DNA from: Demequina flava | GTDB taxonomy: Bacteria; Actinomycetota; Actinomycetes; Actinomycetales; Demequinaceae | Assembly (NCBI RefSeq): GCF_000975035.1 | Contig: NZ_BBRA01000001.1 | Coordinates: 620,001-684,000 of the forward strand | Direction of reading: 5' to 3' | Length of the DNA: 64,000 nucleotides | Shown: piece after piece, positions 1-64,000 of the stretch | Numbering within the stretch: the first letter of the stretch is position 1 | Layout of the letters: the number at the start of each line of letters is the position of its first letter | Notes under the pieces: model-generated | Told to the model about the DNA's origin: nothing | What the model saw: only the letters and a program-made list of their open reading frames with translations | The model's database searches: none | Made by a program: the position numbers and the translations under genes

Positions 1-267
1 GGCCGACTCCACGATGACGGTGTTGCCGACCAGAACGTAGGCCGCCTCGATTGGCCTTCCCAAAAGGTCCTGCGTGGCAATCGTCAGACGCTGCGCGCCA
101 GGAACTGACGCCATCGCGTCGATTGTTCCCTCGCCCCCGTCAGCCACGGTGAGGATGCTCACGTGAGCATCGGCCAAAGCCCGCTTCACACCGCGCGCGA
201 CAGCCCGGCCTGCATCAGCGGACCCCACAGACCCCTTGAAGGAGTCCATCGCGACGACCACGCGCAT
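1..267 (-). CDS. Glycerate kinase, N-terminal part (cut by window edge)
   Basis: Only the first 89 codons are inside the window. The translation begins MRVVVAMDSFKGS and reaches VADGGEGT, the two N-terminal signatures of the GarK/GlxK glycerate kinase family, which phosphorylates glycerate with ATP to feed lower glycolysis. The ATG at 267 matches the usual family start. An in-frame ATG at 282, one base after the stop of the upstream gene, is a possible alternative. The gene follows the GH13 phosphorylase directly, so the two are probably co-transcribed. A phosphorylase acting on glucosylglycerate would release the glycerate this kinase uses. Confidence 0.88.
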   Translation of the reverse strand, partial: MRVVVAMDSFKGSVGSADAGRAVARGVKRALADAHVSILTVADGGEGTIDAMASVPGAQRLTIATQDLLGRPIEAAYVLVGNTVIVESA

Positions 268-283
268 CGGCCCGCCTGTCATG

Positions 284-1981
284 TCAGGAGCCCTGAAGCC
301 ACACGACGCCATCGGGCGCTAACTCGGGAGAGTCGAAGCGGTCGCCTGTCAGCAAGTCAGTTCCGGAGTATCCGTCGACTCGGGCGGGCGTGCGCGAGAC
401 ATTCACGAGCGCCGTCACAGCCTGCGCGCCCGTGCCGCGCTTGATCGCGTAGACCTGGTCGCCTGCATCGAGAACCTCCTGTGGCGAGGTGGGGGCGAAC
501 GCAGGTTGGCCGCGCCGCACCTCGAGCATATGAGAGATCGCTTCGAAGACGCCGTGGCGCCGAGCGTCGCTACCGAGTTCCGCGAGCAACGTATCCGCGT
601 CGAGCTTCTCGCGATTGATGCGCCGGTTCACACCCGAGGACTCCATCCCTGCCGTGTCCCCACGGGAGCCGAAGAGCGAGTGCACGTAGATTGCCGGCAC
701 CCCAATCTGGGCGAGCAAGATCGCATGTGCCGCCCGGGCACGGGCGGCGACCACGGCATCGTCCCTGCGCTCGGCGTCATCGACGAGCGCATCGACATAG
801 TTGACGTTGAGCTCGTAGACCGACTGCGACCCATCCGGTTCCATCGCGTACGAGGCACGGCCGCCGCTGGCGTGAGCACGAGCCGCGAGCGCCTCCTGCT
901 CCTGGGGCTCGAGAATGCCGCGGGAGGGGCGCATCCCGACGCCGTCGTGGCTGGCGAGGAAGTTGAACCACGTCGCGGCTGCGCCGAGGTCTTCGAGGCC
1001 GCGTGACCACGCGCTAAGACGTGCGGCGGAGCCCGACAAGAAGGAATGCAGGACTAGCGGCGGAAGCGCGAACTGGTACACCATGTGCGCCTCATCCGTG
1101 AGGTCGCCGAAGTAGGAGATGTTGTCCGGATGCGGCACGTTCGTCTCGGTCAGAAGCTTCACCCCTGGTGCGGTTGCGTCAACGATCGCGCGCCAGATCT
1201 TGACGATCGCGTGAGTACCCGGCAGGTGGATGCAGGCCGTTCCCGAGTCCTTCCACAAGTAGCCGATTGCATCGAGGCGGATCGTCGTAGCGCCTGCCGA
1301 AATGTACGTGAGCAAGACATCGGTGAGCGCCTCTAGCGTCGCCGGGTTCGCGACGTTGACGTCGACCTGATCGCGGCCGAACGTGCTCCACGCTGACACC
1401 GTTGACCCGTCTGGGCGCTCGTAGTCGTGGATAAGCGGCGTCGTGCGTGGACGCACCACCTGCGAGGCATCAAAGTCGCCCGCCGGGGTGATGAAGAAGT
1501 CGGCAAATGAGGGGTCGCGGTTAAGCCACGCCTGGAACCATCCGGCCTGGGAAGACATGTGATTGGCCACGAAGTCGAGGGCGATACCGCGCGTCGCGGA
1601 GAGATCAGTGACATCACTCCAGGCACCCACGTTGGGGTCGATCTCGTAGTAGTCCGTGACAGCAAAACCGTCGTCTGAGGTCCACGGGAAGATCGGCAAC
1701 AGGTGGACGTCGGAGATACGGTCCCCCACGGTCGCATCAAGGGTGTGGCGCAGGGTCTTAAGGGGCGCCTGTCCGGTGCGGCGGATTGAATCTCCGTACG
1801 TGATGAGGAACGACGTGCGCTCGCTCATCGGGACCTCAGCGGGGGCACCGCCTCCTTCAACAAAACGTGACGTGACCGCAAGCAGGCGATTGAGGATCTC
1901 GGCAGCTTCGCCGGGTTCGTCCGTGAGGACCGCGATGAGCGGCTCGAGCTTCGCTGACAGATCGCCGTTGATCGTGGGCAC
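284..1981 (-). CDS. GH13 subfamily 18 glycoside phosphorylase (glucosylglycerate phosphorylase-like)
   Basis: A 565-residue GH13 (beta/alpha)8 enzyme. Visible catalytic elements are Asp237 in TIRLDAIGYLWK (nucleophile), Glu279 in LLTETN (acid/base) and Asp346 in ASHDG (transition-state stabiliser), with His141 in the VANH block. The LWKxxGTxCxHL block after the nucleophile is typical of the sucrose phosphorylase / YcjM branch, which splits alpha-glucosides with phosphate to give glucose 1-phosphate. Glycerate kinase next door argues for glucosylglycerate rather than sucrose as substrate (inference). There is no signal peptide, so it is cytoplasmic. The start is GTG, preceded by AGGACGA at about six bases. 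The gene diverges from a sugar ABC importer. Sucrose or sucrose-6-phosphate phosphorylase is the main alternative. Confidence 0.8.
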   Translation of the reverse strand: MPTINGDLSAKLEPLIAVLTDEPGEAAEILNRLLAVTSRFVEGGGAPAEVPMSERTSFLITYGDSIRRTGQAPLKTLRHTLDATVGDRISDVHLLPIFPWTSDDGFAVTDYYEIDPNVGAWSDVTDLSATRGIALDFVANHMSSQAGWFQAWLNRDPSFADFFITPAGDFDASQVVRPRTTPLIHDYERPDGSTVSAWSTFGRDQVDVNVANPATLEALTDVLLTYISAGATTIRLDAIGYLWKDSGTACIHLPGTHAIVKIWRAIVDATAPGVKLLTETNVPHPDNISYFGDLTDEAHMVYQFALPPLVLHSFLSGSAARLSAWSRGLEDLGAAATWFNFLASHDGVGMRPSRGILEPQEQEALAARAHASGGRASYAMEPDGSQSVYELNVNYVDALVDDAERRDDAVVAARARAAHAILLAQIGVPAIYVHSLFGSRGDTAGMESSGVNRRINREKLDADTLLAELGSDARRHGVFEAISHMLEVRRGQPAFAPTSPQEVLDAGDQVYAIKRGTGAQAVTALVNVSRTPARVDGYSGTDLLTGDRFDSPELAPDGVVWLQGS

Positions 1982-2043
1982 GTGGGTCGTCCTTTGCTTC
2001 GTGATGTGAGCCGTGACGTCGGAGTCACGCTTTCGTAACAGTG

Positions 2044-2072
2044 TTGCACACCTTTTGCATAACTGCTATACA
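2044..2072 (+). promoter_or_regulatory. Sigma70-type promoter of the sugar ABC operon
   Basis: TTGCAC at 2044-2049 and TATACA at 2067-2072 are separated by 17 bases, a near-consensus housekeeping promoter about 57 bases before the ATG at 2129. TTGCA is repeated 11 bases further on (2055-2059), inside the spacer, so a repressor such as the ROK protein encoded at 5327 could bind here. The operator itself is not resolved. Confidence 0.6.
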
Positions 2073-2128
2073 GATCCTACGGCGCAGGTGCCAAGCCTCC
2101 GCCACACCACAAAGTGAGGAAGCGAAAG

Positions 2129-3517
2129 ATGTCAATGAAGACACCCACCATCCGTACGGTGGCCGTCGCCGGAGCTGCAGCGTTGTCGCTCGCAGCCTGT
2201 GGCAGTGGCGGATCCGTGAACGACGCCTCAGACGGGCTGCTGATGTGGACCCTCGAGGTTCAGCCAGACCGTCTCGAGACCCAGACCGCAATCCTCGATG
2301 GCTTCACCGAGGAGACCGGCATCGATGTGGAACTCGTTCCCGTCGAGCAGGACCAGCTCGCCCAGCTCATGGCCTCCGCGGCACTGTCCAGCGAAATGCC
2401 TGACGTCGTGGGCGGCGTCACTTTAGGGCTCGTGCGCTCCTTCGACACCGAGGGCTACCTCAACGCCGACATCGCTGCCGATGTTGTCGACTCCCTGGGG
2501 GCAGATACCTTCACGGACGCCTCGCTCACGCTCACCCAGGACGGGGACACTCAGCTCAGCGTTCCGGCCGATGCTTGGGCACAGATCCTGGTCTACCGCG
2601 CCGACCTCTTTGAGGCAGCGGGCCTGGAGGCACCGACCACGTACGAGTCGCTTATGGCGGCGTCGCAGGAACTCACCGCAGGGGACCAGTTCGGCATCAC
2701 TCTCGCCACTGACCCATCGGGCACGTTCACGCAGGAGACCTTCGAGTCCCTCGCGCTCGGTAACGACTGCGAACTCGTTGACGACTCGGGCGCCGTCACC
2801 CTTGACTCGGGTGCCTGCACCACGACGACGGACCTCTACACGGCGCTCGGCACGGACTACTCCCCCGCGGGAACGCAGACCGTCGAGTCGACTCGTGCCT
2901 CCTACTTCTCCGGACAGTCCGCGATGATCCTGTGGTCGACGTTCATTCTCGACGAGCTGGCCGGACTGCGTGATGACGCGGCCCCCAGCTGCGACGAGTG
3001 TACTTCCAGCAGCTGGCTCGCCGAGAACTCGGGCATCGTCCCGATGGTTGCCGGCCCCGACGCCACCGACGGCGGCGGCGCGTTCGGAGAGATGACGTCG
3101 TTCGTCGCCTCTTCCGACGCCTCCCCTGAGGAGTCGACTCAGCTCATGGAGTACCTCATGACTGACGGTTACGTGGACTGGATGTCCATGGCGCCTGAGG
3201 GCAAGATGCCCGTCCGCCACGGTGAAAGCGCTGACTCCACCGAGTACCTCGACGCCTGGACCGAGCTCGAGGCCGGCGTGGACACCAAGATGCCGCTTGG
3301 CGAGATCTACTCCGAGGAGACCATCGCGTCGCTCCTCGACGTCACCGAGAACATCTCACGCTGGGCACTGACCGAGGGCCAGGGCTCCATCATTGGCCCC
3401 CTCAACGCAGAACTGCCGATCTCGAAGGCCATCGCCGAGTCCACCTCGGGCGCGATCGACGCGGCCACGGCTCAGGCGGACATGGTCGACGCCGTCACAG
3501 AAATCGCTGATAACTAA
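2129..3517 (+). CDS. Extracellular solute-binding lipoprotein of a sugar ABC importer
   Basis: A 462-residue family 1 solute-binding protein. The N-terminus has a short signal peptide ending in the lipobox LAAC, so the mature protein is lipid-anchored on the outer face of the membrane. The chosen ATG at 2129 has GAGGAAG upstream; an in-frame GTG at 2114 would swallow that ribosome binding site. It is the first gene of an operon with two MalF/MalG-type permeases and a ROK regulator, and diverges from the GH13 phosphorylase. No ATPase gene is present, so a shared MsiK-type ATPase elsewhere probably energises it. The ligand is inferred, from context, to be an alpha-glucoside such as glucosylglycerate. 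Confidence 0.88.
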   Translation: MSMKTPTIRTVAVAGAAALSLAACGSGGSVNDASDGLLMWTLEVQPDRLETQTAILDGFTEETGIDVELVPVEQDQLAQLMASAALSSEMPDVVGGVTLGLVRSFDTEGYLNADIAADVVDSLGADTFTDASLTLTQDGDTQLSVPADAWAQILVYRADLFEAAGLEAPTTYESLMAASQELTAGDQFGITLATDPSGTFTQETFESLALGNDCELVDDSGAVTLDSGACTTTTDLYTALGTDYSPAGTQTVESTRASYFSGQSAMILWSTFILDELAGLRDDAAPSCDECTSSSWLAENSGIVPMVAGPDATDGGGAFGEMTSFVASSDASPEESTQLMEYLMTDGYVDWMSMAPEGKMPVRHGESADSTEYLDAWTELEAGVDTKMPLGEIYSEETIASLLDVTENISRWALTEGQGSIIGPLNAELPISKAIAESTSGAIDAATAQADMVDAVTEIADN

Positions 3518-3519
3518 TC

Positions 3520-4455
3520 ATGACGACCACTGTCGACACTCGTCCGGCGGGGGCACGTCGCCCCCGCCGGACCGAGTCGGAGCGCCGGGACGCCCGAGCC
3601 GGCTGGAGCATGGTCGGGCCTCTGGTCGCCATCGTCACGATGGTGATCGTCATCCCGATCCTGTGGACCTTTGTCCTGTCCTTCCAGGACGCGCGCTACT
3701 CCGACGTCGCCCGCAACGGGCTTGCTAACCCCTTCACCCTCGATAACTACATCGACACCCTGACCTCGTCCGGGTTCTGGGAGTCGATCTGGGTCACGAT
3801 CATCTACACGGTGTTCACGACCCTCGGCTCGATTGCCCTGGGTTACATCGCTGCGTTGGCGATGCGCGACCGCTTCCGGGGCCGCGGCATCATGCGCGCC
3901 GCCTTCTTGTTGCCCTACGTCGCACCCGTGGTCGCCACCGCCTACGTGTGGAAGACCATGCTGAACCCGCAGTACGGCATCATCAACGCGATCGGCACGG
4001 AGTACTTGGGATGGGAACAGGGCATCGACTTCCTGGGCCGTGAGCCCTACGCCCTGATCACAGTGATTGTCTACGAAATCTGGCGCTACTTCCCGTTCGC
4101 CTTCATCTTCTTCGCCGCCGCGCTCACTGGCCTCAGCCGTGACGTGGAGGAGGCCGCGCTCGTGGATGGCGCCACGCCGTGGCAGAAGTTCCTGCACGTC
4201 ATCACTCCGCAGATGATGCCCGTGATTGTGCTGCTCACGCTTCTGCGCATGGTGATGACCTTCAACAAGTTCGACGACATTTACCTCCTGACCGGAGGTG
4301 CGGCCGGCACGGAAGTTGCCGCGGTACGCGTGTACGACCAGCTCGTCGGCTCCTCGGACATTGGAGCCGCCTCTGCCAACTCCGTGATCCTGGCGATTAT
4401 TTTGGCAATCGGCCTGGGTGCGTACATGAAGCTCACGAAGAGGATGGCCGCCTGA
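3520..4455 (+). CDS. Sugar ABC transporter permease (MalF/UgpA type)
   Basis: A 311-residue membrane protein with a basic, proline-rich cytoplasmic N-terminus followed by about six transmembrane segments. The EAA loop that contacts the ATPase is visible as EEAALVDGATPWQKF. It starts two bases after the binding-protein stop and overlaps the next permease by one base (TGATG), so translation is coupled. It forms the channel with the permease encoded just downstream. Confidence 0.9.
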   Translation: MTTTVDTRPAGARRPRRTESERRDARAGWSMVGPLVAIVTMVIVIPILWTFVLSFQDARYSDVARNGLANPFTLDNYIDTLTSSGFWESIWVTIIYTVFTTLGSIALGYIAALAMRDRFRGRGIMRAAFLLPYVAPVVATAYVWKTMLNPQYGIINAIGTEYLGWEQGIDFLGREPYALITVIVYEIWRYFPFAFIFFAAALTGLSRDVEEAALVDGATPWQKFLHVITPQMMPVIVLLTLLRMVMTFNKFDDIYLLTGGAAGTEVAAVRVYDQLVGSSDIGAASANSVILAIILAIGLGAYMKLTKRMAA

Positions 4456-5321
4456 TGACCATGGTCTCGTTCCAAACCACCCTGTTCCGCGTGCTCAAGT
4501 GGGTCTTTCTCGCGCTGCTCGCGATCACCGTGGTCTTCCCCTTCTACTACATGGTCGTGATGAGCTTTGTGCCCATCCAGGACCTGCTGCGCAACCCGCT
4601 CACACTGGTGCCTGAGATCCAACAGCTCACGATCGACACGTACCGCCAGGTTGTGGCCCCCGAGAGCGAGGGCGGCTTCGGTTTTGCCCGCTTCATGCGC
4701 AACTCGGCGATCGTGGCCACCGCAGCGACGGTGCTCACGATGTTGCTGTCGATTCCCGCCTCTTACGCGATGACACGCATGCGCTTCGCGGGCGTCAAGA
4801 AGGTGGGCGCGCTCTTCATCGCGGTGTACATGTTCCCGCAAATCATCATCGCGGTGCCGGTGTTCGTGGGCTTCCAGATCATCGGCCTGGGAACCTCGCT
4901 GGTGGGCCTGACGATCGCCTACATCGCACTCACAGTGCCGGTGTCGGTGCACATGCTCCGCTCCTACCTACGGGGACTGCCCGAATCCATCGATGAGGCG
5001 GCCATGATTGACGGCGCGACGCGCTGGCAGATCATGCGCAAGATCACCGTCCCGCTGGCGATGCCCACGATCATCTCCACGGCGCTGTACTCGTTCATGA
5101 TTGCGTGGAACGAGTTCCTCTTCGCGCTGCTGTTCCTGTCGGCGAAGCCAGAACTATGGACCGTGTCGCTGGGTCTGACCCGTCTGGCAGACGGCCAAGA
5201 GGTGTCGCGCACAATTCTGATGGCCGGTAGCGTTCTCATCACAGCACCGATCATCCTGCTGTACGGACTGGTCGAGCGTTGGCTCACTGAGGGCCTCACT
5301 GCAGGCGCAGAGAAGGGATAA
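4455..5321 (+). CDS. Sugar ABC transporter permease (MalG/UgpE type)
   Basis: A 288-residue inner-membrane permease with the EAA motif DEAAMIDGATRWQIM. The ATG at 4455 overlaps the stop of the preceding gene. The open frame continues upstream to 4179, but that part overlaps the first permease out of frame and is not real coding. It is the partner of the MalF-type permease in the glucoside importer. Confidence 0.9.
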   Translation: MTMVSFQTTLFRVLKWVFLALLAITVVFPFYYMVVMSFVPIQDLLRNPLTLVPEIQQLTIDTYRQVVAPESEGGFGFARFMRNSAIVATAATVLTMLLSIPASYAMTRMRFAGVKKVGALFIAVYMFPQIIIAVPVFVGFQIIGLGTSLVGLTIAYIALTVPVSVHMLRSYLRGLPESIDEAAMIDGATRWQIMRKITVPLAMPTIISTALYSFMIAWNEFLFALLFLSAKPELWTVSLGLTRLADGQEVSRTILMAGSVLITAPIILLYGLVERWLTEGLTAGAEKG

Positions 5322-5326
5322 CCGGC

Positions 5327-6481
5327 GTGAAGCAAGGACCCGGCGACCTTCTCCACCTCATCCGCACGGGCGAGGCCACCACTCGCGGAGAACTCCAGGC
5401 CGCGACGGGCCTGTCCCGCGTGACGGTTGGCAAGCGCCTGGACGCCCTCGAGGCCGCCGACATCATTTCGGAGGCAGGCACGGGCTCGGCAACGGGCGGA
5501 CGCCGCGCGGGCACGTTCTCGTTCTCCCCGGGCGGTGTCGTCATGGTGGCGGCTCTCGATGCCGTGGGCGGCTCGACCGCCGCCGTCGATTGCCACGGCA
5601 CCGTCCTTGCACGCGGAACCGTCGACGCTTCGGTCTCCCACGGGCCCGAGGCAACCCTCGACATCGTGGTGGAAACACTGCGAGCCCTCGCAGCATCGGC
5701 CGGACTGGGATGGGACCGCGTGGTCGCGATCGCGATCTCGGTTCCGGGCCCCACAGACCCCACGGACCACCGGCTGAATGACCCACCGATCATGCCGGGT
5801 TGGTCCGGCTGGCCGATCATCGAGTACGTGAGCGAGACGACCGGCGTGCCCGTGTATGTCGAAAATGATGCGGACGCGATGGCGTATGGCGAAGCATTCG
5901 CTCACGGCACGCCTCCGCGCTCGCTCGTCCTCGTGAAGGTGTCCGACTACATCGGCGCCGGCCTCGTGCTCGAGCAGCGGATCTTCCGCGGCGAGGATGG
6001 CAGCGCCGGTGACATCGGGCACATTCACGTGGGCGGGACACGCACCTGCCGCTGTGGGCGCACTGGATGCCTCGCGGCTGAGGCCTCGGGTGCAGCAATC
6101 GCCGCCGAGCTCACGGAAGCCGGCTACTCGGTGAGCCGTCCCGAGGCGATTGTGGAACTGGCCACCGAGGGCGACACGCGCGTCACGCAAGAACTGCGCC
6201 GCGCGGGCGAACTCATCGGCACCGTTGTGTCCTCGGTGGTGAGCATGCTCAACCCGGCGACCCTGGTGATTGCGGGACCGCTCGCCAGCCCCGACTTGAT
6301 CGCGACCATTCGCTCGACCGTCTACGCCAAGTCACTCCCCCGTGCCACGCGTCACCTGGCGATCCGCCCCTCCGAGCTAGGGGACGATGCTGGGGTTGTG
6401 GGACTCGCGACGGTGGCAGTGAACGACTTCTATTCAGCCGAGTCGGTCAACCTGCGGCTCGATACTGAGGCAAGCGCGTAG
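5327..6481 (+). CDS. ROK family transcriptional regulator of the glucoside locus
   Basis: A 384-residue protein with an N-terminal winged helix (about residues 8-55, TTRGELQAATGLSRVTVGKR) followed by a ROK sugar-binding domain. The ROK zinc site is visible as CRCGRTGC with GHIHV just before it. It lacks the N-terminal DxGxT ATP loop of ROK kinases, as expected for a repressor. The GTG start lies five bases after the permease stop, so it is the last gene of the ABC operon. It probably controls the promoter at 2044 and the divergent phosphorylase in response to the imported glucoside (inference). Confidence 0.85.
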   Translation: MKQGPGDLLHLIRTGEATTRGELQAATGLSRVTVGKRLDALEAADIISEAGTGSATGGRRAGTFSFSPGGVVMVAALDAVGGSTAAVDCHGTVLARGTVDASVSHGPEATLDIVVETLRALAASAGLGWDRVVAIAISVPGPTDPTDHRLNDPPIMPGWSGWPIIEYVSETTGVPVYVENDADAMAYGEAFAHGTPPRSLVLVKVSDYIGAGLVLEQRIFRGEDGSAGDIGHIHVGGTRTCRCGRTGCLAAEASGAAIAAELTEAGYSVSRPEAIVELATEGDTRVTQELRRAGELIGTVVSSVVSMLNPATLVIAGPLASPDLIATIRSTVYAKSLPRATRHLAIRPSELGDDAGVVGLATVAVNDFYSAESVNLRLDTEASA

Positions 6482-6494
6482 AGACCCTCCCGGT

Positions 6495-6815
6495 CTAGTC
6501 GCGGTCCGACGGGCCTTCGTTGATGGCCTGCTCGAGGCGCTCGAGCTTGCCATCGAGCTCACCGGTGAACCCCGGCCGGATATCGGCCTTGATCACCAGC
6601 GACACGCGCGATCCGTACGGCTGCACCGCTTCCGTCGCACGCTTGACGACGTCAAACACCTCATCCCACTCCCCCTCGATCTCGGTGAACATTGAGGACG
6701 TGCGGTGAGGCAAGCCCGAGTCGCGCACGACTTTCACCGCCTGAGCGACAGCTTCATGGACGGAGCCGTCAGCGCGGCCGTTTCCTGAGGGGGCAACGGA
6801 AAAGGCAACAATCAT
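6495..6815 (-). CDS. MTH1187 family thiamine-binding protein (UPF0045)
   Basis: A 106-residue protein beginning MIVAFSVAPSG and containing the family blocks HRTSSMFTEIEGEWDEV and VSLVIKADIRPG. Family members are small oligomeric ferredoxin-fold proteins, some shown to bind thiamine. Length is normal. It converges with the ROK regulator 13 bases away and stands alone; nothing nearby concerns thiamine. Confidence 0.8.
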   Translation of the reverse strand: MIVAFSVAPSGNGRADGSVHEAVAQAVKVVRDSGLPHRTSSMFTEIEGEWDEVFDVVKRATEAVQPYGSRVSLVIKADIRPGFTGELDGKLERLEQAINEGPSDRD

Positions 6816-6858
6816 GGTGCGTCCTTACGTGTCTCGAGTCCGAGGGTCGTGGCCGAGA

Positions 6859-7680
6859 TTAGCGCGCGGCCTCGAGCTGGGCGAATGCTTCCTCCGTCGT
6901 GAGGTTCTCGCCCAACTGGTTGGGTTTACCGGTGCCGTGATAGTCCGAGCTGCCGGTGACAACGAGCCCAAGCTGGTCGGCGAGCGCTCGTAGGCGCCCC
7001 CGCTGCTCGTCGGTGTGGTCCCGGTGATCAACCTCGATGCCCACCAGCCCCGCCTTCACAGCGCGCTCGATGACTCGCGTCGGCAACTCCGAACCCGCCC
7101 TGCCCGCATACGGATGCGCGAGCACCGGCACGCCACCCGCGGCACGCATCGTCTTCACCGCACTCACAACCTCCGGCGCATAGTGCGGCACGTAGTACGC
7201 GGAGCCTGGACGCAGAATCTCGGTGAACGCAGCGGACCGGTCCGCGACTACCTCCGCCGCAACCAAAGCATCGGCGATGTGCGGCCGCCCCACGGTGACC
7301 GCGCCGCCTGACTGAGCCACGACATCGGCCCAGGTCACGGGAAAGTCCTTGGCAAGCAGCTCAACGATCGCCTGCGCCCGGTGGATGCGGGCGTCGCGAG
7401 TCTTGGCAATCATCGCGTCAACGTCGGGCGCGCTGCGGTCGTGCCAGTAGCTCAGCAGGTGCACTGACGTGCCGTGCGCGCGTGTCGAGACTTCCATTCC
7501 GGGCACAAACTGGATCCCGTGGAGCTGGGCCGCCGATCGCGCCTCATCCCACCCAGCCATCGAGTCGTGATCGCACAGCGCGACGATGTCGAGGTTTGCG
7601 TCCTTCGCGCTCGCCATCACGTCCGCTGGGGTCTGAGTGCCGTCAGACACGGCGGAGTGGGTGTGGATATCGATGCGCAT
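6859..7680 (-). CDS. PHP domain phosphoesterase (YciV/TrpH-like)
   Basis: A 273-residue PHP-fold metal hydrolase. Metal-binding blocks are RIDIHTHSAVSDGT at the N-terminus, LCDHDSMAG near residue 45 and SSDYHGTGKPN near the C-terminus. Related proteins are 3',5'-nucleoside bisphosphate phosphatases or the 5'-3' exonuclease RNase AM. I take the ATG at 7680, which gives the canonical N-terminus; a TTG at 7713 would add 11 residues and run through the terminator of the upstream gene. Monocistronic in appearance. Confidence 0.82.
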   Translation of the reverse strand: MRIDIHTHSAVSDGTQTPADVMASAKDANLDIVALCDHDSMAGWDEARSAAQLHGIQFVPGMEVSTRAHGTSVHLLSYWHDRSAPDVDAMIAKTRDARIHRAQAIVELLAKDFPVTWADVVAQSGGAVTVGRPHIADALVAAEVVADRSAAFTEILRPGSAYYVPHYAPEVVSAVKTMRAAGGVPVLAHPYAGRAGSELPTRVIERAVKAGLVGIEVDHRDHTDEQRGRLRALADQLGLVVTGSSDYHGTGKPNQLGENLTTEEAFAQLEAAR

Positions 7681-7712
7681 AGCCCCAGCGTAGGCCGATG
7701 CTGCGACACGCA

Positions 7713-7752
7713 AACGCCCCGCCGCACCCTGGGTGGGGTGCGACGGGGCGTT
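7713..7752 (-). terminator. Rho-independent terminator of the LPXTG surface-protein gene
   Basis: Read on the minus strand, AACGCCCCG and GCACCC pair with GGGTGC and CGGGGCGTT around a short loop, giving a stem of about 15 pairs with one mismatch that ends in TTTG. It lies 12 bases after the stop of the surface protein. Confidence 0.7.
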
Positions 7753-7764
7753 CGACAGTGGTAG

Positions 7765-9660
7765 TTAGTTCTTCAGGAAGCGGCGGGACACCAGCAGGCC
7801 GGCACCCAAGGCCACCAGAATTCCGGCGGGCAGGACCATGTTCAGGTCGCCACCGGTGGCGGGCAGAGCGGCCGAGGTGGTCTCGACCGTCTCGGAGTCG
7901 GTGCTGTCCGTCGATGCCTCGTCGGTTGCAGTGTCATCGGACTCGGTCACGACCGCAGAGGTGGTCTCGGCAGAAGCCTCTTCCTCAGCCTCGTCCGTCG
8001 ACTCGACTTCTTCAGGCACGGTGACCGTCTCGATGACGGGCAGTGCCTCGACGTCGAAGGACAGCGAGTGCGATGCCTCGATCTTGGCCTTGTTGACCGC
8101 GGTGCTACGCGGGTTTCCAGGGCCCAAGGGCAGGAAGCCGGACAGGGTGACCTCGAGAGTCACGGAGCCTGAGGCGACATCCTCATCCGTCACCGCGTAG
8201 TCGACAGAGCAGTTGACGATGCCGCCTGCAGGAACAATGCCATCTGCAGCAATGACGCACGCGGGGGTCAGACCGGCGGGCGAGGTCACCTCGACGACGA
8301 CACCGGACAGATCGTAGTCCGAGGATCCAGGAATGGTGAAGTCAACCGAAACGACATCTCCAGGCTTCGCGGCGCCAGGCACGGAGTCCGTGCCCCACAC
8401 CACTTCCTGAGAAGCCTTGCGGTAGTCGGCGAGGTCCGCACGGCGGTCAGCGACCGACGCCTTGCCGTCCGAAAGCCCGTCAACCAGAGTGTCAAGAGCG
8501 GCGACCTTAGCGGCACCCTCTCCCTGCTCACCGAGGAGGGCAAGGTAGGCAGCCTCCGCATCGGCCCGGACATCCTTGGCAGCAAACAGTGCTGACTGAG
8601 CATGACCCTGGAGCGCGCGGAGTCGGTCGAGTTCGACCTTGGCGTCGCTGTTTGCCCGCTGCTTCGCCTTGTGGTCAGCAACGGCAGCGTCGAGGGTCTT
8701 CTGCGCTTGTACCACTGCAACGTTTGCCGCACTCAGCATTGCCTCAGAGTTAGCGAGCGCATCGCGTGCAGCCTGGGTCGCGACAGCGGTGTCCGCTACC
8801 GCCTGCTTCTTGGCATGGCCGTCCACACGAGTCGTCATTGCATCGACGGTGTCGACCCACCCCTGCGCCACGTCACGAGAGAACTTCGCGGCCTCAAGGT
8901 CCCACCAAGTGCCGACCTGGTCGAGTCCCGTTGCCGCATCGTGCGCGGCCTGCGCGTCAATAACATCCTGCTGCCGCGCGTCGCGCTCGGCGACTGCGTC
9001 ATCGTAGGCATCACTCAGGTCCGACACACGTACTGGGCTGTCGTTCCATCCGGTCCACTCGGAAGGAATCCCGGCGAGCGAAGCAAGAGTGGCGTTGAAC
9101 GCATCGTTCGCGGCCTGCTCGGCAGCCTCAGCGTCCCCAAGAGCAGTCGTAGCGTCCGTCACGGCGGACTCGGCACCGGGCACAGCATCCTGAGCAACCA
9201 CAAGTGCATCTTCCGCGGCACGCTTGGCTTGGACTGCCTGGTTGCGAGCGACGCGGGCAGCATCCTTCACATCCTGCTGGGCGTCGGCGGCGGACTTGGC
9301 CTGGTTGCGGGCAACCTGCGCGGTGCGGTGGTCCGTCTGCGACTGTTCGTAAACCGCGAGCGCCGCAGCGAGCGCGCCAGTTTCGAGTGCCGCGAGATCG
9401 GCTGCAGCCTGATCGCGCAATGCAGTCAGCTCGGTAGCCGAACCATCGAATGCATCAGCGTTCGCGAGAACCGCGTCCCAGTCGCCGTCGATAAAGGCCT
9501 GGTTTGCGGCGTCAGCGGCGGCCTGGGCGGCCGCAGCGATAGCGTCTGGATCCGGCGTCGCAGGATCGGAGGTGGCGAGAGCCGGCGTTGCGGCCCCCAT
9601 GGTCAGTGCGACGGCAGCGCACGCGGCCGCCGTGGACGCGCCAAAGCGTGTCAGTTTCAT
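7765..9660 (-). CDS. LPXTG-anchored coiled-coil surface protein
   Basis: A 631-residue secreted protein. It has a signal peptide (residues 1-29, ending TPALA), a long Ala-rich helical region (about 35-420) dense in heptad-like Ala/Lys/Asp/Gln that predicts coiled coil, and a beta-rich domain (about 430-540) with two cysteines resembling DUF11/Ig-like repeats. A Ser/Thr/Glu linker follows, then the sortase signal LPATGGD (about 599), one membrane helix and a RRFLKN tail. Sortase would attach it to peptidoglycan. GAGGGG lies just upstream of the ATG. No sortase gene is in the window. The function is unknown; adhesin or stalk-like spacer is a guess. Confidence 0.85.
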   Translation of the reverse strand: MKLTRFGASTAAACAAVALTMGAATPALATSDPATPDPDAIAAAAQAAADAANQAFIDGDWDAVLANADAFDGSATELTALRDQAAADLAALETGALAAALAVYEQSQTDHRTAQVARNQAKSAADAQQDVKDAARVARNQAVQAKRAAEDALVVAQDAVPGAESAVTDATTALGDAEAAEQAANDAFNATLASLAGIPSEWTGWNDSPVRVSDLSDAYDDAVAERDARQQDVIDAQAAHDAATGLDQVGTWWDLEAAKFSRDVAQGWVDTVDAMTTRVDGHAKKQAVADTAVATQAARDALANSEAMLSAANVAVVQAQKTLDAAVADHKAKQRANSDAKVELDRLRALQGHAQSALFAAKDVRADAEAAYLALLGEQGEGAAKVAALDTLVDGLSDGKASVADRRADLADYRKASQEVVWGTDSVPGAAKPGDVVSVDFTIPGSSDYDLSGVVVEVTSPAGLTPACVIAADGIVPAGGIVNCSVDYAVTDEDVASGSVTLEVTLSGFLPLGPGNPRSTAVNKAKIEASHSLSFDVEALPVIETVTVPEEVESTDEAEEEASAETTSAVVTESDDTATDEASTDSTDSETVETTSAALPATGGDLNMVLPAGILVALGAGLLVSRRFLKN

Positions 9661-9732
9661 GTGAAATTCCCCTCAACTCGGGTCAGCGCATTGCGCGCGA
9701 CCCAGGAGCGAGGCTAGTGGCAGACTCGCGAC

Positions 9733-9746
9733 GTGACAAGAGTCAC
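9733..9746. promoter_or_regulatory. GTGAC-N4-GTCAC palindrome in a divergent promoter region
   Basis: A perfect 5-4-5 inverted repeat (GTGACAAGAGTCAC) lies between the divergent surface-protein and aminopeptidase genes. It fits the GTGA-N6-TCAC core bound by Crp/GlxR-type regulators of Actinobacteria. Site identity is inferred from the pattern only. Confidence 0.4.
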
Positions 9747-9844
9747 AGGCCCATGTCATCACTGGAAAACATAAAGTTCACACGCGGATGTACGCAAATG
9801 TCCGTTTTGCCCTAGGCCACTCCGTGAAGTGAGAACATAGAGGG

Positions 9845-11215
9845 GTGAGCGAGAACACTTCTGACAAGTCCAACAAGGCCCGCGCGCTGCGCCCTGACAA
9901 TGACGAGTTCAAGACCTGGGTGGGCTCGAACTGGGCGGAGCCGGATGATCTCGCAACCCAGCGCCTGGGCTCGGCGCCCTACGCGGCTCAGCGCCGGCAA
10001 CGGCTGTCTGAAATCTTCCCCGGCAAGCGCATCGTCGCGCCTGCCGGCGACTTGAAGGTGCGCTCCAACGACACCGACTACCGCTACTCCCCCTCGCGCG
10101 ACTTCGCATACCTCACAGGCCTGGGCACCGACCGCGAGCCGGGCGCCGTCCTGGTCATGGAGCCCACGGCAGATGGGCATGACACCACGCTCTACCTGGT
10201 GCCACCGGCCGGCAAGGACGACGACGGCTTCTACACGAACCCCCGCTCAGGCGAGTTCTGGATTGGACGCCGCCCCGGCCTTGCCGAGTTTGAAGCGATG
10301 ACAGGCATCACGACGCGCCCTCTCAGCGAGTTGCCCAGCGACATCCGTGTCGCCAACCACCCGCACAAGGCCGTGGCCCGCGTTCTGCACGAGATGCGCC
10401 TGGTCAAGGACGAGTGGGAAATCCAGCAGATGCGCGACGCGGTGGACGCCACCATGGCCGGGTTTGAGCGCGTCGTGGGCGAACTGCCGAGGGCCATCGA
10501 ACACAAGCGCGGCGAGCGCGTGGTTGAGGCCACATTTGACGGCCACGCGCGCGAGGAAGGCAACGCCGTCGGCTACGAGACCATCGCGGCCTCGGGCCCC
10601 CACGCGACCACCCTTCACTGGATCACGAATGACGGCCAGGTCCACGCCGGCGACCTCCTTCTCCTGGATGCGGGTGTCGAGGTCGACTCGCTCTACACCG
10701 CGGACATCACACGCACCATGCCCGTCACCGGGGAGTTCTCTGCGGTGCAACGCCGCGTCTATGACGTTGTGCTTGAGGCGGCAGATGCGGCCTTCGTCGT
10801 TGCCCGTCCAGGCGCCACGTTGCGCGATGTGCACGACGCCGCGATGGACGTCATCGAGGCACGCCTGAACGAGTGGGGCATCATCCCCGAGGCCGCCTCA
10901 GACGACTCTAAGCTGTTCCGCCGCTGGATGGTCCACTCCACCTCTCACCACCTCGGCCTCGACGTGCACGACTGCGCCGCCGCCAAGCGCGAGACCTACA
11001 TGGACGGACCCCTGAAGCCGGGCATGGTCTTCACGATCGAGCCGGGCCTGTACTTCAAGGCGGACGATCTCGCCGTTCCCGAGGAGCTGCGTGGCATTGG
11101 CGTCCGGATCGAGGACGACATTCTGGTCACCGAGGACGGCGTGGAGAACCTGTCGAAGGCGCTACCGCGGACGGCCGATGCTGTGGAGACCTGGGTGGCC
11201 AAGCACCGCAAGTAG
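9845..11215 (+). CDS. pepP: Xaa-Pro aminopeptidase (M24B)
   Basis: A 456-residue two-domain peptidase. It has an N-terminal creatinase-like domain (1-180) and a C-terminal pita-bread domain with the five metal ligands Asp275 (LLLDAG), Asp287 (TADITRT), His368 (HHLGLDVHD), Glu399 (TIEPGLYF) and Glu423 (IGVRIEDDI). It removes N-terminal residues preceding proline and is probably cytoplasmic, as no signal peptide is seen. The GTG start gives MSENTSDK. The gene stands alone. Confidence 0.93.
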   Translation: MSENTSDKSNKARALRPDNDEFKTWVGSNWAEPDDLATQRLGSAPYAAQRRQRLSEIFPGKRIVAPAGDLKVRSNDTDYRYSPSRDFAYLTGLGTDREPGAVLVMEPTADGHDTTLYLVPPAGKDDDGFYTNPRSGEFWIGRRPGLAEFEAMTGITTRPLSELPSDIRVANHPHKAVARVLHEMRLVKDEWEIQQMRDAVDATMAGFERVVGELPRAIEHKRGERVVEATFDGHAREEGNAVGYETIAASGPHATTLHWITNDGQVHAGDLLLLDAGVEVDSLYTADITRTMPVTGEFSAVQRRVYDVVLEAADAAFVVARPGATLRDVHDAAMDVIEARLNEWGIIPEAASDDSKLFRRWMVHSTSHHLGLDVHDCAAAKRETYMDGPLKPGMVFTIEPGLYFKADDLAVPEELRGIGVRIEDDILVTEDGVENLSKALPRTADAVETWVAKHRK

Positions 11216-11293
11216 TTTCGCGGGGTTGGGCGGGAATCAGCAGGGCTCGCGGACCGTTCCACGAGAGTCCGTCACCGCCGTATCTGGAGTGCC

Positions 11294-12277
11294 ATGTCTG
11301 TTCCCCTGTCTGTCCTTGACCTTGCTCCCATTGGAGAAGGGGACAGTGCCGCAGATGTGTTCGCGCACTCGGTCGACCTTGCTCGCGCTGCTGAATCATC
11401 CGGGTTTAAGCGTGTTTGGTATGCCGAGCACCACAACATGGTGACGATCGCGTCCTCAGCGACCAGTGTTCTGATCGCGCACATCGCGGCTCACACCTCC
11501 ACGATTCGTCTGGGTGCCGGCGGCATCATGTTGCCGAACCACTCGCCGCTGACGATCGCCGAGCAATTCGGCACACTCGAGTCACTCCACCCCGGGCGCA
11601 TCGACCTGGGACTCGGCCGCGCGCCCGGCGGTGACCGGGCGGTGTTTGCGGCGCTGCGCCGCACCCCCGAGGCCTCCGACCGCTTCCCGCAGGACATCGT
11701 CGAGCTACAGGGCTATCTGGGCGATCAGTCCCGCGTCGAGGGCGTGAAGGCCACGCCGGGCGCGGGTACGCAGGTGCCGCTGTACATCTTGGGATCGTCG
11801 TTGTTTGGGGCGCAGCTGGCGGCCCAGTTGGGTCTGCCATATGCCTTCGCATCGCACTTTGCGCCAGCGGCGATGACCGAGGCCGTCGCCGCCTACCGCG
11901 AGGGCTTCACGCCATCCGAGCAGCTTGCCGAGCCTCACGTCATCCTCGGTGCCAACGTGTTCGCCGCCGACTCCGCCGATGACGCACAACAGCAGTTCCT
12001 TGAGTCACGACGTGCCCGCGTCCGCATGATGATCAAGCGCGGCCCGTCCACCCCGGACTACACCGACGCGGACATTGACGCGTTCCTCACCTCACCGCAG
12101 GGCGCTCAGTTGGCGGACATGATGCGTCACACCGCGATCGGCACGGGCGCCGAGGTGCGCGCATGGCTCGAGGACTTCGCGGCGTCCCACGGCGCCGACG
12201 AGATCATTACGGCGCACGGCGCCAAGCGGGCCGATGCTCGGGTCACCTCGGTCAACCTCACCGGGGCTGGGTCTTAG
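11294..12277 (+). CDS. LLM class flavin-dependent oxidoreductase (MsnO8/YhbW type)
   Basis: A 327-residue luciferase-like TIM barrel. The typical opening [14 protein letters not shown], the block [10 protein letters not shown] and the phosphate-binding region [11 protein letters not shown] are diagnostic of the single-component MsnO8/YhbW group, which uses reduced flavin to oxidise unknown substrates. It converges with the MocR gene, overlapping it by four bases at the stops. The substrate cannot be predicted. Confidence 0.85.
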
Positions 12278-13671
12278 GCTGCCCGGTCAGCCAGGACCTT
12301 CACGCCTAGCCGCATTTCCTCGGGCGTGAGGTAGAACGGCAAGCGGAAGTGCGCCGCTCCGCCTCCCGGCGCCACCTCAAAGGCGGTGCCGGGAGCGACA
12401 GGGACGCCAGCATCGGCCGCCCTGGCCGCGAAGCGGTCTGCATTCGCGCCTGGCACGTGCACCCACAGACTCGGCCCGCCATCGGGCGTGCGGACCTGCC
12501 ACTCGGGCGCATACTCCGCGATCGCCTCGAGCGTCGCGTCCAGGGACTCCCTCAGAGCCTCTTGGCGCCACTGCAGCGTCTCGTCAAACCCGCTCATCAG
12601 TTCCCGCGCGATGCGCTGCATGAAGGCGGAACTCCCCAGATCCATAGCGGCCTTGCGCTGGCGGAGCTGTGCGGCGAGTGTCGCGTTGGTGTGCAACCAG
12701 CCGATGCGCATCCCACCCCAGAACACCTTCGACAGTCCCGAGATGGTGACGACGGAGGCGCCCGTTCCAAGCGACGCAAACGCCGGAGCGGCGGTCCCGT
12801 CGAGGGCAAGGTCCGCGGTGATGCGGTCGTCGACGAGGGTGGTGCCGGTCGCGGCGGCGGTCTCCGCGAGCGCGAGCGCGCCGTCTGGAGTGAGCGTGGT
12901 GTCGGTGGGGTTGTGGAACGTCGTCACGTAGGCCGCTTGCGGGCGCGCCGCTTTGAGGAGTTTCACGGACGCCTCGACGTCGAGCCCACCCGGGCCCATC
13001 GGCAATGCGAGCGGGCGCGACCCCGCCGACGTGATCGCGTCGAACACACCCGGGTACGTCACGGACTCGAGTGCCACGGGCGCATCGGGGCCCACCAGTT
13101 CTGTCATGGTCAGCCACAGCGCCTGCTGCCCACCGGAGGTAATGACGACCTCGTCTGCGCTGGCCTCAATACCCTGCGAGCGCAGCCGTGCCACGACCAC
13201 ATCGACAAGGTCCGGGTCGCCCAGGGCCGCGTACCCCGTGCCAAGGGTCGGGGACGCCTCGAGCATGCTGCGCGGATCTGCGAAGGCCTCGACCACCGAC
13301 GGCGCTGGCGGCGGGCACGCCGACGACAACCCGACCAGCGGTGCTTGATTCCCCGGCAGGATCTTGGCAAAGCGATCCTGCAAACTCATCGCATCAAGGC
13401 CGCGCGCGCGTGACCCCAGCGTGGGAGCGGCACCGGCGCGGGTGTCGAGCCAGGCGTCGTCGCGCAGTCGCTGGTAGGCGGAGGTCACCGTGTTGCGCGA
13501 CAGGTGCAGGGAGTCGGCCAGTGCCCGCTCGGACGGCAGCCGGGTGCCGTGTTCCAGGGAGCCGGACTCTGCCAGCGACACGATGGCGTCGGCGAGCTGC
13601 TGATACAGCGGCCCGGTGCCGGAGCGCCAGTGGTCGAGGACGTCGCGAAGTTGGTCGGCAGTGGTGCGCAT
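12274..13671 (-). CDS. MocR-type regulator (GntR helix-turn-helix plus aminotransferase domain)
   Basis: A 465-residue protein with a GntR winged helix at residues 1-75 ([20 protein letters not shown]) and a class I aminotransferase-like domain (about 90-460) that binds PLP; the Schiff-base lysine is in [10 protein letters not shown]. MocR proteins sense PLP or its amino-acid adducts and usually control the divergent gene. Here that is a PLP-dependent decarboxylase, 97 bases away across a clear operator. The target amino acid is unknown. Confidence 0.9.
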
Positions 13672-13706
13672 GGAGCCATCTCAGCGCAAACTGGACCCCT
13701 GTGCCA

Positions 13707-13750
13707 AGTGCCAGTCTCAAGCAGACTGGCACTCGCGCACGAGTGCCAGT
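13707..13750. promoter_or_regulatory. Probable MocR operator: inverted and direct AGTGCCAGT repeats
   Basis: AGTGCCAGTCT (13707-13717) and AGACTGGCACT (13723-13733) form a perfect 11-bp inverted repeat with a 5-bp spacer. A third half-site AGTGCCAGT lies at 13742-13750, exactly 35 bp from the first copy, and a partial ACTGG is at 13690. The block fills the intergenic region between the MocR gene and the decarboxylase and ends 18 bases before the decarboxylase ATG, so binding could repress both. Confidence 0.75.
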
Positions 13751-13768
13751 TGCGACAGGCTCGTAGCC

Positions 13769-15217
13769 ATGAGCACTTCACACCTCGATCGCGTCTTCAC
13801 CAATCCCACCTCGCGCGGACGGCGCCGCGAGCACATGGGCCTGCTCACCGAAGCCACGCGAAGGGCCGGAAGCTACGTCGCCAACTCCCCGCATCGGCCC
13901 GTGTATCCCTCCCCCGAGGCCGTCGCGGCCCTCGATGCCTTCCGCACACCTCTTCCCGACGGCCCACGCGAGCCCAGAGACGTCCTGCGCGAACTCGACG
14001 AGGTCGGCTCCCCCGCCACCGCGGTTCTCAACGATGGACGCTATTTCGGCTTCGTGACCGGCGGCACCGTTCCGGTGGCGAGCGCTGCCTCAGTGCTGGC
14101 GGGCGCGTGGGACCAAAACGTCGGCGGTGGCTCCCCCGTGGGCGAGGCGATCGATCAGGTCGCTTGCCAGTGGGTCGTTGAGGCGCTCGGACTCCCCTCC
14201 CAGTCCGTTGCCGCCTTCAACGGCGGAGCCACCGTCGCGAACCTCACCGCCATCATTGCGGGGCGCGACGCGCTGTACTCGCGGCTCGGGTGGTCCGTCG
14301 CGGATCGCGGTCTTGCCGGGGCACCCGCGTTGCGCGTCGTCGTGGGCGACGAGGTGCACGCCTCCGCGCTCAAGGCACTTCGTTTGGCGGGCTTTGGCGA
14401 GTCTCAAATCGAGCGCGTGCCCACCGACCACAAGGGCGCAATACGGGCCGATGCTTTCCCCACCGACACCGACGACCGCACCTTGGTCTTGCTCCAGGCA
14501 GGCAACGTCAACACCGGCGCATCTGATCCGTTCACCGAGATCATCCCCGGGGTCCGCGAGTGCGGCGGCTGGGTCCACGTCGATGGCGCCTTTGGGTTGT
14601 GGGCTGCGGCCTCCGAGACCCGCCGTCACCTCGTGGCGGGCGTCGAGGAGGCCGACTCGTGGGCAACAGATGCCCACAAGTGGCTGTCGGTCCCCTACGA
14701 CTCCGGCATTGTGATCGTCCGCGATGGCGCAGATCTGCACCGCGCCATGAGTGGCGATGCCGCATACATCAACTTTGACGAGTCGGCGCCGATGAACCGC
14801 GGGATCCAGATTTCGCAGCGCGCCCGGGCCGTCGAAACCTGGGCCATGCTCGCGACGCACGGCAAGTCCGGACTAGCGGCTCTCATCGACCGTCATTGCT
14901 CGCTCGCGCAGCGCTTCGCGACGGCATTGGCCGATGCCGGGGCTGAGATCCTCGCACCGGTCGCCCTCAACCAAGTGCTGGTGGCGTTCGGAGATGAGGC
15001 AGAGACAGTCGCGACGATTGCAGCGATCCAGGCCGATGGCACGTGCTGGGCGGGCACGACGGTGTGGCAGGGCAGGCGCGCGATGCGGGTCTCCGTGTCT
15101 GACGTGGCGACGACGGCCGATGACGTAGACGCTTCGGTCAACGCAATGCTGGCGGCGTGGCGTTCAGTCCGCGCGGACACCTCTGCCGCCACCGCCCCAG
15201 TGGTGAACACTCGCTGA
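13769..15217 (+). CDS. PLP-dependent amino-acid decarboxylase (group II)
   Basis: A 482-residue fold-type I PLP enzyme related to glutamate/aromatic amino-acid decarboxylases. The PLP lysine is in TDAHKWLSVPYDSG and the cofactor-binding Asp/His region is WVHVDGAFGLW. The ATG at 13769 gives MSTSHLDR; the open frame extends upstream to 13616, but that part runs through the operator and the divergent gene. It is probably repressed or activated by the adjacent MocR protein. The actual substrate (tyrosine, DOPA, aspartate or glutamate type) cannot be decided from the sequence. Confidence 0.85.
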   Translation: MSTSHLDRVFTNPTSRGRRREHMGLLTEATRRAGSYVANSPHRPVYPSPEAVAALDAFRTPLPDGPREPRDVLRELDEVGSPATAVLNDGRYFGFVTGGTVPVASAASVLAGAWDQNVGGGSPVGEAIDQVACQWVVEALGLPSQSVAAFNGGATVANLTAIIAGRDALYSRLGWSVADRGLAGAPALRVVVGDEVHASALKALRLAGFGESQIERVPTDHKGAIRADAFPTDTDDRTLVLLQAGNVNTGASDPFTEIIPGVRECGGWVHVDGAFGLWAAASETRRHLVAGVEEADSWATDAHKWLSVPYDSGIVIVRDGADLHRAMSGDAAYINFDESAPMNRGIQISQRARAVETWAMLATHGKSGLAALIDRHCSLAQRFATALADAGAEILAPVALNQVLVAFGDEAETVATIAAIQADGTCWAGTTVWQGRRAMRVSVSDVATTADDVDASVNAMLAAWRSVRADTSAATAPVVNTR

Positions 15218-15289
15218 ACGAGCAGGGCTCACCAGCCAATTGGAGCCATTTGCGGGAGGCAGGCAGGGGTGCGCCGTTAGGCTGACCCC

Positions 15290-16558
15290 ATGAGTCAGTC
15301 AGCCGAGCGCGTTTACGTCGCACGCCTGGCCGGTACCAGCGTGTTCGACCCCTTGGGCGATGCTGTGGGCCGTGTCAGGGACGTCGTGCTGCTCATGCGA
15401 CGGGGCGCGGCACCCAGCGCCGTGGGCCTAGTGGTGGAGGTGGCCGGTCGCCGCCGCGTCTTTCTTCCGCTCACCCGCGTGACGTCCATCGCTGCCGGTC
15501 AAGTGATCTGCACGGGCGTGCTGAACCTGCGCCGCTTCCAGGCCCGCACCTCGGAGACGCTCGCGATCGCGGAACTGCTCGAACGGTCCGTCACCATCAA
15601 GAACGGCCAGATCGACGCCTACATCGAGGACCTCGCGATCGAGCCCAAGCGCGGTGGAACGTGGCAGGTCAGCAAGCTGTTCGTGCGAAAGAGGGCCCGT
15701 CGCAAGGGGCCGCTCGGTTTCTCCCGCCGCGGCGAGGCCGTCGTGGTCGGACTCGACGAGGTCACCGGGCTCATGCGCCGCGACCAACTCCAGGGCGCGC
15801 AACTGGTCATCCAGACGTTCGCCGACCACAAGCCCGCGGACCTCGCGGCTGCCCTGATGGAAATGTCCCCCTCACGTTCCGCTGAGATCGCTGCCGCGCT
15901 GGACGACGAACGCCTCGCCGACGTGCTCGAGGAGCTCCCCGAGGAAGACCAGATCAACCTCCTGGGGACCCTGCGCAATGAGCGCGCCGCGGACGTGCTC
16001 GAAGCCATGGACCCCGACGACGCAGCCGACCTCCTGGGCGACCTCCCCGAAGCCCAGGCACAGCAACTGCTCGAACTGATGGAGCCGCAGGACGCCGACC
16101 AGGTGCGCCAGCTGCTGCACTACGAAGACGACACCGCCGGCGGCCTCATGACCACCGAGCCGGTCATCGTCGGCCCCGAGACCACGGTTGCCACGTGCCT
16201 GGCGCTGGTGCGCAAGCAACAGTTGCCGCCCGCGCTCGCGTCGATGGTGTTCGTGGTGCGCCCGCCGCTGGAGACACCGACCGGCCGGTACATCGGCCTG
16301 GTACACATCCAGCGCCTCCTCCGCGAGCCCCCGCACGACCTCATCGGCGGCCACACCGACCCCGCCATCGAGCCACTCGGCACCGACGACTCTCTCCAGG
16401 AAGTCTCGCGCCGCATGGCCGCATACGACATCCTCGCTATGCCGGTAGTCGACGACAACCACAGCCTGCTGGGCGCGGTCTCGATTGATGACGTGCTCGA
16501 CCACCTGCTGCCCAGCGACTGGCGCGAGCACATGGACGATGACGAGGTGGTCTCATGA
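15290..16558 (+). CDS. PRC-barrel / MgtE N-domain / CBS protein lacking the channel domain
   Basis: A 422-residue soluble protein. It has a PRC-barrel-like start (about 8-90), an MgtE intracellular N-domain of helical repeats (about 180-285, including LEELPEEDQ and MDPDDAADLLGDLPE) and a pair of CBS domains (about 285-415). In MgtE these parts form the Mg2+ sensor, but the five-helix pore that should follow is absent. It overlaps the DUF1003 gene by four bases (ATGA), a pairing common in Actinobacteria. It probably senses Mg2+ or nucleotide and acts on a partner (inference). Confidence 0.85.
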   Translation: MSQSAERVYVARLAGTSVFDPLGDAVGRVRDVVLLMRRGAAPSAVGLVVEVAGRRRVFLPLTRVTSIAAGQVICTGVLNLRRFQARTSETLAIAELLERSVTIKNGQIDAYIEDLAIEPKRGGTWQVSKLFVRKRARRKGPLGFSRRGEAVVVGLDEVTGLMRRDQLQGAQLVIQTFADHKPADLAAALMEMSPSRSAEIAAALDDERLADVLEELPEEDQINLLGTLRNERAADVLEAMDPDDAADLLGDLPEAQAQQLLELMEPQDADQVRQLLHYEDDTAGGLMTTEPVIVGPETTVATCLALVRKQQLPPALASMVFVVRPPLETPTGRYIGLVHIQRLLREPPHDLIGGHTDPAIEPLGTDDSLQEVSRRMAAYDILAMPVVDDNHSLLGAVSIDDVLDHLLPSDWREHMDDDEVVS

Positions 16559-17076
16559 GTGAGCGCCTAGACCGTCCAAAAGAGGAGCAGTCGAGGTTCT
16601 GGCGGCGCTCAGGTCGGAGCAAAGACCCGGACCGCATGGGTGCCGTCACCGAGGGCATCGCTCGTTTTCTGGGCACCACGCGATTCCTGATTTACCTCAC
16701 GGTCTTCGTGATTGTGTGGCTACTGTGGAACACGTGGGGCCCTGAGTCGCTGCGATTCGACTCGGCCACCAACGGCTACACCGCACTGACGCTCATGCTG
16801 TCCCTTCAGGCCTCGTACGCTGCTCCCCTGATCCTGCTCGCGCAGAACCGCCAGGACGACCGCGACCGCGTTGCTGCTGAGCAGGACCGTCAGCGCGCCG
16901 AGCGGTCCCTTGCAGACACCGAATACCTTGCCCGCGAGGTCGCGGCCCTGCGTCACGCCGTCAACGAGACCGCCACACGTGACTTTGTGCGCTCAGAACT
17001 GCGCGCACTGCTCGAAGAGCTCCAGCAAGCCGACGAACGCGACCGCGAGGACGACGAACGCCGCCCGAGCGACTAG
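16555..17076 (+). CDS. DUF1003 family membrane protein
   Basis: A 173-residue protein with two membrane segments (about 42-62 and 76-98) in the DUF1003 pattern LIYLTVFVIVWLLWNTW and LMLSLQASYAAPLILLAQNR. A charged helical tail follows (RQDDRDRVAAEQDRQRAE onward) that is likely coiled coil. It is translationally coupled to the preceding MgtE-like sensor. The molecular function of DUF1003 is unknown; the pairing suggests a membrane partner for the sensor. Confidence 0.85.
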   Translation: MSERLDRPKEEQSRFWRRSGRSKDPDRMGAVTEGIARFLGTTRFLIYLTVFVIVWLLWNTWGPESLRFDSATNGYTALTLMLSLQASYAAPLILLAQNRQDDRDRVAAEQDRQRAERSLADTEYLAREVAALRHAVNETATRDFVRSELRALLEELQQADERDREDDERRPSD

Positions 17077-17675
17077 CCCGCGTCCCGTTTGCCGTAGGCA
17101 AGCGTTGCCAACACTGCACCAGCGGTGGTGAGGGCGGCGAGAACGCAAGCGAGCATCGGCCCTGCAAAGAGTCCGGCCGATGCTGTGATCGGGTCGTTCC
17201 ACCACGGCACCAAGGCGGCGACCAAGTCGCCGTCGGTCGCCATCGCGGTCAAGCTCGCCTGGGCCACAGCGCCGGCCAGCCACAGCGACGCGAGCCCAAG
17301 CACGCTAGCGACCGCGCAGGCCGCACCGCCCGGGGCGACGCCTCCCACGCGTAGACCCGCGCCGCACAGGATGCCGAGGACAATGGCGGCGGGGTAGATC
17401 TCTACGCCCACCAGGATCGCGAGACTGACGTAAAACACCCCACCAAGCGGGCCCAGAACAACGGCTGCGAAGAGGCCACGGGCCCACCGGATGAGCACGT
17501 GCGCCTGTCGCGGTTCAGTGCGGCCTTGTGCATTGCCCGGTGGCATCGCGGGAGGCCCCGGCATCGAGACGGCCCAGCCCGGGGCGTAGCGCACCGGAAG
17601 CTCACCCGTGTCGTCTGGCAAATGGATGACCGAGCGCGATCTTTCCTGCGTCGCCGGTGCGCCGGAATCCGTCAA
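17073..17675 (-). CDS. Uncharacterised actinobacterial membrane protein
   Basis: A 200-residue protein with a hydrophilic, Pro-rich N-terminus (about 1-65, containing PPAMPPGNAQ) and four to five transmembrane helices. The start is TTG at 17675 with AAGGGGG a few bases upstream. It converges with the DUF1003 gene (4-base overlap) and diverges from mrp, a neighbour arrangement seen in other Actinobacteria. I do not recognise a functional family. Confidence 0.7.
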   Translation of the reverse strand: MTDSGAPATQERSRSVIHLPDDTGELPVRYAPGWAVSMPGPPAMPPGNAQGRTEPRQAHVLIRWARGLFAAVVLGPLGGVFYVSLAILVGVEIYPAAIVLGILCGAGLRVGGVAPGGAACAVASVLGLASLWLAGAVAQASLTAMATDGDLVAALVPWWNDPITASAGLFAGPMLACVLAALTTAGAVLATLAYGKRDAG

Positions 17676-17848
17676 TGTTCCCCCTTGAGCCGCAATGGCT
17701 TCCCCTTAGCGATGCCTACGCTGACAGGCACGGGGCATCGGCCGCAATGGTAGCGACACTCTCTGTGAGCAATCTCATAACTGAAACTGGACATTGCGGT
17801 TTTTTGGGGCGTTCCAGCACCGCGACCACAGCGCCTACGATGGAGGGC

Positions 17849-18973
17849 ATGTCTACCGTCGAGCTCGTTACCGACGCCCTATCCAAGGTCATTGACCCTG
17901 AGATCCGCCGCCCCATCACGGAAATCGGCATGGTCCGTTCCGTGGACGTCGACGGCTCCCACGCCATCATCGGGATCGACCTGACGACGTCTGGTTGTCC
18001 CATGAAGGAGCGCATCACCGGGGACGTCAAGGAAGCCGCACTTCGCGTCAGCGGCATCGAGGAAGCGTCTGTTGAACTCGGTGTGATGAGCGAGGAGCAA
18101 CGACTCGAGTTGCGCTCCAAGCTGCGTGGCGGCAAGCCCGAGCCCGTAGTCCAGTTCACCCAGCCGGGCAACATGACGCGCATCTACGCGATCGCTTCCG
18201 GTAAGGGTGGCGTTGGCAAGTCGACCGTGACCGCGAACCTGGCTGCCGCTATGGCCGAGGATGGCCTGAAGGTGGGCGTCCTGGACGCTGACATCTTCGG
18301 CTTCTCGATCCCCGGCATGCTCGGCGTCGAGGGCCAGCCCACTCGTCTTGACGACATGCTCCTGCCACCCATTGCGCACGAGGTGAAGGCTGTCTCGATC
18401 GGCATGTTCGTCCCCGCGGGCCAGCCCGTCGTGTGGCGCGGACCCATGCTCCACCGCGCGATCGAGCAGTTCTTGGCCGACGTCTACTGGGGCGACCTCG
18501 ATGTCCTGCTCCTGGACCTGCCCCCGGGCACCGGCGACATCGCCATCTCCGTGGCGCAGCTACTCCCGCACGCCGAGCTCGTTGTCGTGACGACGCCGCA
18601 GTCCGCCGCGGCTGGTGTCGCGGAGCGCGCCGGTTCAATCGCCACGCAGACGTCGCAGAACGTCGTGGGTGTCATCGAGAACATGGCATGGCTTGAGCAG
18701 CCGGATGGCTCGCGGCTGCACGTGTTCGGTGAAGGCGGCGGCCAGGTCGTCGCGGATCGCCTCACCAAGACACTCGGCACCGACGTGCCCGTGCTCGGTC
18801 AGATCCCGCTCGACATTGCCGCCCGCGAGGCCGGCGATGCCGGAACTCCCGTGGTGATCAGCGACCCCGACTCGACCGCAGCGACTGCGCTGCGCGAGGT
18901 GTCGCGTCGCCTGACCGGGCGCCAGCGCGGCCTTGCCGGGCGGTCGCTCGGTGTGACGCCCGTCAGCAAGTAG
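17849..18973 (+). CDS. mrp: Iron-sulfur carrier Mrp/ApbC (P-loop ATPase)
   Basis: A 374-residue protein with an N-terminal MIP18/DUF59 domain (about 1-95, VIDPEIRRPITEIGMV and SGCPMKERI) and a MinD-type ATPase domain with the deviant Walker A IASGKGGVGKST and switch DLPPGTGD. Mrp proteins bind and pass on Fe-S clusters. As in other actinobacterial Mrp, the usual CxxC after the VIENM block is missing (MAWLEQPDGSRLHVFG). The start is uncertain: the ATG at 17849 has GGAGGG very close, and an ATG at 17840 would add three residues. Confidence 0.9.
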   Translation: MSTVELVTDALSKVIDPEIRRPITEIGMVRSVDVDGSHAIIGIDLTTSGCPMKERITGDVKEAALRVSGIEEASVELGVMSEEQRLELRSKLRGGKPEPVVQFTQPGNMTRIYAIASGKGGVGKSTVTANLAAAMAEDGLKVGVLDADIFGFSIPGMLGVEGQPTRLDDMLLPPIAHEVKAVSIGMFVPAGQPVVWRGPMLHRAIEQFLADVYWGDLDVLLLDLPPGTGDIAISVAQLLPHAELVVVTTPQSAAAGVAERAGSIATQTSQNVVGVIENMAWLEQPDGSRLHVFGEGGGQVVADRLTKTLGTDVPVLGQIPLDIAAREAGDAGTPVVISDPDSTAATALREVSRRLTGRQRGLAGRSLGVTPVSK

Positions 18974-19108
18974 GCCGCTCGGTCGTCACCCTCACGGGCC
19001 CGGCTCCCAGTAGGGGACCCGGGTCACATTCGGGCGCGAAAGTGACCTGAATGTCCCTCTCTGAGGCATCAGGATGTGGGTCCGGGCGCGAGAAGCACCG
19101 TGGCCGGC

Positions 19109-19561
19109 CTAGCGGCGCGTTGCCCAGCCGGCGATCATCGCGGCCACGAGTCCAGCCAGGAGCGTGCCCATGGAGACCGGCGGAGTCGCGAGCGCCGTCT
19201 TGAGCGCATCGTCGAACGTCACGGTCTCGATGCCGGTGAAGCGCGACAGCGGGAGGGCTGTGCCGGTCAGCGTGCCGACCACAGCCATGAGGTGCACGCC
19301 CACCACCGCGGGGACGAACGCCGTGAGTTGAGTCTTCCAGCTACGGTCGACCGTCAGATAGCGCACGGTGAAGCCCACAGCAGCCGTCACCAGTGACCCC
19401 AGGATGAACAGGGCGAATACGCCCGTGTCAGGCGGGACCACAACAGACAGCAGCAGACCCACCACAATCGCGACTCCGAGTCCGACGGCGAGCGGCCCCA
19501 GCGTGGTTTGACGGACCGACTCCAGGACGGAACGGCGGGGCTGCGAGGACTGGTCGCTCAT
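19109..19561 (-). CDS. Uncharacterised four-helix membrane protein
   Basis: A 150-residue integral membrane protein with about four hydrophobic segments starting near residue 20 (LAVGLGVAIVVGLLLSVVV). The ATG at 19561 is preceded by GGAG six bases away; the longer frame from 19606 lacks such a site. No family is recognised. It lies between mrp and the xth-folD-glyA operon on the minus strand, 104 bases after xth, and could be co-transcribed with it. Confidence 0.65.
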   Translation of the reverse strand: MSDQSSQPRRSVLESVRQTTLGPLAVGLGVAIVVGLLLSVVVPPDTGVFALFILGSLVTAAVGFTVRYLTVDRSWKTQLTAFVPAVVGVHLMAVVGTLTGTALPLSRFTGIETVTFDDALKTALATPPVSMGTLLAGLVAAMIAGWATRR

Positions 19562-19665
19562 GCGAATCTCCAGATCTTTGTGTGGCGTCACGGACACTGC
19601 CCCCATCGTAGGGTCCAGTGGTGCCGCGGGTCATCCTGCCTGATGCGGGACGTACCAGCCGGGCC

Positions 19666-20469
19666 CTACAGGTTGTAGTCGACGACGAGCGGCGCGTGAT
19701 CGGACCACCGCGCGTCGTACGCGGCCGCCCGGTCCACCCGCACTGACGTTGCAGACGCAGCGAGCGTCGGCGTCGCCAACTGGTAATCGATACGCCAGCC
19801 GGCGTCGTTGTCGAACGCCTTGCCGCGCATCGACCACCACGTGTACGGACCGGGCTGATCGCCTGCGTGGACACGGTGGGTGTCCACCCAGCCAGCCTCG
19901 AGCCATCGGTCAATGTAGGCTCGCTCCTCCGGCAAGAACCCGGCGGACTTGAGGTTGCCCTTCCAGTTCTTGATGTCGTTGTTGGTGTGGGCAACGTTGA
20001 TGTCCCCCATCACTACGACCCGGTCGTACTGGGCATTCAACTCAGCGAGCCGTGCCGTCATCATGTCCATGAACGCGTACTTGTCGGCCATCGACTCGGG
20101 CTTGTCGACGGACCCCGAGTGCACGTACACGGACACGACTCGCACCGGACCGGACTCCGACTGGACCGTCGCCTCAACCCAACGCCCGGTGTGGCTGGCG
20201 GCAGTGGCCACCTCGCCCAGAGCATCGGCCCCCGCGAGAGCGCCAGCAAGTTCGGTGCGCGCCAGGATCGCGACCCCGTTGCGCCCCTTCTGCTCACTGA
20301 TCTGCTGAGCAATCTGCCAGTCGTCGCCGAACTGCGTGCCGAGGATTTCCTCGGGCGCGCGCACCTCCTGAAGGCAGATGACATCGGGCTGGGCCTCATC
20401 GATCCAGTCCTGCATGCCCTTGCGCACAGCAGCGCGCACTCCGTTGACGTTGACTGAGGCGATGCGCAT
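19666..20469 (-). CDS. xth: Exodeoxyribonuclease III (AP endonuclease)
   Basis: A 267-residue endonuclease/exonuclease/phosphatase-fold enzyme. It shows the start [14 protein letters not shown], the metal-binding Glu in CLQEVRAP, the NxH-type block VVVMGDINVAHTNNDIKNW and the terminal WSDHAPLVVDY. It cleaves abasic sites and degrades 3' ends in base-excision repair. Its ATG overlaps the folD stop by one base (TGATG), so it belongs to the glyA-folD operon. A frame extension to 20568 is inside folD and not used. Confidence 0.93.
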   Translation of the reverse strand: MRIASVNVNGVRAAVRKGMQDWIDEAQPDVICLQEVRAPEEILGTQFGDDWQIAQQISEQKGRNGVAILARTELAGALAGADALGEVATAASHTGRWVEATVQSESGPVRVVSVYVHSGSVDKPESMADKYAFMDMMTARLAELNAQYDRVVVMGDINVAHTNNDIKNWKGNLKSAGFLPEERAYIDRWLEAGWVDTHRVHAGDQPGPYTWWSMRGKAFDNDAGWRIDYQLATPTLAASATSVRVDRAAAYDARWSDHAPLVVDYNL

Positions 20470-21356
20470 CAGCGAATCCCTGCCTTCCGTTCGCTTGCCT
20501 CGACCACATTTGCCAGCAGCATCGCGCGGGTCATGGGACCTACTCCCCCAGGATTGGGCGAGAACCACGACGACTGTGCCACGGCATCGGCCGAAATGTC
20601 GCCGGCGACCTTTGACTTTCCGGTCTCCGGATCGGTGATGCGGGACACTCCCACATCGATCATGACGGCGCCGGGCTTGACCATGTCCCCGGCAATGATG
20701 TCGGGTACGCCTGCGGCTGCCACGATGACGTCCGCCTCACGCGTGTGCGAGGCGAGGTCGACAGTGCCCGTGTGGCACAGCGTGACGGTCGCGTTGACGT
20801 CCTTGCGGGTCAGCAACAGGCCGATGCTGCGGCCCACCGTCGTACCGCGGCCCACCACGACCACGTGCTTGCCTCGCAGCGAGACGCCGTGGCGTTCGAT
20901 GAGCTCGATGATGCCCTTAGGCGTGCACGGCAGGCTCGACTCGACGGGCTCGGCGGTGCGTAGCACCAGACGTCCCAGGTTGGTCGGGTGCAGACCGTCG
21001 GCATCCTTATCGGGGTCGACGAGCTCGAGCACACGGTTGGTGTCGATACCGTCCGGGAGCGGCAGCTGCACGATGAAGCCGGTGCACGCGGGGTCCCCGT
21101 TGAGGCGCGTCACGGCCGCTTCGATCTCTTCCTGCGTCGCAGTGGCGGGCAGGTCCTCGCGGACGGACGTGATGCCGACCTCGGCGCAGTCGCGGTGCTT
21201 GCCCGCGACATACCAGGTAGAACCAGGATCTTCGCCCACCAGGAGCGTGCCCAGGCCCGGAGTCACGCCGCGGTCCGCAAGGACCGCGACGCGCTCAGCG
21301 AGCTCGGACTTGATGGCCGCTGCTGTGGCCTTGCCGTCGAGCTTGTCCGGAGCCAT
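20469..21356 (-). CDS. folD: Methylenetetrahydrofolate dehydrogenase / cyclohydrolase
   Basis: A 295-residue bifunctional enzyme interconverting 5,10-methylene-, methenyl- and 10-formyl-tetrahydrofolate with NADP. Signatures are STWYVAGKH with the catalytic Lys, [12 protein letters not shown], the Rossmann block [12 protein letters not shown] and the terminal [13 protein letters not shown]. It overlaps glyA by one base upstream and xth by one base downstream. As part of a glyA-led operon it supplies one-carbon units for purines under the ZTP riboswitch. Confidence 0.96.
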
Positions 21357-22648
21357 TACTGCTGCAGGCCCGGGTACAGCGGGAAGTCGTCGGCGAGCTT
21401 CTTGACGCGCGCACGGAGGGCTTCGATGTCCGCGCCGCCCTTGAGTGCGGTCGCGATGATCTCTGCGACCTCGGTGAACTCCTCTGCGCCAAAGCCACGG
21501 CTCGCCAGGGCAGGCGTGCCGATGCGGATACCGGAGGTGACCATCGGCGGGCGGGGGTCGAACGGCACGGCGTTGCGGTTCGAGGTGATGCCGACCTGGT
21601 GCAGGAGGTCTTCGCCGTCCTGGCCGGTGAGCTCCGAGTTGCGCAGGTCCACGAGGACCAGGTGCACGTCGGTGCCGCCGGTGACGACGTTGATGCCGGC
21701 CTCGATGGCGTCGGGCTGGACCAGGCGGTCAGCGATGATGCGAGCACCCTCGAGGACCCGCTCCTGACGGCCCTTGAACTCGTCGCCTGCGGCAGCCTTG
21801 AGCGCGGTCGCCTTGGCGGCGATCACGTGCATGAGGGGTCCTCCCTGCTGACCGGGGAACACGGCCGAGTTGAGCTTCTTGGCGTACTCGGTGTCGCGCG
21901 ACAGGATCATGCCGGAACGGGGTCCGCCGATGGTCTTGTGGATCGTGGTGGAGACCACGTCGGAGTGCGGCACGGGGCTGGGGTGCAGGCCCGCGGCCAC
22001 CAGACCTGCGAAGTGCGCCATGTCGGTCCACAGCTTGGCGCCAACCTCATCGGCGATTTCGCGGAAGGCCGCGAAGTCGATGTGGCGGGGGTATGCCGAC
22101 CAGCCGGCGATGATGACGTCGGGGCGCTCGGCGAGGGCCTGCTCGCGCACCTGGTCCATCTCGATGCGGTGCGTCTGCTCGTCCAGGCCGTACGCGGCGA
22201 CCTCGTAGAGCTTGCCGGAGAAGTTCAGCTTCATGCCGTGGGTGAGGTGACCACCGTGCGGCAGCGACAGACCCATGATCTTGTCGCCGGCGTTGATGAG
22301 CGCGTGCAGGACGGCAGCGTTTGCCGTCGCACCCGAGTGGGGCTGCACGTTGGCGTACTCGGCGCCAAAGAGGCTCTTGGCACGGTCGCGGGCAATGTTC
22401 TCAGCGACGTCGACTTCCTCGCAGCCGCCGTAATAGCGGCGGCCCGGGTAGCCCTCCGCGTACTTGTTGGTCAGCACGGAGCCCTGTGCCTGCAGCACGG
22501 ACCGCGGCACAAAGTTCTCCGAGGCGATCATCTCGAGGTAGGTGCGCTGGCGATCGAGTTCGCGGTCAAGGACTTGCGCAATCTCGGGGTCGTAGTCCTG
22601 CAGGGTCGCATTCATGACCTCTGCGGTGGCGCTGGAGTCGGTACTCAT
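21356..22648 (-). CDS. glyA: Serine hydroxymethyltransferase
   Basis: A 430-residue PLP enzyme making glycine and methylene-tetrahydrofolate from serine. Family blocks are [36 protein letters not shown], the PLP lysine in [14 protein letters not shown] and MTSG-type [13 protein letters not shown] place the start at the ATG at 22648 because AGGAGG lies nine bases upstream; the ATG at 22615 (MNATLQDY) is the conserved start of many homologues and an alternative. It is the first gene after a ZTP riboswitch. Confidence 0.95.
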
Positions 22649-22697
22649 CTGGGTGTCCTCCTGTGCGCGGCACGGGGCCGCCGGTTGTCCGGTGACC

Positions 22698-22780
22698 ATG
22701 GCCCAGGCGTACGACCAACAGTCCGAATAAATGAAGTGCCGCTCCCTCGTGGTATCCCACTGCGCCAGTCGCGACGCGCG
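22698..22780 (-). ncRNA. ZTP (pfl) riboswitch upstream of glyA-folD-xth
   Basis: Read on the minus strand, the leader carries the conserved elements of the pfl motif in order: GCGACTGGCGCAG, then TGGGATACCAC closing a hairpin, then GAGGGAGCGG, a variable linker, and the 3' strand CGCCTGGGC (22709-22701) that pairs back to the first segment as a pseudoknot. This class binds ZMP/ZTP, the signal of folate shortage, and turns on one-carbon genes. Gene context (glyA, folD) is the classic one. The expression platform between 22700 and the AGGAGG of glyA is not resolved. Confidence 0.85.
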
Positions 22781-22782
22781 CC

Positions 22783-22788
22783 AGTCTA
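22783..22788 (-). promoter_or_regulatory. Candidate -10 element for the riboswitch-glyA transcript
   Basis: TAGACT on the minus strand lies about six bases before the start of the aptamer, the right distance for transcription to begin at its 5' edge. The -35 region is poor, so this is tentative. Confidence 0.4.
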
Positions 22789-22817
22789 GCAACGCGTGCG
22801 CGCCGAGCGCATCTGAC

Positions 22818-23831
22818 CTAGCGACGCACCAGGTCGCGCCAGAACGTGTAGTCCATGATGGGCCGCGTGAGCCGCACGACGAAGGGACGCGACGCGACGT
22901 AGGAGAACACCACGGAGAACACGACGAGCGCCACAATCATGATGGATTCAGGCCAGCCGATGCTGTAGTCATCCAGGTGCGCGGGGTACAGCACGAGGGG
23001 GTGGAGCAGGTAGACGGGCAAGGTCGCGGCTCCCACGGAGGCCAGCATGCGGTTGCTTCCTCCGCTGAGCGACAGCAGGGCCAGCGTGAGCAGGGCTCCT
23101 GCGATGAGGACGCCGGTGCGCTGGAGCATTCCTTCGCCGTTGTACTGCCCGATGTCCTCGTAGCTTTCCGACATAAAGAAGATGGACCGGATCACGGTCT
23201 GTTCGCTCATCCAACTCCACACCAACGCGGCGGCGAGGGCGGCGACTGCTGCCACGCGCATCGGCCAGGTGCGGATCTTCACCCACCACTTGTCGTTCCA
23301 CATCAGACCGGCCGCGAAGAACGGCGCGAAGCACACGATGCGCTCGAGCGACAGCTCTCGCCCCAGTCCCGCCACGGTGCCGAGCAATATCCCCGCGACC
23401 GCGAGCGCCGGCACCACCCACCAGGTTGAGCGCAGCAGGGGTGCGCTGAGGCGCCAGGCCGCGAGCGCCACGAGGTACCACAGAGTCCAGGACGGGGTCA
23501 GGAAGTCGACCGAGAAGGGATCCCCGGTGAGGGCCGACGCGATCCAGCCGTGCAGCAGGGTGAAGATGACATACGGAAACGCGAGTTTGAGGACCGTGCG
23601 GCCGGGTGCCCATTTGCTCGAGTAGCGCGTGACGTAGCCGGAGACGAACACGAAGGCCGGCATGTGGAACATGAAGACCCACTGCGCAGCCGTCTCTGCG
23701 AACTGGCCGCTGAGTGGCTCGATCGCGTGGCCAAAGACGACGACCATGATGAGGACACCCGCAAGGGAATCAATCGAGGTATCTCGCTTGCGGCGGGTGG
23801 CCGGGGACGTCGCTGGGGTTGGTGAAGTCAC
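22818..23831 (-). CDS. Acyltransferase 3 family membrane protein
   Basis: A 337-residue polytopic membrane protein with about ten helices. The family signature at the N-terminus is [16 protein letters not shown] with the catalytic-type His, followed by [13 protein letters not shown]. These enzymes move acyl groups onto extracellular sugars or polymers. The GTG start at 23831 is uncertain. It is monocistronic, downstream of GNAT on the same strand. A second member of the family is encoded at 59051. The substrate is unknown. Confidence 0.82.
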
Positions 23832-23888
23832 CTTGTCATTGTGTGTTGAACCGTCTGAGAGCGCGCCTCAGCCGGGTGTGTCAGTGAC

Positions 23889-24422
23889 TTAGTTGTCGCC
23901 GCGGACCACGCCGAGGTCGGCGTCGTCGTCCACGATTGCGCCCGACTCGAGGACCTTGCGCAGGTAGGCGTAGGTGAGGTCGCCGTTGACCTGGTCAAAC
24001 TGATAGTCGTATCCGGCCTTGTTGTACATCGCGATGTTGTGCTTGGAGTTCTGCCCGGTGAAGACCCACACCTCGCGGGTAGTGTCCGGCAGGTACTGCA
24101 GCACGGAGAACAGCAGCTGTGTGCCGATGCCCTGGCCCTGAAGGTCCGGCGCGACGGCGAGGCGGCCAATGGTCGCCTTGTCCCCTTCCAAACCCACACG
24201 GATGGAACCGATCAGGCGGGTGCCCTGCCAGGCGCCCACGGTCACGACGTCATCGGACTCGAGGTCGACGATGAGTTCGTCAAGCGTCTGCGTCAGCGCA
24301 GGGATGTTGGGGTCGTTGTACAACTGCGCCTCGGTGACGAACGCGGCGCGCCGCACCGTCAGGAGCTCACCTGCATGGTCGGCACCAATAACATCGATCC
24401 GCACGCTGTCTGACTCGGTCAT
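23889..24422 (-). CDS. GNAT family N-acetyltransferase
   Basis: A 177-residue acetyltransferase with the acetyl-CoA pyrophosphate loop in GRLAVAPDLQGQGIGTQLL and a C-terminal block NSKHNIAMYNKAGYDY. The ATG at 24422 (MTESDSVRI) fits the fold; the frame extends to 24476 without support. The acceptor, a small molecule or peptide amine, is unknown. It diverges from the CDP-alcohol transferase gene. Confidence 0.85.
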   Translation of the reverse strand: MTESDSVRIDVIGADHAGELLTVRRAAFVTEAQLYNDPNIPALTQTLDELIVDLESDDVVTVGAWQGTRLIGSIRVGLEGDKATIGRLAVAPDLQGQGIGTQLLFSVLQYLPDTTREVWVFTGQNSKHNIAMYNKAGYDYQFDQVNGDLTYAYLRKVLESGAIVDDDADLGVVRGDN

Positions 24423-24531
24423 GTTCTTATCGTGGCACGGTTCCCCGCGCGGGTCAGACGCGACGCGCACGCACACACGGGGTGTTTCGCGCTGAGCGTG
24501 GAGTGCGGTGTGCGCCGACTACCCTGGGCGC

Positions 24532-25341
24532 ATGACTGACGAGCAGCTCGAGCCGCGCCTGGGCCGGCACAATCCCAGCGTCGCCGACGTGAAGCGCGAG
24601 GGCCAGCCCGAGCACATTCGCACCCGCGCGAACGCCGAGCACTGGTCCGCCGACATCTGGTGGCGTCACCTCTCCCCCTATGTATCCACGACGGCGATCC
24701 GGCTGGGCCTGAGTGCCAACGCGGTGTCGATCGTGATGATTCTGTGCGGTTGGGCCGCCGCAGCCTCGCTACTCACGGGAGCGTGGTGGGGCGCGCTCTT
24801 GGCTGTCGTCTTCGCTCACGGTCAGATGCTGATCGATGCGGCCGACGGCGAGGTCGCACGCTGGCGACGAACCATGTCCCCGCGCGGCATCTTCCTGGAC
24901 CGCATTGCGCACACCACGACCGAGTCGTTGATGCCGCTGTGCTTCGGAATCGGCCTTGGGCTCGGCACTGACGACGTCTGGAAAGGCGTCGCCGGCGGCG
25001 CCGTCCTCGGCCTGCTCGTGCTCATCAATAAATCCGTCAATGACGCCGTCGCGGTGTCACGCGCATACGCGGGCCTGCCCAAACTTCCCGATACCAACGA
25101 AGCCAAGGCGCCCCAGCCCGGCCTTGTCGCCACCTTGCGCCGGGCGGCGCGGCTTGTTCCCCTGCATCGGCTCTATCACTCCGTGGAGCAGTCACACATC
25201 TACTTTGTGGCGCTACTCGTCAGTGTGTGGGTCACCGGATTCGCAGGCTGGGTCCTGCTCGCCATGGTGATCGTCACGCCCGTCGTCATCGCGGGCCACA
25301 TTCTCGCGGTGTGGTCGTCGTCGCGCCTGACTGCCCAGTAG
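24532..25341 (+). CDS. CDP-alcohol phosphatidyltransferase family protein with variant motif
   Basis: A 269-residue membrane enzyme with a soluble N-terminus (1-50) and several helices. The CAPT motif runs from Asp102 to residue 127: Asp102, Asp105, Gly106, Arg110, Gly119 and Asp123 are in place, but the fourth Asp is His127 (FLDRIAH). The family joins a CDP-linked donor to an alcohol in lipid or inositol-phosphate synthesis. The His could mean altered or lost chemistry. The ATG at 24532 is preferred over the frame start at 24508. The substrate is unknown. Confidence 0.8.
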   Translation: MTDEQLEPRLGRHNPSVADVKREGQPEHIRTRANAEHWSADIWWRHLSPYVSTTAIRLGLSANAVSIVMILCGWAAAASLLTGAWWGALLAVVFAHGQMLIDAADGEVARWRRTMSPRGIFLDRIAHTTTESLMPLCFGIGLGLGTDDVWKGVAGGAVLGLLVLINKSVNDAVAVSRAYAGLPKLPDTNEAKAPQPGLVATLRRAARLVPLHRLYHSVEQSHIYFVALLVSVWVTGFAGWVLLAMVIVTPVVIAGHILAVWSSSRLTAQ

Positions 25342-25361
25342 CGGTCGCTACCCTTAACTCC

Positions 25362-26216
25362 ATGAACGCCACCGAGACCCGCTATGTGCTGGCACTGTCC
25401 TGCCCCGACCAGCCAGGCATCGTCCACGCCGTGTCAGGCACGCTTGCCGATAACGGCGGCAACATCACGGAGTCTCAGCAGTTCGGCGACCCCGACACGG
25501 GCCTGTTCTTCATGCGCGTCGAGGTGACGACTGCGGTGGGCGAAGACGCCCTGCGTGCCGCGGTTGCGTCGCTCGGCGAGCGCTTCGACATGGACTGGAA
25601 GCTCGATGTCGCTGGGCGACCCATGCGCACCCTGGTGCTGGGCTCCAAGTCCGAGCACTGCGCTAACGACCTGCTGTTCCGCGAGCGCGCCGGCACCCTG
25701 CCGATCGACATTGTCGGCATGGCCGGCAACCACACGGCGCTGTCCGACCTAGCTGGCTTCTACGGCAAGCAGTTCCACCACATCCCCGTCACCGCCGAGA
25801 CCAAGCCCGACGCCGAGGCGACACTCCTGTCGCTCGTGTCCGACCTGGACGTGGAACTCGTGGTGCTTGCGCGCTACATGCAGATCCTGTCGCCCTCCCT
25901 GTCCGAGGAACTGCGCGGCCGAGCGATCAACATTCACCACTCGTTCCTGCCGTCGTTCAAGGGCGCGCGACCCTATTTCCAGGCACACGACCGTGGCGTC
26001 AAGCTCATTGGAGCGACGGCCCACTACGTCACGAGCGACCTCGACGAGGGCCCGATCATCGAGCAGGAAGTCGAGCGCGTCGACCACACGCACACGCCTG
26101 AGTCGCTCACCGCGGTGGGTGCGGACGTGGAGCGCCGGGCCCTGGCTCGCGCCGTGCGCTGGCACGCGGAACACCGCGTGCTGCTGGACGGGCACCGCAC
26201 CATCGTCTTTAAGTAG
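25362..26216 (+). CDS. purU: Formyltetrahydrofolate deformylase
   Basis: A 284-residue enzyme with an N-terminal ACT domain (about 5-80, LSCPDQPGIVHAVSGTL) and a formyltransferase-like catalytic domain with the His/Asp site in INIHHSFLPSFKGARPY and YVTSDLDEGPIIEQ. It hydrolyses 10-formyl-tetrahydrofolate to formate and THF, balancing one-carbon pools with GlyA and FolD encoded 3 kb away. The ATG at 25362 gives the usual N-terminus; the longer frame from 25227 lies inside the preceding gene. Confidence 0.94.
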   Translation: MNATETRYVLALSCPDQPGIVHAVSGTLADNGGNITESQQFGDPDTGLFFMRVEVTTAVGEDALRAAVASLGERFDMDWKLDVAGRPMRTLVLGSKSEHCANDLLFRERAGTLPIDIVGMAGNHTALSDLAGFYGKQFHHIPVTAETKPDAEATLLSLVSDLDVELVVLARYMQILSPSLSEELRGRAINIHHSFLPSFKGARPYFQAHDRGVKLIGATAHYVTSDLDEGPIIEQEVERVDHTHTPESLTAVGADVERRALARAVRWHAEHRVLLDGHRTIVFK

Positions 26217-26233
26217 CCGCTACGCGGCTTGGC

Positions 26234-26266
26234 GGGCCGATGCCGGGGTAACCCTGGCATCGGCCC
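26234..26266. terminator. Bidirectional terminator built from an inverted GGCCGATGC pair
   Basis: GGGCCGATGCC (26234-26244) and GGCATCGGCCC (26256-26266) form a perfect 11-bp stem with an 11-base loop that can pair further. It sits between the convergent purU and SpoIID genes. Each arm contains the 9-mer that recurs through the window. Confidence 0.8.
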
Positions 26267-26272
26267 TCGTCC

Positions 26273-28195
26273 TTAGTAGTTCGCCTTGATCGACCAGATC
26301 CACGGCGACTTGCCGCCCACGAGCTTGGAGCGGATTGAGTCGGGACCGCTGATGCTCGATGTCTTGCCGGTCGACGAGGTGGCAGTGATCTTCTCGGCAG
26401 CCGCGTCTGAGCCGCCCGACGTGCGCGAGGTCACCTTGATCGACACCACGTCACTTAAGCCGAAGATCGACTTCGCGCGCGACTGCGACAGTGAGTAGGT
26501 CCAGGCACGATTGACGTTGTCCTCACCGAGCGACCACTTGTCGTCGACAGACTTCAGGTAGCCGGGCTGCGAGACCCAAATATCGTCCGAGCGCTCGGTT
26601 TGTCCGCCTGAGGACGAGAAGTAGTAGGTCGTGGCGATCTTGCCGCCGTAGGTCACGACCTCGCCGTTGGCACCGCCCGAACTGTTCGTCGCGTCCACGG
26701 CCGCGACCCAGCGCTTGCCGTAATACGCATCCGTGCCCTCATTCTCTTTGTTCCAACCCGTGAAGTTCTGCGAGCGGGTGTCGTCGTAGAGGTGGCAGTT
26801 GCATCCACGGCTAATGCCGCTGTCAACGGCGCGCATCGCATATCCGCGCGCGGTGATGGCCTGGGCTTGGAGCGCCTCCCCGTGCCAGGACGAGGGCATC
26901 TCGGCGATTCCGTACAGGTACTCGGTGTTGAGCTTGAGTTCGTTGGCAATGATCAGCCGGCCCTCAGGTGCCGAAATCAACAGCTTGCCGTGACGGTACT
27001 TACCGTGCGTCGCGCGAATCTCAGAGGCGCCGTTGCCTTTGTAAATGTCGACGTAGACGTCTTCGTTCGAGCCCGACTGATAGTAGGAGGTCGCCTCCCA
27101 CTGGAGCGAGATGTCCTTTGTCGCGGTGGCCTTCTCGCCGTCGTCCCGCTCGACCGTCACTGAGTTTCCGGAACGAGTGATGTGCAACTTCTCGTTATTC
27201 TTCCCAGTCCATTTTTCAGTGAGTCCGGAGTCGCTGTAGAAGCGCATTACCCACTGGCCGTCATCGGTGCTGTCTGGCCCGAGCGAACGGACGACGACGG
27301 TCGCGGAGGACCACCAGTCGTCGTAGGACCCAAAAACCTCGACCCGGATGTCCTCGTCGGCGTTGACCGTCGTCACATCGGTGCCGGAGTAGTAGTGCTC
27401 GAGGATCTGGGTCTCGTTAGAGCCGTCTTCCGCCATGCCCAACGCGCCATATTGCGACATGCCCACACCGTGGCCCCAGCCAGCTCCCGACACCGTGAAT
27501 GACGACGGGATTGTGGGGGCGGGTGTCGTGGTGCCACCACCGCTCGACCCTCCGCTCGACTGCTTCGCGAGCCGGTAAAGGAACGCCGCCATCGCCTCGC
27601 GCGTGACATCACCCTTGGGCTGATACGTGCCGTCGGAGTACCCGGTCGTGATGCCGCTGGACCGCAGCCATGTGATTTCTTTGTAGAACTGCGCGCTCGT
27701 CGACACGTCTTTGAAGGGCGAGCGGCTTGGGGCCGAGTAGGAGGGCCGGTCTTCGTAGCGGTAGATAAACGCGGCCATCGCCTCACGCGAAATGTCGTCC
27801 TTGGGACGGAACGTGCCGTCGGAGTATCCGGTCGTGATGCCTGCCTTCGACAGCCACACGATCTCCTTGTAGAACTGATCCTTCGTCGACACATCCTTGA
27901 ACGGCGACCGCGAGGGCAAGGTCACCGAGGGACGCCCCGCCATGCGGTACAGGAAAGCTGCCATCGCTTCGCGGGAGATGGATTCCTTGGGACGGAAGGT
28001 GCCGTCCAAGTACCCCGTCGTGATCCCCGAGGCTGCAAGCCACGAGATGTGAGTCGAGAACTGATTCGACGACGGCACGTCCGAGAACCGCGATGCAGAC
28101 TGCGCCTGCGGTGCTGCCATCAAGGGGATCAAGAGCGCGGCGACGAGGGCGACGATCAGCGCTCGCCAAGGTGTGCGGCGGGTGGATTCAAGCAT
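26273..28195 (-). CDS. Secreted SLH-domain SpoIID/LytB protein
   Basis: A 640-residue exported protein. It has a signal peptide (1-34), three SLH domains (about 35-92, 97-153 and 157-213, each with GITTGY and a DGTF/YRPK-type loop), a Gly/Ser/Thr linker (about 215-235) and a SpoIID/LytB domain (about 238-640) with GWGHGVGMSQYGA and EALQAQAITARGYA. SpoIID-type domains cut or help cut peptidoglycan glycan strands; SLH domains bind pyruvylated wall polysaccharide. It diverges from a second SLH protein, so both probably share regulation and a wall ligand. Confidence 0.9.
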   Translation of the reverse strand: MLESTRRTPWRALIVALVAALLIPLMAAPQAQSASRFSDVPSSNQFSTHISWLAASGITTGYLDGTFRPKESISREAMAAFLYRMAGRPSVTLPSRSPFKDVSTKDQFYKEIVWLSKAGITTGYSDGTFRPKDDISREAMAAFIYRYEDRPSYSAPSRSPFKDVSTSAQFYKEITWLRSSGITTGYSDGTYQPKGDVTREAMAAFLYRLAKQSSGGSSGGGTTTPAPTIPSSFTVSGAGWGHGVGMSQYGALGMAEDGSNETQILEHYYSGTDVTTVNADEDIRVEVFGSYDDWWSSATVVVRSLGPDSTDDGQWVMRFYSDSGLTEKWTGKNNEKLHITRSGNSVTVERDDGEKATATKDISLQWEATSYYQSGSNEDVYVDIYKGNGASEIRATHGKYRHGKLLISAPEGRLIIANELKLNTEYLYGIAEMPSSWHGEALQAQAITARGYAMRAVDSGISRGCNCHLYDDTRSQNFTGWNKENEGTDAYYGKRWVAAVDATNSSGGANGEVVTYGGKIATTYYFSSSGGQTERSDDIWVSQPGYLKSVDDKWSLGEDNVNRAWTYSLSQSRAKSIFGLSDVVSIKVTSRTSGGSDAAAEKITATSSTGKTSSISGPDSIRSKLVGGKSPWIWSIKANY

Positions 28196-28235
28196 GTGTC
28201 ACTACCTTCATGTCGGGCGTAGGGGGCAGCCCAAT

Positions 28236-28268
28236 TGTGAACAGTGTGACAGATGTGACAAGGATGTC
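28236..28268. promoter_or_regulatory. Direct TGTGA repeats between divergent SLH genes
   Basis: TGTGA occurs at 28236, 28245 and 28254, a strict 9-bp period, followed by the related TGTCA at 28264. The array lies about 40 bases before the SpoIID start and about 140 before the CAP gene. The pattern suggests cooperative binding of a response regulator; which one is not known. Confidence 0.45.
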
Positions 28269-28406
28269 AACAAGTCGCGTTCTGTGGACAGCGCGGGTTC
28301 CGCTTGGCGGGCCGCACGGAGTGGACTTCCTCACATTCCCCTGTTGCTGGTGCTTAATAGGCCCGATACTCGGGTCACATTGTCCGGTTTGTACCTAGGG
28401 GTTTCC

Positions 28407-29426
28407 ATGCGCGCGCTTGTCGCTTCAGCACTGACCGCACTCATGCTGGCCGTCGGCCTTGCGGCTCCCGCATCCGCATCATCAGCAAGCGAATCCGACC
28501 ACTTGATCCGCGAAACTAACGCGTACCGCAGTTCACACGGCGAAACGCAGCTGGCCACCTACTCCGCCATGGATTGGGTTCCACAGAAGTGGAGCGAGTG
28601 GATGCTGGACAACTACATGAAGCACAATCCCTCGTACGCCAAGCAACTCCCCCAGTCCGGCCTGCGGGCCATGGCGGAGAACGTCGCGTACTCGTGCGGA
28701 CGCGGAGGCGAACGGGCAAACGCGGATGCGGTCTTCAACGCCTGGAAGAACTCGTCAGGCCACCGCAAGAACATACTTTCCTCGACCTACACCCACATCG
28801 CGGTGGGCACTGCGTACGACTCCAAGCGCGACTGCCTCTACGCAACGCAGAACTTTGCGAAGTACACGAAGGGGTCAGCGCCGAGTCTCAACACCGGCAC
28901 CCCGTTCGTCGACGTGCACGAGGACGACCAGTTCGCGGACCAAATCATGTGGCTAGCAGACAGCGGGGTGACGACTGGATACTCGGATGGCACGTTCCGC
29001 CCCAAGGACTCCGTGTCGCGCGAGGCGTTCGCAGCGTTCATGTATCGCATGGCAGGAAGCCCTCGAGTGAGCGTGCCCTCGCGGTCCCCGTTCAAGGACG
29101 TCTCCACGAACGCTCAGTTCTACAAAGAGATTGTGTGGCTCGCGAACGAGGGCATTTCCACCGGGTGGGCCGACGGAACGTTCCGTCCCAAGGACAACAT
29201 CTCCCGCGAAGCTATCGCAGCATTCCTCTACCGCTACGAGGGCTCACCTCGATACAACGCGCCCAGCCGCTCCCCGTTTAAGGACATCAGCACCCGCGCG
29301 CAGTTCTATGACGAGGTGACGTGGCTGCGTTCGACGGGCATTACGACCGGATACGCGGACGGCACGTTCCGCCCCCGCGACAGCGTCACGCGCGAGGCAA
29401 CCGCTGCATTCTTCTCGCGGATGTAG
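28407..29426 (+). CDS. Secreted CAP (SCP-like) domain protein with three SLH domains
   Basis: A 339-residue exported protein. It has a signal peptide (1-25, ending ASA), a CAP domain (about 30-155, with HLIRETNAYRSSHGE, MAENVAYSCG and SGHRKNILSSTYTHIAVGTA) and three SLH domains (about 168-339). Bacterial CAP proteins have varied or unknown roles in the envelope. AGGGG lies five bases before the ATG at 28407. The domain order is the reverse of its divergent neighbour, which carries SLH at the N-terminus. It is probably anchored to the wall polymer. Confidence 0.88.
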   Translation: MRALVASALTALMLAVGLAAPASASSASESDHLIRETNAYRSSHGETQLATYSAMDWVPQKWSEWMLDNYMKHNPSYAKQLPQSGLRAMAENVAYSCGRGGERANADAVFNAWKNSSGHRKNILSSTYTHIAVGTAYDSKRDCLYATQNFAKYTKGSAPSLNTGTPFVDVHEDDQFADQIMWLADSGVTTGYSDGTFRPKDSVSREAFAAFMYRMAGSPRVSVPSRSPFKDVSTNAQFYKEIVWLANEGISTGWADGTFRPKDNISREAIAAFLYRYEGSPRYNAPSRSPFKDISTRAQFYDEVTWLRSTGITTGYADGTFRPRDSVTREATAAFFSRM

Positions 29427-29428
29427 GG

Positions 29429-30316
29429 CTAGAGAACGAGCAAGCGCCCGTTCTTGGCGATGAATCCCACGCTCTTCCAGCCCATCTTGGGTTGGTCGTG
29501 CGGGCATTCCCGCCAGCCGGCCCACCAGCCACCGAACCACGGCTTGAGGGTCGCGGGCTGCTTCACGGATCGCGCCACCTGGATGAGCGCCCAGTTCGTC
29601 GCGTAAATCGCAGACAGTGGCGCTGGGAGGTTACGGCGCGCTACCCACACGCGATTGCGTGCGGACAGGTGGAAGTACTGCGCGTGGCGTGTGGGCTTCT
29701 TGATCGGGTGGTACACACGCAGATCGGGATCGTAGATGACCTTCTTGCGCTGTTCCCAAACTCGCCAGGCGAGTTCGATGCCCTCGTGGGCATAGAAGAA
29801 GTCGCCAGGCCAGCGGCCTGCAGCCTCCACCACATCGCGGCGAACGGCCACTGCGCCCTCCCACAGGGAGAACGCCGCGAACGGCTTCTCGACCTCGGAA
29901 CGCCCCAGACGTGGAACCCAGCGGCTCGGCGCGCCCTTGCCCTTGGGGTCAAAGACCCGCCCCTGGAGTGCACCCAGGTCGGGGTCGTCGTCGAAGCGGT
30001 CGCGCACTTCAACCAGAAAGTCGTCGTCAACAACCTCGGCGTCATCGTCGAGGAAGAAGATCAACTCGCCCTGGACATGTCCGATGCCCGCGTTGCGTCC
30101 CGCTGGAATGCCAACATTCTCGGGAAGCGCCAGCGTGCGGACGCCTTCGGGGAGCTTCTCGTACGTAGCCGGGTCCCACCCATTGCCAACCAGCAGAATG
30201 TCGGTCGTCACGTCGCGCTGCTTCATGACGGACTTGATCGCCATGCGCAGGCGCTTCTTCCGCTTCCCCATAGTGAGGATGACGACGCCAAAGTCCGGCG
30301 CTTCTGAGGTGGGCAT
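29429..30316 (-). CDS. Family 2 glycosyltransferase
   Basis: A 295-residue cytoplasmic GT-A enzyme. It opens with DFGVVILTMGKRKKRL, has the nucleotide-binding block ENVGIPAGRNAGI and the DxD-type metal site in FFLDDDAEVVDDDF, then a second acidic block FFYAHEGIELAWR. It resembles rhamnosyl/galactofuranosyl-type transferases of actinobacterial cell-wall synthesis. It converges with the CAP-SLH gene, stops two bases apart. The acceptor is unknown. Confidence 0.85.
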   Translation of the reverse strand: MPTSEAPDFGVVILTMGKRKKRLRMAIKSVMKQRDVTTDILLVGNGWDPATYEKLPEGVRTLALPENVGIPAGRNAGIGHVQGELIFFLDDDAEVVDDDFLVEVRDRFDDDPDLGALQGRVFDPKGKGAPSRWVPRLGRSEVEKPFAAFSLWEGAVAVRRDVVEAAGRWPGDFFYAHEGIELAWRVWEQRKKVIYDPDLRVYHPIKKPTRHAQYFHLSARNRVWVARRNLPAPLSAIYATNWALIQVARSVKQPATLKPWFGGWWAGWRECPHDQPKMGWKSVGFIAKNGRLLVL

Positions 30317-30365
30317 CCGTCAAGTTTACCGGCGCGTCACCCAAGTCCCGGGACGCGCCGCTCGC

Positions 30366-31241
30366 TCAGGCCAGGCCGAGCAAAGCCCGAGGCGTCGTCG
30401 ACGCCGCCGCAACCGCCTCGGTTTCGGGAACCCCTGCTTCAACACAGACTTGGACGGCCCGCGTCATGGTGAGCGTCGATCCCGCAATGGTGTCCGTTCC
30501 CTTGAGAACTGCCTTGCGATCCTTGACGGTCACCTCGAAGGCACCCAGCATGTATTCGCCGTCCGGCGCTGCAGCCGCACCCATAGCGTCGGTGACGAGC
30601 ACGACGCGTCCTGGCGCTGCACGGAAGACCGCAGCAATGAGCGCAGGGTCCACGTGGATCCCGTCTGCAATCAATTCGATGAAGACGCGCTCGTCGTCGA
30701 GAGCAGCACCGACCGGTCCCATCTCACGTCCCATAATGCCTCTCATGGCGTTGAAGCCGTGAGTGATAAGGGTGGCGCCAGCGTCAAAAGCCTCACGCGA
30801 TAGCGCCGCGGTAGCCTCGGTGTGACCCACGGCAACGATGACTCCGTCATCCGTGAAACGCTTGATCGCGTCGAGCGCTCCTTCGCGGGCGGGGTCCATT
30901 GTGATCTGTTTGATCGCGCCGTCGGCGACTTCGAGAAGTTCGTCGACAACATCCTTGCTGGGGTCGATGAGGTTCGTAGGCTCGTGGGCTCCCTTGCGTT
31001 CGAGCGCCAGGAAAGGGCCCTCGAGATGTAGACCCAAAATCGATGAGTCCTGCGCCATCGCCTCGCGTACCACCTCAATGGCACGAACAGTCTGCGGGAT
31101 GGTCAGCGACACCAAGGAGGCGACCATCGCGGTCGTTCCCGTATCTCGGTGAGCTTGGGCCGCAGCGAGAGTGTCCTCGACGGTGCCACCAAAATTGAAA
31201 CCGCCACCGCCGTGACAGTGAAGGTCCGTGAGCTGTGCCAT
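30366..31241 (-). CDS. nagA: N-acetylglucosamine-6-phosphate deacetylase, short form
   Basis: A 291-residue amidohydrolase that would remove acetate from GlcNAc-6-phosphate. Core catalytic regions are present: LTDLHCHGG, HLEGPF, VGHTEAT, THGFNAMRG, ADGIHVDP and the catalytic Asp in LVTDAMG. It starts directly at the first metal-binding strand, so the roughly 50-60 residue N-terminal beta-sandwich strand set of normal (about 380-residue) NagA is missing and the C-terminus is also short. AAGGAGG before the ATG shows the start is genuine. It is the last gene of the nag operon. Confidence 0.85.
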   Translation of the reverse strand: MAQLTDLHCHGGGGFNFGGTVEDTLAAAQAHRDTGTTAMVASLVSLTIPQTVRAIEVVREAMAQDSSILGLHLEGPFLALERKGAHEPTNLIDPSKDVVDELLEVADGAIKQITMDPAREGALDAIKRFTDDGVIVAVGHTEATAALSREAFDAGATLITHGFNAMRGIMGREMGPVGAALDDERVFIELIADGIHVDPALIAAVFRAAPGRVVLVTDAMGAAAAPDGEYMLGAFEVTVKDRKAVLKGTDTIAGSTLTMTRAVQVCVEAGVPETEAVAAASTTPRALLGLA

Positions 31242-31263
31242 GAGCGCCTCCTTGTGGAGAGTT

Positions 31264-32046
31264 TTAGATTCCTTGCCAGTCAGGCTTGTTCCGCTGAGCG
31301 TGGCGATAGTAGTCCGCGAACTTCAATTTGGAGGCAGCCGCCTCGTCAATCACCACGGTGGCGTGCGCATGCAACTGGATCGCGGATCCCGGCATTGACG
31401 CGGAAACGGCGCCTTCAACGGCACCCGCGACAGCATCGGCCTTCCCCTCGCCAAAGGCGAGCATGACCAAGTGACCGGCGCGCAGGATGGTGCCCAGTCC
31501 CTGCGTGACACAGTGCATCGGGACGTCATCGATCGAGTCAAAGAAGCGCGCGTTGTCCTCACGGGTCTGCTCCGTGAGCGTCTTCACGCGGGTGAGCGAC
31601 CCAAAGCTCGAGCCGGGCTCGTTGAACGCCAGGTGGCCGTCGGTGCCAATGCCGAGGAGCTGCAGGTCGACGCCGCCGTGAGCCCGGAGCGCCTCTTCAT
31701 AGCGCTCGCCCGCCGTCTGCACGCCGTCGGCTGAGCCATCGGGCACGTTGACACGAGCCACGTCGAGACCCAAAGGCTCCGTGACTTCGCGATCCACGAC
31801 AGCGCGGTAGCTCTCGGGGTGCCCGGCGGGAAGTCCCACGTACTCGTCGAGCGCGAAGCAGGTGATGCCGCTGAAGTCGACCCCGGCCTCAGCCTGGGCA
31901 GCGAGTCCGCGGTACACGGGCAGCGGCGTCGAGCCGGTGGCCACACCGAGCGTGAAGGCCGGATTCGCCTTCACCTTCGCAGCGATGTGCTCGGCGACGA
32001 GTGCGCCCGCTTCTTCTTTGTTCTTGACGATCAGTACTTCAGCCAT
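31264..32046 (-). CDS. nagB: Glucosamine-6-phosphate deaminase
   Basis: A 260-residue enzyme converting glucosamine-6-phosphate to fructose-6-phosphate and ammonia. Signatures are TLGVATGSTPLPVYRGL, CFALDEYVGLPAGHPESYR with the catalytic Asp, and LGIGTDGHLAFNEPG. It overlaps the preceding ROK kinase gene by eight bases and is followed by nagA after 22 bases, forming the end of an amino-sugar pathway. Confidence 0.95.
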   Translation of the reverse strand: MAEVLIVKNKEEAGALVAEHIAAKVKANPAFTLGVATGSTPLPVYRGLAAQAEAGVDFSGITCFALDEYVGLPAGHPESYRAVVDREVTEPLGLDVARVNVPDGSADGVQTAGERYEEALRAHGGVDLQLLGIGTDGHLAFNEPGSSFGSLTRVKTLTEQTREDNARFFDSIDDVPMHCVTQGLGTILRAGHLVMLAFGEGKADAVAGAVEGAVSASMPGSAIQLHAHATVVIDEAAASKLKFADYYRHAQRNKPDWQGI

Positions 32047-32944
32047 GGTTCACTCCCAACATTGCCGCCCCGATGGCGGCCACGGGCTTGTAGCCCTCAA
32101 GCATTCGGGTTCGCTTGGCAAGCGCCAACGAACTGAGGAAGGACGAGGAGCGCGCCCACTCGTCCAAAACGTGAGTGGTGCCGTCCATCAAGGAGTCACC
32201 GAGTCCGGTCAGACCGCCCCCGATGATCACCTCTTCGACGTCGTAGGCGAGCACCAGCACGCGGATCGCGGATGCCACGCCCACGTACAAGCGGTCACGA
32301 ATCGCGACAGCGTCGGGGTCGGCCTTGGCGGCTAGCGCCATGATCTCCCGTGCGTCCGCACCGGGTTTGCCCCATTGGCGCACGATGCCGGAACCTGACG
32401 CATACGTCTCGAGGCCGCCCGCGACACCCTCGGCATCCACGGGACCGGTCGGGTCGATGCTGACGTAGCCGATCTCGCCGGCAGCACCATGGACGCCGCG
32501 CCAAAGTTGGCCGTCAAGGATGATCCCGGCAGCCAGTCCGGTTCCGAGGTTCAGGTACGCCACTGAGTGCGACTGCGGAGCCACAAGCTTCCACGCGCCG
32601 ATGGCAGCGGCGGAGACGTCGTTCTCGACGAGCACTTCGCGACCCCAGTGGGAACCCAGGGCCGATGCTAGGTCCAGTTCCTCGAGATCGAGGTTCTGGG
32701 CGTAGCGCACCACGCCGTTGGTGACAGTTCCCGGGATGCCGATACCGACGCTCGCGGCATCGGTGACATTGATCCCGACCTCGCTCGTGAGTGTCGCAAC
32801 GGCCTCGGTCGTGGCGCTGAGAACCCCATCGGGCCCTTTGCGCACCGGAACCCGGTGGCGGCCGAGTACCTCGGCGTTGTCGTCCACGACGACAGCGTCG
32901 ATCTTTGTGCCGCCGATGTCGACGCCAATACGCACGCCACTCAT
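32039..32944 (-). CDS. ROK family sugar kinase (probable N-acetylglucosamine kinase)
   Basis: A 301-residue ROK kinase with the phosphate loop VDIGGTKIDAVVVDD, the sugar-binding ENDVSAAAIGAW and the catalytic region AAGEIGYVSIDP. The zinc site CxCGxxGC that normally follows is replaced by a cysteine-free stretch (TGPVDAEGVAGGLE). Position between the NagZ-type glycosidase and nagB implies it phosphorylates GlcNAc freed inside the cell. It overlaps the GH3 gene by four bases. Confidence 0.85.
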   Translation of the reverse strand: MSGVRIGVDIGGTKIDAVVVDDNAEVLGRHRVPVRKGPDGVLSATTEAVATLTSEVGINVTDAASVGIGIPGTVTNGVVRYAQNLDLEELDLASALGSHWGREVLVENDVSAAAIGAWKLVAPQSHSVAYLNLGTGLAAGIILDGQLWRGVHGAAGEIGYVSIDPTGPVDAEGVAGGLETYASGSGIVRQWGKPGADAREIMALAAKADPDAVAIRDRLYVGVASAIRVLVLAYDVEEVIIGGGLTGLGDSLMDGTTHVLDEWARSSSFLSSLALAKRTRMLEGYKPVAAIGAAMLGVNHG

Positions 32945-34380
32945 GCGAGCACCTCCTTCAAAGCTTCTCCCACCAAGCGCGAGGCGCCGAAGGTGGCAAT
33001 GTCTGCGTAATTGTCAGTCAGGTCGGGCCATCCCATATCGACGGCGACCGCACCGTGTGTGCGCAACTCATCGATCGCGTCCCGGGCCCAGGCATGCCGG
33101 TGGTTGTCCTTACCGACCACCACAACCACGGCATCGGCCGCTGGCGTGAAATCTGTCAGCGGCTCGTCCGGGGTGACCACGGCATCGGCCCTCACGCCGG
33201 AGGCGAAAGGCCCCCAGGGGCTCTCCCCCACCGCCATGTTGTGGGCGGGCTCAAGCTTGACCCACTGGATCCGCTGGACGCCCGAACGACCGGCCAGGAC
33301 CGTGCTCGCGTGGTCGTTGATCGCGAAGGCATCGCGGACGCGTGCGGCGTCGACGCCCGGCACGACGGCGTGGCGGTAGGCCTCTGGGACTGGGGTGGTC
33401 TCGGCGCGGTGCGAGAATTCCGCGACCATCGTGCCGATGCGAGTGGAAGCCTCGCGTAGCCGGGCCTCGGTGAGGTCGCCGGTCGCGATCGCAGCCTCTA
33501 TCGCCTCGACGATTTCATCGATTTCGTCATCAGTGTTGCCGTAGCCGACACACAGGAGGTCCACACCTGCGGCGAGCGCCTTCACGGACGCGCCGGTGGT
33601 TCCGCCGTACGCCTGAGCTCCAGCCATGTTGAGCGCGTCGGACACCACAACGCCTTCAAAGCCGAGTTCTTCGCGCAGCAAACCCGTGAGGATTGGCGCG
33701 GAGAACGTTCCGGCGTTATCAGGGTCCAGTGCAGGAACAACGATGTGAGCGCTCATGATCGACGCGACACCCGCATCGATCGACGCGATGAACGGCGGGA
33801 GCTCGCGCTCCCGGAGAACATCGGCCGATGCTGTGACACGCGGGAGGTCGTGGTGAGAGTCGAGCGAGGTGTCGCCGTGGCCAGGGAAATGCTTGGCGGT
33901 CGCGGCGACGCCGGTGCTTTGCACCCCATCGGTCCACGCGGCAGCATGGCGGCCGACGAGGTCTGGGGTGTCGCCAAAAGCGCGAACCCCGATGACCGGA
34001 TTGTGGGCGTTTGAATTGACGTCCGCTTCCGGTGCCAGGGTGAGATTGACGCCGGCTTCGCGCAGCTCCCACCCCACTTGAGCTCCCACCGCCCGGGTGG
34101 CGCCCAGGTCGTCGAGACGACCCAGAACCGCGCACCCGGGGTAGGGAGAACCTTCACGCTGGTACAGCCGGGAGACGTCGCCGCCTTCTTCATCGATCGC
34201 GACGACGGCCCGCGGGTTCGCGGCGTAGATGCGATCGGTGAGGGCGCGGAGCTGCTCAGGAGAGGAGACGTTGGTGCCAAAAAGGCATACGCCCCCCATC
34301 CCCTGGCGCAGTCGACGTTCCACCCACTCCGGCAACTCGGTGCCGAGGAACCCCGGCATGAGCACCGAGAGGGGATTCAT
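32941..34380 (-). CDS. nagZ: GH3 beta-N-acetylglucosaminidase (NagZ type)
   Basis: A 479-residue cytoplasmic glycosidase. It has the NagZ signature KHFPGHGDTSLDSHHDLP with the Asp174-His176 acid/base dyad, and the nucleophile Asp248 in VVSDALNMAG. It would release GlcNAc from imported chitobiose or muropeptides. A C-terminal extension (about 340-479) beyond the barrel is also present. The ATG at 34380 overlaps the permease stop (ATGA); the longer frame to 34491 lies inside that gene. No signal peptide. Confidence 0.9.
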   Translation of the reverse strand: MNPLSVLMPGFLGTELPEWVERRLRQGMGGVCLFGTNVSSPEQLRALTDRIYAANPRAVVAIDEEGGDVSRLYQREGSPYPGCAVLGRLDDLGATRAVGAQVGWELREAGVNLTLAPEADVNSNAHNPVIGVRAFGDTPDLVGRHAAAWTDGVQSTGVAATAKHFPGHGDTSLDSHHDLPRVTASADVLRERELPPFIASIDAGVASIMSAHIVVPALDPDNAGTFSAPILTGLLREELGFEGVVVSDALNMAGAQAYGGTTGASVKALAAGVDLLCVGYGNTDDEIDEIVEAIEAAIATGDLTEARLREASTRIGTMVAEFSHRAETTPVPEAYRHAVVPGVDAARVRDAFAINDHASTVLAGRSGVQRIQWVKLEPAHNMAVGESPWGPFASGVRADAVVTPDEPLTDFTPAADAVVVVVGKDNHRHAWARDAIDELRTHGAVAVDMGWPDLTDNYADIATFGASRLVGEALKEVLA

Positions 34381-35225
34381 CCCTTGACCGCCCCTCCGAC
34401 CATTCCTTGGGTCATGCGACCCTGAACGATGAGGAAGAAGATCATGACAGGGATGGCCACGAGAACCGAGCCGGCCATGACCTGGCCCCACGGCACGGGA
34501 CCGCTCAACGAGGGCTCAGAGAAGCCAGCGAGCCACAGAGGCAACGTTTCCTTCGCGTCCTGTGTGAGGAGAACTGACGCAAGTGCGTACTCGTTCCAGA
34601 CCTGGATCAGCGCAAACACTGACGAGGCAACGAGGCCGGGTGCCAGCAGCGGGAACGTCACTCGCATGAACGCACCCAAGCGCGTGCACCCATCCACCAT
34701 CGCTGCTTCCTCGAGGTCTGCGGGGATACCCGCGACGAACCCACGAAGCATCCAGGCGGTGAACGGAATGACCGTCGCGATGTAGATGATTGATACGCCG
34801 AGGACCGAGTTCAAGAGGTCCATGCCCGCGATCATCTTGTACTGCGCGATGAACATTGCCTCAGCAGGAAGCATCTGGACAAGAATGATGGCAATCACAA
34901 AGGACTTGCGGCCGCGGAACTTGAAGCGAGAGATCGCCAGCGAGGCGAGGAACGCGAACACGACGCAGACCACGATCGACAGCACGGTGACCTGAATCGA
35001 CATCCAGAATGCGTTTCCGAATCCGGTCTGTGGGTCAAGAACTGCCGTGTAGTTGTTAAGAGAGCCACCGGGGAACGGCAGCCACTTGGGAGTCAAGGAG
35101 TTGATGTCCGTGGCGCTCTGGAAGGACGAATTGAACATCCAGTAGACGGGGAAGACCCACAGCGCGGCGACCAGGATCGCGAAGATGCTGAGAACCCCGA
35201 ACCGAGGCTTAGCGTTGACGTTCAT
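34377..35225 (-). CDS. Sugar ABC transporter permease (MalG type) of the nag operon
   Basis: A 282-residue membrane protein with about six helices and the EAA loop LEEAAMVDGCTRLGAFM. It overlaps its partner permease by one base and the GH3 gene by four bases. With the lipoprotein and the MalF-type permease it would import GlcNAc oligosaccharides, like the NgcEFG or DasABC systems of other Actinobacteria (inference). The ATPase is not encoded here. Confidence 0.9.
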   Translation of the reverse strand: MNVNAKPRFGVLSIFAILVAALWVFPVYWMFNSSFQSATDINSLTPKWLPFPGGSLNNYTAVLDPQTGFGNAFWMSIQVTVLSIVVCVVFAFLASLAISRFKFRGRKSFVIAIILVQMLPAEAMFIAQYKMIAGMDLLNSVLGVSIIYIATVIPFTAWMLRGFVAGIPADLEEAAMVDGCTRLGAFMRVTFPLLAPGLVASSVFALIQVWNEYALASVLLTQDAKETLPLWLAGFSEPSLSGPVPWGQVMAGSVLVAIPVMIFFLIVQGRMTQGMVGGAVKG

Positions 35226-36175
35226 CAGTTGTCCTCCTTGAGGAGTTCACGCACGTAGAACCAGCTGAGGGCGATCGTGAAGAACATCACGAGCATTGCG
35301 GCGGCGGACGCCATACCGAAGCTTCCCTGGCCAATTCCCAAACTGTAAATGTACGTACCGAGGAGGTCGTACTGATCGCCCGCTGAGCCAAACCCTTGGA
35401 GCAGGTCGATCTGCGCGTACACGCGCAGGTCCCAAATCATCTGCAAGAGCACCAGAATGACGAGGATGGGGCGGATGATTGGCAACGTGATGTTGCGTAG
35501 CATCTGCCACCGGGTCGCGCCGTCCAGAGACGCGGCTTCCCTGACCTCAGGCGAAACCTGAGTGAGCGCGGCGTAAACCGAAAGTGCGACGAAGGGCACC
35601 GAGGCCCAGGTGATGATGACCGAGGCGACCGCGAAGAATGACAGCGGGTTGACGAGCCAGTTGTGGCCCAACATGTCGACGCCGGGAATCCAGCTCAGCA
35701 CGTAGTTGAACAGTCCATTGCGGCTGTCGATGAGCCAGTTCCACACCGTCATTTGCGCCACGATCGGCATTGCCCACGCGAGCAGCATCGCGACCTGAAG
35801 GAAGATCCGCGCACCGTTGGTGACAGACTTCATGAGCAGCGCCATACCGACACCGAGAATGACAGTGGCCCCGGCGGTAACCGCCATGAAGACGATGGAC
35901 CTGCCCAGGACCGCCCAGAAGTGGCTGTCGGTCAAGAGAGCGGTGTAGTTCGCTAGCCCCACGAATTCTGGCGGGGCCTGCCCGAACTGCTGCGCGAGTC
36001 CATACTCGCGGAAAGAATTGAGGACCTGCCACACGAGTGGGTAGCCCAGGCCAACCAGAAGCGCGATGACCGCTGGAGTGATGAGGAGGTAAGGAAGGAT
36101 CCGCTTAGAGAACGGCTTCTTGGAAGGAGCCGGCGAGTCATCGAGCCTGCTGGGCGCGACCGCGGGGGTTGTCAT
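35225..36175 (-). CDS. Sugar ABC transporter permease (MalF type) of the nag operon
   Basis: A 316-residue membrane protein with a short cytoplasmic N-terminus, about six helices and the EAA loop REAASLDGATRWQML. It follows the binding-protein gene after a 127-base gap that contains a strong hairpin, then overlaps the MalG-type gene by one base. It is the channel half of the amino-sugar importer. Confidence 0.9.
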   Translation of the reverse strand: MTTPAVAPSRLDDSPAPSKKPFSKRILPYLLITPAVIALLVGLGYPLVWQVLNSFREYGLAQQFGQAPPEFVGLANYTALLTDSHFWAVLGRSIVFMAVTAGATVILGVGMALLMKSVTNGARIFLQVAMLLAWAMPIVAQMTVWNWLIDSRNGLFNYVLSWIPGVDMLGHNWLVNPLSFFAVASVIITWASVPFVALSVYAALTQVSPEVREAASLDGATRWQMLRNITLPIIRPILVILVLLQMIWDLRVYAQIDLLQGFGSAGDQYDLLGTYIYSLGIGQGSFGMASAAAMLVMFFTIALSWFYVRELLKEDN

Positions 36176-36234
36176 GGTGTGCCTCTCGAAAGTGCTGAGG
36201 TGTGAGTTAAGAGGGGCGGGGATCCCCCACTGAA

Positions 36235-36273
36235 CGTGGGGCCCGGGCGAGCACTGCCTGCCCGAGCCCCACG
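36235..36273 (-). terminator. Attenuating hairpin between binding-protein and permease genes
   Basis: CGTGGGGC (36235-36242) pairs with GCCCCACG (36266-36273), and the inner GGGC with GCCC, around a loop near 36249-36256. It has no T-run, so it likely stabilises the upstream transcript or causes partial termination, giving more lipoprotein than permease, as is usual for such operons. Confidence 0.55.
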
Positions 36274-36302
36274 CGTGCGACGACCTCAGTCGTCAGTGGC
36301 TA

Positions 36303-37646
36303 TTAGCCGTTGATCAGCTGGTTGATCTTCTCGTCGTACTCAGCAGCCAGAGCGGTGACGTCGCCACCCTCAGCAACTGCCTGGAAGAACTGCTCCATGA
36401 TCTGCTGCTCTTCAATTGCAGCCCAGCCCGGTGCGGCGGGGGTCAGCTTGGCAGCCTCTGCGGTATCGAGAGCAACCTGGTTCTGCGGAGCGAGACCGGC
36501 GTAGATGTCACCGAACTCGGTGTTGGCCGGGCCCCATCCGCTCTCAGCGAGCAGGGTCTGGTACTCGTCGGAGAAGATGATCTCCATGAGCTGCTTGGCA
36601 CCATCAACGTTCTGCGATGCGGCCGAGATAGCGATGTTCGAACCACCGGCGAACACGGGGGCCACGCCACCGTCAACACCAGGAAGTGCGTAGAAGCCGT
36701 TGACAGCGTCGTCCCACACGGGTGCGGGGTTGCCCTCGTCGTCCTCACCGGTCAGCGGGCCGATGCAGCACGCAGCCCAGTTCGGAGCCATCTGAGCAGC
36801 TGCGGGGAGGCCCTGCAGCGAGTCGTCGTTGATGGCGTTGAACAGCTCGTCGGTGTCCGTGACCTGGGCGACGCCAGCGGTCTCGAACAGTTCCTGCCAC
36901 TGCTCCATACCGGCGATCGACTCGGCGGAGGACAGAGCGGCCGACCACTCGGAACCCTCGTAGGTGGCGATGTCACCACCGTTGGCGAAGATCCACGAGA
37001 TACCGTTGCGCCAGTCCTGACCACCGATGTAGAAACCAGCGATGTCCTGGTCCTTCAGCGAAGCGTGAGCCGTCGTGACCTCTTCGAGAGTGGTGGGCAC
37101 CTCAACGCCGCCCTGCTCGTACAGGTCCTTGCGGTACCAAGCGAAGCGCGAACCGAAGTAGTAAGGCACTGCGTAGACAGAGTCGCCGACCGAACCGGCC
37201 TCAACGAAGCCCTGGAGCAGGTTGTCGCCACCCAGGTCCTCGTACATGTCGGTGATGTCCAGGAACGCGCCCACCGTGGTGAACGTCGCTGCCTGGGTGT
37301 TTCCGACCTCGGTGACGTCGGGGGTGTTGGCGGAGTCGGGCAGTGCGGTGGTCAGCGCCGAGATGGCGTCGCCCCAACCCACGTACTCGACCGACAGTGC
37401 GCCGCCGTTGACCTCGGCGTACTTGCCCTCGAGGAACTCACGGTATGCAGCCGTGGTGTCGTCCTCCTGGCCCATCCACCACATGGTGAGGTCCTGAGCA
37501 GCAGCGGTTGCTTCGCCGCCGGCGCTCTCGGAGGTCTCGGGTGCGGTGCTCTCTTCGGTCTCGGCGTCGTCGGACGAGGAGCATCCGGCGAGAACGACGG
37601 CTGAGGCAGCGGCGAATGCCGCGATGCCGCGAGTCATCTTCTTCAT
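36303..37646 (-). CDS. Amino-sugar ABC transporter solute-binding lipoprotein
   Basis: A 447-residue family 1 binding protein. It has a signal peptide with lipobox LAGC near residue 20, an acidic Ser/Thr/Glu linker (about 24-48) and a periplasmic-fold domain with aromatic-rich ligand regions (LTMWWMGQEDD, SNIAISAAS). The ATG at 37646 is preceded by AAGGAAG. It is the first transport gene after the ROK regulator. The ligand is inferred from nagZ, nagB and nagA to be a GlcNAc oligosaccharide. Confidence 0.88.
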   Translation of the reverse strand: MKKMTRGIAAFAAASAVVLAGCSSSDDAETEESTAPETSESAGGEATAAAQDLTMWWMGQEDDTTAAYREFLEGKYAEVNGGALSVEYVGWGDAISALTTALPDSANTPDVTEVGNTQAATFTTVGAFLDITDMYEDLGGDNLLQGFVEAGSVGDSVYAVPYYFGSRFAWYRKDLYEQGGVEVPTTLEEVTTAHASLKDQDIAGFYIGGQDWRNGISWIFANGGDIATYEGSEWSAALSSAESIAGMEQWQELFETAGVAQVTDTDELFNAINDDSLQGLPAAAQMAPNWAACCIGPLTGEDDEGNPAPVWDDAVNGFYALPGVDGGVAPVFAGGSNIAISAASQNVDGAKQLMEIIFSDEYQTLLAESGWGPANTEFGDIYAGLAPQNQVALDTAEAAKLTPAAPGWAAIEEQQIMEQFFQAVAEGGDVTALAAEYDEKINQLING

Positions 37647-37716
37647 AGTGCTACTTCCTTCTCTTGTGTGTGTGCCGTCCGTGACTGCGTGGCCACGACG
37701 TTGTGGTTGCTGAAGG

Positions 37717-38937
37717 TCACGAGACCCCCAGTTGTCCGGTGAGGACCATGACCACGGCGCCGAGCACGACAATGTCGCGCCCGAGTGCGGTCATCCGCAG
37801 CGTCAGATCACCGTGGAGTTCGGCCATCGTCCTCGTGCGGAGCGTCTCGGAGGTCCCCTCAAGGAGAGGTCCAGCGAGAAGATTGTGAGGCCCGGCGAGG
37901 ATGACCTCGCCGAGGTTGAGAGCCGCGACGACGGGCGCGAGCGAGATGCCCAGGCGCTCACCGGCCTCGCGGAGGGTAGCTTCACGTGCGGCGTCGTCGC
38001 CTTCGGCAGCCGCAGCTTCCAGGCGGGGCGACGAGAGCCACGTCTCGAGGCAGCCGCGCTTGCCACATGCGCACAGGTCGCCGCCGTCGGTGCCGACCAC
38101 GACGTGGCCGATCTCGCCGGCTGCGAATCCCGAGCCGTAGACGAGGTGTCCGCCGACGACGACGCCCGAACCAACACCACGGCCGATGCGCACCAGCATC
38201 ATGTCGGTGCCCGCTCCCCCGAAGGAACGCTCACCCTGGGCCGCCATGTTCGCGTCGTTGGCGACCTGTGCGGGCACTTTGTAGCGCTCGGAAACGAGCT
38301 GCTGAAGCGGTACGTCGGACCAGCCGAGGTTGGGGGCCGAGACGACGGTGCCGTCGAGGTCCACGATTCCCGGGCTGCCGATGCCGATGCCGACGACTGG
38401 AGCGCTGGCGCGAGCCAGAAGGTCGTCGAGGAGTGTGTAGACCGCGTTGACTGCGTCTACGCCAGTCATGTCGCGCACCGAAACCTCTGCGCGCTCAACG
38501 ACGGAGCCGTCCAAGTCCGTGACGACCCCGCGGAACACGGAGTTGTTGGAGAGGTCCAGGCCGACGATCGTGAAGCCCTCGCGGTTGATGTCGAGGAGCG
38601 TCGCCGGCTTGCCTGGCCGAGCATCCGGGCGCAGGCCCAACTCGATGACCAGGTCTTCCTGGATGAGGTCGGATACGAGGTCTGAGATCGTGACGCGAGT
38701 CAGGCCGACTTCCCGAGCGAGGTCTGCGCGAGACAGACCCTCAGCGCGGTACAGCGCCTGCAGGACCAGTGCGCGGTTGTGACGACGGGCCGTCTCTGGA
38801 CGGACGCGGGCGCCCGGGCGCACAGCACCGGCGAGCGCCTTAATGCGCTGCGGTGCAGCCGCGCTGCCCTGTCCGGTGCGAACCACGGTTTCGGCCGTGT
38901 CACCGGAGGAGCGCCGCTGAGCGTCCTTGGTCGTCAT
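37717..38937 (-). CDS. ROK family repressor of the nag operon (NagC-like)
   Basis: A 406-residue regulator with a winged helix around residues 50-110 (GLSRADLAREVGLTRVTIS) and a ROK domain with ENDAN-type VANDANMAAQGE and the zinc site CACGKRGCLE preceded by GEIGH. The kinase ATP loop is degenerate. It heads the operon on the minus strand and has a palindromic operator over its own promoter, so it is probably autoregulated and released by an amino-sugar ligand. Confidence 0.88.
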   Translation of the reverse strand: MTTKDAQRRSSGDTAETVVRTGQGSAAAPQRIKALAGAVRPGARVRPETARRHNRALVLQALYRAEGLSRADLAREVGLTRVTISDLVSDLIQEDLVIELGLRPDARPGKPATLLDINREGFTIVGLDLSNNSVFRGVVTDLDGSVVERAEVSVRDMTGVDAVNAVYTLLDDLLARASAPVVGIGIGSPGIVDLDGTVVSAPNLGWSDVPLQQLVSERYKVPAQVANDANMAAQGERSFGGAGTDMMLVRIGRGVGSGVVVGGHLVYGSGFAAGEIGHVVVGTDGGDLCACGKRGCLETWLSSPRLEAAAAEGDDAAREATLREAGERLGISLAPVVAALNLGEVILAGPHNLLAGPLLEGTSETLRTRTMAELHGDLTLRMTALGRDIVVLGAVVMVLTGQLGVS

Positions 38938-38942
38938 AGTTA

Positions 38943-38961
38943 GTTAGTAAAGGTTACTAAC
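38943..38961. promoter_or_regulatory. ROK operator overlapping the regulator promoter
   Basis: GTTAGTAA and TTACTAAC form a perfect 8-3-8 inverted repeat that matches the usual AT-rich ROK operator pattern. It covers the minus-strand -10 candidate TTTACT (38951-38946), which has TTGCGC 17 bases upstream. Only eight bases separate the -10 from the ATG, so the regulator mRNA may be leaderless. Confidence 0.75.
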
Positions 38962-38976
38962 GAACATCGCGCAAGT

Positions 38977-38996
38977 CCCTCGAATCGATTCGAGGG
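38977..38996. promoter_or_regulatory. Perfect 20-bp palindrome upstream of the ROK gene
   Basis: CCCTCGAATCGATTCGAGGG is its own reverse complement. It sits just upstream of the -35 candidate of the regulator promoter, 15 bases from the ROK operator. LacI-family operators have this look, but the binding protein is not known. Confidence 0.6.
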
Positions 38997-39102
38997 GAAC
39001 TGTTACCTTCCCGTGATGAATTTTGCGAAGGCTTGACGACACGCCGACATGGAGCGCGGGGGTCGAGTCCGCGCCTCGCGGCAGGTGTTGACTTCTCGGA
39101 CC

Positions 39103-40218
39103 TTAGATTACGTAGTTGGCCTCGACACGGCCGGTGAGGACTGCCAAGACAGTCTCTACCGCATCGTCCACCGATTCCCCGTCGGCGCCCACAACGACGT
39201 CTGCGCGGGCAGGCTCCTCGAATGGATCGGAAATGCCGGTGAACTCTTTGATCTCTCCGGCGCGCGCCTTCGCATAGAGCCCCTTGCGGTCGCGGGCCTC
39301 ACACACGTCGAGAGGGGTGGCTACGTGGACCAGCACAAACCGCCCTACCTGCTCAGCCATCGCGCGTACACCTTCGCGCATTACCTCATACGGCGCGATT
39401 GGCGCGCAGATCGCGATCCCGCCGTGGGCCGAAATTTGCGACGCGACCCACCCGATACGACGAACATTCAGTTCTCGGTCCTCGCGAGAGAAGCCCAAGC
39501 CCGATGACAACATCGCTCGCACTTCGTCACCATCGAGCAAGGTGACGCGTTGAGAACTTTCAGCACGCAGCCTTCTCGTGAGCTGACGCGCAATAGTCGA
39601 CTTTCCTGAGCCAGAAAGTCCGGTGAACAGCACTACGAGGCCATCACCCCGAGTGTCGTCCTCGCCGCGGATCACACGAACAGACGATGAAAACACTACG
39701 GAGGCCAAGTGCGTCAGCAACTCAGCACGGTCCGCGCCGTCGAGATGCGAGGCGGCAGGCTCGGGCAGCACTCTCACGTCCAGGCCGTCGGATCGAACGC
39801 TACGGACGCTCTTAGCAAGCGCATGGGCGTCGCCTCGATCAACAACAATGACAGGGGTATCGACACGGCCCACGCTTCGACCAAGCAGCAACGTAGCCTG
39901 ACCAAAAGGATCACCCTGAGCCGCGGGCCGAAGTTCCGGAAATGAGGGCGTCGCCGGTTCGCGCAGCATCGTAATCGCGCCCGAGAGCCAGGTTCCACGG
40001 CGTTCTGTACGCGCGTCGTCGATGTTCACGGTCGCGACAGGAGTTGTCTCCGTGTCGAGCAGAGTCACCGTCGAGCCAGGCGCAAGTTCGCCCACCAGAA
40101 GCGTCGCCACATGCGGGGATCTGTCGGGCAGTTCGTATCGAACCGCTCGGCCATAGGCTCCCGCACGTAGCAACTCGAGTTCGTTCAGTTGCATCTGCGT
40201 CAAACGGACGTCAGTCAT
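39103..40218 (-). CDS. cysC: Adenylyl-sulfate (APS) kinase with an ATP-sulfurylase-like N-terminus
   Basis: A 371-residue protein. Residues about 193-371 are an APS kinase with P-loop FTGLSGSGKST (Gly200-Ser207), LLDGDEVR, GFSREDRELNVRRIGW and the KGLYAKARAGEI lid region; it makes PAPS from APS and ATP. Residues 1-95 (LTQMQLNELELLRAGAYG) resemble the PUA-like N-domain of ATP sulfurylase, with no recognisable catalytic core after it. The ATG overlaps the tauE stop (ATGA). It is the last gene of a PAPS operon next to sulfotransferase genes. Confidence 0.88.
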   Translation of the reverse strand: MTDVRLTQMQLNELELLRAGAYGRAVRYELPDRSPHVATLLVGELAPGSTVTLLDTETTPVATVNIDDARTERRGTWLSGAITMLREPATPSFPELRPAAQGDPFGQATLLLGRSVGRVDTPVIVVDRGDAHALAKSVRSVRSDGLDVRVLPEPAASHLDGADRAELLTHLASVVFSSSVRVIRGEDDTRGDGLVVLFTGLSGSGKSTIARQLTRRLRAESSQRVTLLDGDEVRAMLSSGLGFSREDRELNVRRIGWVASQISAHGGIAICAPIAPYEVMREGVRAMAEQVGRFVLVHVATPLDVCEARDRKGLYAKARAGEIKEFTGISDPFEEPARADVVVGADGESVDDAVETVLAVLTGRVEANYVI

Positions 40219-41150
40219 CGTGGTTCCTCTTTCGTGACGCGTTTTTCCTGCCAGGTGAAGAAGGGGAAACCGAAACTGTGCCGGATCCAGGCCCATGCGA
40301 GCGTACCGAATATAATCTCCGCGCCGACGACCGCAAAGGCAACTGCGTTTGAGAGCCCCATGAGCTTGAGCCCCGACAGGGTCAAGACGAAAACGAGAGC
40401 TCGTCGTACGAGTCCTCCGGAAACCCTGGACGACAGTTGCGCGCCGAGATAGGTGCCAGGAACGGACCCTAGGATCACAGGCAACGCGATCGACCAGTCG
40501 ACGTCACCGAACATCAGGTGCGCGATCGCGGCGGCGACCACCAGTGGAACTGCCTGGACGAGATCTGTGCCCACGAGCTGATTCGCTTTGAGCGTCGGAT
40601 ACAGCGCCATCAACGCAATGATGATCAGCGACCCCGACCCGACTGACGTGAGGCCAACCATCAGTCCACCGACCACGCCAACGATGATGGTCGGAACAGG
40701 GCGTGGCACTACATCTGGCCGCTCGCGAGGCAGCGCGGAGGCACGCCCGTTGCGCACCATCGCATGTTCTCTCAGGCGGAGGTAAGCTCGCACCGCGAGT
40801 CCCCCTGCGGCGATGACAAGCACTACACCGAGCGCGTGCTTGACGAAGCCTTGCAGGGTGTCCGGGTCGATAAGGAAGTGCGCCGCCATGACCCCCAGAA
40901 ATGCTGCGGGAACTGACCCGTAGACCAAAAGCCGGACGAGCGGCCAGTTCACCGTGCCGTTCTTGATATGCACCCAGGATCCAGCAGGCTTCATCGCGGC
41001 GGAGGCCACGATGTCCGACGACACCGCAGTCACTGGGGGTACACCAAAGAAGAACACGAGCGCCGGCGTCATCAACGCGCCGCCACCCATTCCGGTAAGG
41101 CCGACAATCACTCCGATTCCGAGTGCTGCGGCCACAAGGCCGATTTCCAT
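40215..41150 (-). CDS. TauE/SafE family membrane transporter
   Basis: A 311-residue membrane protein with about eight to nine helices and the family repeats GLTGMGGGALMTPALVFFFG and GGLMVGLTSVGSGSLI. TauE/SafE proteins move sulfite, sulfonates or other organosulfur anions. It is embedded between cysN and cysC (2-base gap and 4-base overlap), so it very likely imports sulfate for PAPS synthesis or exports a sulfur compound; direction is not decidable. Confidence 0.85.
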   Translation of the reverse strand: MEIGLVAAALGIGVIVGLTGMGGGALMTPALVFFFGVPPVTAVSSDIVASAAMKPAGSWVHIKNGTVNWPLVRLLVYGSVPAAFLGVMAAHFLIDPDTLQGFVKHALGVVLVIAAGGLAVRAYLRLREHAMVRNGRASALPRERPDVVPRPVPTIIVGVVGGLMVGLTSVGSGSLIIIALMALYPTLKANQLVGTDLVQAVPLVVAAAIAHLMFGDVDWSIALPVILGSVPGTYLGAQLSSRVSGGLVRRALVFVLTLSGLKLMGLSNAVAFAVVGAEIIFGTLAWAWIRHSFGFPFFTWQEKRVTKEEPR

Positions 41151-41152
41151 CG

Positions 41153-42397
41153 CTAGTGGCGGATCACCCCGGCGCCCACGGTGCGGTTACTCGCCTCGTC
41201 AATCAGGATGAAGCTACCGGTGATGCGGTTCTCTGCGTAGTCGTCGACAAGCAGCGGTGAAGTCACGCGAAGTTTCACTCGGCCAATGCTGTTGAGACCG
41301 AGCTGGTGAATGTCCGCATCACGGTGAAGTGAGTTGACGTTGAGCTCATAGGGGATGTCCTTCACCACGGTTCGCGCCATACGGGTGGTGTGGAGAATAC
41401 CCAGTTTGCGCCCGACCGTGAGTGCCTCCGAGTCCATCCAGCACACCATGGCCTCGACGTCCTGCGTCGGCTCGGGGTGATTTCCCTTACGGCAGATGAT
41501 GTCGCCGCGCGAGATGTCGATCTCGTCTTCCAGTCGAACCGTGACCGACATCGGCGGGTAGGCCTCCGTCACCGGCCCGTTAGGGCCATCGATCGCCGCA
41601 ACCTTCGTGGAAAGCCCCGACGGCAACGCCATGACATCGTCCCCCACCTTCAGGATTCCGGACGCTACCTGGCCCGCGAATCCACGGTAGTCGGGGTGCT
41701 CAGCGGTCTGCGGGCGCACCACGAACTGCACCGGGAATCGCACATCCTGCAAGTTGCGATCCGACGCAATGTGGACGTGCTCCAAGTGGTGCAGAAGCGA
41801 CGTGCCGCCGTACCAATCCATGTTCGTCGAGCGATCGACGATGTTGTCACCCAGGAGCGCAGAAATCGGGATAGCGGTGAGGTCAGGAATATCGAGCTTT
41901 GATGAGAACTCAGTGAACTCGTCATAGATCTCGTTGAAGCGGTCTTGTGACCAGTCGACGAGATCCATCTTGTTGACGGCGAGCACGATGTGCGGCACAC
42001 GCAGGAGCGATGCGATCGTCGCGTGTCGACGTGACTGTTCTGTCAATCCCTTGCGCGCATCTACGAGGATGATTGCCAGGTCAGCCGTCGACGCTCCGGT
42101 CACCATGTTTCGCGTGTACTGCTGGTGGCCTGGGGTGTCCGCAATGATGAACTTGCGGCGCGGCGTGGCGAAGTAGCGATAGGCCACGTCGATCGTGATG
42201 CCCTGCTCTCGCTCTGCGCGTAGACCGTCCGTCAAGAGAGCGAGATCCGTCGTCTCGGCGCCGCGTGTCTTCGAGGCAAGTTCGATCGACTCAAGTTGAT
42301 CTTCAAATATCGACTTGGAATCGTAAAGGAGCCGTCCGATCAACGTGGACTTTCCGTCATCGACGGAACCTGCGGTCGCGAATCGTAGAAGATCCAT
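41153..42397 (-). CDS. cysN: Sulfate adenylyltransferase subunit 1 (GTPase)
   Basis: A 414-residue GTPase with GSVDDGKSTLIGRLLYDSK, DTPGHQQYTRNM and NKMDLVD. It stimulates the CysD subunit to make APS from sulfate and ATP. It ends after the EF-Tu-like barrels with no fused APS kinase, which is instead encoded separately two genes downstream. Its ATG overlaps the cysD stop by one base. Confidence 0.95.
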   Translation of the reverse strand: MDLLRFATAGSVDDGKSTLIGRLLYDSKSIFEDQLESIELASKTRGAETTDLALLTDGLRAEREQGITIDVAYRYFATPRRKFIIADTPGHQQYTRNMVTGASTADLAIILVDARKGLTEQSRRHATIASLLRVPHIVLAVNKMDLVDWSQDRFNEIYDEFTEFSSKLDIPDLTAIPISALLGDNIVDRSTNMDWYGGTSLLHHLEHVHIASDRNLQDVRFPVQFVVRPQTAEHPDYRGFAGQVASGILKVGDDVMALPSGLSTKVAAIDGPNGPVTEAYPPMSVTVRLEDEIDISRGDIICRKGNHPEPTQDVEAMVCWMDSEALTVGRKLGILHTTRMARTVVKDIPYELNVNSLHRDADIHQLGLNSIGRVKLRVTSPLLVDDYAENRITGSFILIDEASNRTVGAGVIRH

Positions 42398-43305
42398 TAG
42401 AAGTAGCCCTCCTTCTTGCGGTCTTCCATCGCCGCTTCTGAGACTCGGTCGTCACCACGAGTGGCGCCGCGTTCGGTCAACCGCGTGGCCGCCGTTTCTT
42501 CAATGATCTTGTCGATGTCGTCAGCCTCTGACTCGACCGCTGCCGTCAGCGTGGCATCACCCACGGTGCGGTACCGCACCTTGCGGGTCACGACTTCGTC
42601 GTTCTCGCCTGGCACTGCGAATTCATTTGCGGCCATCCACATTCCGTCGCGCAGGAACACTTCGCGCTCATGCGCATAGTAGATCGACGGGACCTCAATC
42701 TCCCGGGACCTGATGTAGTCCCAGATATCGAGTTCAGTCCAGTTGGAGAGTGGGAAGACGCGGATCGATTCACCTTGGTGAACCTTGCCGTTGTACAAGT
42801 TCCACAACTCGGGTCGCTGGTTGCGGGGATCCCACTGTCCAAAGTCGTCGCGGAAGGAAAAGACCCGCTCCTTGGCGCGCGCCTTCTCCTCGTCGCGACG
42901 CGCGCCCCCCATGCACGCGTCGAACCGATTCTGTTCGATGGTTTCTAGCAGCACCGGCGTCTGGATCCGGTTCCTCGATCGGTTCGGCTCTTCTTTGACA
43001 CGTCCCTCATCGATAGCGGCTTGAACCGACCCAACAACGAGCTTGAGTCCGTGTTCTTCGACGATGCGGTCCCGGTACTCGAGAACCTCGGGGAAGTTCT
43101 GCCCTGTGTCGATATGGACGATCGGCATGGGAACGGGGGCTGGGGCGAACGCCCTGATAGCGATCTGCAAGAGGCAAATCGAGTCCTTGCCCCCTGAGAA
43201 CAGGAGTGCCGGACGCTCCATTTGCGCGACCACCTCGCGAACGATGTGCATCGCCTCCGCCTCGAGCGCATCTAGCTGGCTCAGCGCGTGGGCAGGTTGT
43301 GTCAT
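42397..43305 (-). CDS. cysD: Sulfate adenylyltransferase subunit 2
   Basis: A 302-residue PP-loop ATP pyrophosphatase with the motif LLFSGGKDSICLLQIA and conserved blocks HIDTGQNFPEVLEYRD, ACMGGARRDEEKARAKERV and the C-terminal RTVGDATLTAAVES. It adenylylates sulfate together with CysN. It overlaps cysQ by four bases. No PAPS or APS reductase gene follows in the operon. Confidence 0.96.
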   Translation of the reverse strand: MTQPAHALSQLDALEAEAMHIVREVVAQMERPALLFSGGKDSICLLQIAIRAFAPAPVPMPIVHIDTGQNFPEVLEYRDRIVEEHGLKLVVGSVQAAIDEGRVKEEPNRSRNRIQTPVLLETIEQNRFDACMGGARRDEEKARAKERVFSFRDDFGQWDPRNQRPELWNLYNGKVHQGESIRVFPLSNWTELDIWDYIRSREIEVPSIYYAHEREVFLRDGMWMAANEFAVPGENDEVVTRKVRYRTVGDATLTAAVESEADDIDKIIEETAATRLTERGATRGDDRVSEAAMEDRKKEGYF

Positions 43306-44069
43306 GAAGTCTCTCCAGGCGTTTCCTCGTGGGCGGCAATCAGTTCAAGTATCCGGCCGGCAAGCTCAGGCCGACATACGACCAAGTCAGGCAGGTAGGG
43401 GTCCTTCTCGTTGTAGATAATAGGCGAGCCGTCGATACGGGACGTGTGGAGCCCCGCTGCGCGCGCGACGGCCACCGGCGCAGCTGAGTCCCATTGATAC
43501 TGTCCGCCGGCATGCACGTAAGCATCGGCCTGCCCGCCGATAACCGCCGCAATTTTGACCCCGGCAGACCCCATGGGTACAAGTTCCGCGTCAAGCCCGG
43601 CCCGCACCGTCTCAGTAACTGCGGGCGGACGCGACCGCGAAACCGCAAGGCGAAGTCGGCCTTCACTGCGTTCCGACGAGACGAGTTCGACCGCGCCTGA
43701 ATCGAGCACGAGATCCTCACCCGGGATAGCGACAGCCCCAACAGCCAAATCGCCTTCGACCCACAAAGCCACGTGTACAGCCCAGTCGGCGCGCCCCTCC
43801 GAATACTCGCGCGTGCCGTCAAGTGGGTCTACTATCCAAACTCGATCTGCTGACAAGCGAGCAACTGTGTCTCGGCCTTCCTCGCTCAGGAGTGCGTCAG
43901 AAGGGCAATCAGTAGCGAGACGCGTAGCGATGAAGGCCTGTGCGTCTCTGTCACCTAACTTCCCGAGTTCACGTCCGGTGATCCTGTCAGTTGCGCGTTC
44001 GCGGACATCCACGAGAACCGCCCCAGCCTCACGGGCAAGTTTGGCGGCGTACTGAGAGTCAGATGGCAT
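43302..44069 (-). CDS. cysQ: 3'-phosphoadenosine 5'-phosphate (PAP) phosphatase
   Basis: A 255-residue inositol-monophosphatase-fold enzyme with LLSEEGRD, the metal site IVDPLDGTREYSEG and the second metal region GQYQWDSAAPVAVA. It removes PAP, the by-product of sulfotransferases and PAPS reductase. It leads the PAPS operon, which makes sense where several sulfotransferases act. The start is uncertain: the ATG at 44069 gives a good N-terminus but a long spacing from GGGG, and longer frames reach 44123. Confidence 0.88.
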   Translation of the reverse strand: MPSDSQYAAKLAREAGAVLVDVRERATDRITGRELGKLGDRDAQAFIATRLATDCPSDALLSEEGRDTVARLSADRVWIVDPLDGTREYSEGRADWAVHVALWVEGDLAVGAVAIPGEDLVLDSGAVELVSSERSEGRLRLAVSRSRPPAVTETVRAGLDAELVPMGSAGVKIAAVIGGQADAYVHAGGQYQWDSAAPVAVARAAGLHTSRIDGSPIIYNEKDPYLPDLVVCRPELAGRILELIAAHEETPGETS

Positions 44070-44212
44070 ATAGTCGTATTCCCCTAGTTTGAGCGTTCGC
44101 ACGATCCTAGCGGTTCGTGTCAATTCAACGCGGAAGCACGGGGCTGTGCAGAGTGCGGACGCGTCCGGCGGCTACGCTGGTGGTCAGCATTTGCGGAATC
44201 GTGAGGAACCCT

Positions 44213-45679
44213 ATGAACGTCGTCATTGTCGGTGACATCGGTTGGCGCTACCTGTATCACCTGGGCGACGAGGCCATGACTGAAGCCGCAGTCGACATGC
44301 TCCGTGCACGCGGTATTGATGACTTAGTACTCGTCGCGGGTGAGCCATCTGTCGCGACCGATTTCTATAAACTGCCCGCCGTCTCCCGCGTAGGGTTCAA
44401 GAGTTCATGGAGCCGATCGCGAAATGACCGTGTGCTCGCCTCGGTAGCCGACACTCTCGCGCAAGAGATGTTGCCCCCCGATTCGATCTACACTGCGATT
44501 CGAGACAGCGACGCGGTTGTCATCGCAGGCGGCGGCAACATGAACTCGCGGGACTACCACCTCTTGTACGAGAGAGTGGCAACTGCCCGGATTGCGCACC
44601 ACTTCTCAAAGCCCCTATATGTAACGAGCCAGACCGTAGGACCCATGCTCAGCGACTCAGATCGAGCTCTTGTGGTTGAGATCGCAGAGATCGCGCTCGC
44701 TTTCGGTTGCCGTGAGAGTACGTCTGCGGCGCTAGTCCGTAGGCATGTGAAGTCGCCGGAGAAGGTGCACCATACTCTTGATGATGCGGTTGTTCTTGCA
44801 TCAGATGACGAAGCAAGGGTGCAGGCCCGTGAGTTGTCCGGGCCGGGCCCCTACGTCGTAGCATCATTCACGGATCATCACGGGACAGTCTGGCCGAACA
44901 AGAAGGCCTACCTCAGAGACCTCAGCATCCTGTGCCGCACGATAGCGGAGGACCACGACGTCGATGTCGTACTTGCACCGCACGCAGGCTCCCTGGATCC
45001 CTCTCAGAAACAGCGAGATCAGATTAGCAACACGGCTATCGTTGAGTTAGCTCAGTCAAGCCGTGTGCGCGCGACTCGAATGATCACCGCACGGGAAGAT
45101 GTCGCGCTTGTCGAAGGCGCGGCGCTGTCACTTTCGACGCGATATCACCCCGCAATATTTGCAATCGCTACCGCAACGCCAGCGATTGCAATTGCCCCCT
45201 CCTATTACTCGTCAATCCGAATGCGTGGGGCGATGCGCAACGTGGGGTTTGAACGTTTCGCGATTCCGGCATCGGCTCAACACCTGTTGCGCGATGCCGT
45301 CGGCGAAGCCCTCTCGCGTACGGATCGCTACACCACTGCACTCAGGACTGCCTCGGTCTACTCTCGAGAGTTGCAAAGCCGCTGGTGGGACGCACTCGTC
45401 GCGTCCATACAGGGAGTCGCTCCCGTGAAGTTCGATGAGGGCCCTGGGGCTGCCACGTATGCCCCATCCGGTCAGTGGTCGCACGACGTCGAGACCATCG
45501 TCCCGATCTTTGACAACTATGCGCGGACGCTCGACCGGGTTTCCCAGTTGAAGGCCGAGCTTCAGTCCGTTCGAGCCGAAGCAGACGCGACTGCCGACAC
45601 GCTTGCCCGGTATCGCGACCGGAAGGTCATTCGCGGAGCAGATCGCGTCGGCCGTTTGATCCCGCGCAGCCGCTCGTAA
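44213..45679 (+). CDS. Polysaccharide pyruvyltransferase family protein
   Basis: A 488-residue protein of the WcaK/CsaB family. It shows the opening VVIVGDIGWRYLYHLGDEA, a glycine block VVIAGGGNMNSRDYHLLYE and the late active-site region LSLSTRYHPAIFAIATATP. These enzymes transfer pyruvate from phosphoenolpyruvate to polymer sugars as a ketal. A C-terminal helical segment (about 435-475) looks coiled coil. The ATG at 44213 has AGGA six bases upstream. It is the first gene of the surface-polymer cluster and diverges from cysQ. Confidence 0.85.
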   Translation: MNVVIVGDIGWRYLYHLGDEAMTEAAVDMLRARGIDDLVLVAGEPSVATDFYKLPAVSRVGFKSSWSRSRNDRVLASVADTLAQEMLPPDSIYTAIRDSDAVVIAGGGNMNSRDYHLLYERVATARIAHHFSKPLYVTSQTVGPMLSDSDRALVVEIAEIALAFGCRESTSAALVRRHVKSPEKVHHTLDDAVVLASDDEARVQARELSGPGPYVVASFTDHHGTVWPNKKAYLRDLSILCRTIAEDHDVDVVLAPHAGSLDPSQKQRDQISNTAIVELAQSSRVRATRMITAREDVALVEGAALSLSTRYHPAIFAIATATPAIAIAPSYYSSIRMRGAMRNVGFERFAIPASAQHLLRDAVGEALSRTDRYTTALRTASVYSRELQSRWWDALVASIQGVAPVKFDEGPGAATYAPSGQWSHDVETIVPIFDNYARTLDRVSQLKAELQSVRAEADATADTLARYRDRKVIRGADRVGRLIPRSRS

Positions 45680-45722
45680 CTCTCAGCCCTAAGCAACCAC
45701 ACCTCATGGAAACGAGCTGATC

Positions 45723-46364
45723 ATGCCGATAATCCGCAAGTCCAAGCAAGGACTCCTCTTCATCCACATTCCCAAGACCGGAGGTGGTTCTGTAGAGGCA
45801 GCTTTCCGTGCAGACGGCTGGAGTGTCAACATCCTCGACGGCAATATGGGCAAAGGCACTATCAACCATTACCGCCACTGCACTCCTCAGCACATCCACG
45901 GTTCGGTCTTGCAACAGTTGTATAAGTTGGACCGGTTCGACGGAATCTTCACATATGTTCGCGACCCACTGCGACGGACAGTGTCCGAATACCTGTGGCG
46001 CAATCAACGCAACGAGAACCTCGATCCAGGTGCGCCCGCATTTGAAGCGTGGGTGCGAGAGGCCATCAAGAAGACGATGGCCGACCCGTATGTGTACGAC
46101 AACCACATGCGCCCGCAGCACGAATTCCTAGTACCCGGCACGCGGGTGTACAAATTTGAAGATGGTCTCGAGACCGGCCTGGCAGATCTCGAACGCGTAA
46201 CGGGACTGGAAATACCGTCGTCGGTGCCGCGTAATCACTCAGGTTCAGACTTGTCCGGGGTGTCGAGCTCGGACGTTCAGATAAACGACAACATCCGTAA
46301 GTTGGTCGCCGACTTTTATGCCGAGGACTATCGGATCTTCGGCTACACACGCCCCGACGCGTAG
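45723..46364 (+). CDS. Sulfotransferase family 2 protein
   Basis: A 213-residue PAPS-dependent sulfotransferase. The 5'-phosphosulfate loop is LLFIHIPKTGGGSVEA (about residues 11-26) and the 3'-phosphate region is YVRDPLRRTVSEYLW (about 78-92), both typical of the heparan-sulfate-2-O/Sulfotransfer_2 group that acts on carbohydrates. It starts 43 bases after the pyruvyltransferase on the same strand, so the two are likely co-transcribed. A carbohydrate acceptor in the locus polymer is inferred. Confidence 0.88.
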   Translation: MPIIRKSKQGLLFIHIPKTGGGSVEAAFRADGWSVNILDGNMGKGTINHYRHCTPQHIHGSVLQQLYKLDRFDGIFTYVRDPLRRTVSEYLWRNQRNENLDPGAPAFEAWVREAIKKTMADPYVYDNHMRPQHEFLVPGTRVYKFEDGLETGLADLERVTGLEIPSSVPRNHSGSDLSGVSSSDVQINDNIRKLVADFYAEDYRIFGYTRPDA

Positions 46365-46400
46365 CAACGCCAGGGCCTCCTTCGGGAGGAGCATGCGTTC

Positions 46401-48713
46401 CTAGCCGATGCGGTCCAAGTTCCACGACGACAGCGACGGCGTTGCGGAGCGAGGTCGCTCGTGCCGTCGCTTACCGTCAATCACTCGCGCGACAACATCA
46501 CGCGCGGCCGTGCCTTCGTCGAACTCACAAAAGATCCTGCGGAACTTCGCCCGTGCGTCACGGTGCGCCAGCTCGTCGAATGCGCCCGTCATCAATGAAT
46601 CAAGGAGGGCTTCCGCATCCTCCACCACCTGACCAGGACGATCGGCCGTGATGTCGAAGTACGTGCCGCGCTCGCGCGAATAGAGATCCCAATCTTCCGC
46701 CAAAATCACAATCGGGCGATCCAACAGTGCATAGTCAAACATCGCACTTGAGTAGTCCGTGATCATGACGTCAGCAGCCAGGTAAAGTCGCTCAACGTCC
46801 GCAATCGCGGACACATCACGCACGTTCTCGGGCAAAGTCGAGGTGATGGCGTCACCAGCCAGGTAGTGGTCCCGTACGAGAAGCACATCGTTCTCAGCTA
46901 ACTTCTCGCCAATCCGAAGCAGATCGACGCTTCGAGCCACATTCGCACCACGGTCACGAAAAGTGGGCACATACAAAATTGCTCGCTGGTCAGTGGCGAG
47001 CCCTAGCGAAGTGCGCGCCTGCGCGACGTCCTCAGCAGTGGCATTCACGAGCAAGTCGTTGCGCGGGTATCCGTACTCGAGGGTTTCGCACTTGACCGGA
47101 TACGAGTGCTTCCAAACTTCGGCTGAAAAACTGTTGGAGACTACCGAAAAGTCCCATACAGCACACCGCTTGAGCAGACTCGTCCGCCAGGCCTGTGTCT
47201 TGCCTCGTTCCTCAATTCCCATCAGCTTGACAGGGGTGCCGTGATGGAGCTGCGTGACTGTCTGACCTGGGCGCTTACGCCACCAACCGGGGAGGTTGGC
47301 GTCAACAAACAGGTGCGAGGCCTGAGCGAGCACCTTGTAGTACTTGTGGGTGTCCCGCACCGCATACTCGGTGCCCTCAGGAAGCTTCGGGACCTCGGTC
47401 GGCAGAACCAGCCAAACTTGACGCAAGTGTGGATGGCTGCGACGTAACTCCGCACTCACCGCAGCGCAGTTCAGCCGTGGCGATAGACCCCACAGATTCT
47501 CGAGAACGACGATTGACTCGTCGACACGGGCTATCCGCCGCAGAACTCCGTAGGTATAGCGGCTGTGGTACAAACGGCGGCCGATCTGGCGAATGCGCAC
47601 CGAGAGCGAGCGCGCACTGTCTAGTGCCGCACGCACGGCAGCACGGCCGCGAAACTCTAGCGTGAAGCGCAAATAGCCATGGCTCCAGACAGTGCGCATC
47701 GCATTGACCTGGTGCCCCGTAGTCGGTGGAGTCCAACCTTCCGGGGCGAGCCGCCGCGACGTCTCTCTGATCCGGTCGTAAAACGGCCTCCGAAGAGCCT
47801 GTGGGATGCGCTGACGTTGAGTTGTCTGCAGGGTCACGAGATTGCGGAAGGCGCAATCATAGATAGAACTACGCTCGGGGTCGGCAATGTCGAGTCGCTC
47901 AAGCTCACCGGCAAGCCTCTCGAACTGGTCGAGAATCTCAAGGTGTCGAGCATCTGTACTCCGGAGAATAGATCCCGACCATCGCTGACGGTACGCATAC
48001 AGGGGCCGATCGATCCCGACGATCGAACTCGCCGCGGCGAGGATGGGATATGTCCACGGGATATCCTCGTAGTATCCGACGGGGAAATTGATGTCGAGCG
48101 ATTCTAGAAATCCACGCCGGTAAGCCTTGTTCCACGCCACATTAAGCACGGAAAACACGTCAGGGACCTGGCGTGCTGTGTACGGACCTTGGGCCTGAAG
48201 CGGCGCGCGGATGACTCCCTCCACGGCATCGCCATTGGGGTAAAGGCGGTTGTAGCCGAACAGCACGACGTCTGGGTGGTGATCCGCGACAGCGCCGTGA
48301 ATAGCGTCCAGAGCCCCATCCATAAAGTAGTCGTCCCCGTCAAGGAACAAAACGTACTCACCCGTTGCGTGCTTGAGACCTAGATTGCGTGCCATGCCTA
48401 GGCCAGAGTTCTCGTCTGGCCGCAAGACGGTGACGGCCGCATAGCATTGGGCCAGCTCATCAGCGAGTACCGAGGTCGCATCCGTAGAGCAATCGTCGAC
48501 CACGATCACCTCTGCCCGCGGGTCGCCTGCAACCGATGCAACTGCCTGGCGGAGGTAGCCCTGGACGTTGTACGCAGGGACAACAATCGTGAACTCGACC
48601 AAATCTCGCACATTCGTTAGGCCGACTGTCACGCCATGAAGGCGAAGAAGTCGGGAACCGGACCTCGGAAACGCAACACAAGCGTGACTCGCATCACGCA
48701 TACGCATCGTCAC
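46401..48713 (-). CDS. GT2 glycosyltransferase fused to CDP-glycerol glycerophosphotransferase
   Basis: A 770-residue bifunctional wall-polymer enzyme. Residues about 38-270 are a GT-A family 2 domain (FTIVVPAYNVQGYLRQA, DDCSTD, LFLDGDDYF). Residues about 400-760 are a TagB/TagF-type CDP-glycerol:glycerophosphotransferase with QLHHGTPVKLMG and MITDYSSAMFDYALLDRP. It would build or link a teichoic-acid-like phosphodiester polymer at the inner membrane face. The first ~37 residues are not part of either domain and the GTG start is uncertain; a GTG nearer to the GT2 domain is possible. Confidence 0.88.
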   Translation of the reverse strand: MTMRMRDASHACVAFPRSGSRLLRLHGVTVGLTNVRDLVEFTIVVPAYNVQGYLRQAVASVAGDPRAEVIVVDDCSTDATSVLADELAQCYAAVTVLRPDENSGLGMARNLGLKHATGEYVLFLDGDDYFMDGALDAIHGAVADHHPDVVLFGYNRLYPNGDAVEGVIRAPLQAQGPYTARQVPDVFSVLNVAWNKAYRRGFLESLDINFPVGYYEDIPWTYPILAAASSIVGIDRPLYAYRQRWSGSILRSTDARHLEILDQFERLAGELERLDIADPERSSIYDCAFRNLVTLQTTQRQRIPQALRRPFYDRIRETSRRLAPEGWTPPTTGHQVNAMRTVWSHGYLRFTLEFRGRAAVRAALDSARSLSVRIRQIGRRLYHSRYTYGVLRRIARVDESIVVLENLWGLSPRLNCAAVSAELRRSHPHLRQVWLVLPTEVPKLPEGTEYAVRDTHKYYKVLAQASHLFVDANLPGWWRKRPGQTVTQLHHGTPVKLMGIEERGKTQAWRTSLLKRCAVWDFSVVSNSFSAEVWKHSYPVKCETLEYGYPRNDLLVNATAEDVAQARTSLGLATDQRAILYVPTFRDRGANVARSVDLLRIGEKLAENDVLLVRDHYLAGDAITSTLPENVRDVSAIADVERLYLAADVMITDYSSAMFDYALLDRPIVILAEDWDLYSRERGTYFDITADRPGQVVEDAEALLDSLMTGAFDELAHRDARAKFRRIFCEFDEGTAARDVVARVIDGKRRHERPRSATPSLSSWNLDRIG

Positions 48714-48854
48714 TAGCCAAGGACTTGGCGTGCCTCAGGGACAGTCTCCTTGACCGGCGTTCACCTGCGCGCGAAACGCGCAAATGGGGACGATGACGTC
48801 CGCTCAGATTACAGGAGGTCGGGGCAGGCCTCCGAACAAGGCGCGGCCCTCTCG

Positions 48855-51467
48855 TCAGTCCACGAGACTCTCGAGGAACTGGGTCACGAGAGCGGCTTCC
48901 TCCGGATGGTGCCACTGGTCGGCGTCAGGTTCACCGAGCGCAACGACCTGGAGTGCGCGGTCATCGAGGAGGCGTCGCATGCGTTCGGGGAGCCGCAAGC
49001 TACGAAGCGACAGGAATTCGTACCGGAGCGTGTCTGGCACATAGCGCCCAGTCATGTACCCGTAGTACTGAGCCAGAGACGAAAGAACTGAGAAGTCTGA
49101 ACCAGAACGAAAGCGGCTAGCGCGCGTACGGGCGAACTCATCCGGATAGCGATTCTCAAGTTCCTCGAGCACGTCGCGCCGGTGCGGGTAGGGGATATGA
49201 AGCATCGACTGCGTAATCTCCATACCAAAATCACGCAGTAGAAGATTGCGATTGTTGTGTGCCGCGCCAAGGTGAGGGGCACCCTCAACATCACCGAAGT
49301 TCACCTTCAAGTGAGACGGGAAGAACTTGGCCGCCCCATTGCCGAGGAAGAAGTGTCCAGGTTGCAACGCGCTCGCAAGGATCATGTCGTCGTTGAAATA
49401 GATAAAGTGGTCGGCAATTCCCCGGATACGATGAAGGCATGCCTCAATCGCGTGAGAGTTAAATACCGGCAATACGTCTGCGTCCGGGAATATCTCCCGG
49501 TGATCCACAAAGTTGATGTCAGGAAACTCCGCTGCGATCCGCTCAGGGATCTGGCGGTCTGTCACCACATGAATAGAGCGGATCCACGGCGCAAACTTTC
49601 TCACAGACCTTACGGCGTAATAGATCTCATCACGGCTGTGGAATCGAGCGTCACGCAGACCGTCTGACGACGACTCATCAGGTGCCGACTCAACGTACCC
49701 AGGCTGAAACTTCCTGCGACGCTCCGCCCACGCAGGATCCGCGCCGTCGACCCAAGTGAAAACGGCGTCAATGGGGAAGTCCACTTGCTGCCAGAGTGCC
49801 TTGCCTGAGACCGTTGTATTCCCCGAACCTACCCAGGCGTCCCAAGTGGGGGCGTCGACCCACGTTGCGTTGAGGTTGGAACGGGGTGCGCGCCGGGTCC
49901 CGTTCGGATCCGCCTCCCAAAACTCGATTCCCACACGCGACAATGGAAATTCGTCGTCCTCTGATGGAATGGTGACCTCGACGTGCGTGGCATAAGGCAG
50001 CGTCACCGGCGCTGCGGCCTTGTCGCTCCACGGCCCCGCAGACAAGTGACCACGTCGGACCCACGCGCACATCTGCCAGTTTTCTTCGGTCACGACATCC
50101 GTGATCGCGCTGAGCGCACGCTCCCGGTCTTCCAGCGCCACGGCAAAGTCGATGCGAGAATCCGCCGTGGAGACGCGCGCTGCCGCGATGCCCGCACGTT
50201 CCAAGGCCTGAGCCACGTTGTCTTGCATCGCTTGTTGACCCAGTAGGTCCGGCGCAAATCGGCGCACCGGCGCACCTAACTCCAGCACGCCCCCATCGAA
50301 GCCCACATCATGAGTAGTAACCGTTCCGAGGTTTTCGTCGTAGAGCGACCCTGACTGTTTCCCGTCCAGAACGCGCGAGAAAACCTGATCCCAACGATCA
50401 GCGATCGCTTCAGGATCAAACGCCTGGGCACCCTGTCGTGCACGTTCTCCAAGTTCCTCGAGACGCTCAGGCGATGCCATCAGGTGCGCCAGACTTGCGC
50501 CGAGGGCCTCAATCGAACCATCGGGCGCAAGCAGGCCACCGCCTGCCTTCTCAATAATCTCTCGCGGCCCAGTTTCAATGTCGTAGGCCACCATCGGCAC
50601 GCCCGCCGCAGCAGCCTCAATGCCCACCATCGGAAGACCCTCGTATCGAGAACTGAGGCCAAAGATCGAAGCCTTCGACATCTCCGCCGCGAGTCGCTTG
50701 GTGGGAGGCAGGATCTCGACCTTGCCTACAAGACCCCATCGCTGGACCTTTTTACGCAGTTCATCCCGTTCGTAACCATCACCGAAGATCCGCAGGCGCC
50801 AGTCGGGAACGAGCTGGTTCGCTTCATAGAATGCCTGAATGAGGTGATCAAACCGCTTCTGATACGTGAACCGGCCCGCACCGATAATTAACCTGTTTTT
50901 CAATCCGCTGCGCGGGATAAAGCCTCGCTCGTGCGGATTCTCTACGACAGCTAACGGTGGCGCATCGGCGCCAAGACGGTCCGCGAGCCAATCCTGTGAA
51001 CGTTGGGTCAAACTCGTCAACAGATCCAGTCTCGAACCGTGTGAGACCAGAGGGCCTAGCCCCTCGTTGCGGTGCATCGGTGGCCGATGCTCCTGGTGAA
51101 TGACTGCCACGCGCCGCGGCACAAATTCGGTCGCCAGAGCCGCAAGTGCTGGAGTTGAAGTGACTACGACGTCGGCTGCAACTCCCCGGAGGTACTTCTC
51201 AATGGCCCGATCGGTCACAGGCGAAAACTGGTTGTCCCACTCACTCGGAACAAGCCGGGAGCGTCCCGCGGGAATACCCTTGCGCGCGTCAACAAGGTAC
51301 GAGAGCCGGACTCGGCGACTCACCTGGTAATGGGGGGCTTGCGAAGTCCGGTAGACGCCGACGACCGTGACAGAATGGCGCTGCGCCATCTCCGAGGCTT
51401 GCGTCAGAATCGTCCTCTCAGTTCCCGCACCTGAGTCTGGCGTTGTCAGCAGGTAAATGATCCTCAT
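48855..51467 (-). CDS. GT4 glycosyltransferase fused to Stealth-type sugar-phosphate transferase
   Basis: An 870-residue fusion. Residues 1-375 form a GT-B family 4 transferase (IIYLLTTPDSGAGTERT, IGAGRFTYQKRFDHLI, SSRYEGLPMVGIEA). Residues about 380-560 are a beta-rich linker. Residues about 563-870 are a Stealth domain with CR1 IDAVFTWVDGADPAW (566-580), CR2 near IYYAVRSVRKFAPW and CR3 with YFNDDMIL. Stealth proteins transfer sugar-1-phosphates to make phosphodiester-linked capsules. It overlaps the next upstream gene by four bases. Confidence 0.88.
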   Translation of the reverse strand: MRIIYLLTTPDSGAGTERTILTQASEMAQRHSVTVVGVYRTSQAPHYQVSRRVRLSYLVDARKGIPAGRSRLVPSEWDNQFSPVTDRAIEKYLRGVAADVVVTSTPALAALATEFVPRRVAVIHQEHRPPMHRNEGLGPLVSHGSRLDLLTSLTQRSQDWLADRLGADAPPLAVVENPHERGFIPRSGLKNRLIIGAGRFTYQKRFDHLIQAFYEANQLVPDWRLRIFGDGYERDELRKKVQRWGLVGKVEILPPTKRLAAEMSKASIFGLSSRYEGLPMVGIEAAAAGVPMVAYDIETGPREIIEKAGGGLLAPDGSIEALGASLAHLMASPERLEELGERARQGAQAFDPEAIADRWDQVFSRVLDGKQSGSLYDENLGTVTTHDVGFDGGVLELGAPVRRFAPDLLGQQAMQDNVAQALERAGIAAARVSTADSRIDFAVALEDRERALSAITDVVTEENWQMCAWVRRGHLSAGPWSDKAAAPVTLPYATHVEVTIPSEDDEFPLSRVGIEFWEADPNGTRRAPRSNLNATWVDAPTWDAWVGSGNTTVSGKALWQQVDFPIDAVFTWVDGADPAWAERRRKFQPGYVESAPDESSSDGLRDARFHSRDEIYYAVRSVRKFAPWIRSIHVVTDRQIPERIAAEFPDINFVDHREIFPDADVLPVFNSHAIEACLHRIRGIADHFIYFNDDMILASALQPGHFFLGNGAAKFFPSHLKVNFGDVEGAPHLGAAHNNRNLLLRDFGMEITQSMLHIPYPHRRDVLEELENRYPDEFARTRASRFRSGSDFSVLSSLAQYYGYMTGRYVPDTLRYEFLSLRSLRLPERMRRLLDDRALQVVALGEPDADQWHHPEEAALVTQFLESLVD

Positions 51468-52318
51468 ACGGCTTCCCCCCGGTCAGACGGCAACGACTTG
51501 ACAGTCAACCCTGCCTCGCGATTGATATACGGCTTCCACCCGTTGCGTTCGTAACTGGCGCCTTCGTAGAAACCCGGGATACTCATCGCCCTGTGCGCAA
51601 GGCGAATATCTGCAGACGTCGCCTTCAGAGGGTGCGAGTTGCCTTCGCCGACGACGCATGTGAGGTCCCATAGGAGTTCGCCGCCGCCTGTGGGCAACAC
51701 TGTGACGTCAAACTCGGCAAAACCGTCAGTCACGGGGCCGAGGTCTACGACACGAGTGCCATCGCGCTCGACCGCTCGCAGGCGAGTGGAGGGCGCAGAA
51801 CTCTCGATGCACAAAGTGTAAGTACCCCTATTAGTTGCGATCACCTCACGGATATGTGGCTGGGACGGTACGGCCGTCACTATCAACTGCGCGCGGTCTT
51901 TGCGACTCGAGACACTCGCTTGGACACCACCCCGCCAGGATCGAATACCGTCTCGTGACGGCTCCGCCGCATCGAGGTTCCGTTGCCTCCATACAAGCGC
52001 ACGGCCCGTATCGGGCACACGAAAGTCGTACCTGCCTGGCACCAGACCAAATGCGACAAGGTCGACGGTCCACGAGTAGCCGTCACTCCGTTCATCGCCA
52101 ACTCCAAGGTCGGCCACGGTCACATTGTGAGAATCCGTTAAGACCATCGCGGTGATGTTCGACTCGCGAGGCGCAAAAGCATTCAGTGTTCGCCCATCAT
52201 GCACCGCCAGGTAGTCAGGCCTACGATCACGCGGCAAGCGAGGCTCGCGGTTGCTCCACCGACGCAAGCGACGCTTCGCTCCACGAGCAATTCGCCTCAT
52301 CTGTTTGTGCTCGGCCAC
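51464..52318 (-). CDS. Uncharacterised protein coupled to the GT4-Stealth gene
   Basis: A 284-residue protein with a very basic N-terminus (RRIARGAKRRLRRW) and then beta-rich, non-membrane sequence that looks like two similar sandwich domains (for example GRYDFRVPDTGRALVW and GTYTLCIESSAPSTRL). No signal peptide, no catalytic motif that I recognise. The Stealth gene starts within its stop codon (ATGA), so the two products are made together. It could be a membrane-associated accessory or glycan-binding partner; this is a guess. Confidence 0.7.
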   Translation of the reverse strand: MAEHKQMRRIARGAKRRLRRWSNREPRLPRDRRPDYLAVHDGRTLNAFAPRESNITAMVLTDSHNVTVADLGVGDERSDGYSWTVDLVAFGLVPGRYDFRVPDTGRALVWRQRNLDAAEPSRDGIRSWRGGVQASVSSRKDRAQLIVTAVPSQPHIREVIATNRGTYTLCIESSAPSTRLRAVERDGTRVVDLGPVTDGFAEFDVTVLPTGGGELLWDLTCVVGEGNSHPLKATSADIRLAHRAMSIPGFYEGASYERNGWKPYINREAGLTVKSLPSDRGEAV

Positions 52319-52556
52319 TTCCTACCTCACGTCATCATCATTGGATTTGCTGGCCGACCGCGAGCACGCTAGGCGTGGCCACAAGTCCTTGGTTTGCGAA
52401 GAATCTTAGCGGCCTATCGTAGGTCCGCTATGCGCACATGCAGTCATCTACTTGTATCTGCTACCCTGGCGATTCACTGACGGGGAGCCTGAGGAGTGGC
52501 TCTTCTCCCGTCTGGCACAATGCGTCCAACCACATTTCAGCTCATGGGGAGGCGAC

Positions 52557-53441
52557 GTGCACCAAGCGGACGCTCAAGAATCGCGCAAGACTTTCCTGCT
52601 CGGTCTGGGGGCACAGAAAGCGGGCACGACCTGGATGTACTCGTACCTTCAACGGTCTCCGCAGTTCGCTCACGGGTATTTCAAGGAGTACCACGTCTTT
52701 GACTGTATTGATGTGCCCCTGCAGCAGTGGAACCGGCGCAAAGTATTTAGGCTGGCGTCGGAAGAGTCTTTGAAAGCCCTCGATGGCGAGCGCGCGGAAG
52801 CACGCAAAATCCATCGCGCGAGCATGGTGCTCCAACCGAAGCACTATTTCAACTACTTCGACGCATTGTCTCGTGCACGAGATGAGACTCGACTCGTTGC
52901 GGACGTTACCCCCGACTACGCACTGTTGCCGCAGTCACGCTTGGAGAACATTAGGGACTCATTCGCGGAACGTGGCCTCAGGACTGCGGCTGTATTCCTT
53001 CTACGTGACCCGGTAGACCGGACCTATTCGCAGATTCGTATGCAACAGGGCCGACAGCCAGACCGATTCCCCGCTCCAGCTGAGCAAGTGATCTCGACGA
53101 TTCACACCGACGAGATATACGCTGCGCGTAGCCGCTATGAAGACACAATCGAGCGGCTCGACAGTGTTTTCGATCCGAAAGACTTGCATTTTGAGTTCTA
53201 CGAAACACTCTTCACCTCGAGCGCGGTCAAACGTCTGTGCGATTTCCTTGGAATTGAAACTATTGATGCCGACTTCAACGACAAACGCAATGTATCGCGC
53301 CCGGTCGCAAACGGAGGGCTAGACGAGAACATTGTCGCGGATATAGCGCACTATTTGGCACCGACGTACGCGGCGGTCGCGCGACGTTTCCCCAAGCAGG
53401 ACCTCACCGAAATCTGGCCGAGCGCGCGACACGTCCTGTAG
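52557..53441 (+). CDS. Carbohydrate-type sulfotransferase (paralogue A)
   Basis: A 294-residue sulfotransferase with the phosphosulfate loop FLLGLGAQKAGTTWMYSYL at the N-terminus and the 3'-phosphate region FLLRDPVDRTYSQIRM. I use the GTG at 52557, which has GGGGAGG upstream; the frame extends to 52452 without support. It ends EIWPSARHVL and its stop codon abuts the stop of a convergent paralogue. It is separated from the divergent uncharacterised gene by 238 bases that must hold both promoters. The substrate is presumably the locus polymer. Confidence 0.88.
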   Translation: MHQADAQESRKTFLLGLGAQKAGTTWMYSYLQRSPQFAHGYFKEYHVFDCIDVPLQQWNRRKVFRLASEESLKALDGERAEARKIHRASMVLQPKHYFNYFDALSRARDETRLVADVTPDYALLPQSRLENIRDSFAERGLRTAAVFLLRDPVDRTYSQIRMQQGRQPDRFPAPAEQVISTIHTDEIYAARSRYEDTIERLDSVFDPKDLHFEFYETLFTSSAVKRLCDFLGIETIDADFNDKRNVSRPVANGGLDENIVADIAHYLAPTYAAVARRFPKQDLTEIWPSARHVL

Positions 53442-54284
53442 TTAGAGCACGTGTCGGGCACTAGGCCATAACGCACAGAGGTCGATACTCGGAAATCGCT
53501 GCTGCACTTTATGGCAGGTCAGGCGATGGTACTCAGCTATTTCCTGTGCCAAATCTCCCGGAACGTGCCGCTTAGACCCCGTAGTGACATTTGGAATGTA
53601 GGCAAAGTCCGGCTCAATATAGTCAACCACAAGGAACTCACACACTCTGCCAACGGCTTCCTTCGAAAACAGTCGCTCATAGAACTCGTAGTGCAGGTCG
53701 CTGTCTGGAAATGCCTGTTCGAGATTGGCGATAGTTTGGTCGTACCGTCCGCGGGCAGCGGTGCCAGGATGGGTGTACAAGTCGCGCAATGCCTGTTCCG
53801 GCGGAACAGTGAAGCGCTCTGGGTCTCGACGGTGCTCCATTCTCACCTGCGAGTACGCCCGCTCGACTGGGTCCCGCATCAAGAAGACGGCACGCGCACG
53901 GATACCGCGTCGTTTAAACGCAGTCCGAATCTTCGCATACCTGTCCGCCGACAGTAGCGCGTAGGCTGGGGTGACGTCCGCCGCAAGTCTGAACTCCGGC
54001 CCCGAGCAGAGCAATGTATCGAAGTATCCGTAATAGTGCTTGGGATGTAGCACCATGGAAGCTCGCAGTAAGTGCTTCGCCTGCGATGACTTTTGGAGCT
54101 TCGCGTTCGCGGAATTTTCTGCAGAGAGCCGGAATACTTTCTTGCGGCTCCATTCTTGGGTCGCGGCATCGCTACTATCGAAGACGTGGTACTCCTTAAA
54201 GAGACGATGCACGAATTGCGGTGACCTCCTCAGATAGTCATAGAGCCACGTAGTTGCAGCCTTCTGGGCACCCACGCCCAGCAT
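53442..54284 (-). CDS. Carbohydrate-type sulfotransferase (paralogue B)
   Basis: A 280-residue paralogue of the preceding gene, in the opposite orientation. Shared blocks include LRRSPQFVHRLFKEYHVFD, ADVTPAYALL, FLMRDPVERAYSQVRM and the identical tail WPSARHVL. The phosphosulfate loop reads GAQKAATTW, with Ala where the paralogue has Gly. The ATG at 54284 sits almost on this loop and has no ribosome binding site; GGAGAGG lies further upstream before an ATT codon in frame, so the true start may be non-canonical. Confidence 0.82.
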   Translation of the reverse strand: MLGVGAQKAATTWLYDYLRRSPQFVHRLFKEYHVFDSSDAATQEWSRKKVFRLSAENSANAKLQKSSQAKHLLRASMVLHPKHYYGYFDTLLCSGPEFRLAADVTPAYALLSADRYAKIRTAFKRRGIRARAVFLMRDPVERAYSQVRMEHRRDPERFTVPPEQALRDLYTHPGTAARGRYDQTIANLEQAFPDSDLHYEFYERLFSKEAVGRVCEFLVVDYIEPDFAYIPNVTTGSKRHVPGDLAQEIAEYHRLTCHKVQQRFPSIDLCALWPSARHVL

Positions 54285-54573
54285 GAACGTAGGATTCGCG
54301 CTGGAAATTGTCGCTGTGGCCTCTCCTCAACGACATGACGCCATGAATTCATGGGTGTTGACCTTACCCCATCAGTATTTCACGCGTGCCCAACTTTGCA
54401 GCGCCCTGCGAGCACCCCAAGCCCCTAGGCACGGGCGACAACGGACCATACGCGCCTCGGACTCTGCTTACCTAGAGGTGACGAAGATCACGCAGGCAGC
54501 CCCGGTCCCAGACTCCACGCAAGCGTTAGCGGCATGATCTCGCGATCAAAAGGGGGCGTCGAGAGAATAGGTA
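54285..54573. other. Intergenic stretch without a recognisable gene
   Basis: An 84-codon frame on the plus strand (54283-54537) has no ribosome binding site or domain and is not accepted. The stretch should hold the promoter of sulfotransferase B and the 3' end of the upstream GT32-like transcript; no clear hairpin was seen. Confidence 0.5.
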
Positions 54574-56151
54574 CTAAGGATCACTGCAAGGGCCCTTTGA
54601 GCCACGGTTCTCCTGGGCCGCATCGGCATGACGCCACAAGCCCGGGTCTTGTCGTAGAAGTGCCCCGATCGTGGTTTCGGGCGAAAATACATGAGATGGA
54701 AGCTTATATGTCAGTTTATTGAGTGGATTGCGCTCAAGGATTTCCCGGCACAGTTCCGCGTCGTACTGCAACGGCAGTTGCAAAGCAAGCTCGTGGGCAC
54801 CCTCTGAGGGGACTGTGGGATAGGTTGCCCAAACCTGCGCCAGACCACTGTCAACTTGCGTCAGGAATTCAACGATAGTGTGGAAGAAGTGATACTCCGG
54901 GTATTCATCGTTGTCAACGCACCACAAAGAAAGGGCTGCCTGGAGCCGTTGTAGCAGGACATTTCCTGGTTCACCTGCACCGATGCACCAGTTACTTGGA
55001 CGATGGTCGCCACCATGAACTGAAGTAAAGCGAGGCATGAACGCAACGTCGCCTTGAATGCACGACGCGATAAGCTTCCCAAACCCTTCGCCAACTAGCA
55101 CCGTGGGATCCATCCAGATCCCGCCGTACCGGGTAAGCAATGCAAGTCGCACGTAAACCGCATAGTTGGGGTAACTATTGTCTCGGAGACGTTGCACGTG
55201 TGTAGGGATGTCAACCCATGCTGGCACGGTCTCTGAGTCAAGTTCGAGGACGGGGAATGACCCGGACTGTAGAGCGGGCTGTCGCGCGAGCAACTTGACG
55301 ATGGCAGGCGCACGCTCTATGCCTTGGCCCCAATGGATGAAAATCGTGCCAGGGTCTAAGCGCCCCTCCGTGGTGGGGAAAGAGTCCGCAATCGAACAGA
55401 TGGTGTCGTGATGACGTTTCAGCCATTCCACCGTACGGCGGCGTTGCCAGTAGTTTCGCGGGCTGTACTCCAGCAAATCCTTGGGTCCGCCCAGGTCGCC
55501 TGAAAGGCGCTCACGCGCCACATCTCTCTTGCGCGCTTGCCCAACCTTTCCAGCACGAGCCAAGAGCCCTGCCAAGGCTTCGAGGGACCGAACGTCGGTA
55601 GACTCTTGTCCCCCCTTAGCGCGCTCGATCGCCTGTAGCAACCCGCGCGCATCGGACCTCGAGCTGCGACGGTCGCGCAGCACCCGGGACGCCAAGTGCC
55701 ATAGCGTCGGCCCCTCCCACTGAGTCCCCATCACCGCAGCAAGATCGTCAGCTCGCAGTTGATCGGCGCCCTTCCCTACGATCTGGATGGAACACGCCGC
55801 TGTGCTCCCGAGAGCGGCAGAGAAGCCGGCACAAACTCTACGATGAAAGTCGCCGTCCGGAGCCCCCGACGAAACCTCAACGGCCGAGAGAACCGCTGCC
55901 AAGTAGCCCTCGCCAGGTTGTGCGCCTTGATCCACCAGGTGCCAAGTCGTCTCGACTACGCCGTCTGTACGCTGCTGGTGTGAGGCGTGAACTGCCTCGT
56001 TTCCGGAGAATAGTGCGAGTTTACGCGTCACGCGTCCCTGATAGACACGAAACTGAGACCAGAGGACTTCCCCCCGCCCCAGCGAGCATTCCGGTCTGTA
56101 AGCGGAGCCATGCGCCCTGCGCATGGTCTGGGACGGTACCGTGGCTCTCAA
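54574..56151 (-). CDS. Capsular polysaccharide synthesis glycosyltransferase (GT32-like), 3' part of an apparently split gene
   Basis: A 525-residue frame. The C-terminal half (about 255-500) is a Caps_synth/GT32-like transferase with TIFIHWGQGIERAP, PNYAVYVRLALLTRYGGIWMDPTVL (DxD-like acidic site in the last block) and a WCIGAGEPG region. The N-terminal quarter looks like the continuation of a beta-domain that begins in the overlapping upstream frame (56021-56623). A run of six G at 56075-56070 (minus strand) lies just where the reading would need to switch. No upstream ribosome binding site is obvious for the formal start. Confidence 0.78.
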   Translation of the reverse strand: MRATVPSQTMRRAHGSAYRPECSLGRGEVLWSQFRVYQGRVTRKLALFSGNEAVHASHQQRTDGVVETTWHLVDQGAQPGEGYLAAVLSAVEVSSGAPDGDFHRRVCAGFSAALGSTAACSIQIVGKGADQLRADDLAAVMGTQWEGPTLWHLASRVLRDRRSSRSDARGLLQAIERAKGGQESTDVRSLEALAGLLARAGKVGQARKRDVARERLSGDLGGPKDLLEYSPRNYWQRRRTVEWLKRHHDTICSIADSFPTTEGRLDPGTIFIHWGQGIERAPAIVKLLARQPALQSGSFPVLELDSETVPAWVDIPTHVQRLRDNSYPNYAVYVRLALLTRYGGIWMDPTVLVGEGFGKLIASCIQGDVAFMPRFTSVHGGDHRPSNWCIGAGEPGNVLLQRLQAALSLWCVDNDEYPEYHFFHTIVEFLTQVDSGLAQVWATYPTVPSEGAHELALQLPLQYDAELCREILERNPLNKLTYKLPSHVFSPETTIGALLRQDPGLWRHADAAQENRGSKGPCSDP

Positions 56152-56623
56152 CCCACCACTTCCCGGTAAGGTTCGGGCCGCTCGTTCCAGTCGCGACGGA
56201 TCGTTGAATCCCCGCTTCGGTCGCTATGTCCAGAGCAACTGAAAGCGCATCGGCGCGGGCCACCAAACGGGACACCAACGGTGTGTCAAGCGCGAACTCA
56301 GCAAACACAGAAAACTGTGTTCCCGGAACGAGTCCGAAACTAAAACGATCCAAAGAAGCGCGCCCGCCGCCTGGGAATATTGAGCAGTCCCCACGATCCT
56401 CGCGGACAGATCTTTGGGAAAGGTAGCACTGACGACCGTCGCTTGAACTTCGGCGACGCTCGACCATCACGCCCGGCGGTACGTAGACTTCGCGGTCCGT
56501 TGGGTCTAGTCGAGAAGTAGTCTCCACTGTCGAGAAGTCGACGAACTGGTAGCGGGGTGCCGCTATCGCACGCAAATATTCCCGAGCTCCGAGGCTCGAG
56601 TTCGGGAGAGCGCCGTCGCGCAC
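56021..56623 (-). CDS. 5' part of the split GT32-like gene (beta-domain)
   Basis: A 200-codon frame from a GTG at 56623, seven bases after the mdh stop. It reads as a plausible beta-rich protein up to about LRLQTGMLAGAGG and then degenerates to a stop at 56021. The following frame (54574-56151) picks up sensible sequence at EVLWSQFRVYQGRV. I think the two are one gene of about 680 codons interrupted by a frameshift. Function of the domain is unknown; it may bind glycan. The start is uncertain because a hairpin overlaps the first codons. Confidence 0.5.
   Translation of the reverse strand: MRDGALPNSSLGAREYLRAIAAPRYQFVDFSTVETTSRLDPTDREVYVPPGVMVERRRSSSDGRQCYLSQRSVREDRGDCSIFPGGGRASLDRFSFGLVPGTQFSVFAEFALDTPLVSRLVARADALSVALDIATEAGIQRSVATGTSGPNLTGKWWVESHGTVPDHAQGAWLRLQTGMLAGAGGSPLVSVSCLSGTRDA
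56581..56606 (-). terminator. Possible terminator after mdh
   Basis: On the minus strand CCCGAACTC and GAGCTCGGG pair with one mismatch around an eight-base loop, followed by AATATTTG, 25 bases after the mdh stop. It overlaps the first codons proposed for the next gene. Confidence 0.5.
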
Positions 56624-56630
56624 TCGCGCC

Positions 56631-57641
<1,011 letters not shown>

Positions 57642-57669
57642 TTATAGAGCGAAACTACTGAAAAGTAAG

Positions 57670-57701
57670 CGGGCCCGCAGACCGGTTGGCCTGCGGGCCC
57701 G
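57670..57701 (-). terminator. Rho-independent terminator of icd
   Basis: CGGGCCCGCAG (57670-57680) and CTGCGGGCCCG (57691-57701) form a perfect 11-bp stem with a 10-base loop; on the minus strand it is followed by the T-rich CTTACTTTTC. It starts six bases after the icd stop. Confidence 0.85.
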
Positions 57702-57706
57702 AAGAG

Positions 57707-58924
57707 TTATGCCAGGCGGGTCGAGAGGTTCTCGTCGAGCGTGGCGAGGAACGCCTCGGTGGTCTGCCATTCCTGGTCAGGGCCCACGAGGAGTGCGAGG
57801 TCCTTGGTCATCTTGCCGGACTCGACCGACTTGATGATGACGTCCTCGAGGGTCTCGGCGAAGCCGGTGACCTCGGGGGTGCCGTCGAGCTTGCCGCGGT
57901 GCTTGAGGCCGCCGGTCCACGCGAAGATCGAGGCGATCGGGTTCGTGGACGTCGGCTTGCCCTGCTGGTGCTGACGGAAGTGGCGCGTCACGGTGCCGTG
58001 AGCGGCCTCTGCCTCGACGGTCTTGCCGTCCGGGGTCATCAGCACGGAGGTCATGAGGCCCAGCGAACCGAAGCCCTGCGCCACCGTGTCGGACTGGACG
58101 TCGCCGTCGTAGTTCTTGCAGGCCCAGACGTAGCCGCCCTCCCACTTCATGGCGGAGGCCACCATGTCGTCGATGAGGCGGTGTTCGTAGGTGAGACCGC
58201 GGGCCTCAAACTCGGCCTTGAACTCGCGGTCGAAGACGTCCTGGAAGATGTCCTTGAACGCGCCGTCGTACTGCTTGAGGATCGTGTTCTTGGTGGACAT
58301 GTACACGGGGTAGTTGCGCAGCAGTCCGTAGGAGAAGGACGCGCGAGCGAAGTCCTCAATGGACTTGTTGAAGTTGTACATACCCATGACGACGCCGCCG
58401 TCCTCGGGCATCTTCACAACTTCGTGCTCGATGGGCGCGGAGCCGTCCTGCGGCGTGTACGTGATGGTCACGGTGCCGGGGCCGGGAACCTTGAAGTTGG
58501 TCGACTTGTACTGGTCGCCATGAGCGTGACGGCCAATGATGATCGGCTTGGTCCAGCCGGGCACCAGGCGCGGGATGTTCGAGATGATGATGGGCTCGCG
58601 GAAGACCACGCCGCCAAGGATGTTGCGGATGGTGCCGTTAGGGCTCACCCACATCTTCTTGAGGCCGAACTCCTCGACGCGCGCCTCGTCGGGCGTAATC
58701 GTCGCGCACTTCACGCCAACGTTGTGCTTCTTGATGGCGTTGGCAGCATCGATCGTGATCTGGTCGTCGGTCGCGTCGCGCGACTCCACACCCAGGTCGT
58801 AGTACTCGAGGTCGATGTCCAAGTAGGGGTGGATCAGGCGTTCCTTGATGAACTGCCAGATGATCCGCGTCATCTCATCGCCGTCGAGTTCGACGACCTT
58901 GCCTTCGACCTTGATCTTCGCCAT
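57707..58924 (-). CDS. icd: NADP-dependent isocitrate dehydrogenase (eukaryote-like type)
   Basis: A 405-residue enzyme oxidising isocitrate to 2-oxoglutarate. The sequence [45 protein letters not shown] and [12 protein letters not shown] belongs to the homodimeric eukaryote-like subfamily. The ATG at 58924 is the family start; a frame extension to 59152 is not coding. Its transcript ends at the hairpin just downstream. Confidence 0.97.
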
Positions 58925-59050
58925 TGAGTGTGCCTCATCACGTTTATAGGGACAATTACGACGAACCCAGGCTAGTCCACTCGGGCATGCAAGGGGAACG
59001 CGCCCGGGCCTGCACGCCGCGCACCAGGCCATTCCGATTAGCATGGCGCC

Positions 59051-60133
59051 ATGGCGAGCGTCCGGAATGCGAAGATCGAGTTGCTTCGCATCCTCGCGAT
59101 GGTCGGCATCGTCGCTCATCACTACGTCGTCCACGGCGGTGTCCTCACCCAAACCGAGTCCGCCAACACCGCCATCTTCCTGAGCGCCTTCGGGAGCTTG
59201 GGCAAGTGGGGCGTGGACGTCTTTGTCCTCGTGGGTGCTTGGTTCATGGTGCAGCGTCCAGCACGGGGGAAGGCCCTATCGCGCATCTACAGCGAGGTGC
59301 TGCCGGTTTCGTGGCTGATCGCCGCACTCCTCGCCGTGACCGGAGCAGTTGCGCTGTCGACCGCCGACGTTCGTGAAGCGCTCCTTCCTGTCATCTTCAG
59401 CGAGTACTGGTTCGTCACCGCCTATGTCCTCATGGTGTTGATCGCGCCCTACCTGGCCATCGTGCTTGAGGCTCTCAGCAAGCAACAGCTCGCGCGCCTG
59501 CTCATCGTCGGCCTCGTGATGTGGAGCCTCCTCACGTTGGTCCCCCGGGTCGCCCTCGGGCTATCGGACTTCGCATGGTTCGCGTTTCTGTTTCTGCTGG
59601 CGGGGTACCTCAGGCTTCACGGGTTGCCTGGAACGGGCCGATGGTGGGGTTGGGCGACGCTCATCGCCACCGGTGCGCTCGTGCTTGCCCCTGCAGCAAT
59701 GGCGGCGTGGAGTTCGGCGTCCGGGTCCCCCGGCGACTCCGCGCGCTGGCTAAAGGAGGTCGCCTCGCAGACCTCTCCCCTGACCGTCGCCGCCGCGGTG
59801 GCCATCCTGATGTGGGCGACCAAGAGCGCACCATGGCGGTCGCGGGCGATCGTCTACGCAGCATCGGCCTCCTTCGGGGTCTACCTGATTCACGACAACC
59901 CGCTGGTTCGCCGCGTGCTGTGGCCGGACGTCGTCGACACCCCATCAGCGGCAGGACAGTCCTGGCTACCTCTCCACGCAATTGGCTGGACCCTCGCTGT
60001 CTACATCGCGTGCTCGATCGCGATCTTTGCGCTCCAGCCTGTCCTCCTGCGCCCTATGCACCGTCTGACAGAGTCCATTCGCCGCGGCGTCGAACAACGG
60101 CTCGACCGGGCCAACAGCGGCCCACAACCTTAA
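59051..60133 (+). CDS. Acyltransferase 3 family membrane protein
   Basis: A 360-residue polytopic membrane protein with the signature [18 protein letters not shown] near the start and about ten helices, ending in a basic tail. This subgroup (OafA/WecH-like) O-acylates surface polysaccharides or other extracytoplasmic acceptors. It is on the plus strand between icd and the aquaporin gene. The acceptor is unknown; the polymer cluster 3 kb away is one candidate. Confidence 0.85.
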
Positions 60134-60241
60134 GAAACTTCGCGCACCCGCCGCGTCATGCGGCATGGACCAAGAGTTCGTGCCACGATGCCTCGTAGAG
60201 TGCCGAACAGCACCGCCATCTCGACCGAAGGGCGCAACGCC

Positions 60242-61129
60242 ATGACTGAACCCACACACACTCCCGCCTCAGAGCCAGACCCCGACGTCCACGGCACGCT
60301 CGTAGACGAGGACCTCGATAACGACGAGTGGGTCGACGACCCCGCCGGCCCCAACCTCCTGCCCCGCATGGCGGCGGAACTTGTCGGCACCTTCATCCTC
60401 GTGTTCATGGGTGTCGGCACCGCACTGTTCTTCGCGACGGGCAACAACGGCACGCTAACGGTGGCCTTCGGCTTCGCGCTCGGTGTGATCATCGCTGCGG
60501 TCATCTTCGGCGGAGTCTCCGGCGCGCACCTGAACCCCGCCGTGACGCTTGGCGCATGGGCCGCGGGCCGTTTCCCCGGCCGCGACGTCGCTCCGTACAT
60601 CCTGGCCCAGGTCATCGGCGCCACCGCTGCAGGCGGCGTGCTCTTCGGCGTCTCGCAGTCGCACCCGCAGATCTCCGGCGGCGAGGGCGGCACTCGCACG
60701 TACATCTCCGGCGGTGCGAACGGCTTTGGGGAGCACTCCCCCACCGGATTCGACTGGGCGGCCGGCCTGATCATCGAGATCATCATCGCCGCGCTTCTGG
60801 TTGCAGTCGTTCTCGCCGTGACTTCCGCACGCGCCACGCACTTCACCGGTGCAGCCCCGATCATCATCGGCCTCACTGTCGGCTTCCTTGTCCTCATCGC
60901 CGTGCCGTTCACCAACGGTGCGCTGAACCCCGCGCGCGCCACCGGCATCGCGCTGTGGTCGGACACCTGGGCGCTCCAGCAGCTGTGGCTGTTCTGGCTC
61001 GCACCTCTCGTGGGCGCGCTGATCAGTGGACTGCTGTTCCGCATGGTCGGCCCGGTCGAGGACCTCATTTCGGCTGAGCGCATCGAGGAGACTGTGGTCA
61101 TCGACGAGACGGTCATCGTCGAACGCTAA
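60242..61129 (+). CDS. Aquaporin (MIP family)
   Basis: A 295-residue channel with both NPA boxes, SGAHLNPAVTLG and TNGALNPARATG, the Arg of the selectivity filter following the second box, and six helices. An acidic N-terminal extension (about 1-40) and an acidic C-terminal tail are unusual additions. A water rather than glycerol channel is likely, since the residue after the second NPA is followed by no Asp, but this is not certain. The ATG at 60242 is preferred to a frame start at 60158. Confidence 0.92.
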   Translation: MTEPTHTPASEPDPDVHGTLVDEDLDNDEWVDDPAGPNLLPRMAAELVGTFILVFMGVGTALFFATGNNGTLTVAFGFALGVIIAAVIFGGVSGAHLNPAVTLGAWAAGRFPGRDVAPYILAQVIGATAAGGVLFGVSQSHPQISGGEGGTRTYISGGANGFGEHSPTGFDWAAGLIIEIIIAALLVAVVLAVTSARATHFTGAAPIIIGLTVGFLVLIAVPFTNGALNPARATGIALWSDTWALQQLWLFWLAPLVGALISGLLFRMVGPVEDLISAERIEETVVIDETVIVER

Positions 61130-61139
61130 CCCCGACGTC

Positions 61140-61185
61140 AACAAAGGGGGCTTGGTATCGCACTGGATACCAAGCCCCCTTTGTT
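61140..61185. terminator. Bidirectional terminator with a perfect 20-bp stem
   Basis: Bases 61140-61159 pair without mismatch with 61166-61185 around a six-base loop. The stem begins AACAAAGGGGGC and ends GCCCCCTTTGTT. It sits 11 bases after the aquaporin stop and 41 before the convergent AhpD-like gene end, so it serves both. Confidence 0.92.
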
Positions 61186-61225
61186 GTCCCCGTAAGACGG
61201 AAGAGCTAGCTGCGGTGGGTTCGCG

Positions 61226-61792
61226 TCACACTGGTGTGACGATCGTTCCCTCCCACGCAAACTTCTCGTTCGCCGGGTCGATCGGCGTCTGCGCCAGGTG
61301 GTTCGTGTAGTTCGACATCACCTTCTGCGCGATGCCGAGCACGACCTCGAGGACCTGCTGCTGGGTGTAACCGGCCGCGAGGAACTCTTGCACGGTAGCG
61401 TCGTCGACCTCGCCGCGTTCGCGCACCATCGCGAGCGTGAATGTCCGTAGCGCTTCAAGGCGCTCGGTCGGGAGAGCTGTTCCATCGCGAAGCGCATCGG
61501 TGATCTCATCGTCCACCTTCATGCTCTTGGCAATCGCGGTGTGTGCCGGGACGCAATAGTGGCACGAGTGCTCCACGTTAATGGTCTGCCAGACGACGGT
61601 GAGTTCATCGGCGTCGAAGCTTGTGTCGAGAAACAGTTGGTGGAGTTTCTTGTACCCCTCCAGAAGCCCGGGCGCCTCGGCCATCGTGGCGTGAAGACCC
61701 GGGATCCTTCCAAACTGCGCCTTCGACTCCGCCAGGAACGGGGCGCTCTTTTCGGGGGCTGTGCTTTCATCATGCATCGTGAATTCAGTCAT
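61226..61792 (-). CDS. Carboxymuconolactone decarboxylase / AhpD-like protein
   Basis: A 188-residue protein with the redox motif EHSCHYCVPAHTA, the CxxC and nearby His of the AhpD/CMD family, here near residue 75. Such proteins reduce peroxides or act with peroxidases. It lies 43 bases after the SDR gene on the same strand and is probably co-transcribed, under the divergent TetR regulator. Confidence 0.85.
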   Translation of the reverse strand: MTEFTMHDESTAPEKSAPFLAESKAQFGRIPGLHATMAEAPGLLEGYKKLHQLFLDTSFDADELTVVWQTINVEHSCHYCVPAHTAIAKSMKVDDEITDALRDGTALPTERLEALRTFTLAMVRERGEVDDATVQEFLAAGYTQQQVLEVVLGIAQKVMSNYTNHLAQTPIDPANEKFAWEGTIVTPV

Positions 61793-61835
61793 GGTGTCCT
61801 CCTAAGACGGGTCTGAGGGGTGTCAGTTCAACGAA

Positions 61836-62636
61836 CTAGATGCTCCGGTGGTCCCTGACGGCCGCTTCCAGGTCGTCGAGGCCGCCAACGATGGCTGCGT
61901 CAACCTCGAGCGGGTCGGTTGCATTCCGCCGATGCGTGTCGTGCGCTTCGGGAGCAGTGGCACTGATCTCGTGGTGGTCTTGAGCCAAGCCGGCGAGAAT
62001 ATCGGCCACGACTGCGCTCACGGGCCGCCGTGCCCAGTCTGCGTTCTGGCTCGTCATCATGGCGGTGTCAGTGGCGCCCGGGTATGCGGTGGCGACGTGC
62101 ACGCCTGTGCCGTGGAGTTCGCGGCGGAGCGCCTCGCCGAAGGCGGCGAGGCCAGACTTGGTCGCGGCGTAGACCGCATAGAACGGCATTGCGACGAGCG
62201 CGATCTCGCTAGAGATGTTGAGGACGAGGCTTCCGGAGTCGTCGGCTGAGGCGCGCACCGTGGGCAACAGCGCGCGGGTCAACTGCACCGGCGCGGTGAG
62301 GTTGAGGTCAATCATGGCCTGCACGTCCGCCGCCGAGGACTCCTCGAGCCGGCCCGCGCGCACGTTGCCCGCATTGTTAACTAAGAGATCCAGGCTGTCC
62401 CACCGCTCGACGGCTTCGAGCACCGCGTCAATCGCCTCGAGCCGGCTCAGGTCCTGCACCAAGACGTCAGCGGTTCCGCCCGCGGCTTCAACCTTCGTCG
62501 CGGTTTCGTTCAGGGTTTCTTCAGTTCGGCCAACGAGTAGCAGGTGTCCGCCGCGTGAGCCGAACTCGACCGCGAGCGCTTGTCCGATACCTTGCCCGGC
62601 CCCGGTAATCACGCCGTTTCGGTTGCTGAGATCCAT
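61836..62636 (-). CDS. Short-chain dehydrogenase/reductase
   Basis: A 266-residue classical SDR. It has the nucleotide-binding TGAGQGIGQAL, NNAGN, the catalytic Ser region NISSEIALVAM and the YxxxK pair in YAVYAATKSG. It reduces or oxidises an unknown carbonyl/alcohol with NAD(P). It is the first gene of a two-gene unit with the AhpD-like protein and diverges from the TetR gene. Confidence 0.9.
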   Translation of the reverse strand: MDLSNRNGVITGAGQGIGQALAVEFGSRGGHLLLVGRTEETLNETATKVEAAGGTADVLVQDLSRLEAIDAVLEAVERWDSLDLLVNNAGNVRAGRLEESSAADVQAMIDLNLTAPVQLTRALLPTVRASADDSGSLVLNISSEIALVAMPFYAVYAATKSGLAAFGEALRRELHGTGVHVATAYPGATDTAMMTSQNADWARRPVSAVVADILAGLAQDHHEISATAPEAHDTHRRNATDPLEVDAAIVGGLDDLEAAVRDHRSI

Positions 62637-62697
62637 GCTGATTGTTCCCTTCGTCGGTGGGCCCGGGGGCGCCCGGGAGAACTCAAAACAAGTTCTG

Positions 62698-62742
62698 TAC
62701 CGAACGGTAACATAGTCGATTTTGCTTTGCTAACGACCGGTA
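62698..62742. promoter_or_regulatory. Paired TetR operators between the SDR and TetR genes
   Basis: TACCGAACGGTA (62698-62709) is a perfect 5-2-5 inverted repeat, and TAACGACCGGTA (62731-62742) is the same palindrome with one mismatch. Their centres are 33 bp apart, three helical turns, as expected for cooperative binding of the TetR product to the divergent promoter region. Confidence 0.75.
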
Positions 62743-62775
62743 CCAAAAGCCCCTGTCTCGGGCTACAGTGGACAG

Positions 62776-63381
62776 ATGACGACTCGCATGACAGCAGGGA
62801 CTGGGCGCCCCAGGCTCTTCGACGAGGAGGCAGTCCTCGCGACGCTGACTGAGCTTTTCTGGCGCCAGGGGTACAGTCAAACGTCGTTGTCAGACATCGT
62901 CGACGCCAGCGGCGTCCACAAGCCGAGCTTGTACCGCACCTTCGGCTCCAAAGACGAGCTGTTCGCCATCGTCCTGCGCCGCTATCTCGCTGAGCGCATT
63001 GCGATGTTTGGCTCAATGATCGACCAAGCGGGCCCCGGCATCGACGGTGTGCACCGCTTCCTCGATCTCTTCGAAGCCGATGCGGAATCCGACCGCGGGC
63101 GCGACGGCTGCCTACTGGTCATGGCGTCCAACGAGTTGCGCGGCACGGTGGCAGACTTCGACTTCGCTACCGCCTACAGGGCACAGATGCGGGAGACGAT
63201 CGGTGGGCTCATCGCGCACACTGTGCCAGCAGGCGAGGGCGACTCCGAGCTCGCGCATGCCCGCGCCGACCTCTTCACGACCTACCTCCTCGGACTGCAC
63301 GTGACCATGCGCGCAGGCGCGCATGCCGAAGAGATACATCGCTATATCCACTCGATGCACGTCGTCGTCGACCAGTGGTGA
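62776..63381 (+). CDS. TetR family transcriptional repressor
   Basis: A 201-residue regulator with an N-terminal helix-turn-helix (about 15-60, LFWRQGYSQTSLSDIVDASGVHKPSLYRTFGSK region) and a helical ligand domain containing GCLLVMASNEL. It diverges from the SDR/AhpD-like pair across two palindromes, so it probably represses that pair and itself until an electrophilic or aromatic inducer binds (inducer inferred from the target families only). Confidence 0.9.
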   Translation: MTTRMTAGTGRPRLFDEEAVLATLTELFWRQGYSQTSLSDIVDASGVHKPSLYRTFGSKDELFAIVLRRYLAERIAMFGSMIDQAGPGIDGVHRFLDLFEADAESDRGRDGCLLVMASNELRGTVADFDFATAYRAQMRETIGGLIAHTVPAGEGDSELAHARADLFTTYLLGLHVTMRAGAHAEEIHRYIHSMHVVVDQW

Positions 63382-63396
63382 CGCACAGAGCAGCTT

Positions 63397-63711
63397 CTAT
63401 GACAGCGGCGTCGTAAGCCCCAAAAACGCGAGCGCCAAGCCAAAGACCACCATGAGGGAAATGTCGACGGCGCGGCGCCGCACAGAAAACGCCACCCCGG
63501 CGGGGAGCACGATGCGCAGTGCGGCACCCGCGAAAGCGGCGCCGGCCAACAGAAGCGTGCCCGCCTGGGCGTTCACCATCGCACCCACCGCAACGCAAAC
63601 GGCCACGACGGCGAGCACAATCCCCGCGGTCAGAGCGCGCGTCTGAGGGGTGTTGTCGGTGACGACCACGACAGGTTCGCTCACCTGCTCCTCCTCAGAC
63701 GGTTCAGACAT
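63397..63711 (-). CDS. DUF3017 family membrane protein
   Basis: A 104-residue protein with an acidic N-terminus and three transmembrane helices, matching the DUF3017 family found next to purH, folD and mdh in many Actinobacteria. It follows purH by 15 bases and converges with the TetR gene. Its function is unknown. Confidence 0.8.
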   Translation of the reverse strand: MSEPSEEEQVSEPVVVVTDNTPQTRALTAGIVLAVVAVCVAVGAMVNAQAGTLLLAGAAFAGAALRIVLPAGVAFSVRRRAVDISLMVVFGLALAFLGLTTPLS

Positions 63712-63726
63712 TTTCCGGCGCCCGTC

Positions 63727-64000
63727 CTAGTGGAAGAAGTGCCGGGTACCGGTGTGATACAGCGTAATCCCGGCGGCGTTTGCGGCGTCGATGACCTCCT
63801 GGTCACGCACCGATCCGCCCGGAGACACCACTGCCTTCACGCCGGCGTCGATCAGCGTCTGCAGTCCATCAGCGAAGGGGAAGAAGGCGTCGGAGGCGGC
63901 GACGGAGCCGGTCGCCCGCTCCGCCCCTGCGCGCGACACGGCGAGTCCGCACGAGTCCACACGGTTCACCTGCCCCATGCCAATACCGACCGCGGCGCCG
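63727..64000 (-). CDS. purH: Bifunctional AICAR formyltransferase / IMP cyclohydrolase, C-terminal part
   Basis: The window holds the last 90 codons. [43 protein letters not shown] and the end [12 protein letters not shown] are the standard C-terminal blocks of the formyltransferase domain of PurH, which uses 10-formyl-THF to turn AICAR (ZMP) into IMP. ZMP accumulates when this step lacks folate and is the ligand sensed by the riboswitch ahead of glyA. Confidence 0.96.

Follow-up and report, generated by a model that had tools for sequence, protein, structure and literature searches.

Copies of the 9-mer in the window

The window, a 64-kb stretch of the Demequina flava genome, contains 31 copies of the 9-mer GGCCGATGC by exact search, 14 on the plus strand and 17 on the minus strand (Table 1). 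Dinucleotide shuffles (n = 100) gave an expectation of 1.59 ± 1.30 copies with a maximum of 6, and under an order-3 Markov model GGCCGATGC ranks first among the 9-mers of the window in over-representation. Its single-base variants occur at most 6 times each, with 3 copies of GGCCGACGC, and 18 of the GGCCGATGC copies extend to GGCCGATGCT. Reading frames taken from heuristic gene calls assign the copies to Ala-Asp-Ala (12), Ala-Ser-Ala (7), Pro-Met (3), Ile-Gly (3), His-Arg-Pro (2), and non-coding DNA (4). The distribution is uneven: 28 of the 31 copies lie before position 38,190, leaving 3 for the last 25.8 kb, a part with surface-glycan genes whose boundary was picked after the data had been seen.

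A preliminary description of this DNA had counted 30 exact copies; the 30 that it listed were recovered, and one, at 13891, had been missed. Most of its start coordinates stand, and four are corrected here (2576 to 2566, 20224 to 20222, 36768 to 36758, and 59871 to 59861). Its prediction of one or two copies from composition agrees with the shuffles, and the even strand use and 18 extended copies that it claimed were found again on recounting. Its frame counts were close, with Pro-Met, Ile-Gly, and non-coding copies unchanged and with Ala-Asp-Ala given as 14, Ala-Ser-Ala as 5, and His-Arg-Pro as 1.

Table 1. Positions of the GGCCGATGC copies in the window, with strand and context.
Coordinates	Strand	Context
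167..175	-	non-coding
264..272	-	non-coding
2566..2574	+	Ala-Asp-Ala
5693..5701	-	Ala-Ser-Ala
7693..7701	+	Ala-Ser-Ala
8558..8566	-	Ala-Asp-Ala
11173..11181	+	Ala-Asp-Ala; full 3' extension TGTGG
12229..12237	+	Ala-Asp-Ala
12410..12418	-	Ala-Asp-Ala
13891..13899	-	His-Arg-Pro; absent from the earlier list
14446..14454	+	Ala-Asp-Ala
14929..14937	+	Ala-Asp-Ala
17153..17161	-	left arm of inverted pair; surrounding ORF 17073-17675 uncertain
17175..17183	+	right arm of inverted pair with 17153..17161
17735..17743	-	Ala-Ser-Ala
20222..20230	-	Ala-Asp-Ala
20584..20592	-	Ala-Asp-Ala; conserved in D. globuliformis
20819..20827	+	Ile-Gly; conserved in D. globuliformis
23258..23266	-	Pro-Met; conserved in D. 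globuliformis
26235..26243	+	intergenic; hairpin left arm, between convergent genes
26257..26265	-	intergenic; hairpin right arm; fold -35.6 kcal/mol, z -4.6
31433..31441	-	Ala-Asp-Ala
32660..32668	+	Ala-Ser-Ala
33131..33139	-	Ala-Asp-Ala
33182..33190	-	Ala-Asp-Ala
33823..33831	+	Ala-Ser-Ala
36758..36766	+	Ile-Gly
38181..38189	+	Ile-Gly
43522..43530	-	Pro-Met
51082..51090	+	His-Arg-Pro
59861..59869	-	Ala-Ser-Ala

Genome-wide abundance and codon use

The 2.55-Mb genome contains 1,261 copies of GGCCGATGC (626 and 635 on the two strands) versus 73 copies (40 and 33) of the reversed control, a 17-fold enrichment. A genome sample of 464 kb, composed of 21 stretches and covering 18% of the genome, contains 211 copies versus 21 expected under an order-4 Markov model, and density across the stretches ranges from 0.15 to 0.65 per kb. 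The variant GGCCGACGC occurs 22 times in this sample; the single-base variants, which had been proposed as a test of the motif, are rare in both the window and the sample.

A maximal-order Markov model, fitted to the same sequence, predicted 165 of the 211 copies in the sample and 25.8 of the 31 in the window. This prediction is high because the 8-letter parts of GGCCGATGC are themselves inflated, with 270 and 306 copies in the sample versus 69 and 82 expected. Since the model is trained on words built from the motif, the case rests on the codon shuffle. When synonymous codons were shuffled in the sample, 23.8 ± 4.8 coding copies were obtained versus 173 observed. The over-representation of GGCCGATGC is therefore left unexplained by codon use. 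The preliminary description had held codon bias alone to be insufficient, which the shuffle bears out; the high-order Markov model, which it had named as a refuting test, does predict most copies, for the reason given.

Extension, strand, spacing, and inverted pairs

In the genome sample, the GGCCGATGC core is extended to about GGCCGATGCTGKGG or about RGGCCGATGCTGKGGY, with a graded 3' extension, TGKGGY, past the 9-bp core. The graded motif is ~15 bp long, and conservation ends by about 16 bp.

Spacing and strand, for which a check had been suggested, were analyzed in the 18% sample. Spacing resembled random scatter (coefficient of variation [CV], 1.02). No leading-strand bias of GGCCGATGC was found in this sample, with 112 copies on the G-rich strand and 99 on the other when the leading strand was approximated by the sign of GC skew, and no consistently favored strand was found across the 21 stretches. 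Intergenic copies account for 37 of the 211, while non-coding DNA makes up 9.1% of the sample. Inverted pairs of GGCCGATGC separated by less than 60 bp number seven in the sample, and five of these are intergenic. Four of the five intergenic pairs fold far better than shuffled sequences (z below -4), forming hairpins without the run of T's that marks a standard terminator.

Dialects across the family and turnover of sites

The comparison with related genomes that had been recommended revealed dialects between species. Among 47 genomes of the family, 18 are rich in GGCCGATGC (dialect A), 14 are rich in GGACGATGC (dialect B), 2 are rich in both, 2 carry the GCCCGACGC type (dialect C), and 11 have little or none. 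The 18 A-rich Demequina genomes have 234 to 747 copies of GGCCGATGC per Mb, and 273 genomes from other families of the same order have at most about 175 per Mb; some genomes outside the family exceed their own reversed control (332 versus 49 in G278, for example). The 14 B-rich genomes contain 929 to 1,864 copies of GGACGATGC, and G037 contains 988 copies of CCCGACGCT. On the species tree of the 47 genomes the dialects cluster, with both A+B genomes splitting off close to the base of the main B clade. All three motifs are scarce or absent in eight Demequina genomes. A separate dialect was sought in G004, G034, G043, and G044 (111 to 140 kb each), and no clear motif emerged; G034 has only a weak GGCCGACGC-like signal. 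A weak GCCGATGCCG signal was seen in G011. Two of the genomes are incomplete (G010, 50% complete; G036, 85% complete).

At 80 to 90% identity, A copies were conserved at a frequency of 0.67 versus 0.31 for permuted 9-mers, and B copies at 0.58 versus 0.42. At 78% identity, 4 of 14 window copies were conserved. Because so few persist at this distance, individual sites turn over while their number is maintained.

Competence genes and the orphan pilin

In the genome we found a type IV pilus locus (PilB, PilT, PilC, and PilM) together with genes for a prepilin peptidase, ComEA, and ComEC, the last from a search that covered the Demequina flava genome; com and tad genes had been named as something to look for. 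The prepilin peptidase gene is frame 7195-7980 of L088; a 261-aa frame at L088:7187-7972 was discarded as the wrong frame.

An orphan pilin gene near metE is present in 31 of 47 genomes, that of D. flava included (G012 and G039 were left unscored owing to contig ends), and its product resembles solved pilins mainly through the N-terminal helix. Ten of the 34 A- or B-rich genomes lack an intact copy near metE, and motif density is 366 per Mb without it versus 497 per Mb with it (Mann-Whitney P = 0.001). In seven of seven comparisons with nearest relatives, which were picked from the tree once the counts were known, the motif-rich genome without the orphan pilin had fewer copies; nine comparisons were computed, and two that share a genome with another are not counted. 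In this pilin comparison G032 and G040, which have no near relative, were left out, G002 was scored as lacking an intact pilin (a fragment is present), and G022 was assessed by B copies alone.

Across genomes, presence of the orphan pilin was not associated overall with motif richness (Fisher P = 0.43). It was therefore rejected as the sole determinant and kept as a candidate. Among the eight motif-poor Demequina genomes, PilM is found in seven (all but the 85%-complete G036) and the orphan pilin in five, with two unscored. Orphan pilin sequences show no clean grouping by dialect: the closest sequence to the G028 pilin (B) is from G004 (none), and the closest to the G043 pilin (none) is from G020 (B). 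The minor pilins of the pilus locus, compared by identity to the D. flava proteins without formal clustering, were rejected as the dialect-setting receptor, since their strong differences between species cut across dialects.

The motif as a probable DNA uptake sequence

The preliminary description had remarked on a likeness to uptake signal sequences, and strong circumstantial evidence now supports it: the dialects, the lack of leading-strand bias in the sample, the hairpin pairs, the pilus with ComEA and ComEC, and the lower density in genomes without the orphan pilin. We consider it very probable that GGCCGATGC is the DNA uptake sequence of an actinobacterium. Judging from sequence, the motif would govern uptake, these bacteria would be competent, and the orphan pilin near metE is a candidate for the receptor. 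In the mechanism we propose, free DNA would be bound at the motif by a receptor on the cell surface, probably one of the minor pilins of the type IV pilus; retraction of the pilus would carry the bound DNA to ComEA, and ComEC would import one strand. Copies would accumulate genome-wide, wherever protein sequence allows, because motif-bearing DNA would be taken up and recombined more often. Drift of receptor specificity between lineages would give rise to dialects.

In Neisseria, inverted DUS pairs lie at gene ends and the minor pilin ComP is encoded by an orphan gene; both features have counterparts in Demequina. The Demequina orphan pilin differs from ComP in that it matches solved pilins mainly by the N-terminal helix and is missing in several motif-rich species. 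An actinobacterium, unlike the Neisseriaceae, has no outer membrane. The Neisseriaceae DUS is described as a short motif with up to thousands of copies and with dialects that match phylogeny (PMC3630211); Demequina shares the high-copy short motif, phylogeny-consistent dialects, and type IV pilus but has a different motif and an actinobacterial host. The Pasteurellaceae USS is described as having a 9-bp core, weaker flanks, many copies, and lower density in strain-specific DNA (PMC7811141), as well as dialects and a receptor predicted to be a minor pilin (PMC12616744). The core with weaker flanking preference, high copy number, and dialects recur in Demequina, whereas the motif and phylum are different and the extension is a G-rich stretch 3' of the core rather than AT tracts. 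Micrococcus luteus, an actinobacterium that likewise has comEA and comEC, is transformed with Flp/Tad pili, in contrast to the PilB, PilT, PilC, and PilM locus of Demequina, and the portion of that account available to us mentions no uptake sequence (PMC6370729). Our literature search found no experiment on DNA uptake or transformation of Demequina among the matches listed.

Alternative explanations

Chi sites are short, asymmetric, over-represented, and located in genes, and GGCCGATGC shares these properties. It is nonetheless very unlikely to be a Chi-like recombination hotspot read by an end-processing enzyme of the RecBCD, AddAB, or AdnAB type: the sample shows no leading-strand bias by the GC skew proxy, a slowly evolving repair enzyme would not be expected to give three dialects in one genus, and hairpin-forming intergenic pairs and a 15-bp graded motif are unlike Chi. 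The same lack of strand bias in the 18% sample led us to reject KOPS. A chromosome-organization signal (an FtsK-orienting, Ter-exclusion, or nucleoid-protein site), which the preliminary description had offered as an alternative, would fit more than a thousand copies spread genome-wide. Such signals are polar or restricted to a macrodomain. The 21 stretches showed no KOPS-type polarity, with density as given above, and the dialects argue against this reading, which we regard as very improbable.

It is just as hard to credit that GGCCGATGC is recognized by a DNA methyltransferase or a restriction system. Non-palindromic methyltransferase targets of such length exist and may differ among species, but a methyltransferase target needs neither the graded extension nor intergenic inverted pairs, and restriction targets tend toward avoidance, whereas GGCCGATGC is enriched. 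We give almost no weight to the idea that codon or codon-pair preference produced the motif or that it is a mobile repeat. In favor of codon preference, 172 to 173 of the 211 copies in the sample fall in coding sequence, 87 of them in a single frame, and the maximal-order Markov model predicts most copies. It is refuted by the synonymous-codon shuffle; after G, moreover, GCC-GAT-GC occurs 88 times versus 14 with GAC, yet GAC is 2.9 times commoner overall, and GGCCGATGC is found in each of the six frames and in non-coding DNA as well. A mobile repeat is rejected, since without conservation past about 16 bp in the sample there is no mobile unit.

Possible uptake sequences beyond Demequina

A strong preference of DNA uptake for particular sequences has been described in species from two families, the Pasteurellaceae and the Neisseriaceae (PMC7811141), and a 2023 paper states that no such case has been reported for mycobacteria (PMC10526031). 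Our literature search found no case of an actinobacterial uptake sequence among the matches listed. If GGCCGATGC is an uptake sequence, it would have arisen independently, as a third origin, in bacteria that lack an outer membrane, and such tags would evolve repeatedly. Uptake specificity would then be separable from passage through the outer membrane, the mixed A+B genomes would record a dialect switch, and Demequina, perhaps with many Microbacteriaceae, would be best transformed by donor DNA with the right motif.

We lean slightly toward the broader view that uptake sequences occur widely among Actinobacteria, with a motif particular to each family and a dialect particular to each species group, read by fast-changing orphan pilins; Demequina (GGCCGATGC, GGACGATGC, and GCCCGACGC) and Microbacteriaceae (CGGATGCCG) would then be two cases. 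Relatives of Brevibacterium and Arthrobacter may provide further ones. In Microbacteriaceae, 10 of the 12 genomes tested are rich in CGGATGCCG, with 1,024 to 2,599 copies.

Abundance of the motif in the window and the genome

The 9-mer GGCCGATGC was present in the window as 31 exact copies (14 in the plus orientation, 17 in the minus), compared with 1.6 expected. It was the top 9-mer against an order-3 model, and each of its single-base variants had 6 copies or fewer. A preliminary description had listed 30 copies; the abundance it reported stands, but it omitted the copy at 13891, and four of its starts were off by 2 or 10 bases. Across the three contigs of the genome, which total 2,546,965 bases, 626 and 635 copies were found, compared with 40 and 33 of the reversed pattern. 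The window and 20 further 20-kb stretches made up a sample of 464 kb, or 18% of the genome. This sample contained 211 copies, versus 21 predicted by a Markov model of order 4 and 165 by one of maximal order, the latter because the motif's own parts are inflated.

Positions 38190-64000 of the window contained 3 of the 31 copies. GC content falls to 0.59 there, and the genes include ones for surface glycans (pyruvyl transferase, glycerophosphotransferase, Stealth protein, and capsule synthesis). This region is probably variable or acquired DNA. The best segment of the window's serine hydroxymethyltransferase is 96% identical to the Demequina globuliformis protein. DNA identity to D. globuliformis over 19.5 kb is 78%, and the genome therefore belongs to another Demequina species.

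Features located in this genome
Feature	Location	Strand	Description
ZMP/ZTP riboswitch	window 22694-22782		5' end of serine hydroxymethyltransferase gene
Inverted motif pair (example)	window 26235-26265		Between convergent genes
Type IV pilus locus, content			PilB, PilT, PilC, pilin, prepilin peptidase, PilM, 524-aa protein
Pilus locus, additional pilin-type N-termini			Two proteins, 632 and 227 aa
Pilus locus, PilN/PilO positions			Two genes without a family match
Orphan pilin (pilin gene near metE, outside the pilus locus)	L278:5463-5867	minus	134 aa, convergent to metE

Codon use, chromosome polarity, and motif architecture

When a simple GC-frame method was used to call genes in the 464-kb sample, 172 of the 211 copies were coding, 37 were intergenic, and 2 lay at an edge; the noncoding share of the sample was 9.1%. 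Codon preference was excluded as the source of this abundance on two counts. When synonymous codons were shuffled 200 times within 399 genes, 23.8 ± 4.8 copies (maximum, 36) remained, versus 173 observed. Following G, GCC-GAT-GC was used 88 times and GCC-GAC-GC 14 times, against the overall preference for GAC (6,966) over GAT (2,428). An explanation by Chi sites or polar chromosome signals likewise fails in this sample, since its copies have no strand bias: with the sign of GC skew as a rough proxy, the G-rich strand carried 112 and the opposite strand 99. It is unlikely that the motif is a methylation target.

On the 3' side of the 9-bp core, a weaker T-G-K-G-G-Y was conserved, and a weak R stood before the core; past approximately 16 bp there was little conservation. 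Copy spacing had a coefficient of variation of 1.02. Seven inverted pairs lay no more than 60 bp apart, five of them intergenic and three between convergent genes. RNA folding of the five intergenic pairs gave z scores of -4.6 to -9.9 in four and -2.0 in the remaining one; none was followed by a clear T-run.

Motif dialects in Demequinaceae

Among 47 Demequinaceae genomes, GGCCGATGC (dialect A) ranged from 14 to 2,018 copies per genome. Since counts were low in some Demequina, alternative motifs were sought in 40 to 120 kb from each of five low-count species and were found in two of the five. Copies observed and expected were 38 and 0.8 for GGACGATGCG in G023 and 28 and 0.3 for GCCCGACGCTG in G037 (40 to 120 kb each), and 18 and 1.2 for GCCCGACGCGG in G026 (120 kb). 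Genome-wide, GGACGATGC (dialect B) reached 929 to 1,864 copies in 14 genomes; because the reversed control was low, the 83 to 275 copies in A-rich genomes are the fair background. Two genomes were rich in both motifs: G017 (GGACGATGC, 1,294; GGCCGATGC, 664) and G022 (984 and 394). The dialect C motif, CCCGACGCT, was found 988 times in G037, 335 times in G026, and 9 to 124 times in other genomes. The 47 genomes were thus grouped as 18 A, 14 B, 2 both, 2 C, and 11 with little or none. The last group consists of 8 Demequina and 3 genomes from two other genera, and includes the intermediate G011 (409 A copies) and G012 (472). Loci from named species were consistent with this grouping: D. globuliformis had 12 A copies in 21 kb, D. 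maris had 18 B copies, and D. phytophila had 13 B copies.

At the order level (297 genomes, 24 of them Demequinaceae), the excess of GGCCGATGC in the 273 genomes of other families is modest and below the Demequina level. The highest density was approximately 175 per Mb as read off the tabulated values (G278; 332 copies versus 49 for the control), compared with 234 to 747 per Mb in A-rich Demequina. Four genomes of another family (G278, G203, G083, and G238) had GGCCGATGC several-fold over the reversed control, at densities lower than in Demequina.

Phylogeny and site turnover

A tree of the 47 genomes was built from metE and aroC by quick search, with 12 of its 44 inner branches left unresolved. 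On it, the five dialect labels required 8 changes, versus a shuffled mean of 23.8. Most B species formed a single clade, with the dual-motif G017 at its base and the dual-motif G022 nearby; B in G020 and G028 is a separate gain.

Between relatives at 80 to 90% identity, 38 of 57 A copies (0.67) were retained, versus 3,324 of 10,843 permuted 9-mers (0.31); below 80% identity, the counts were 16 of 40 versus 960 of 6,141. For B copies at 80 to 90% identity, 30 of 52 (0.58) were retained, versus 4,080 of 9,645 (0.42). In these counts every pair was scored in both directions, and some loci were used twice. Within the window, 4 of 14 copies were retained at 78% identity, so that the majority of sites differ at this distance. 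Since retention exceeded that of permuted 9-mers, motif copies are favored. These comparisons indicate that the copy population is maintained despite gain and loss of individual sites, a pattern expected of a motif spread by biased uptake.

Competence genes and a candidate receptor

The type IV pilus locus of this genome lies between the shikimate dehydrogenase and chorismate synthase genes, and ComEA (SLBB plus helix-hairpin-helix) adjoins ComEC. PilM and a relative of this ComEA were each found in 45 of the 47 genomes. Close relatives can diverge in the pilin portion of this locus: G016 (locus L151) and G003 (L158) are 97% identical to each other around metE, but the resemblance of their minor pilins to the window genome's is very unequal. 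In the G043 pilus locus (L164), 24 GGGGGGGG matches come from a G/C homopolymer run, which may be a phase-variable tract close to the pilus genes or may mark an assembly end.

When 12 genomes were searched for pilin N-termini, 9 had a pilin outside the pilus locus; in G005, G006, and G044, they were found only within it. In 31 of the 47 genomes, an orphan pilin gene followed metE at a distance of up to approximately 3.2 kb on its downstream side. In 14 genomes, it was either broken or not found (G002 [fragment], G005, G006, G013, G016, G022, G027, G032, G040, and G042, together with four motif-poor genomes, G036, G044, G045, and G046). G022 may retain an 11-residue 3' remnant, and G012 and G039 were excluded because of contig ends. 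The orphan pilin changes fast in sequence, and its solved-structure matches are pilins, chiefly through the N-terminal helix. It did not separate cleanly by dialect, and having it showed no association with a rich motif content (present in 26 of 36 rich and 5 of 9 poor genomes; Fisher P = 0.43). Among 34 A- or B-rich genomes, motif density was 366 per Mb in the 10 without an intact pilin versus 497 per Mb in those with one (Mann-Whitney P = 0.001, uncorrected for kinship). Motifs were fewer without the pilin in all seven nearest-relative comparisons, with pairs hand-picked from the tree (sign test P = 0.016). Such a lower density is what decay after receptor loss would produce, with other causes possible; the orphan pilin is a candidate receptor.

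Taken together, abundance, codon independence, one-sided extension, even strands, hairpin pairs, tree-clustered dialects with mixed intermediates, site turnover, and competence machinery constitute the signature of DNA uptake sequences, to which the 9-mer had initially been likened. According to PMC3630211, Neisseriaceae dialects agree with the core-genome tree and act as interspecies transformation barriers. A 2020 paper (PMC7811141) places uptake preferences in species of two families, Pasteurellaceae and Neisseriaceae. No actinobacterial uptake sequence was found in the literature searched, most subscription papers and preprints being outside its reach.

Enriched motifs in other actinobacterial genera

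CGGATGCCG was present in 1,024 to 2,599 copies in 10 of 12 genomes that we take to be Microbacteriaceae from the taxonomy of the named records (controls, 37 to 141). The remaining two, Leifsonia TF02-11 with 373 copies and Pseudoclavibacter caeni with 226, were lower, and ten other genomes, including three Demequina, had 69 to 273. The Microbacteriaceae loci were L024, L049, L053, L057, L061, L065, L068, L070, L075, and L080, and their genomes G320 to G328 and G330. Glaciibacter and Cryobacterium loci favor A[AG]CGGATGC, which suggests dialects in Microbacteriaceae too. Natural transformation has been achieved in two members, Rhodoluna lacicola and Aurantimicrobium photophilum (PMC11577799).

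In Arthrobacter relatives (L013, L025, L029, L038, L042, L046, L047, L050, L063, and others), CGACGTCG and ACGACGGCG were approximately 2.5-fold over synonymous shuffling, counts that are inflated by homology among these loci; the enrichment fell short of that in Demequina in both strength and sharpness. Brevibacterium loci (L008, L020, L023, L026, L027, L028, L035, and L077) were enriched in C[AG]CCTCGGCGA, and CACCTCGGC had 50 coding copies there, versus 14 after synonymous shuffling.
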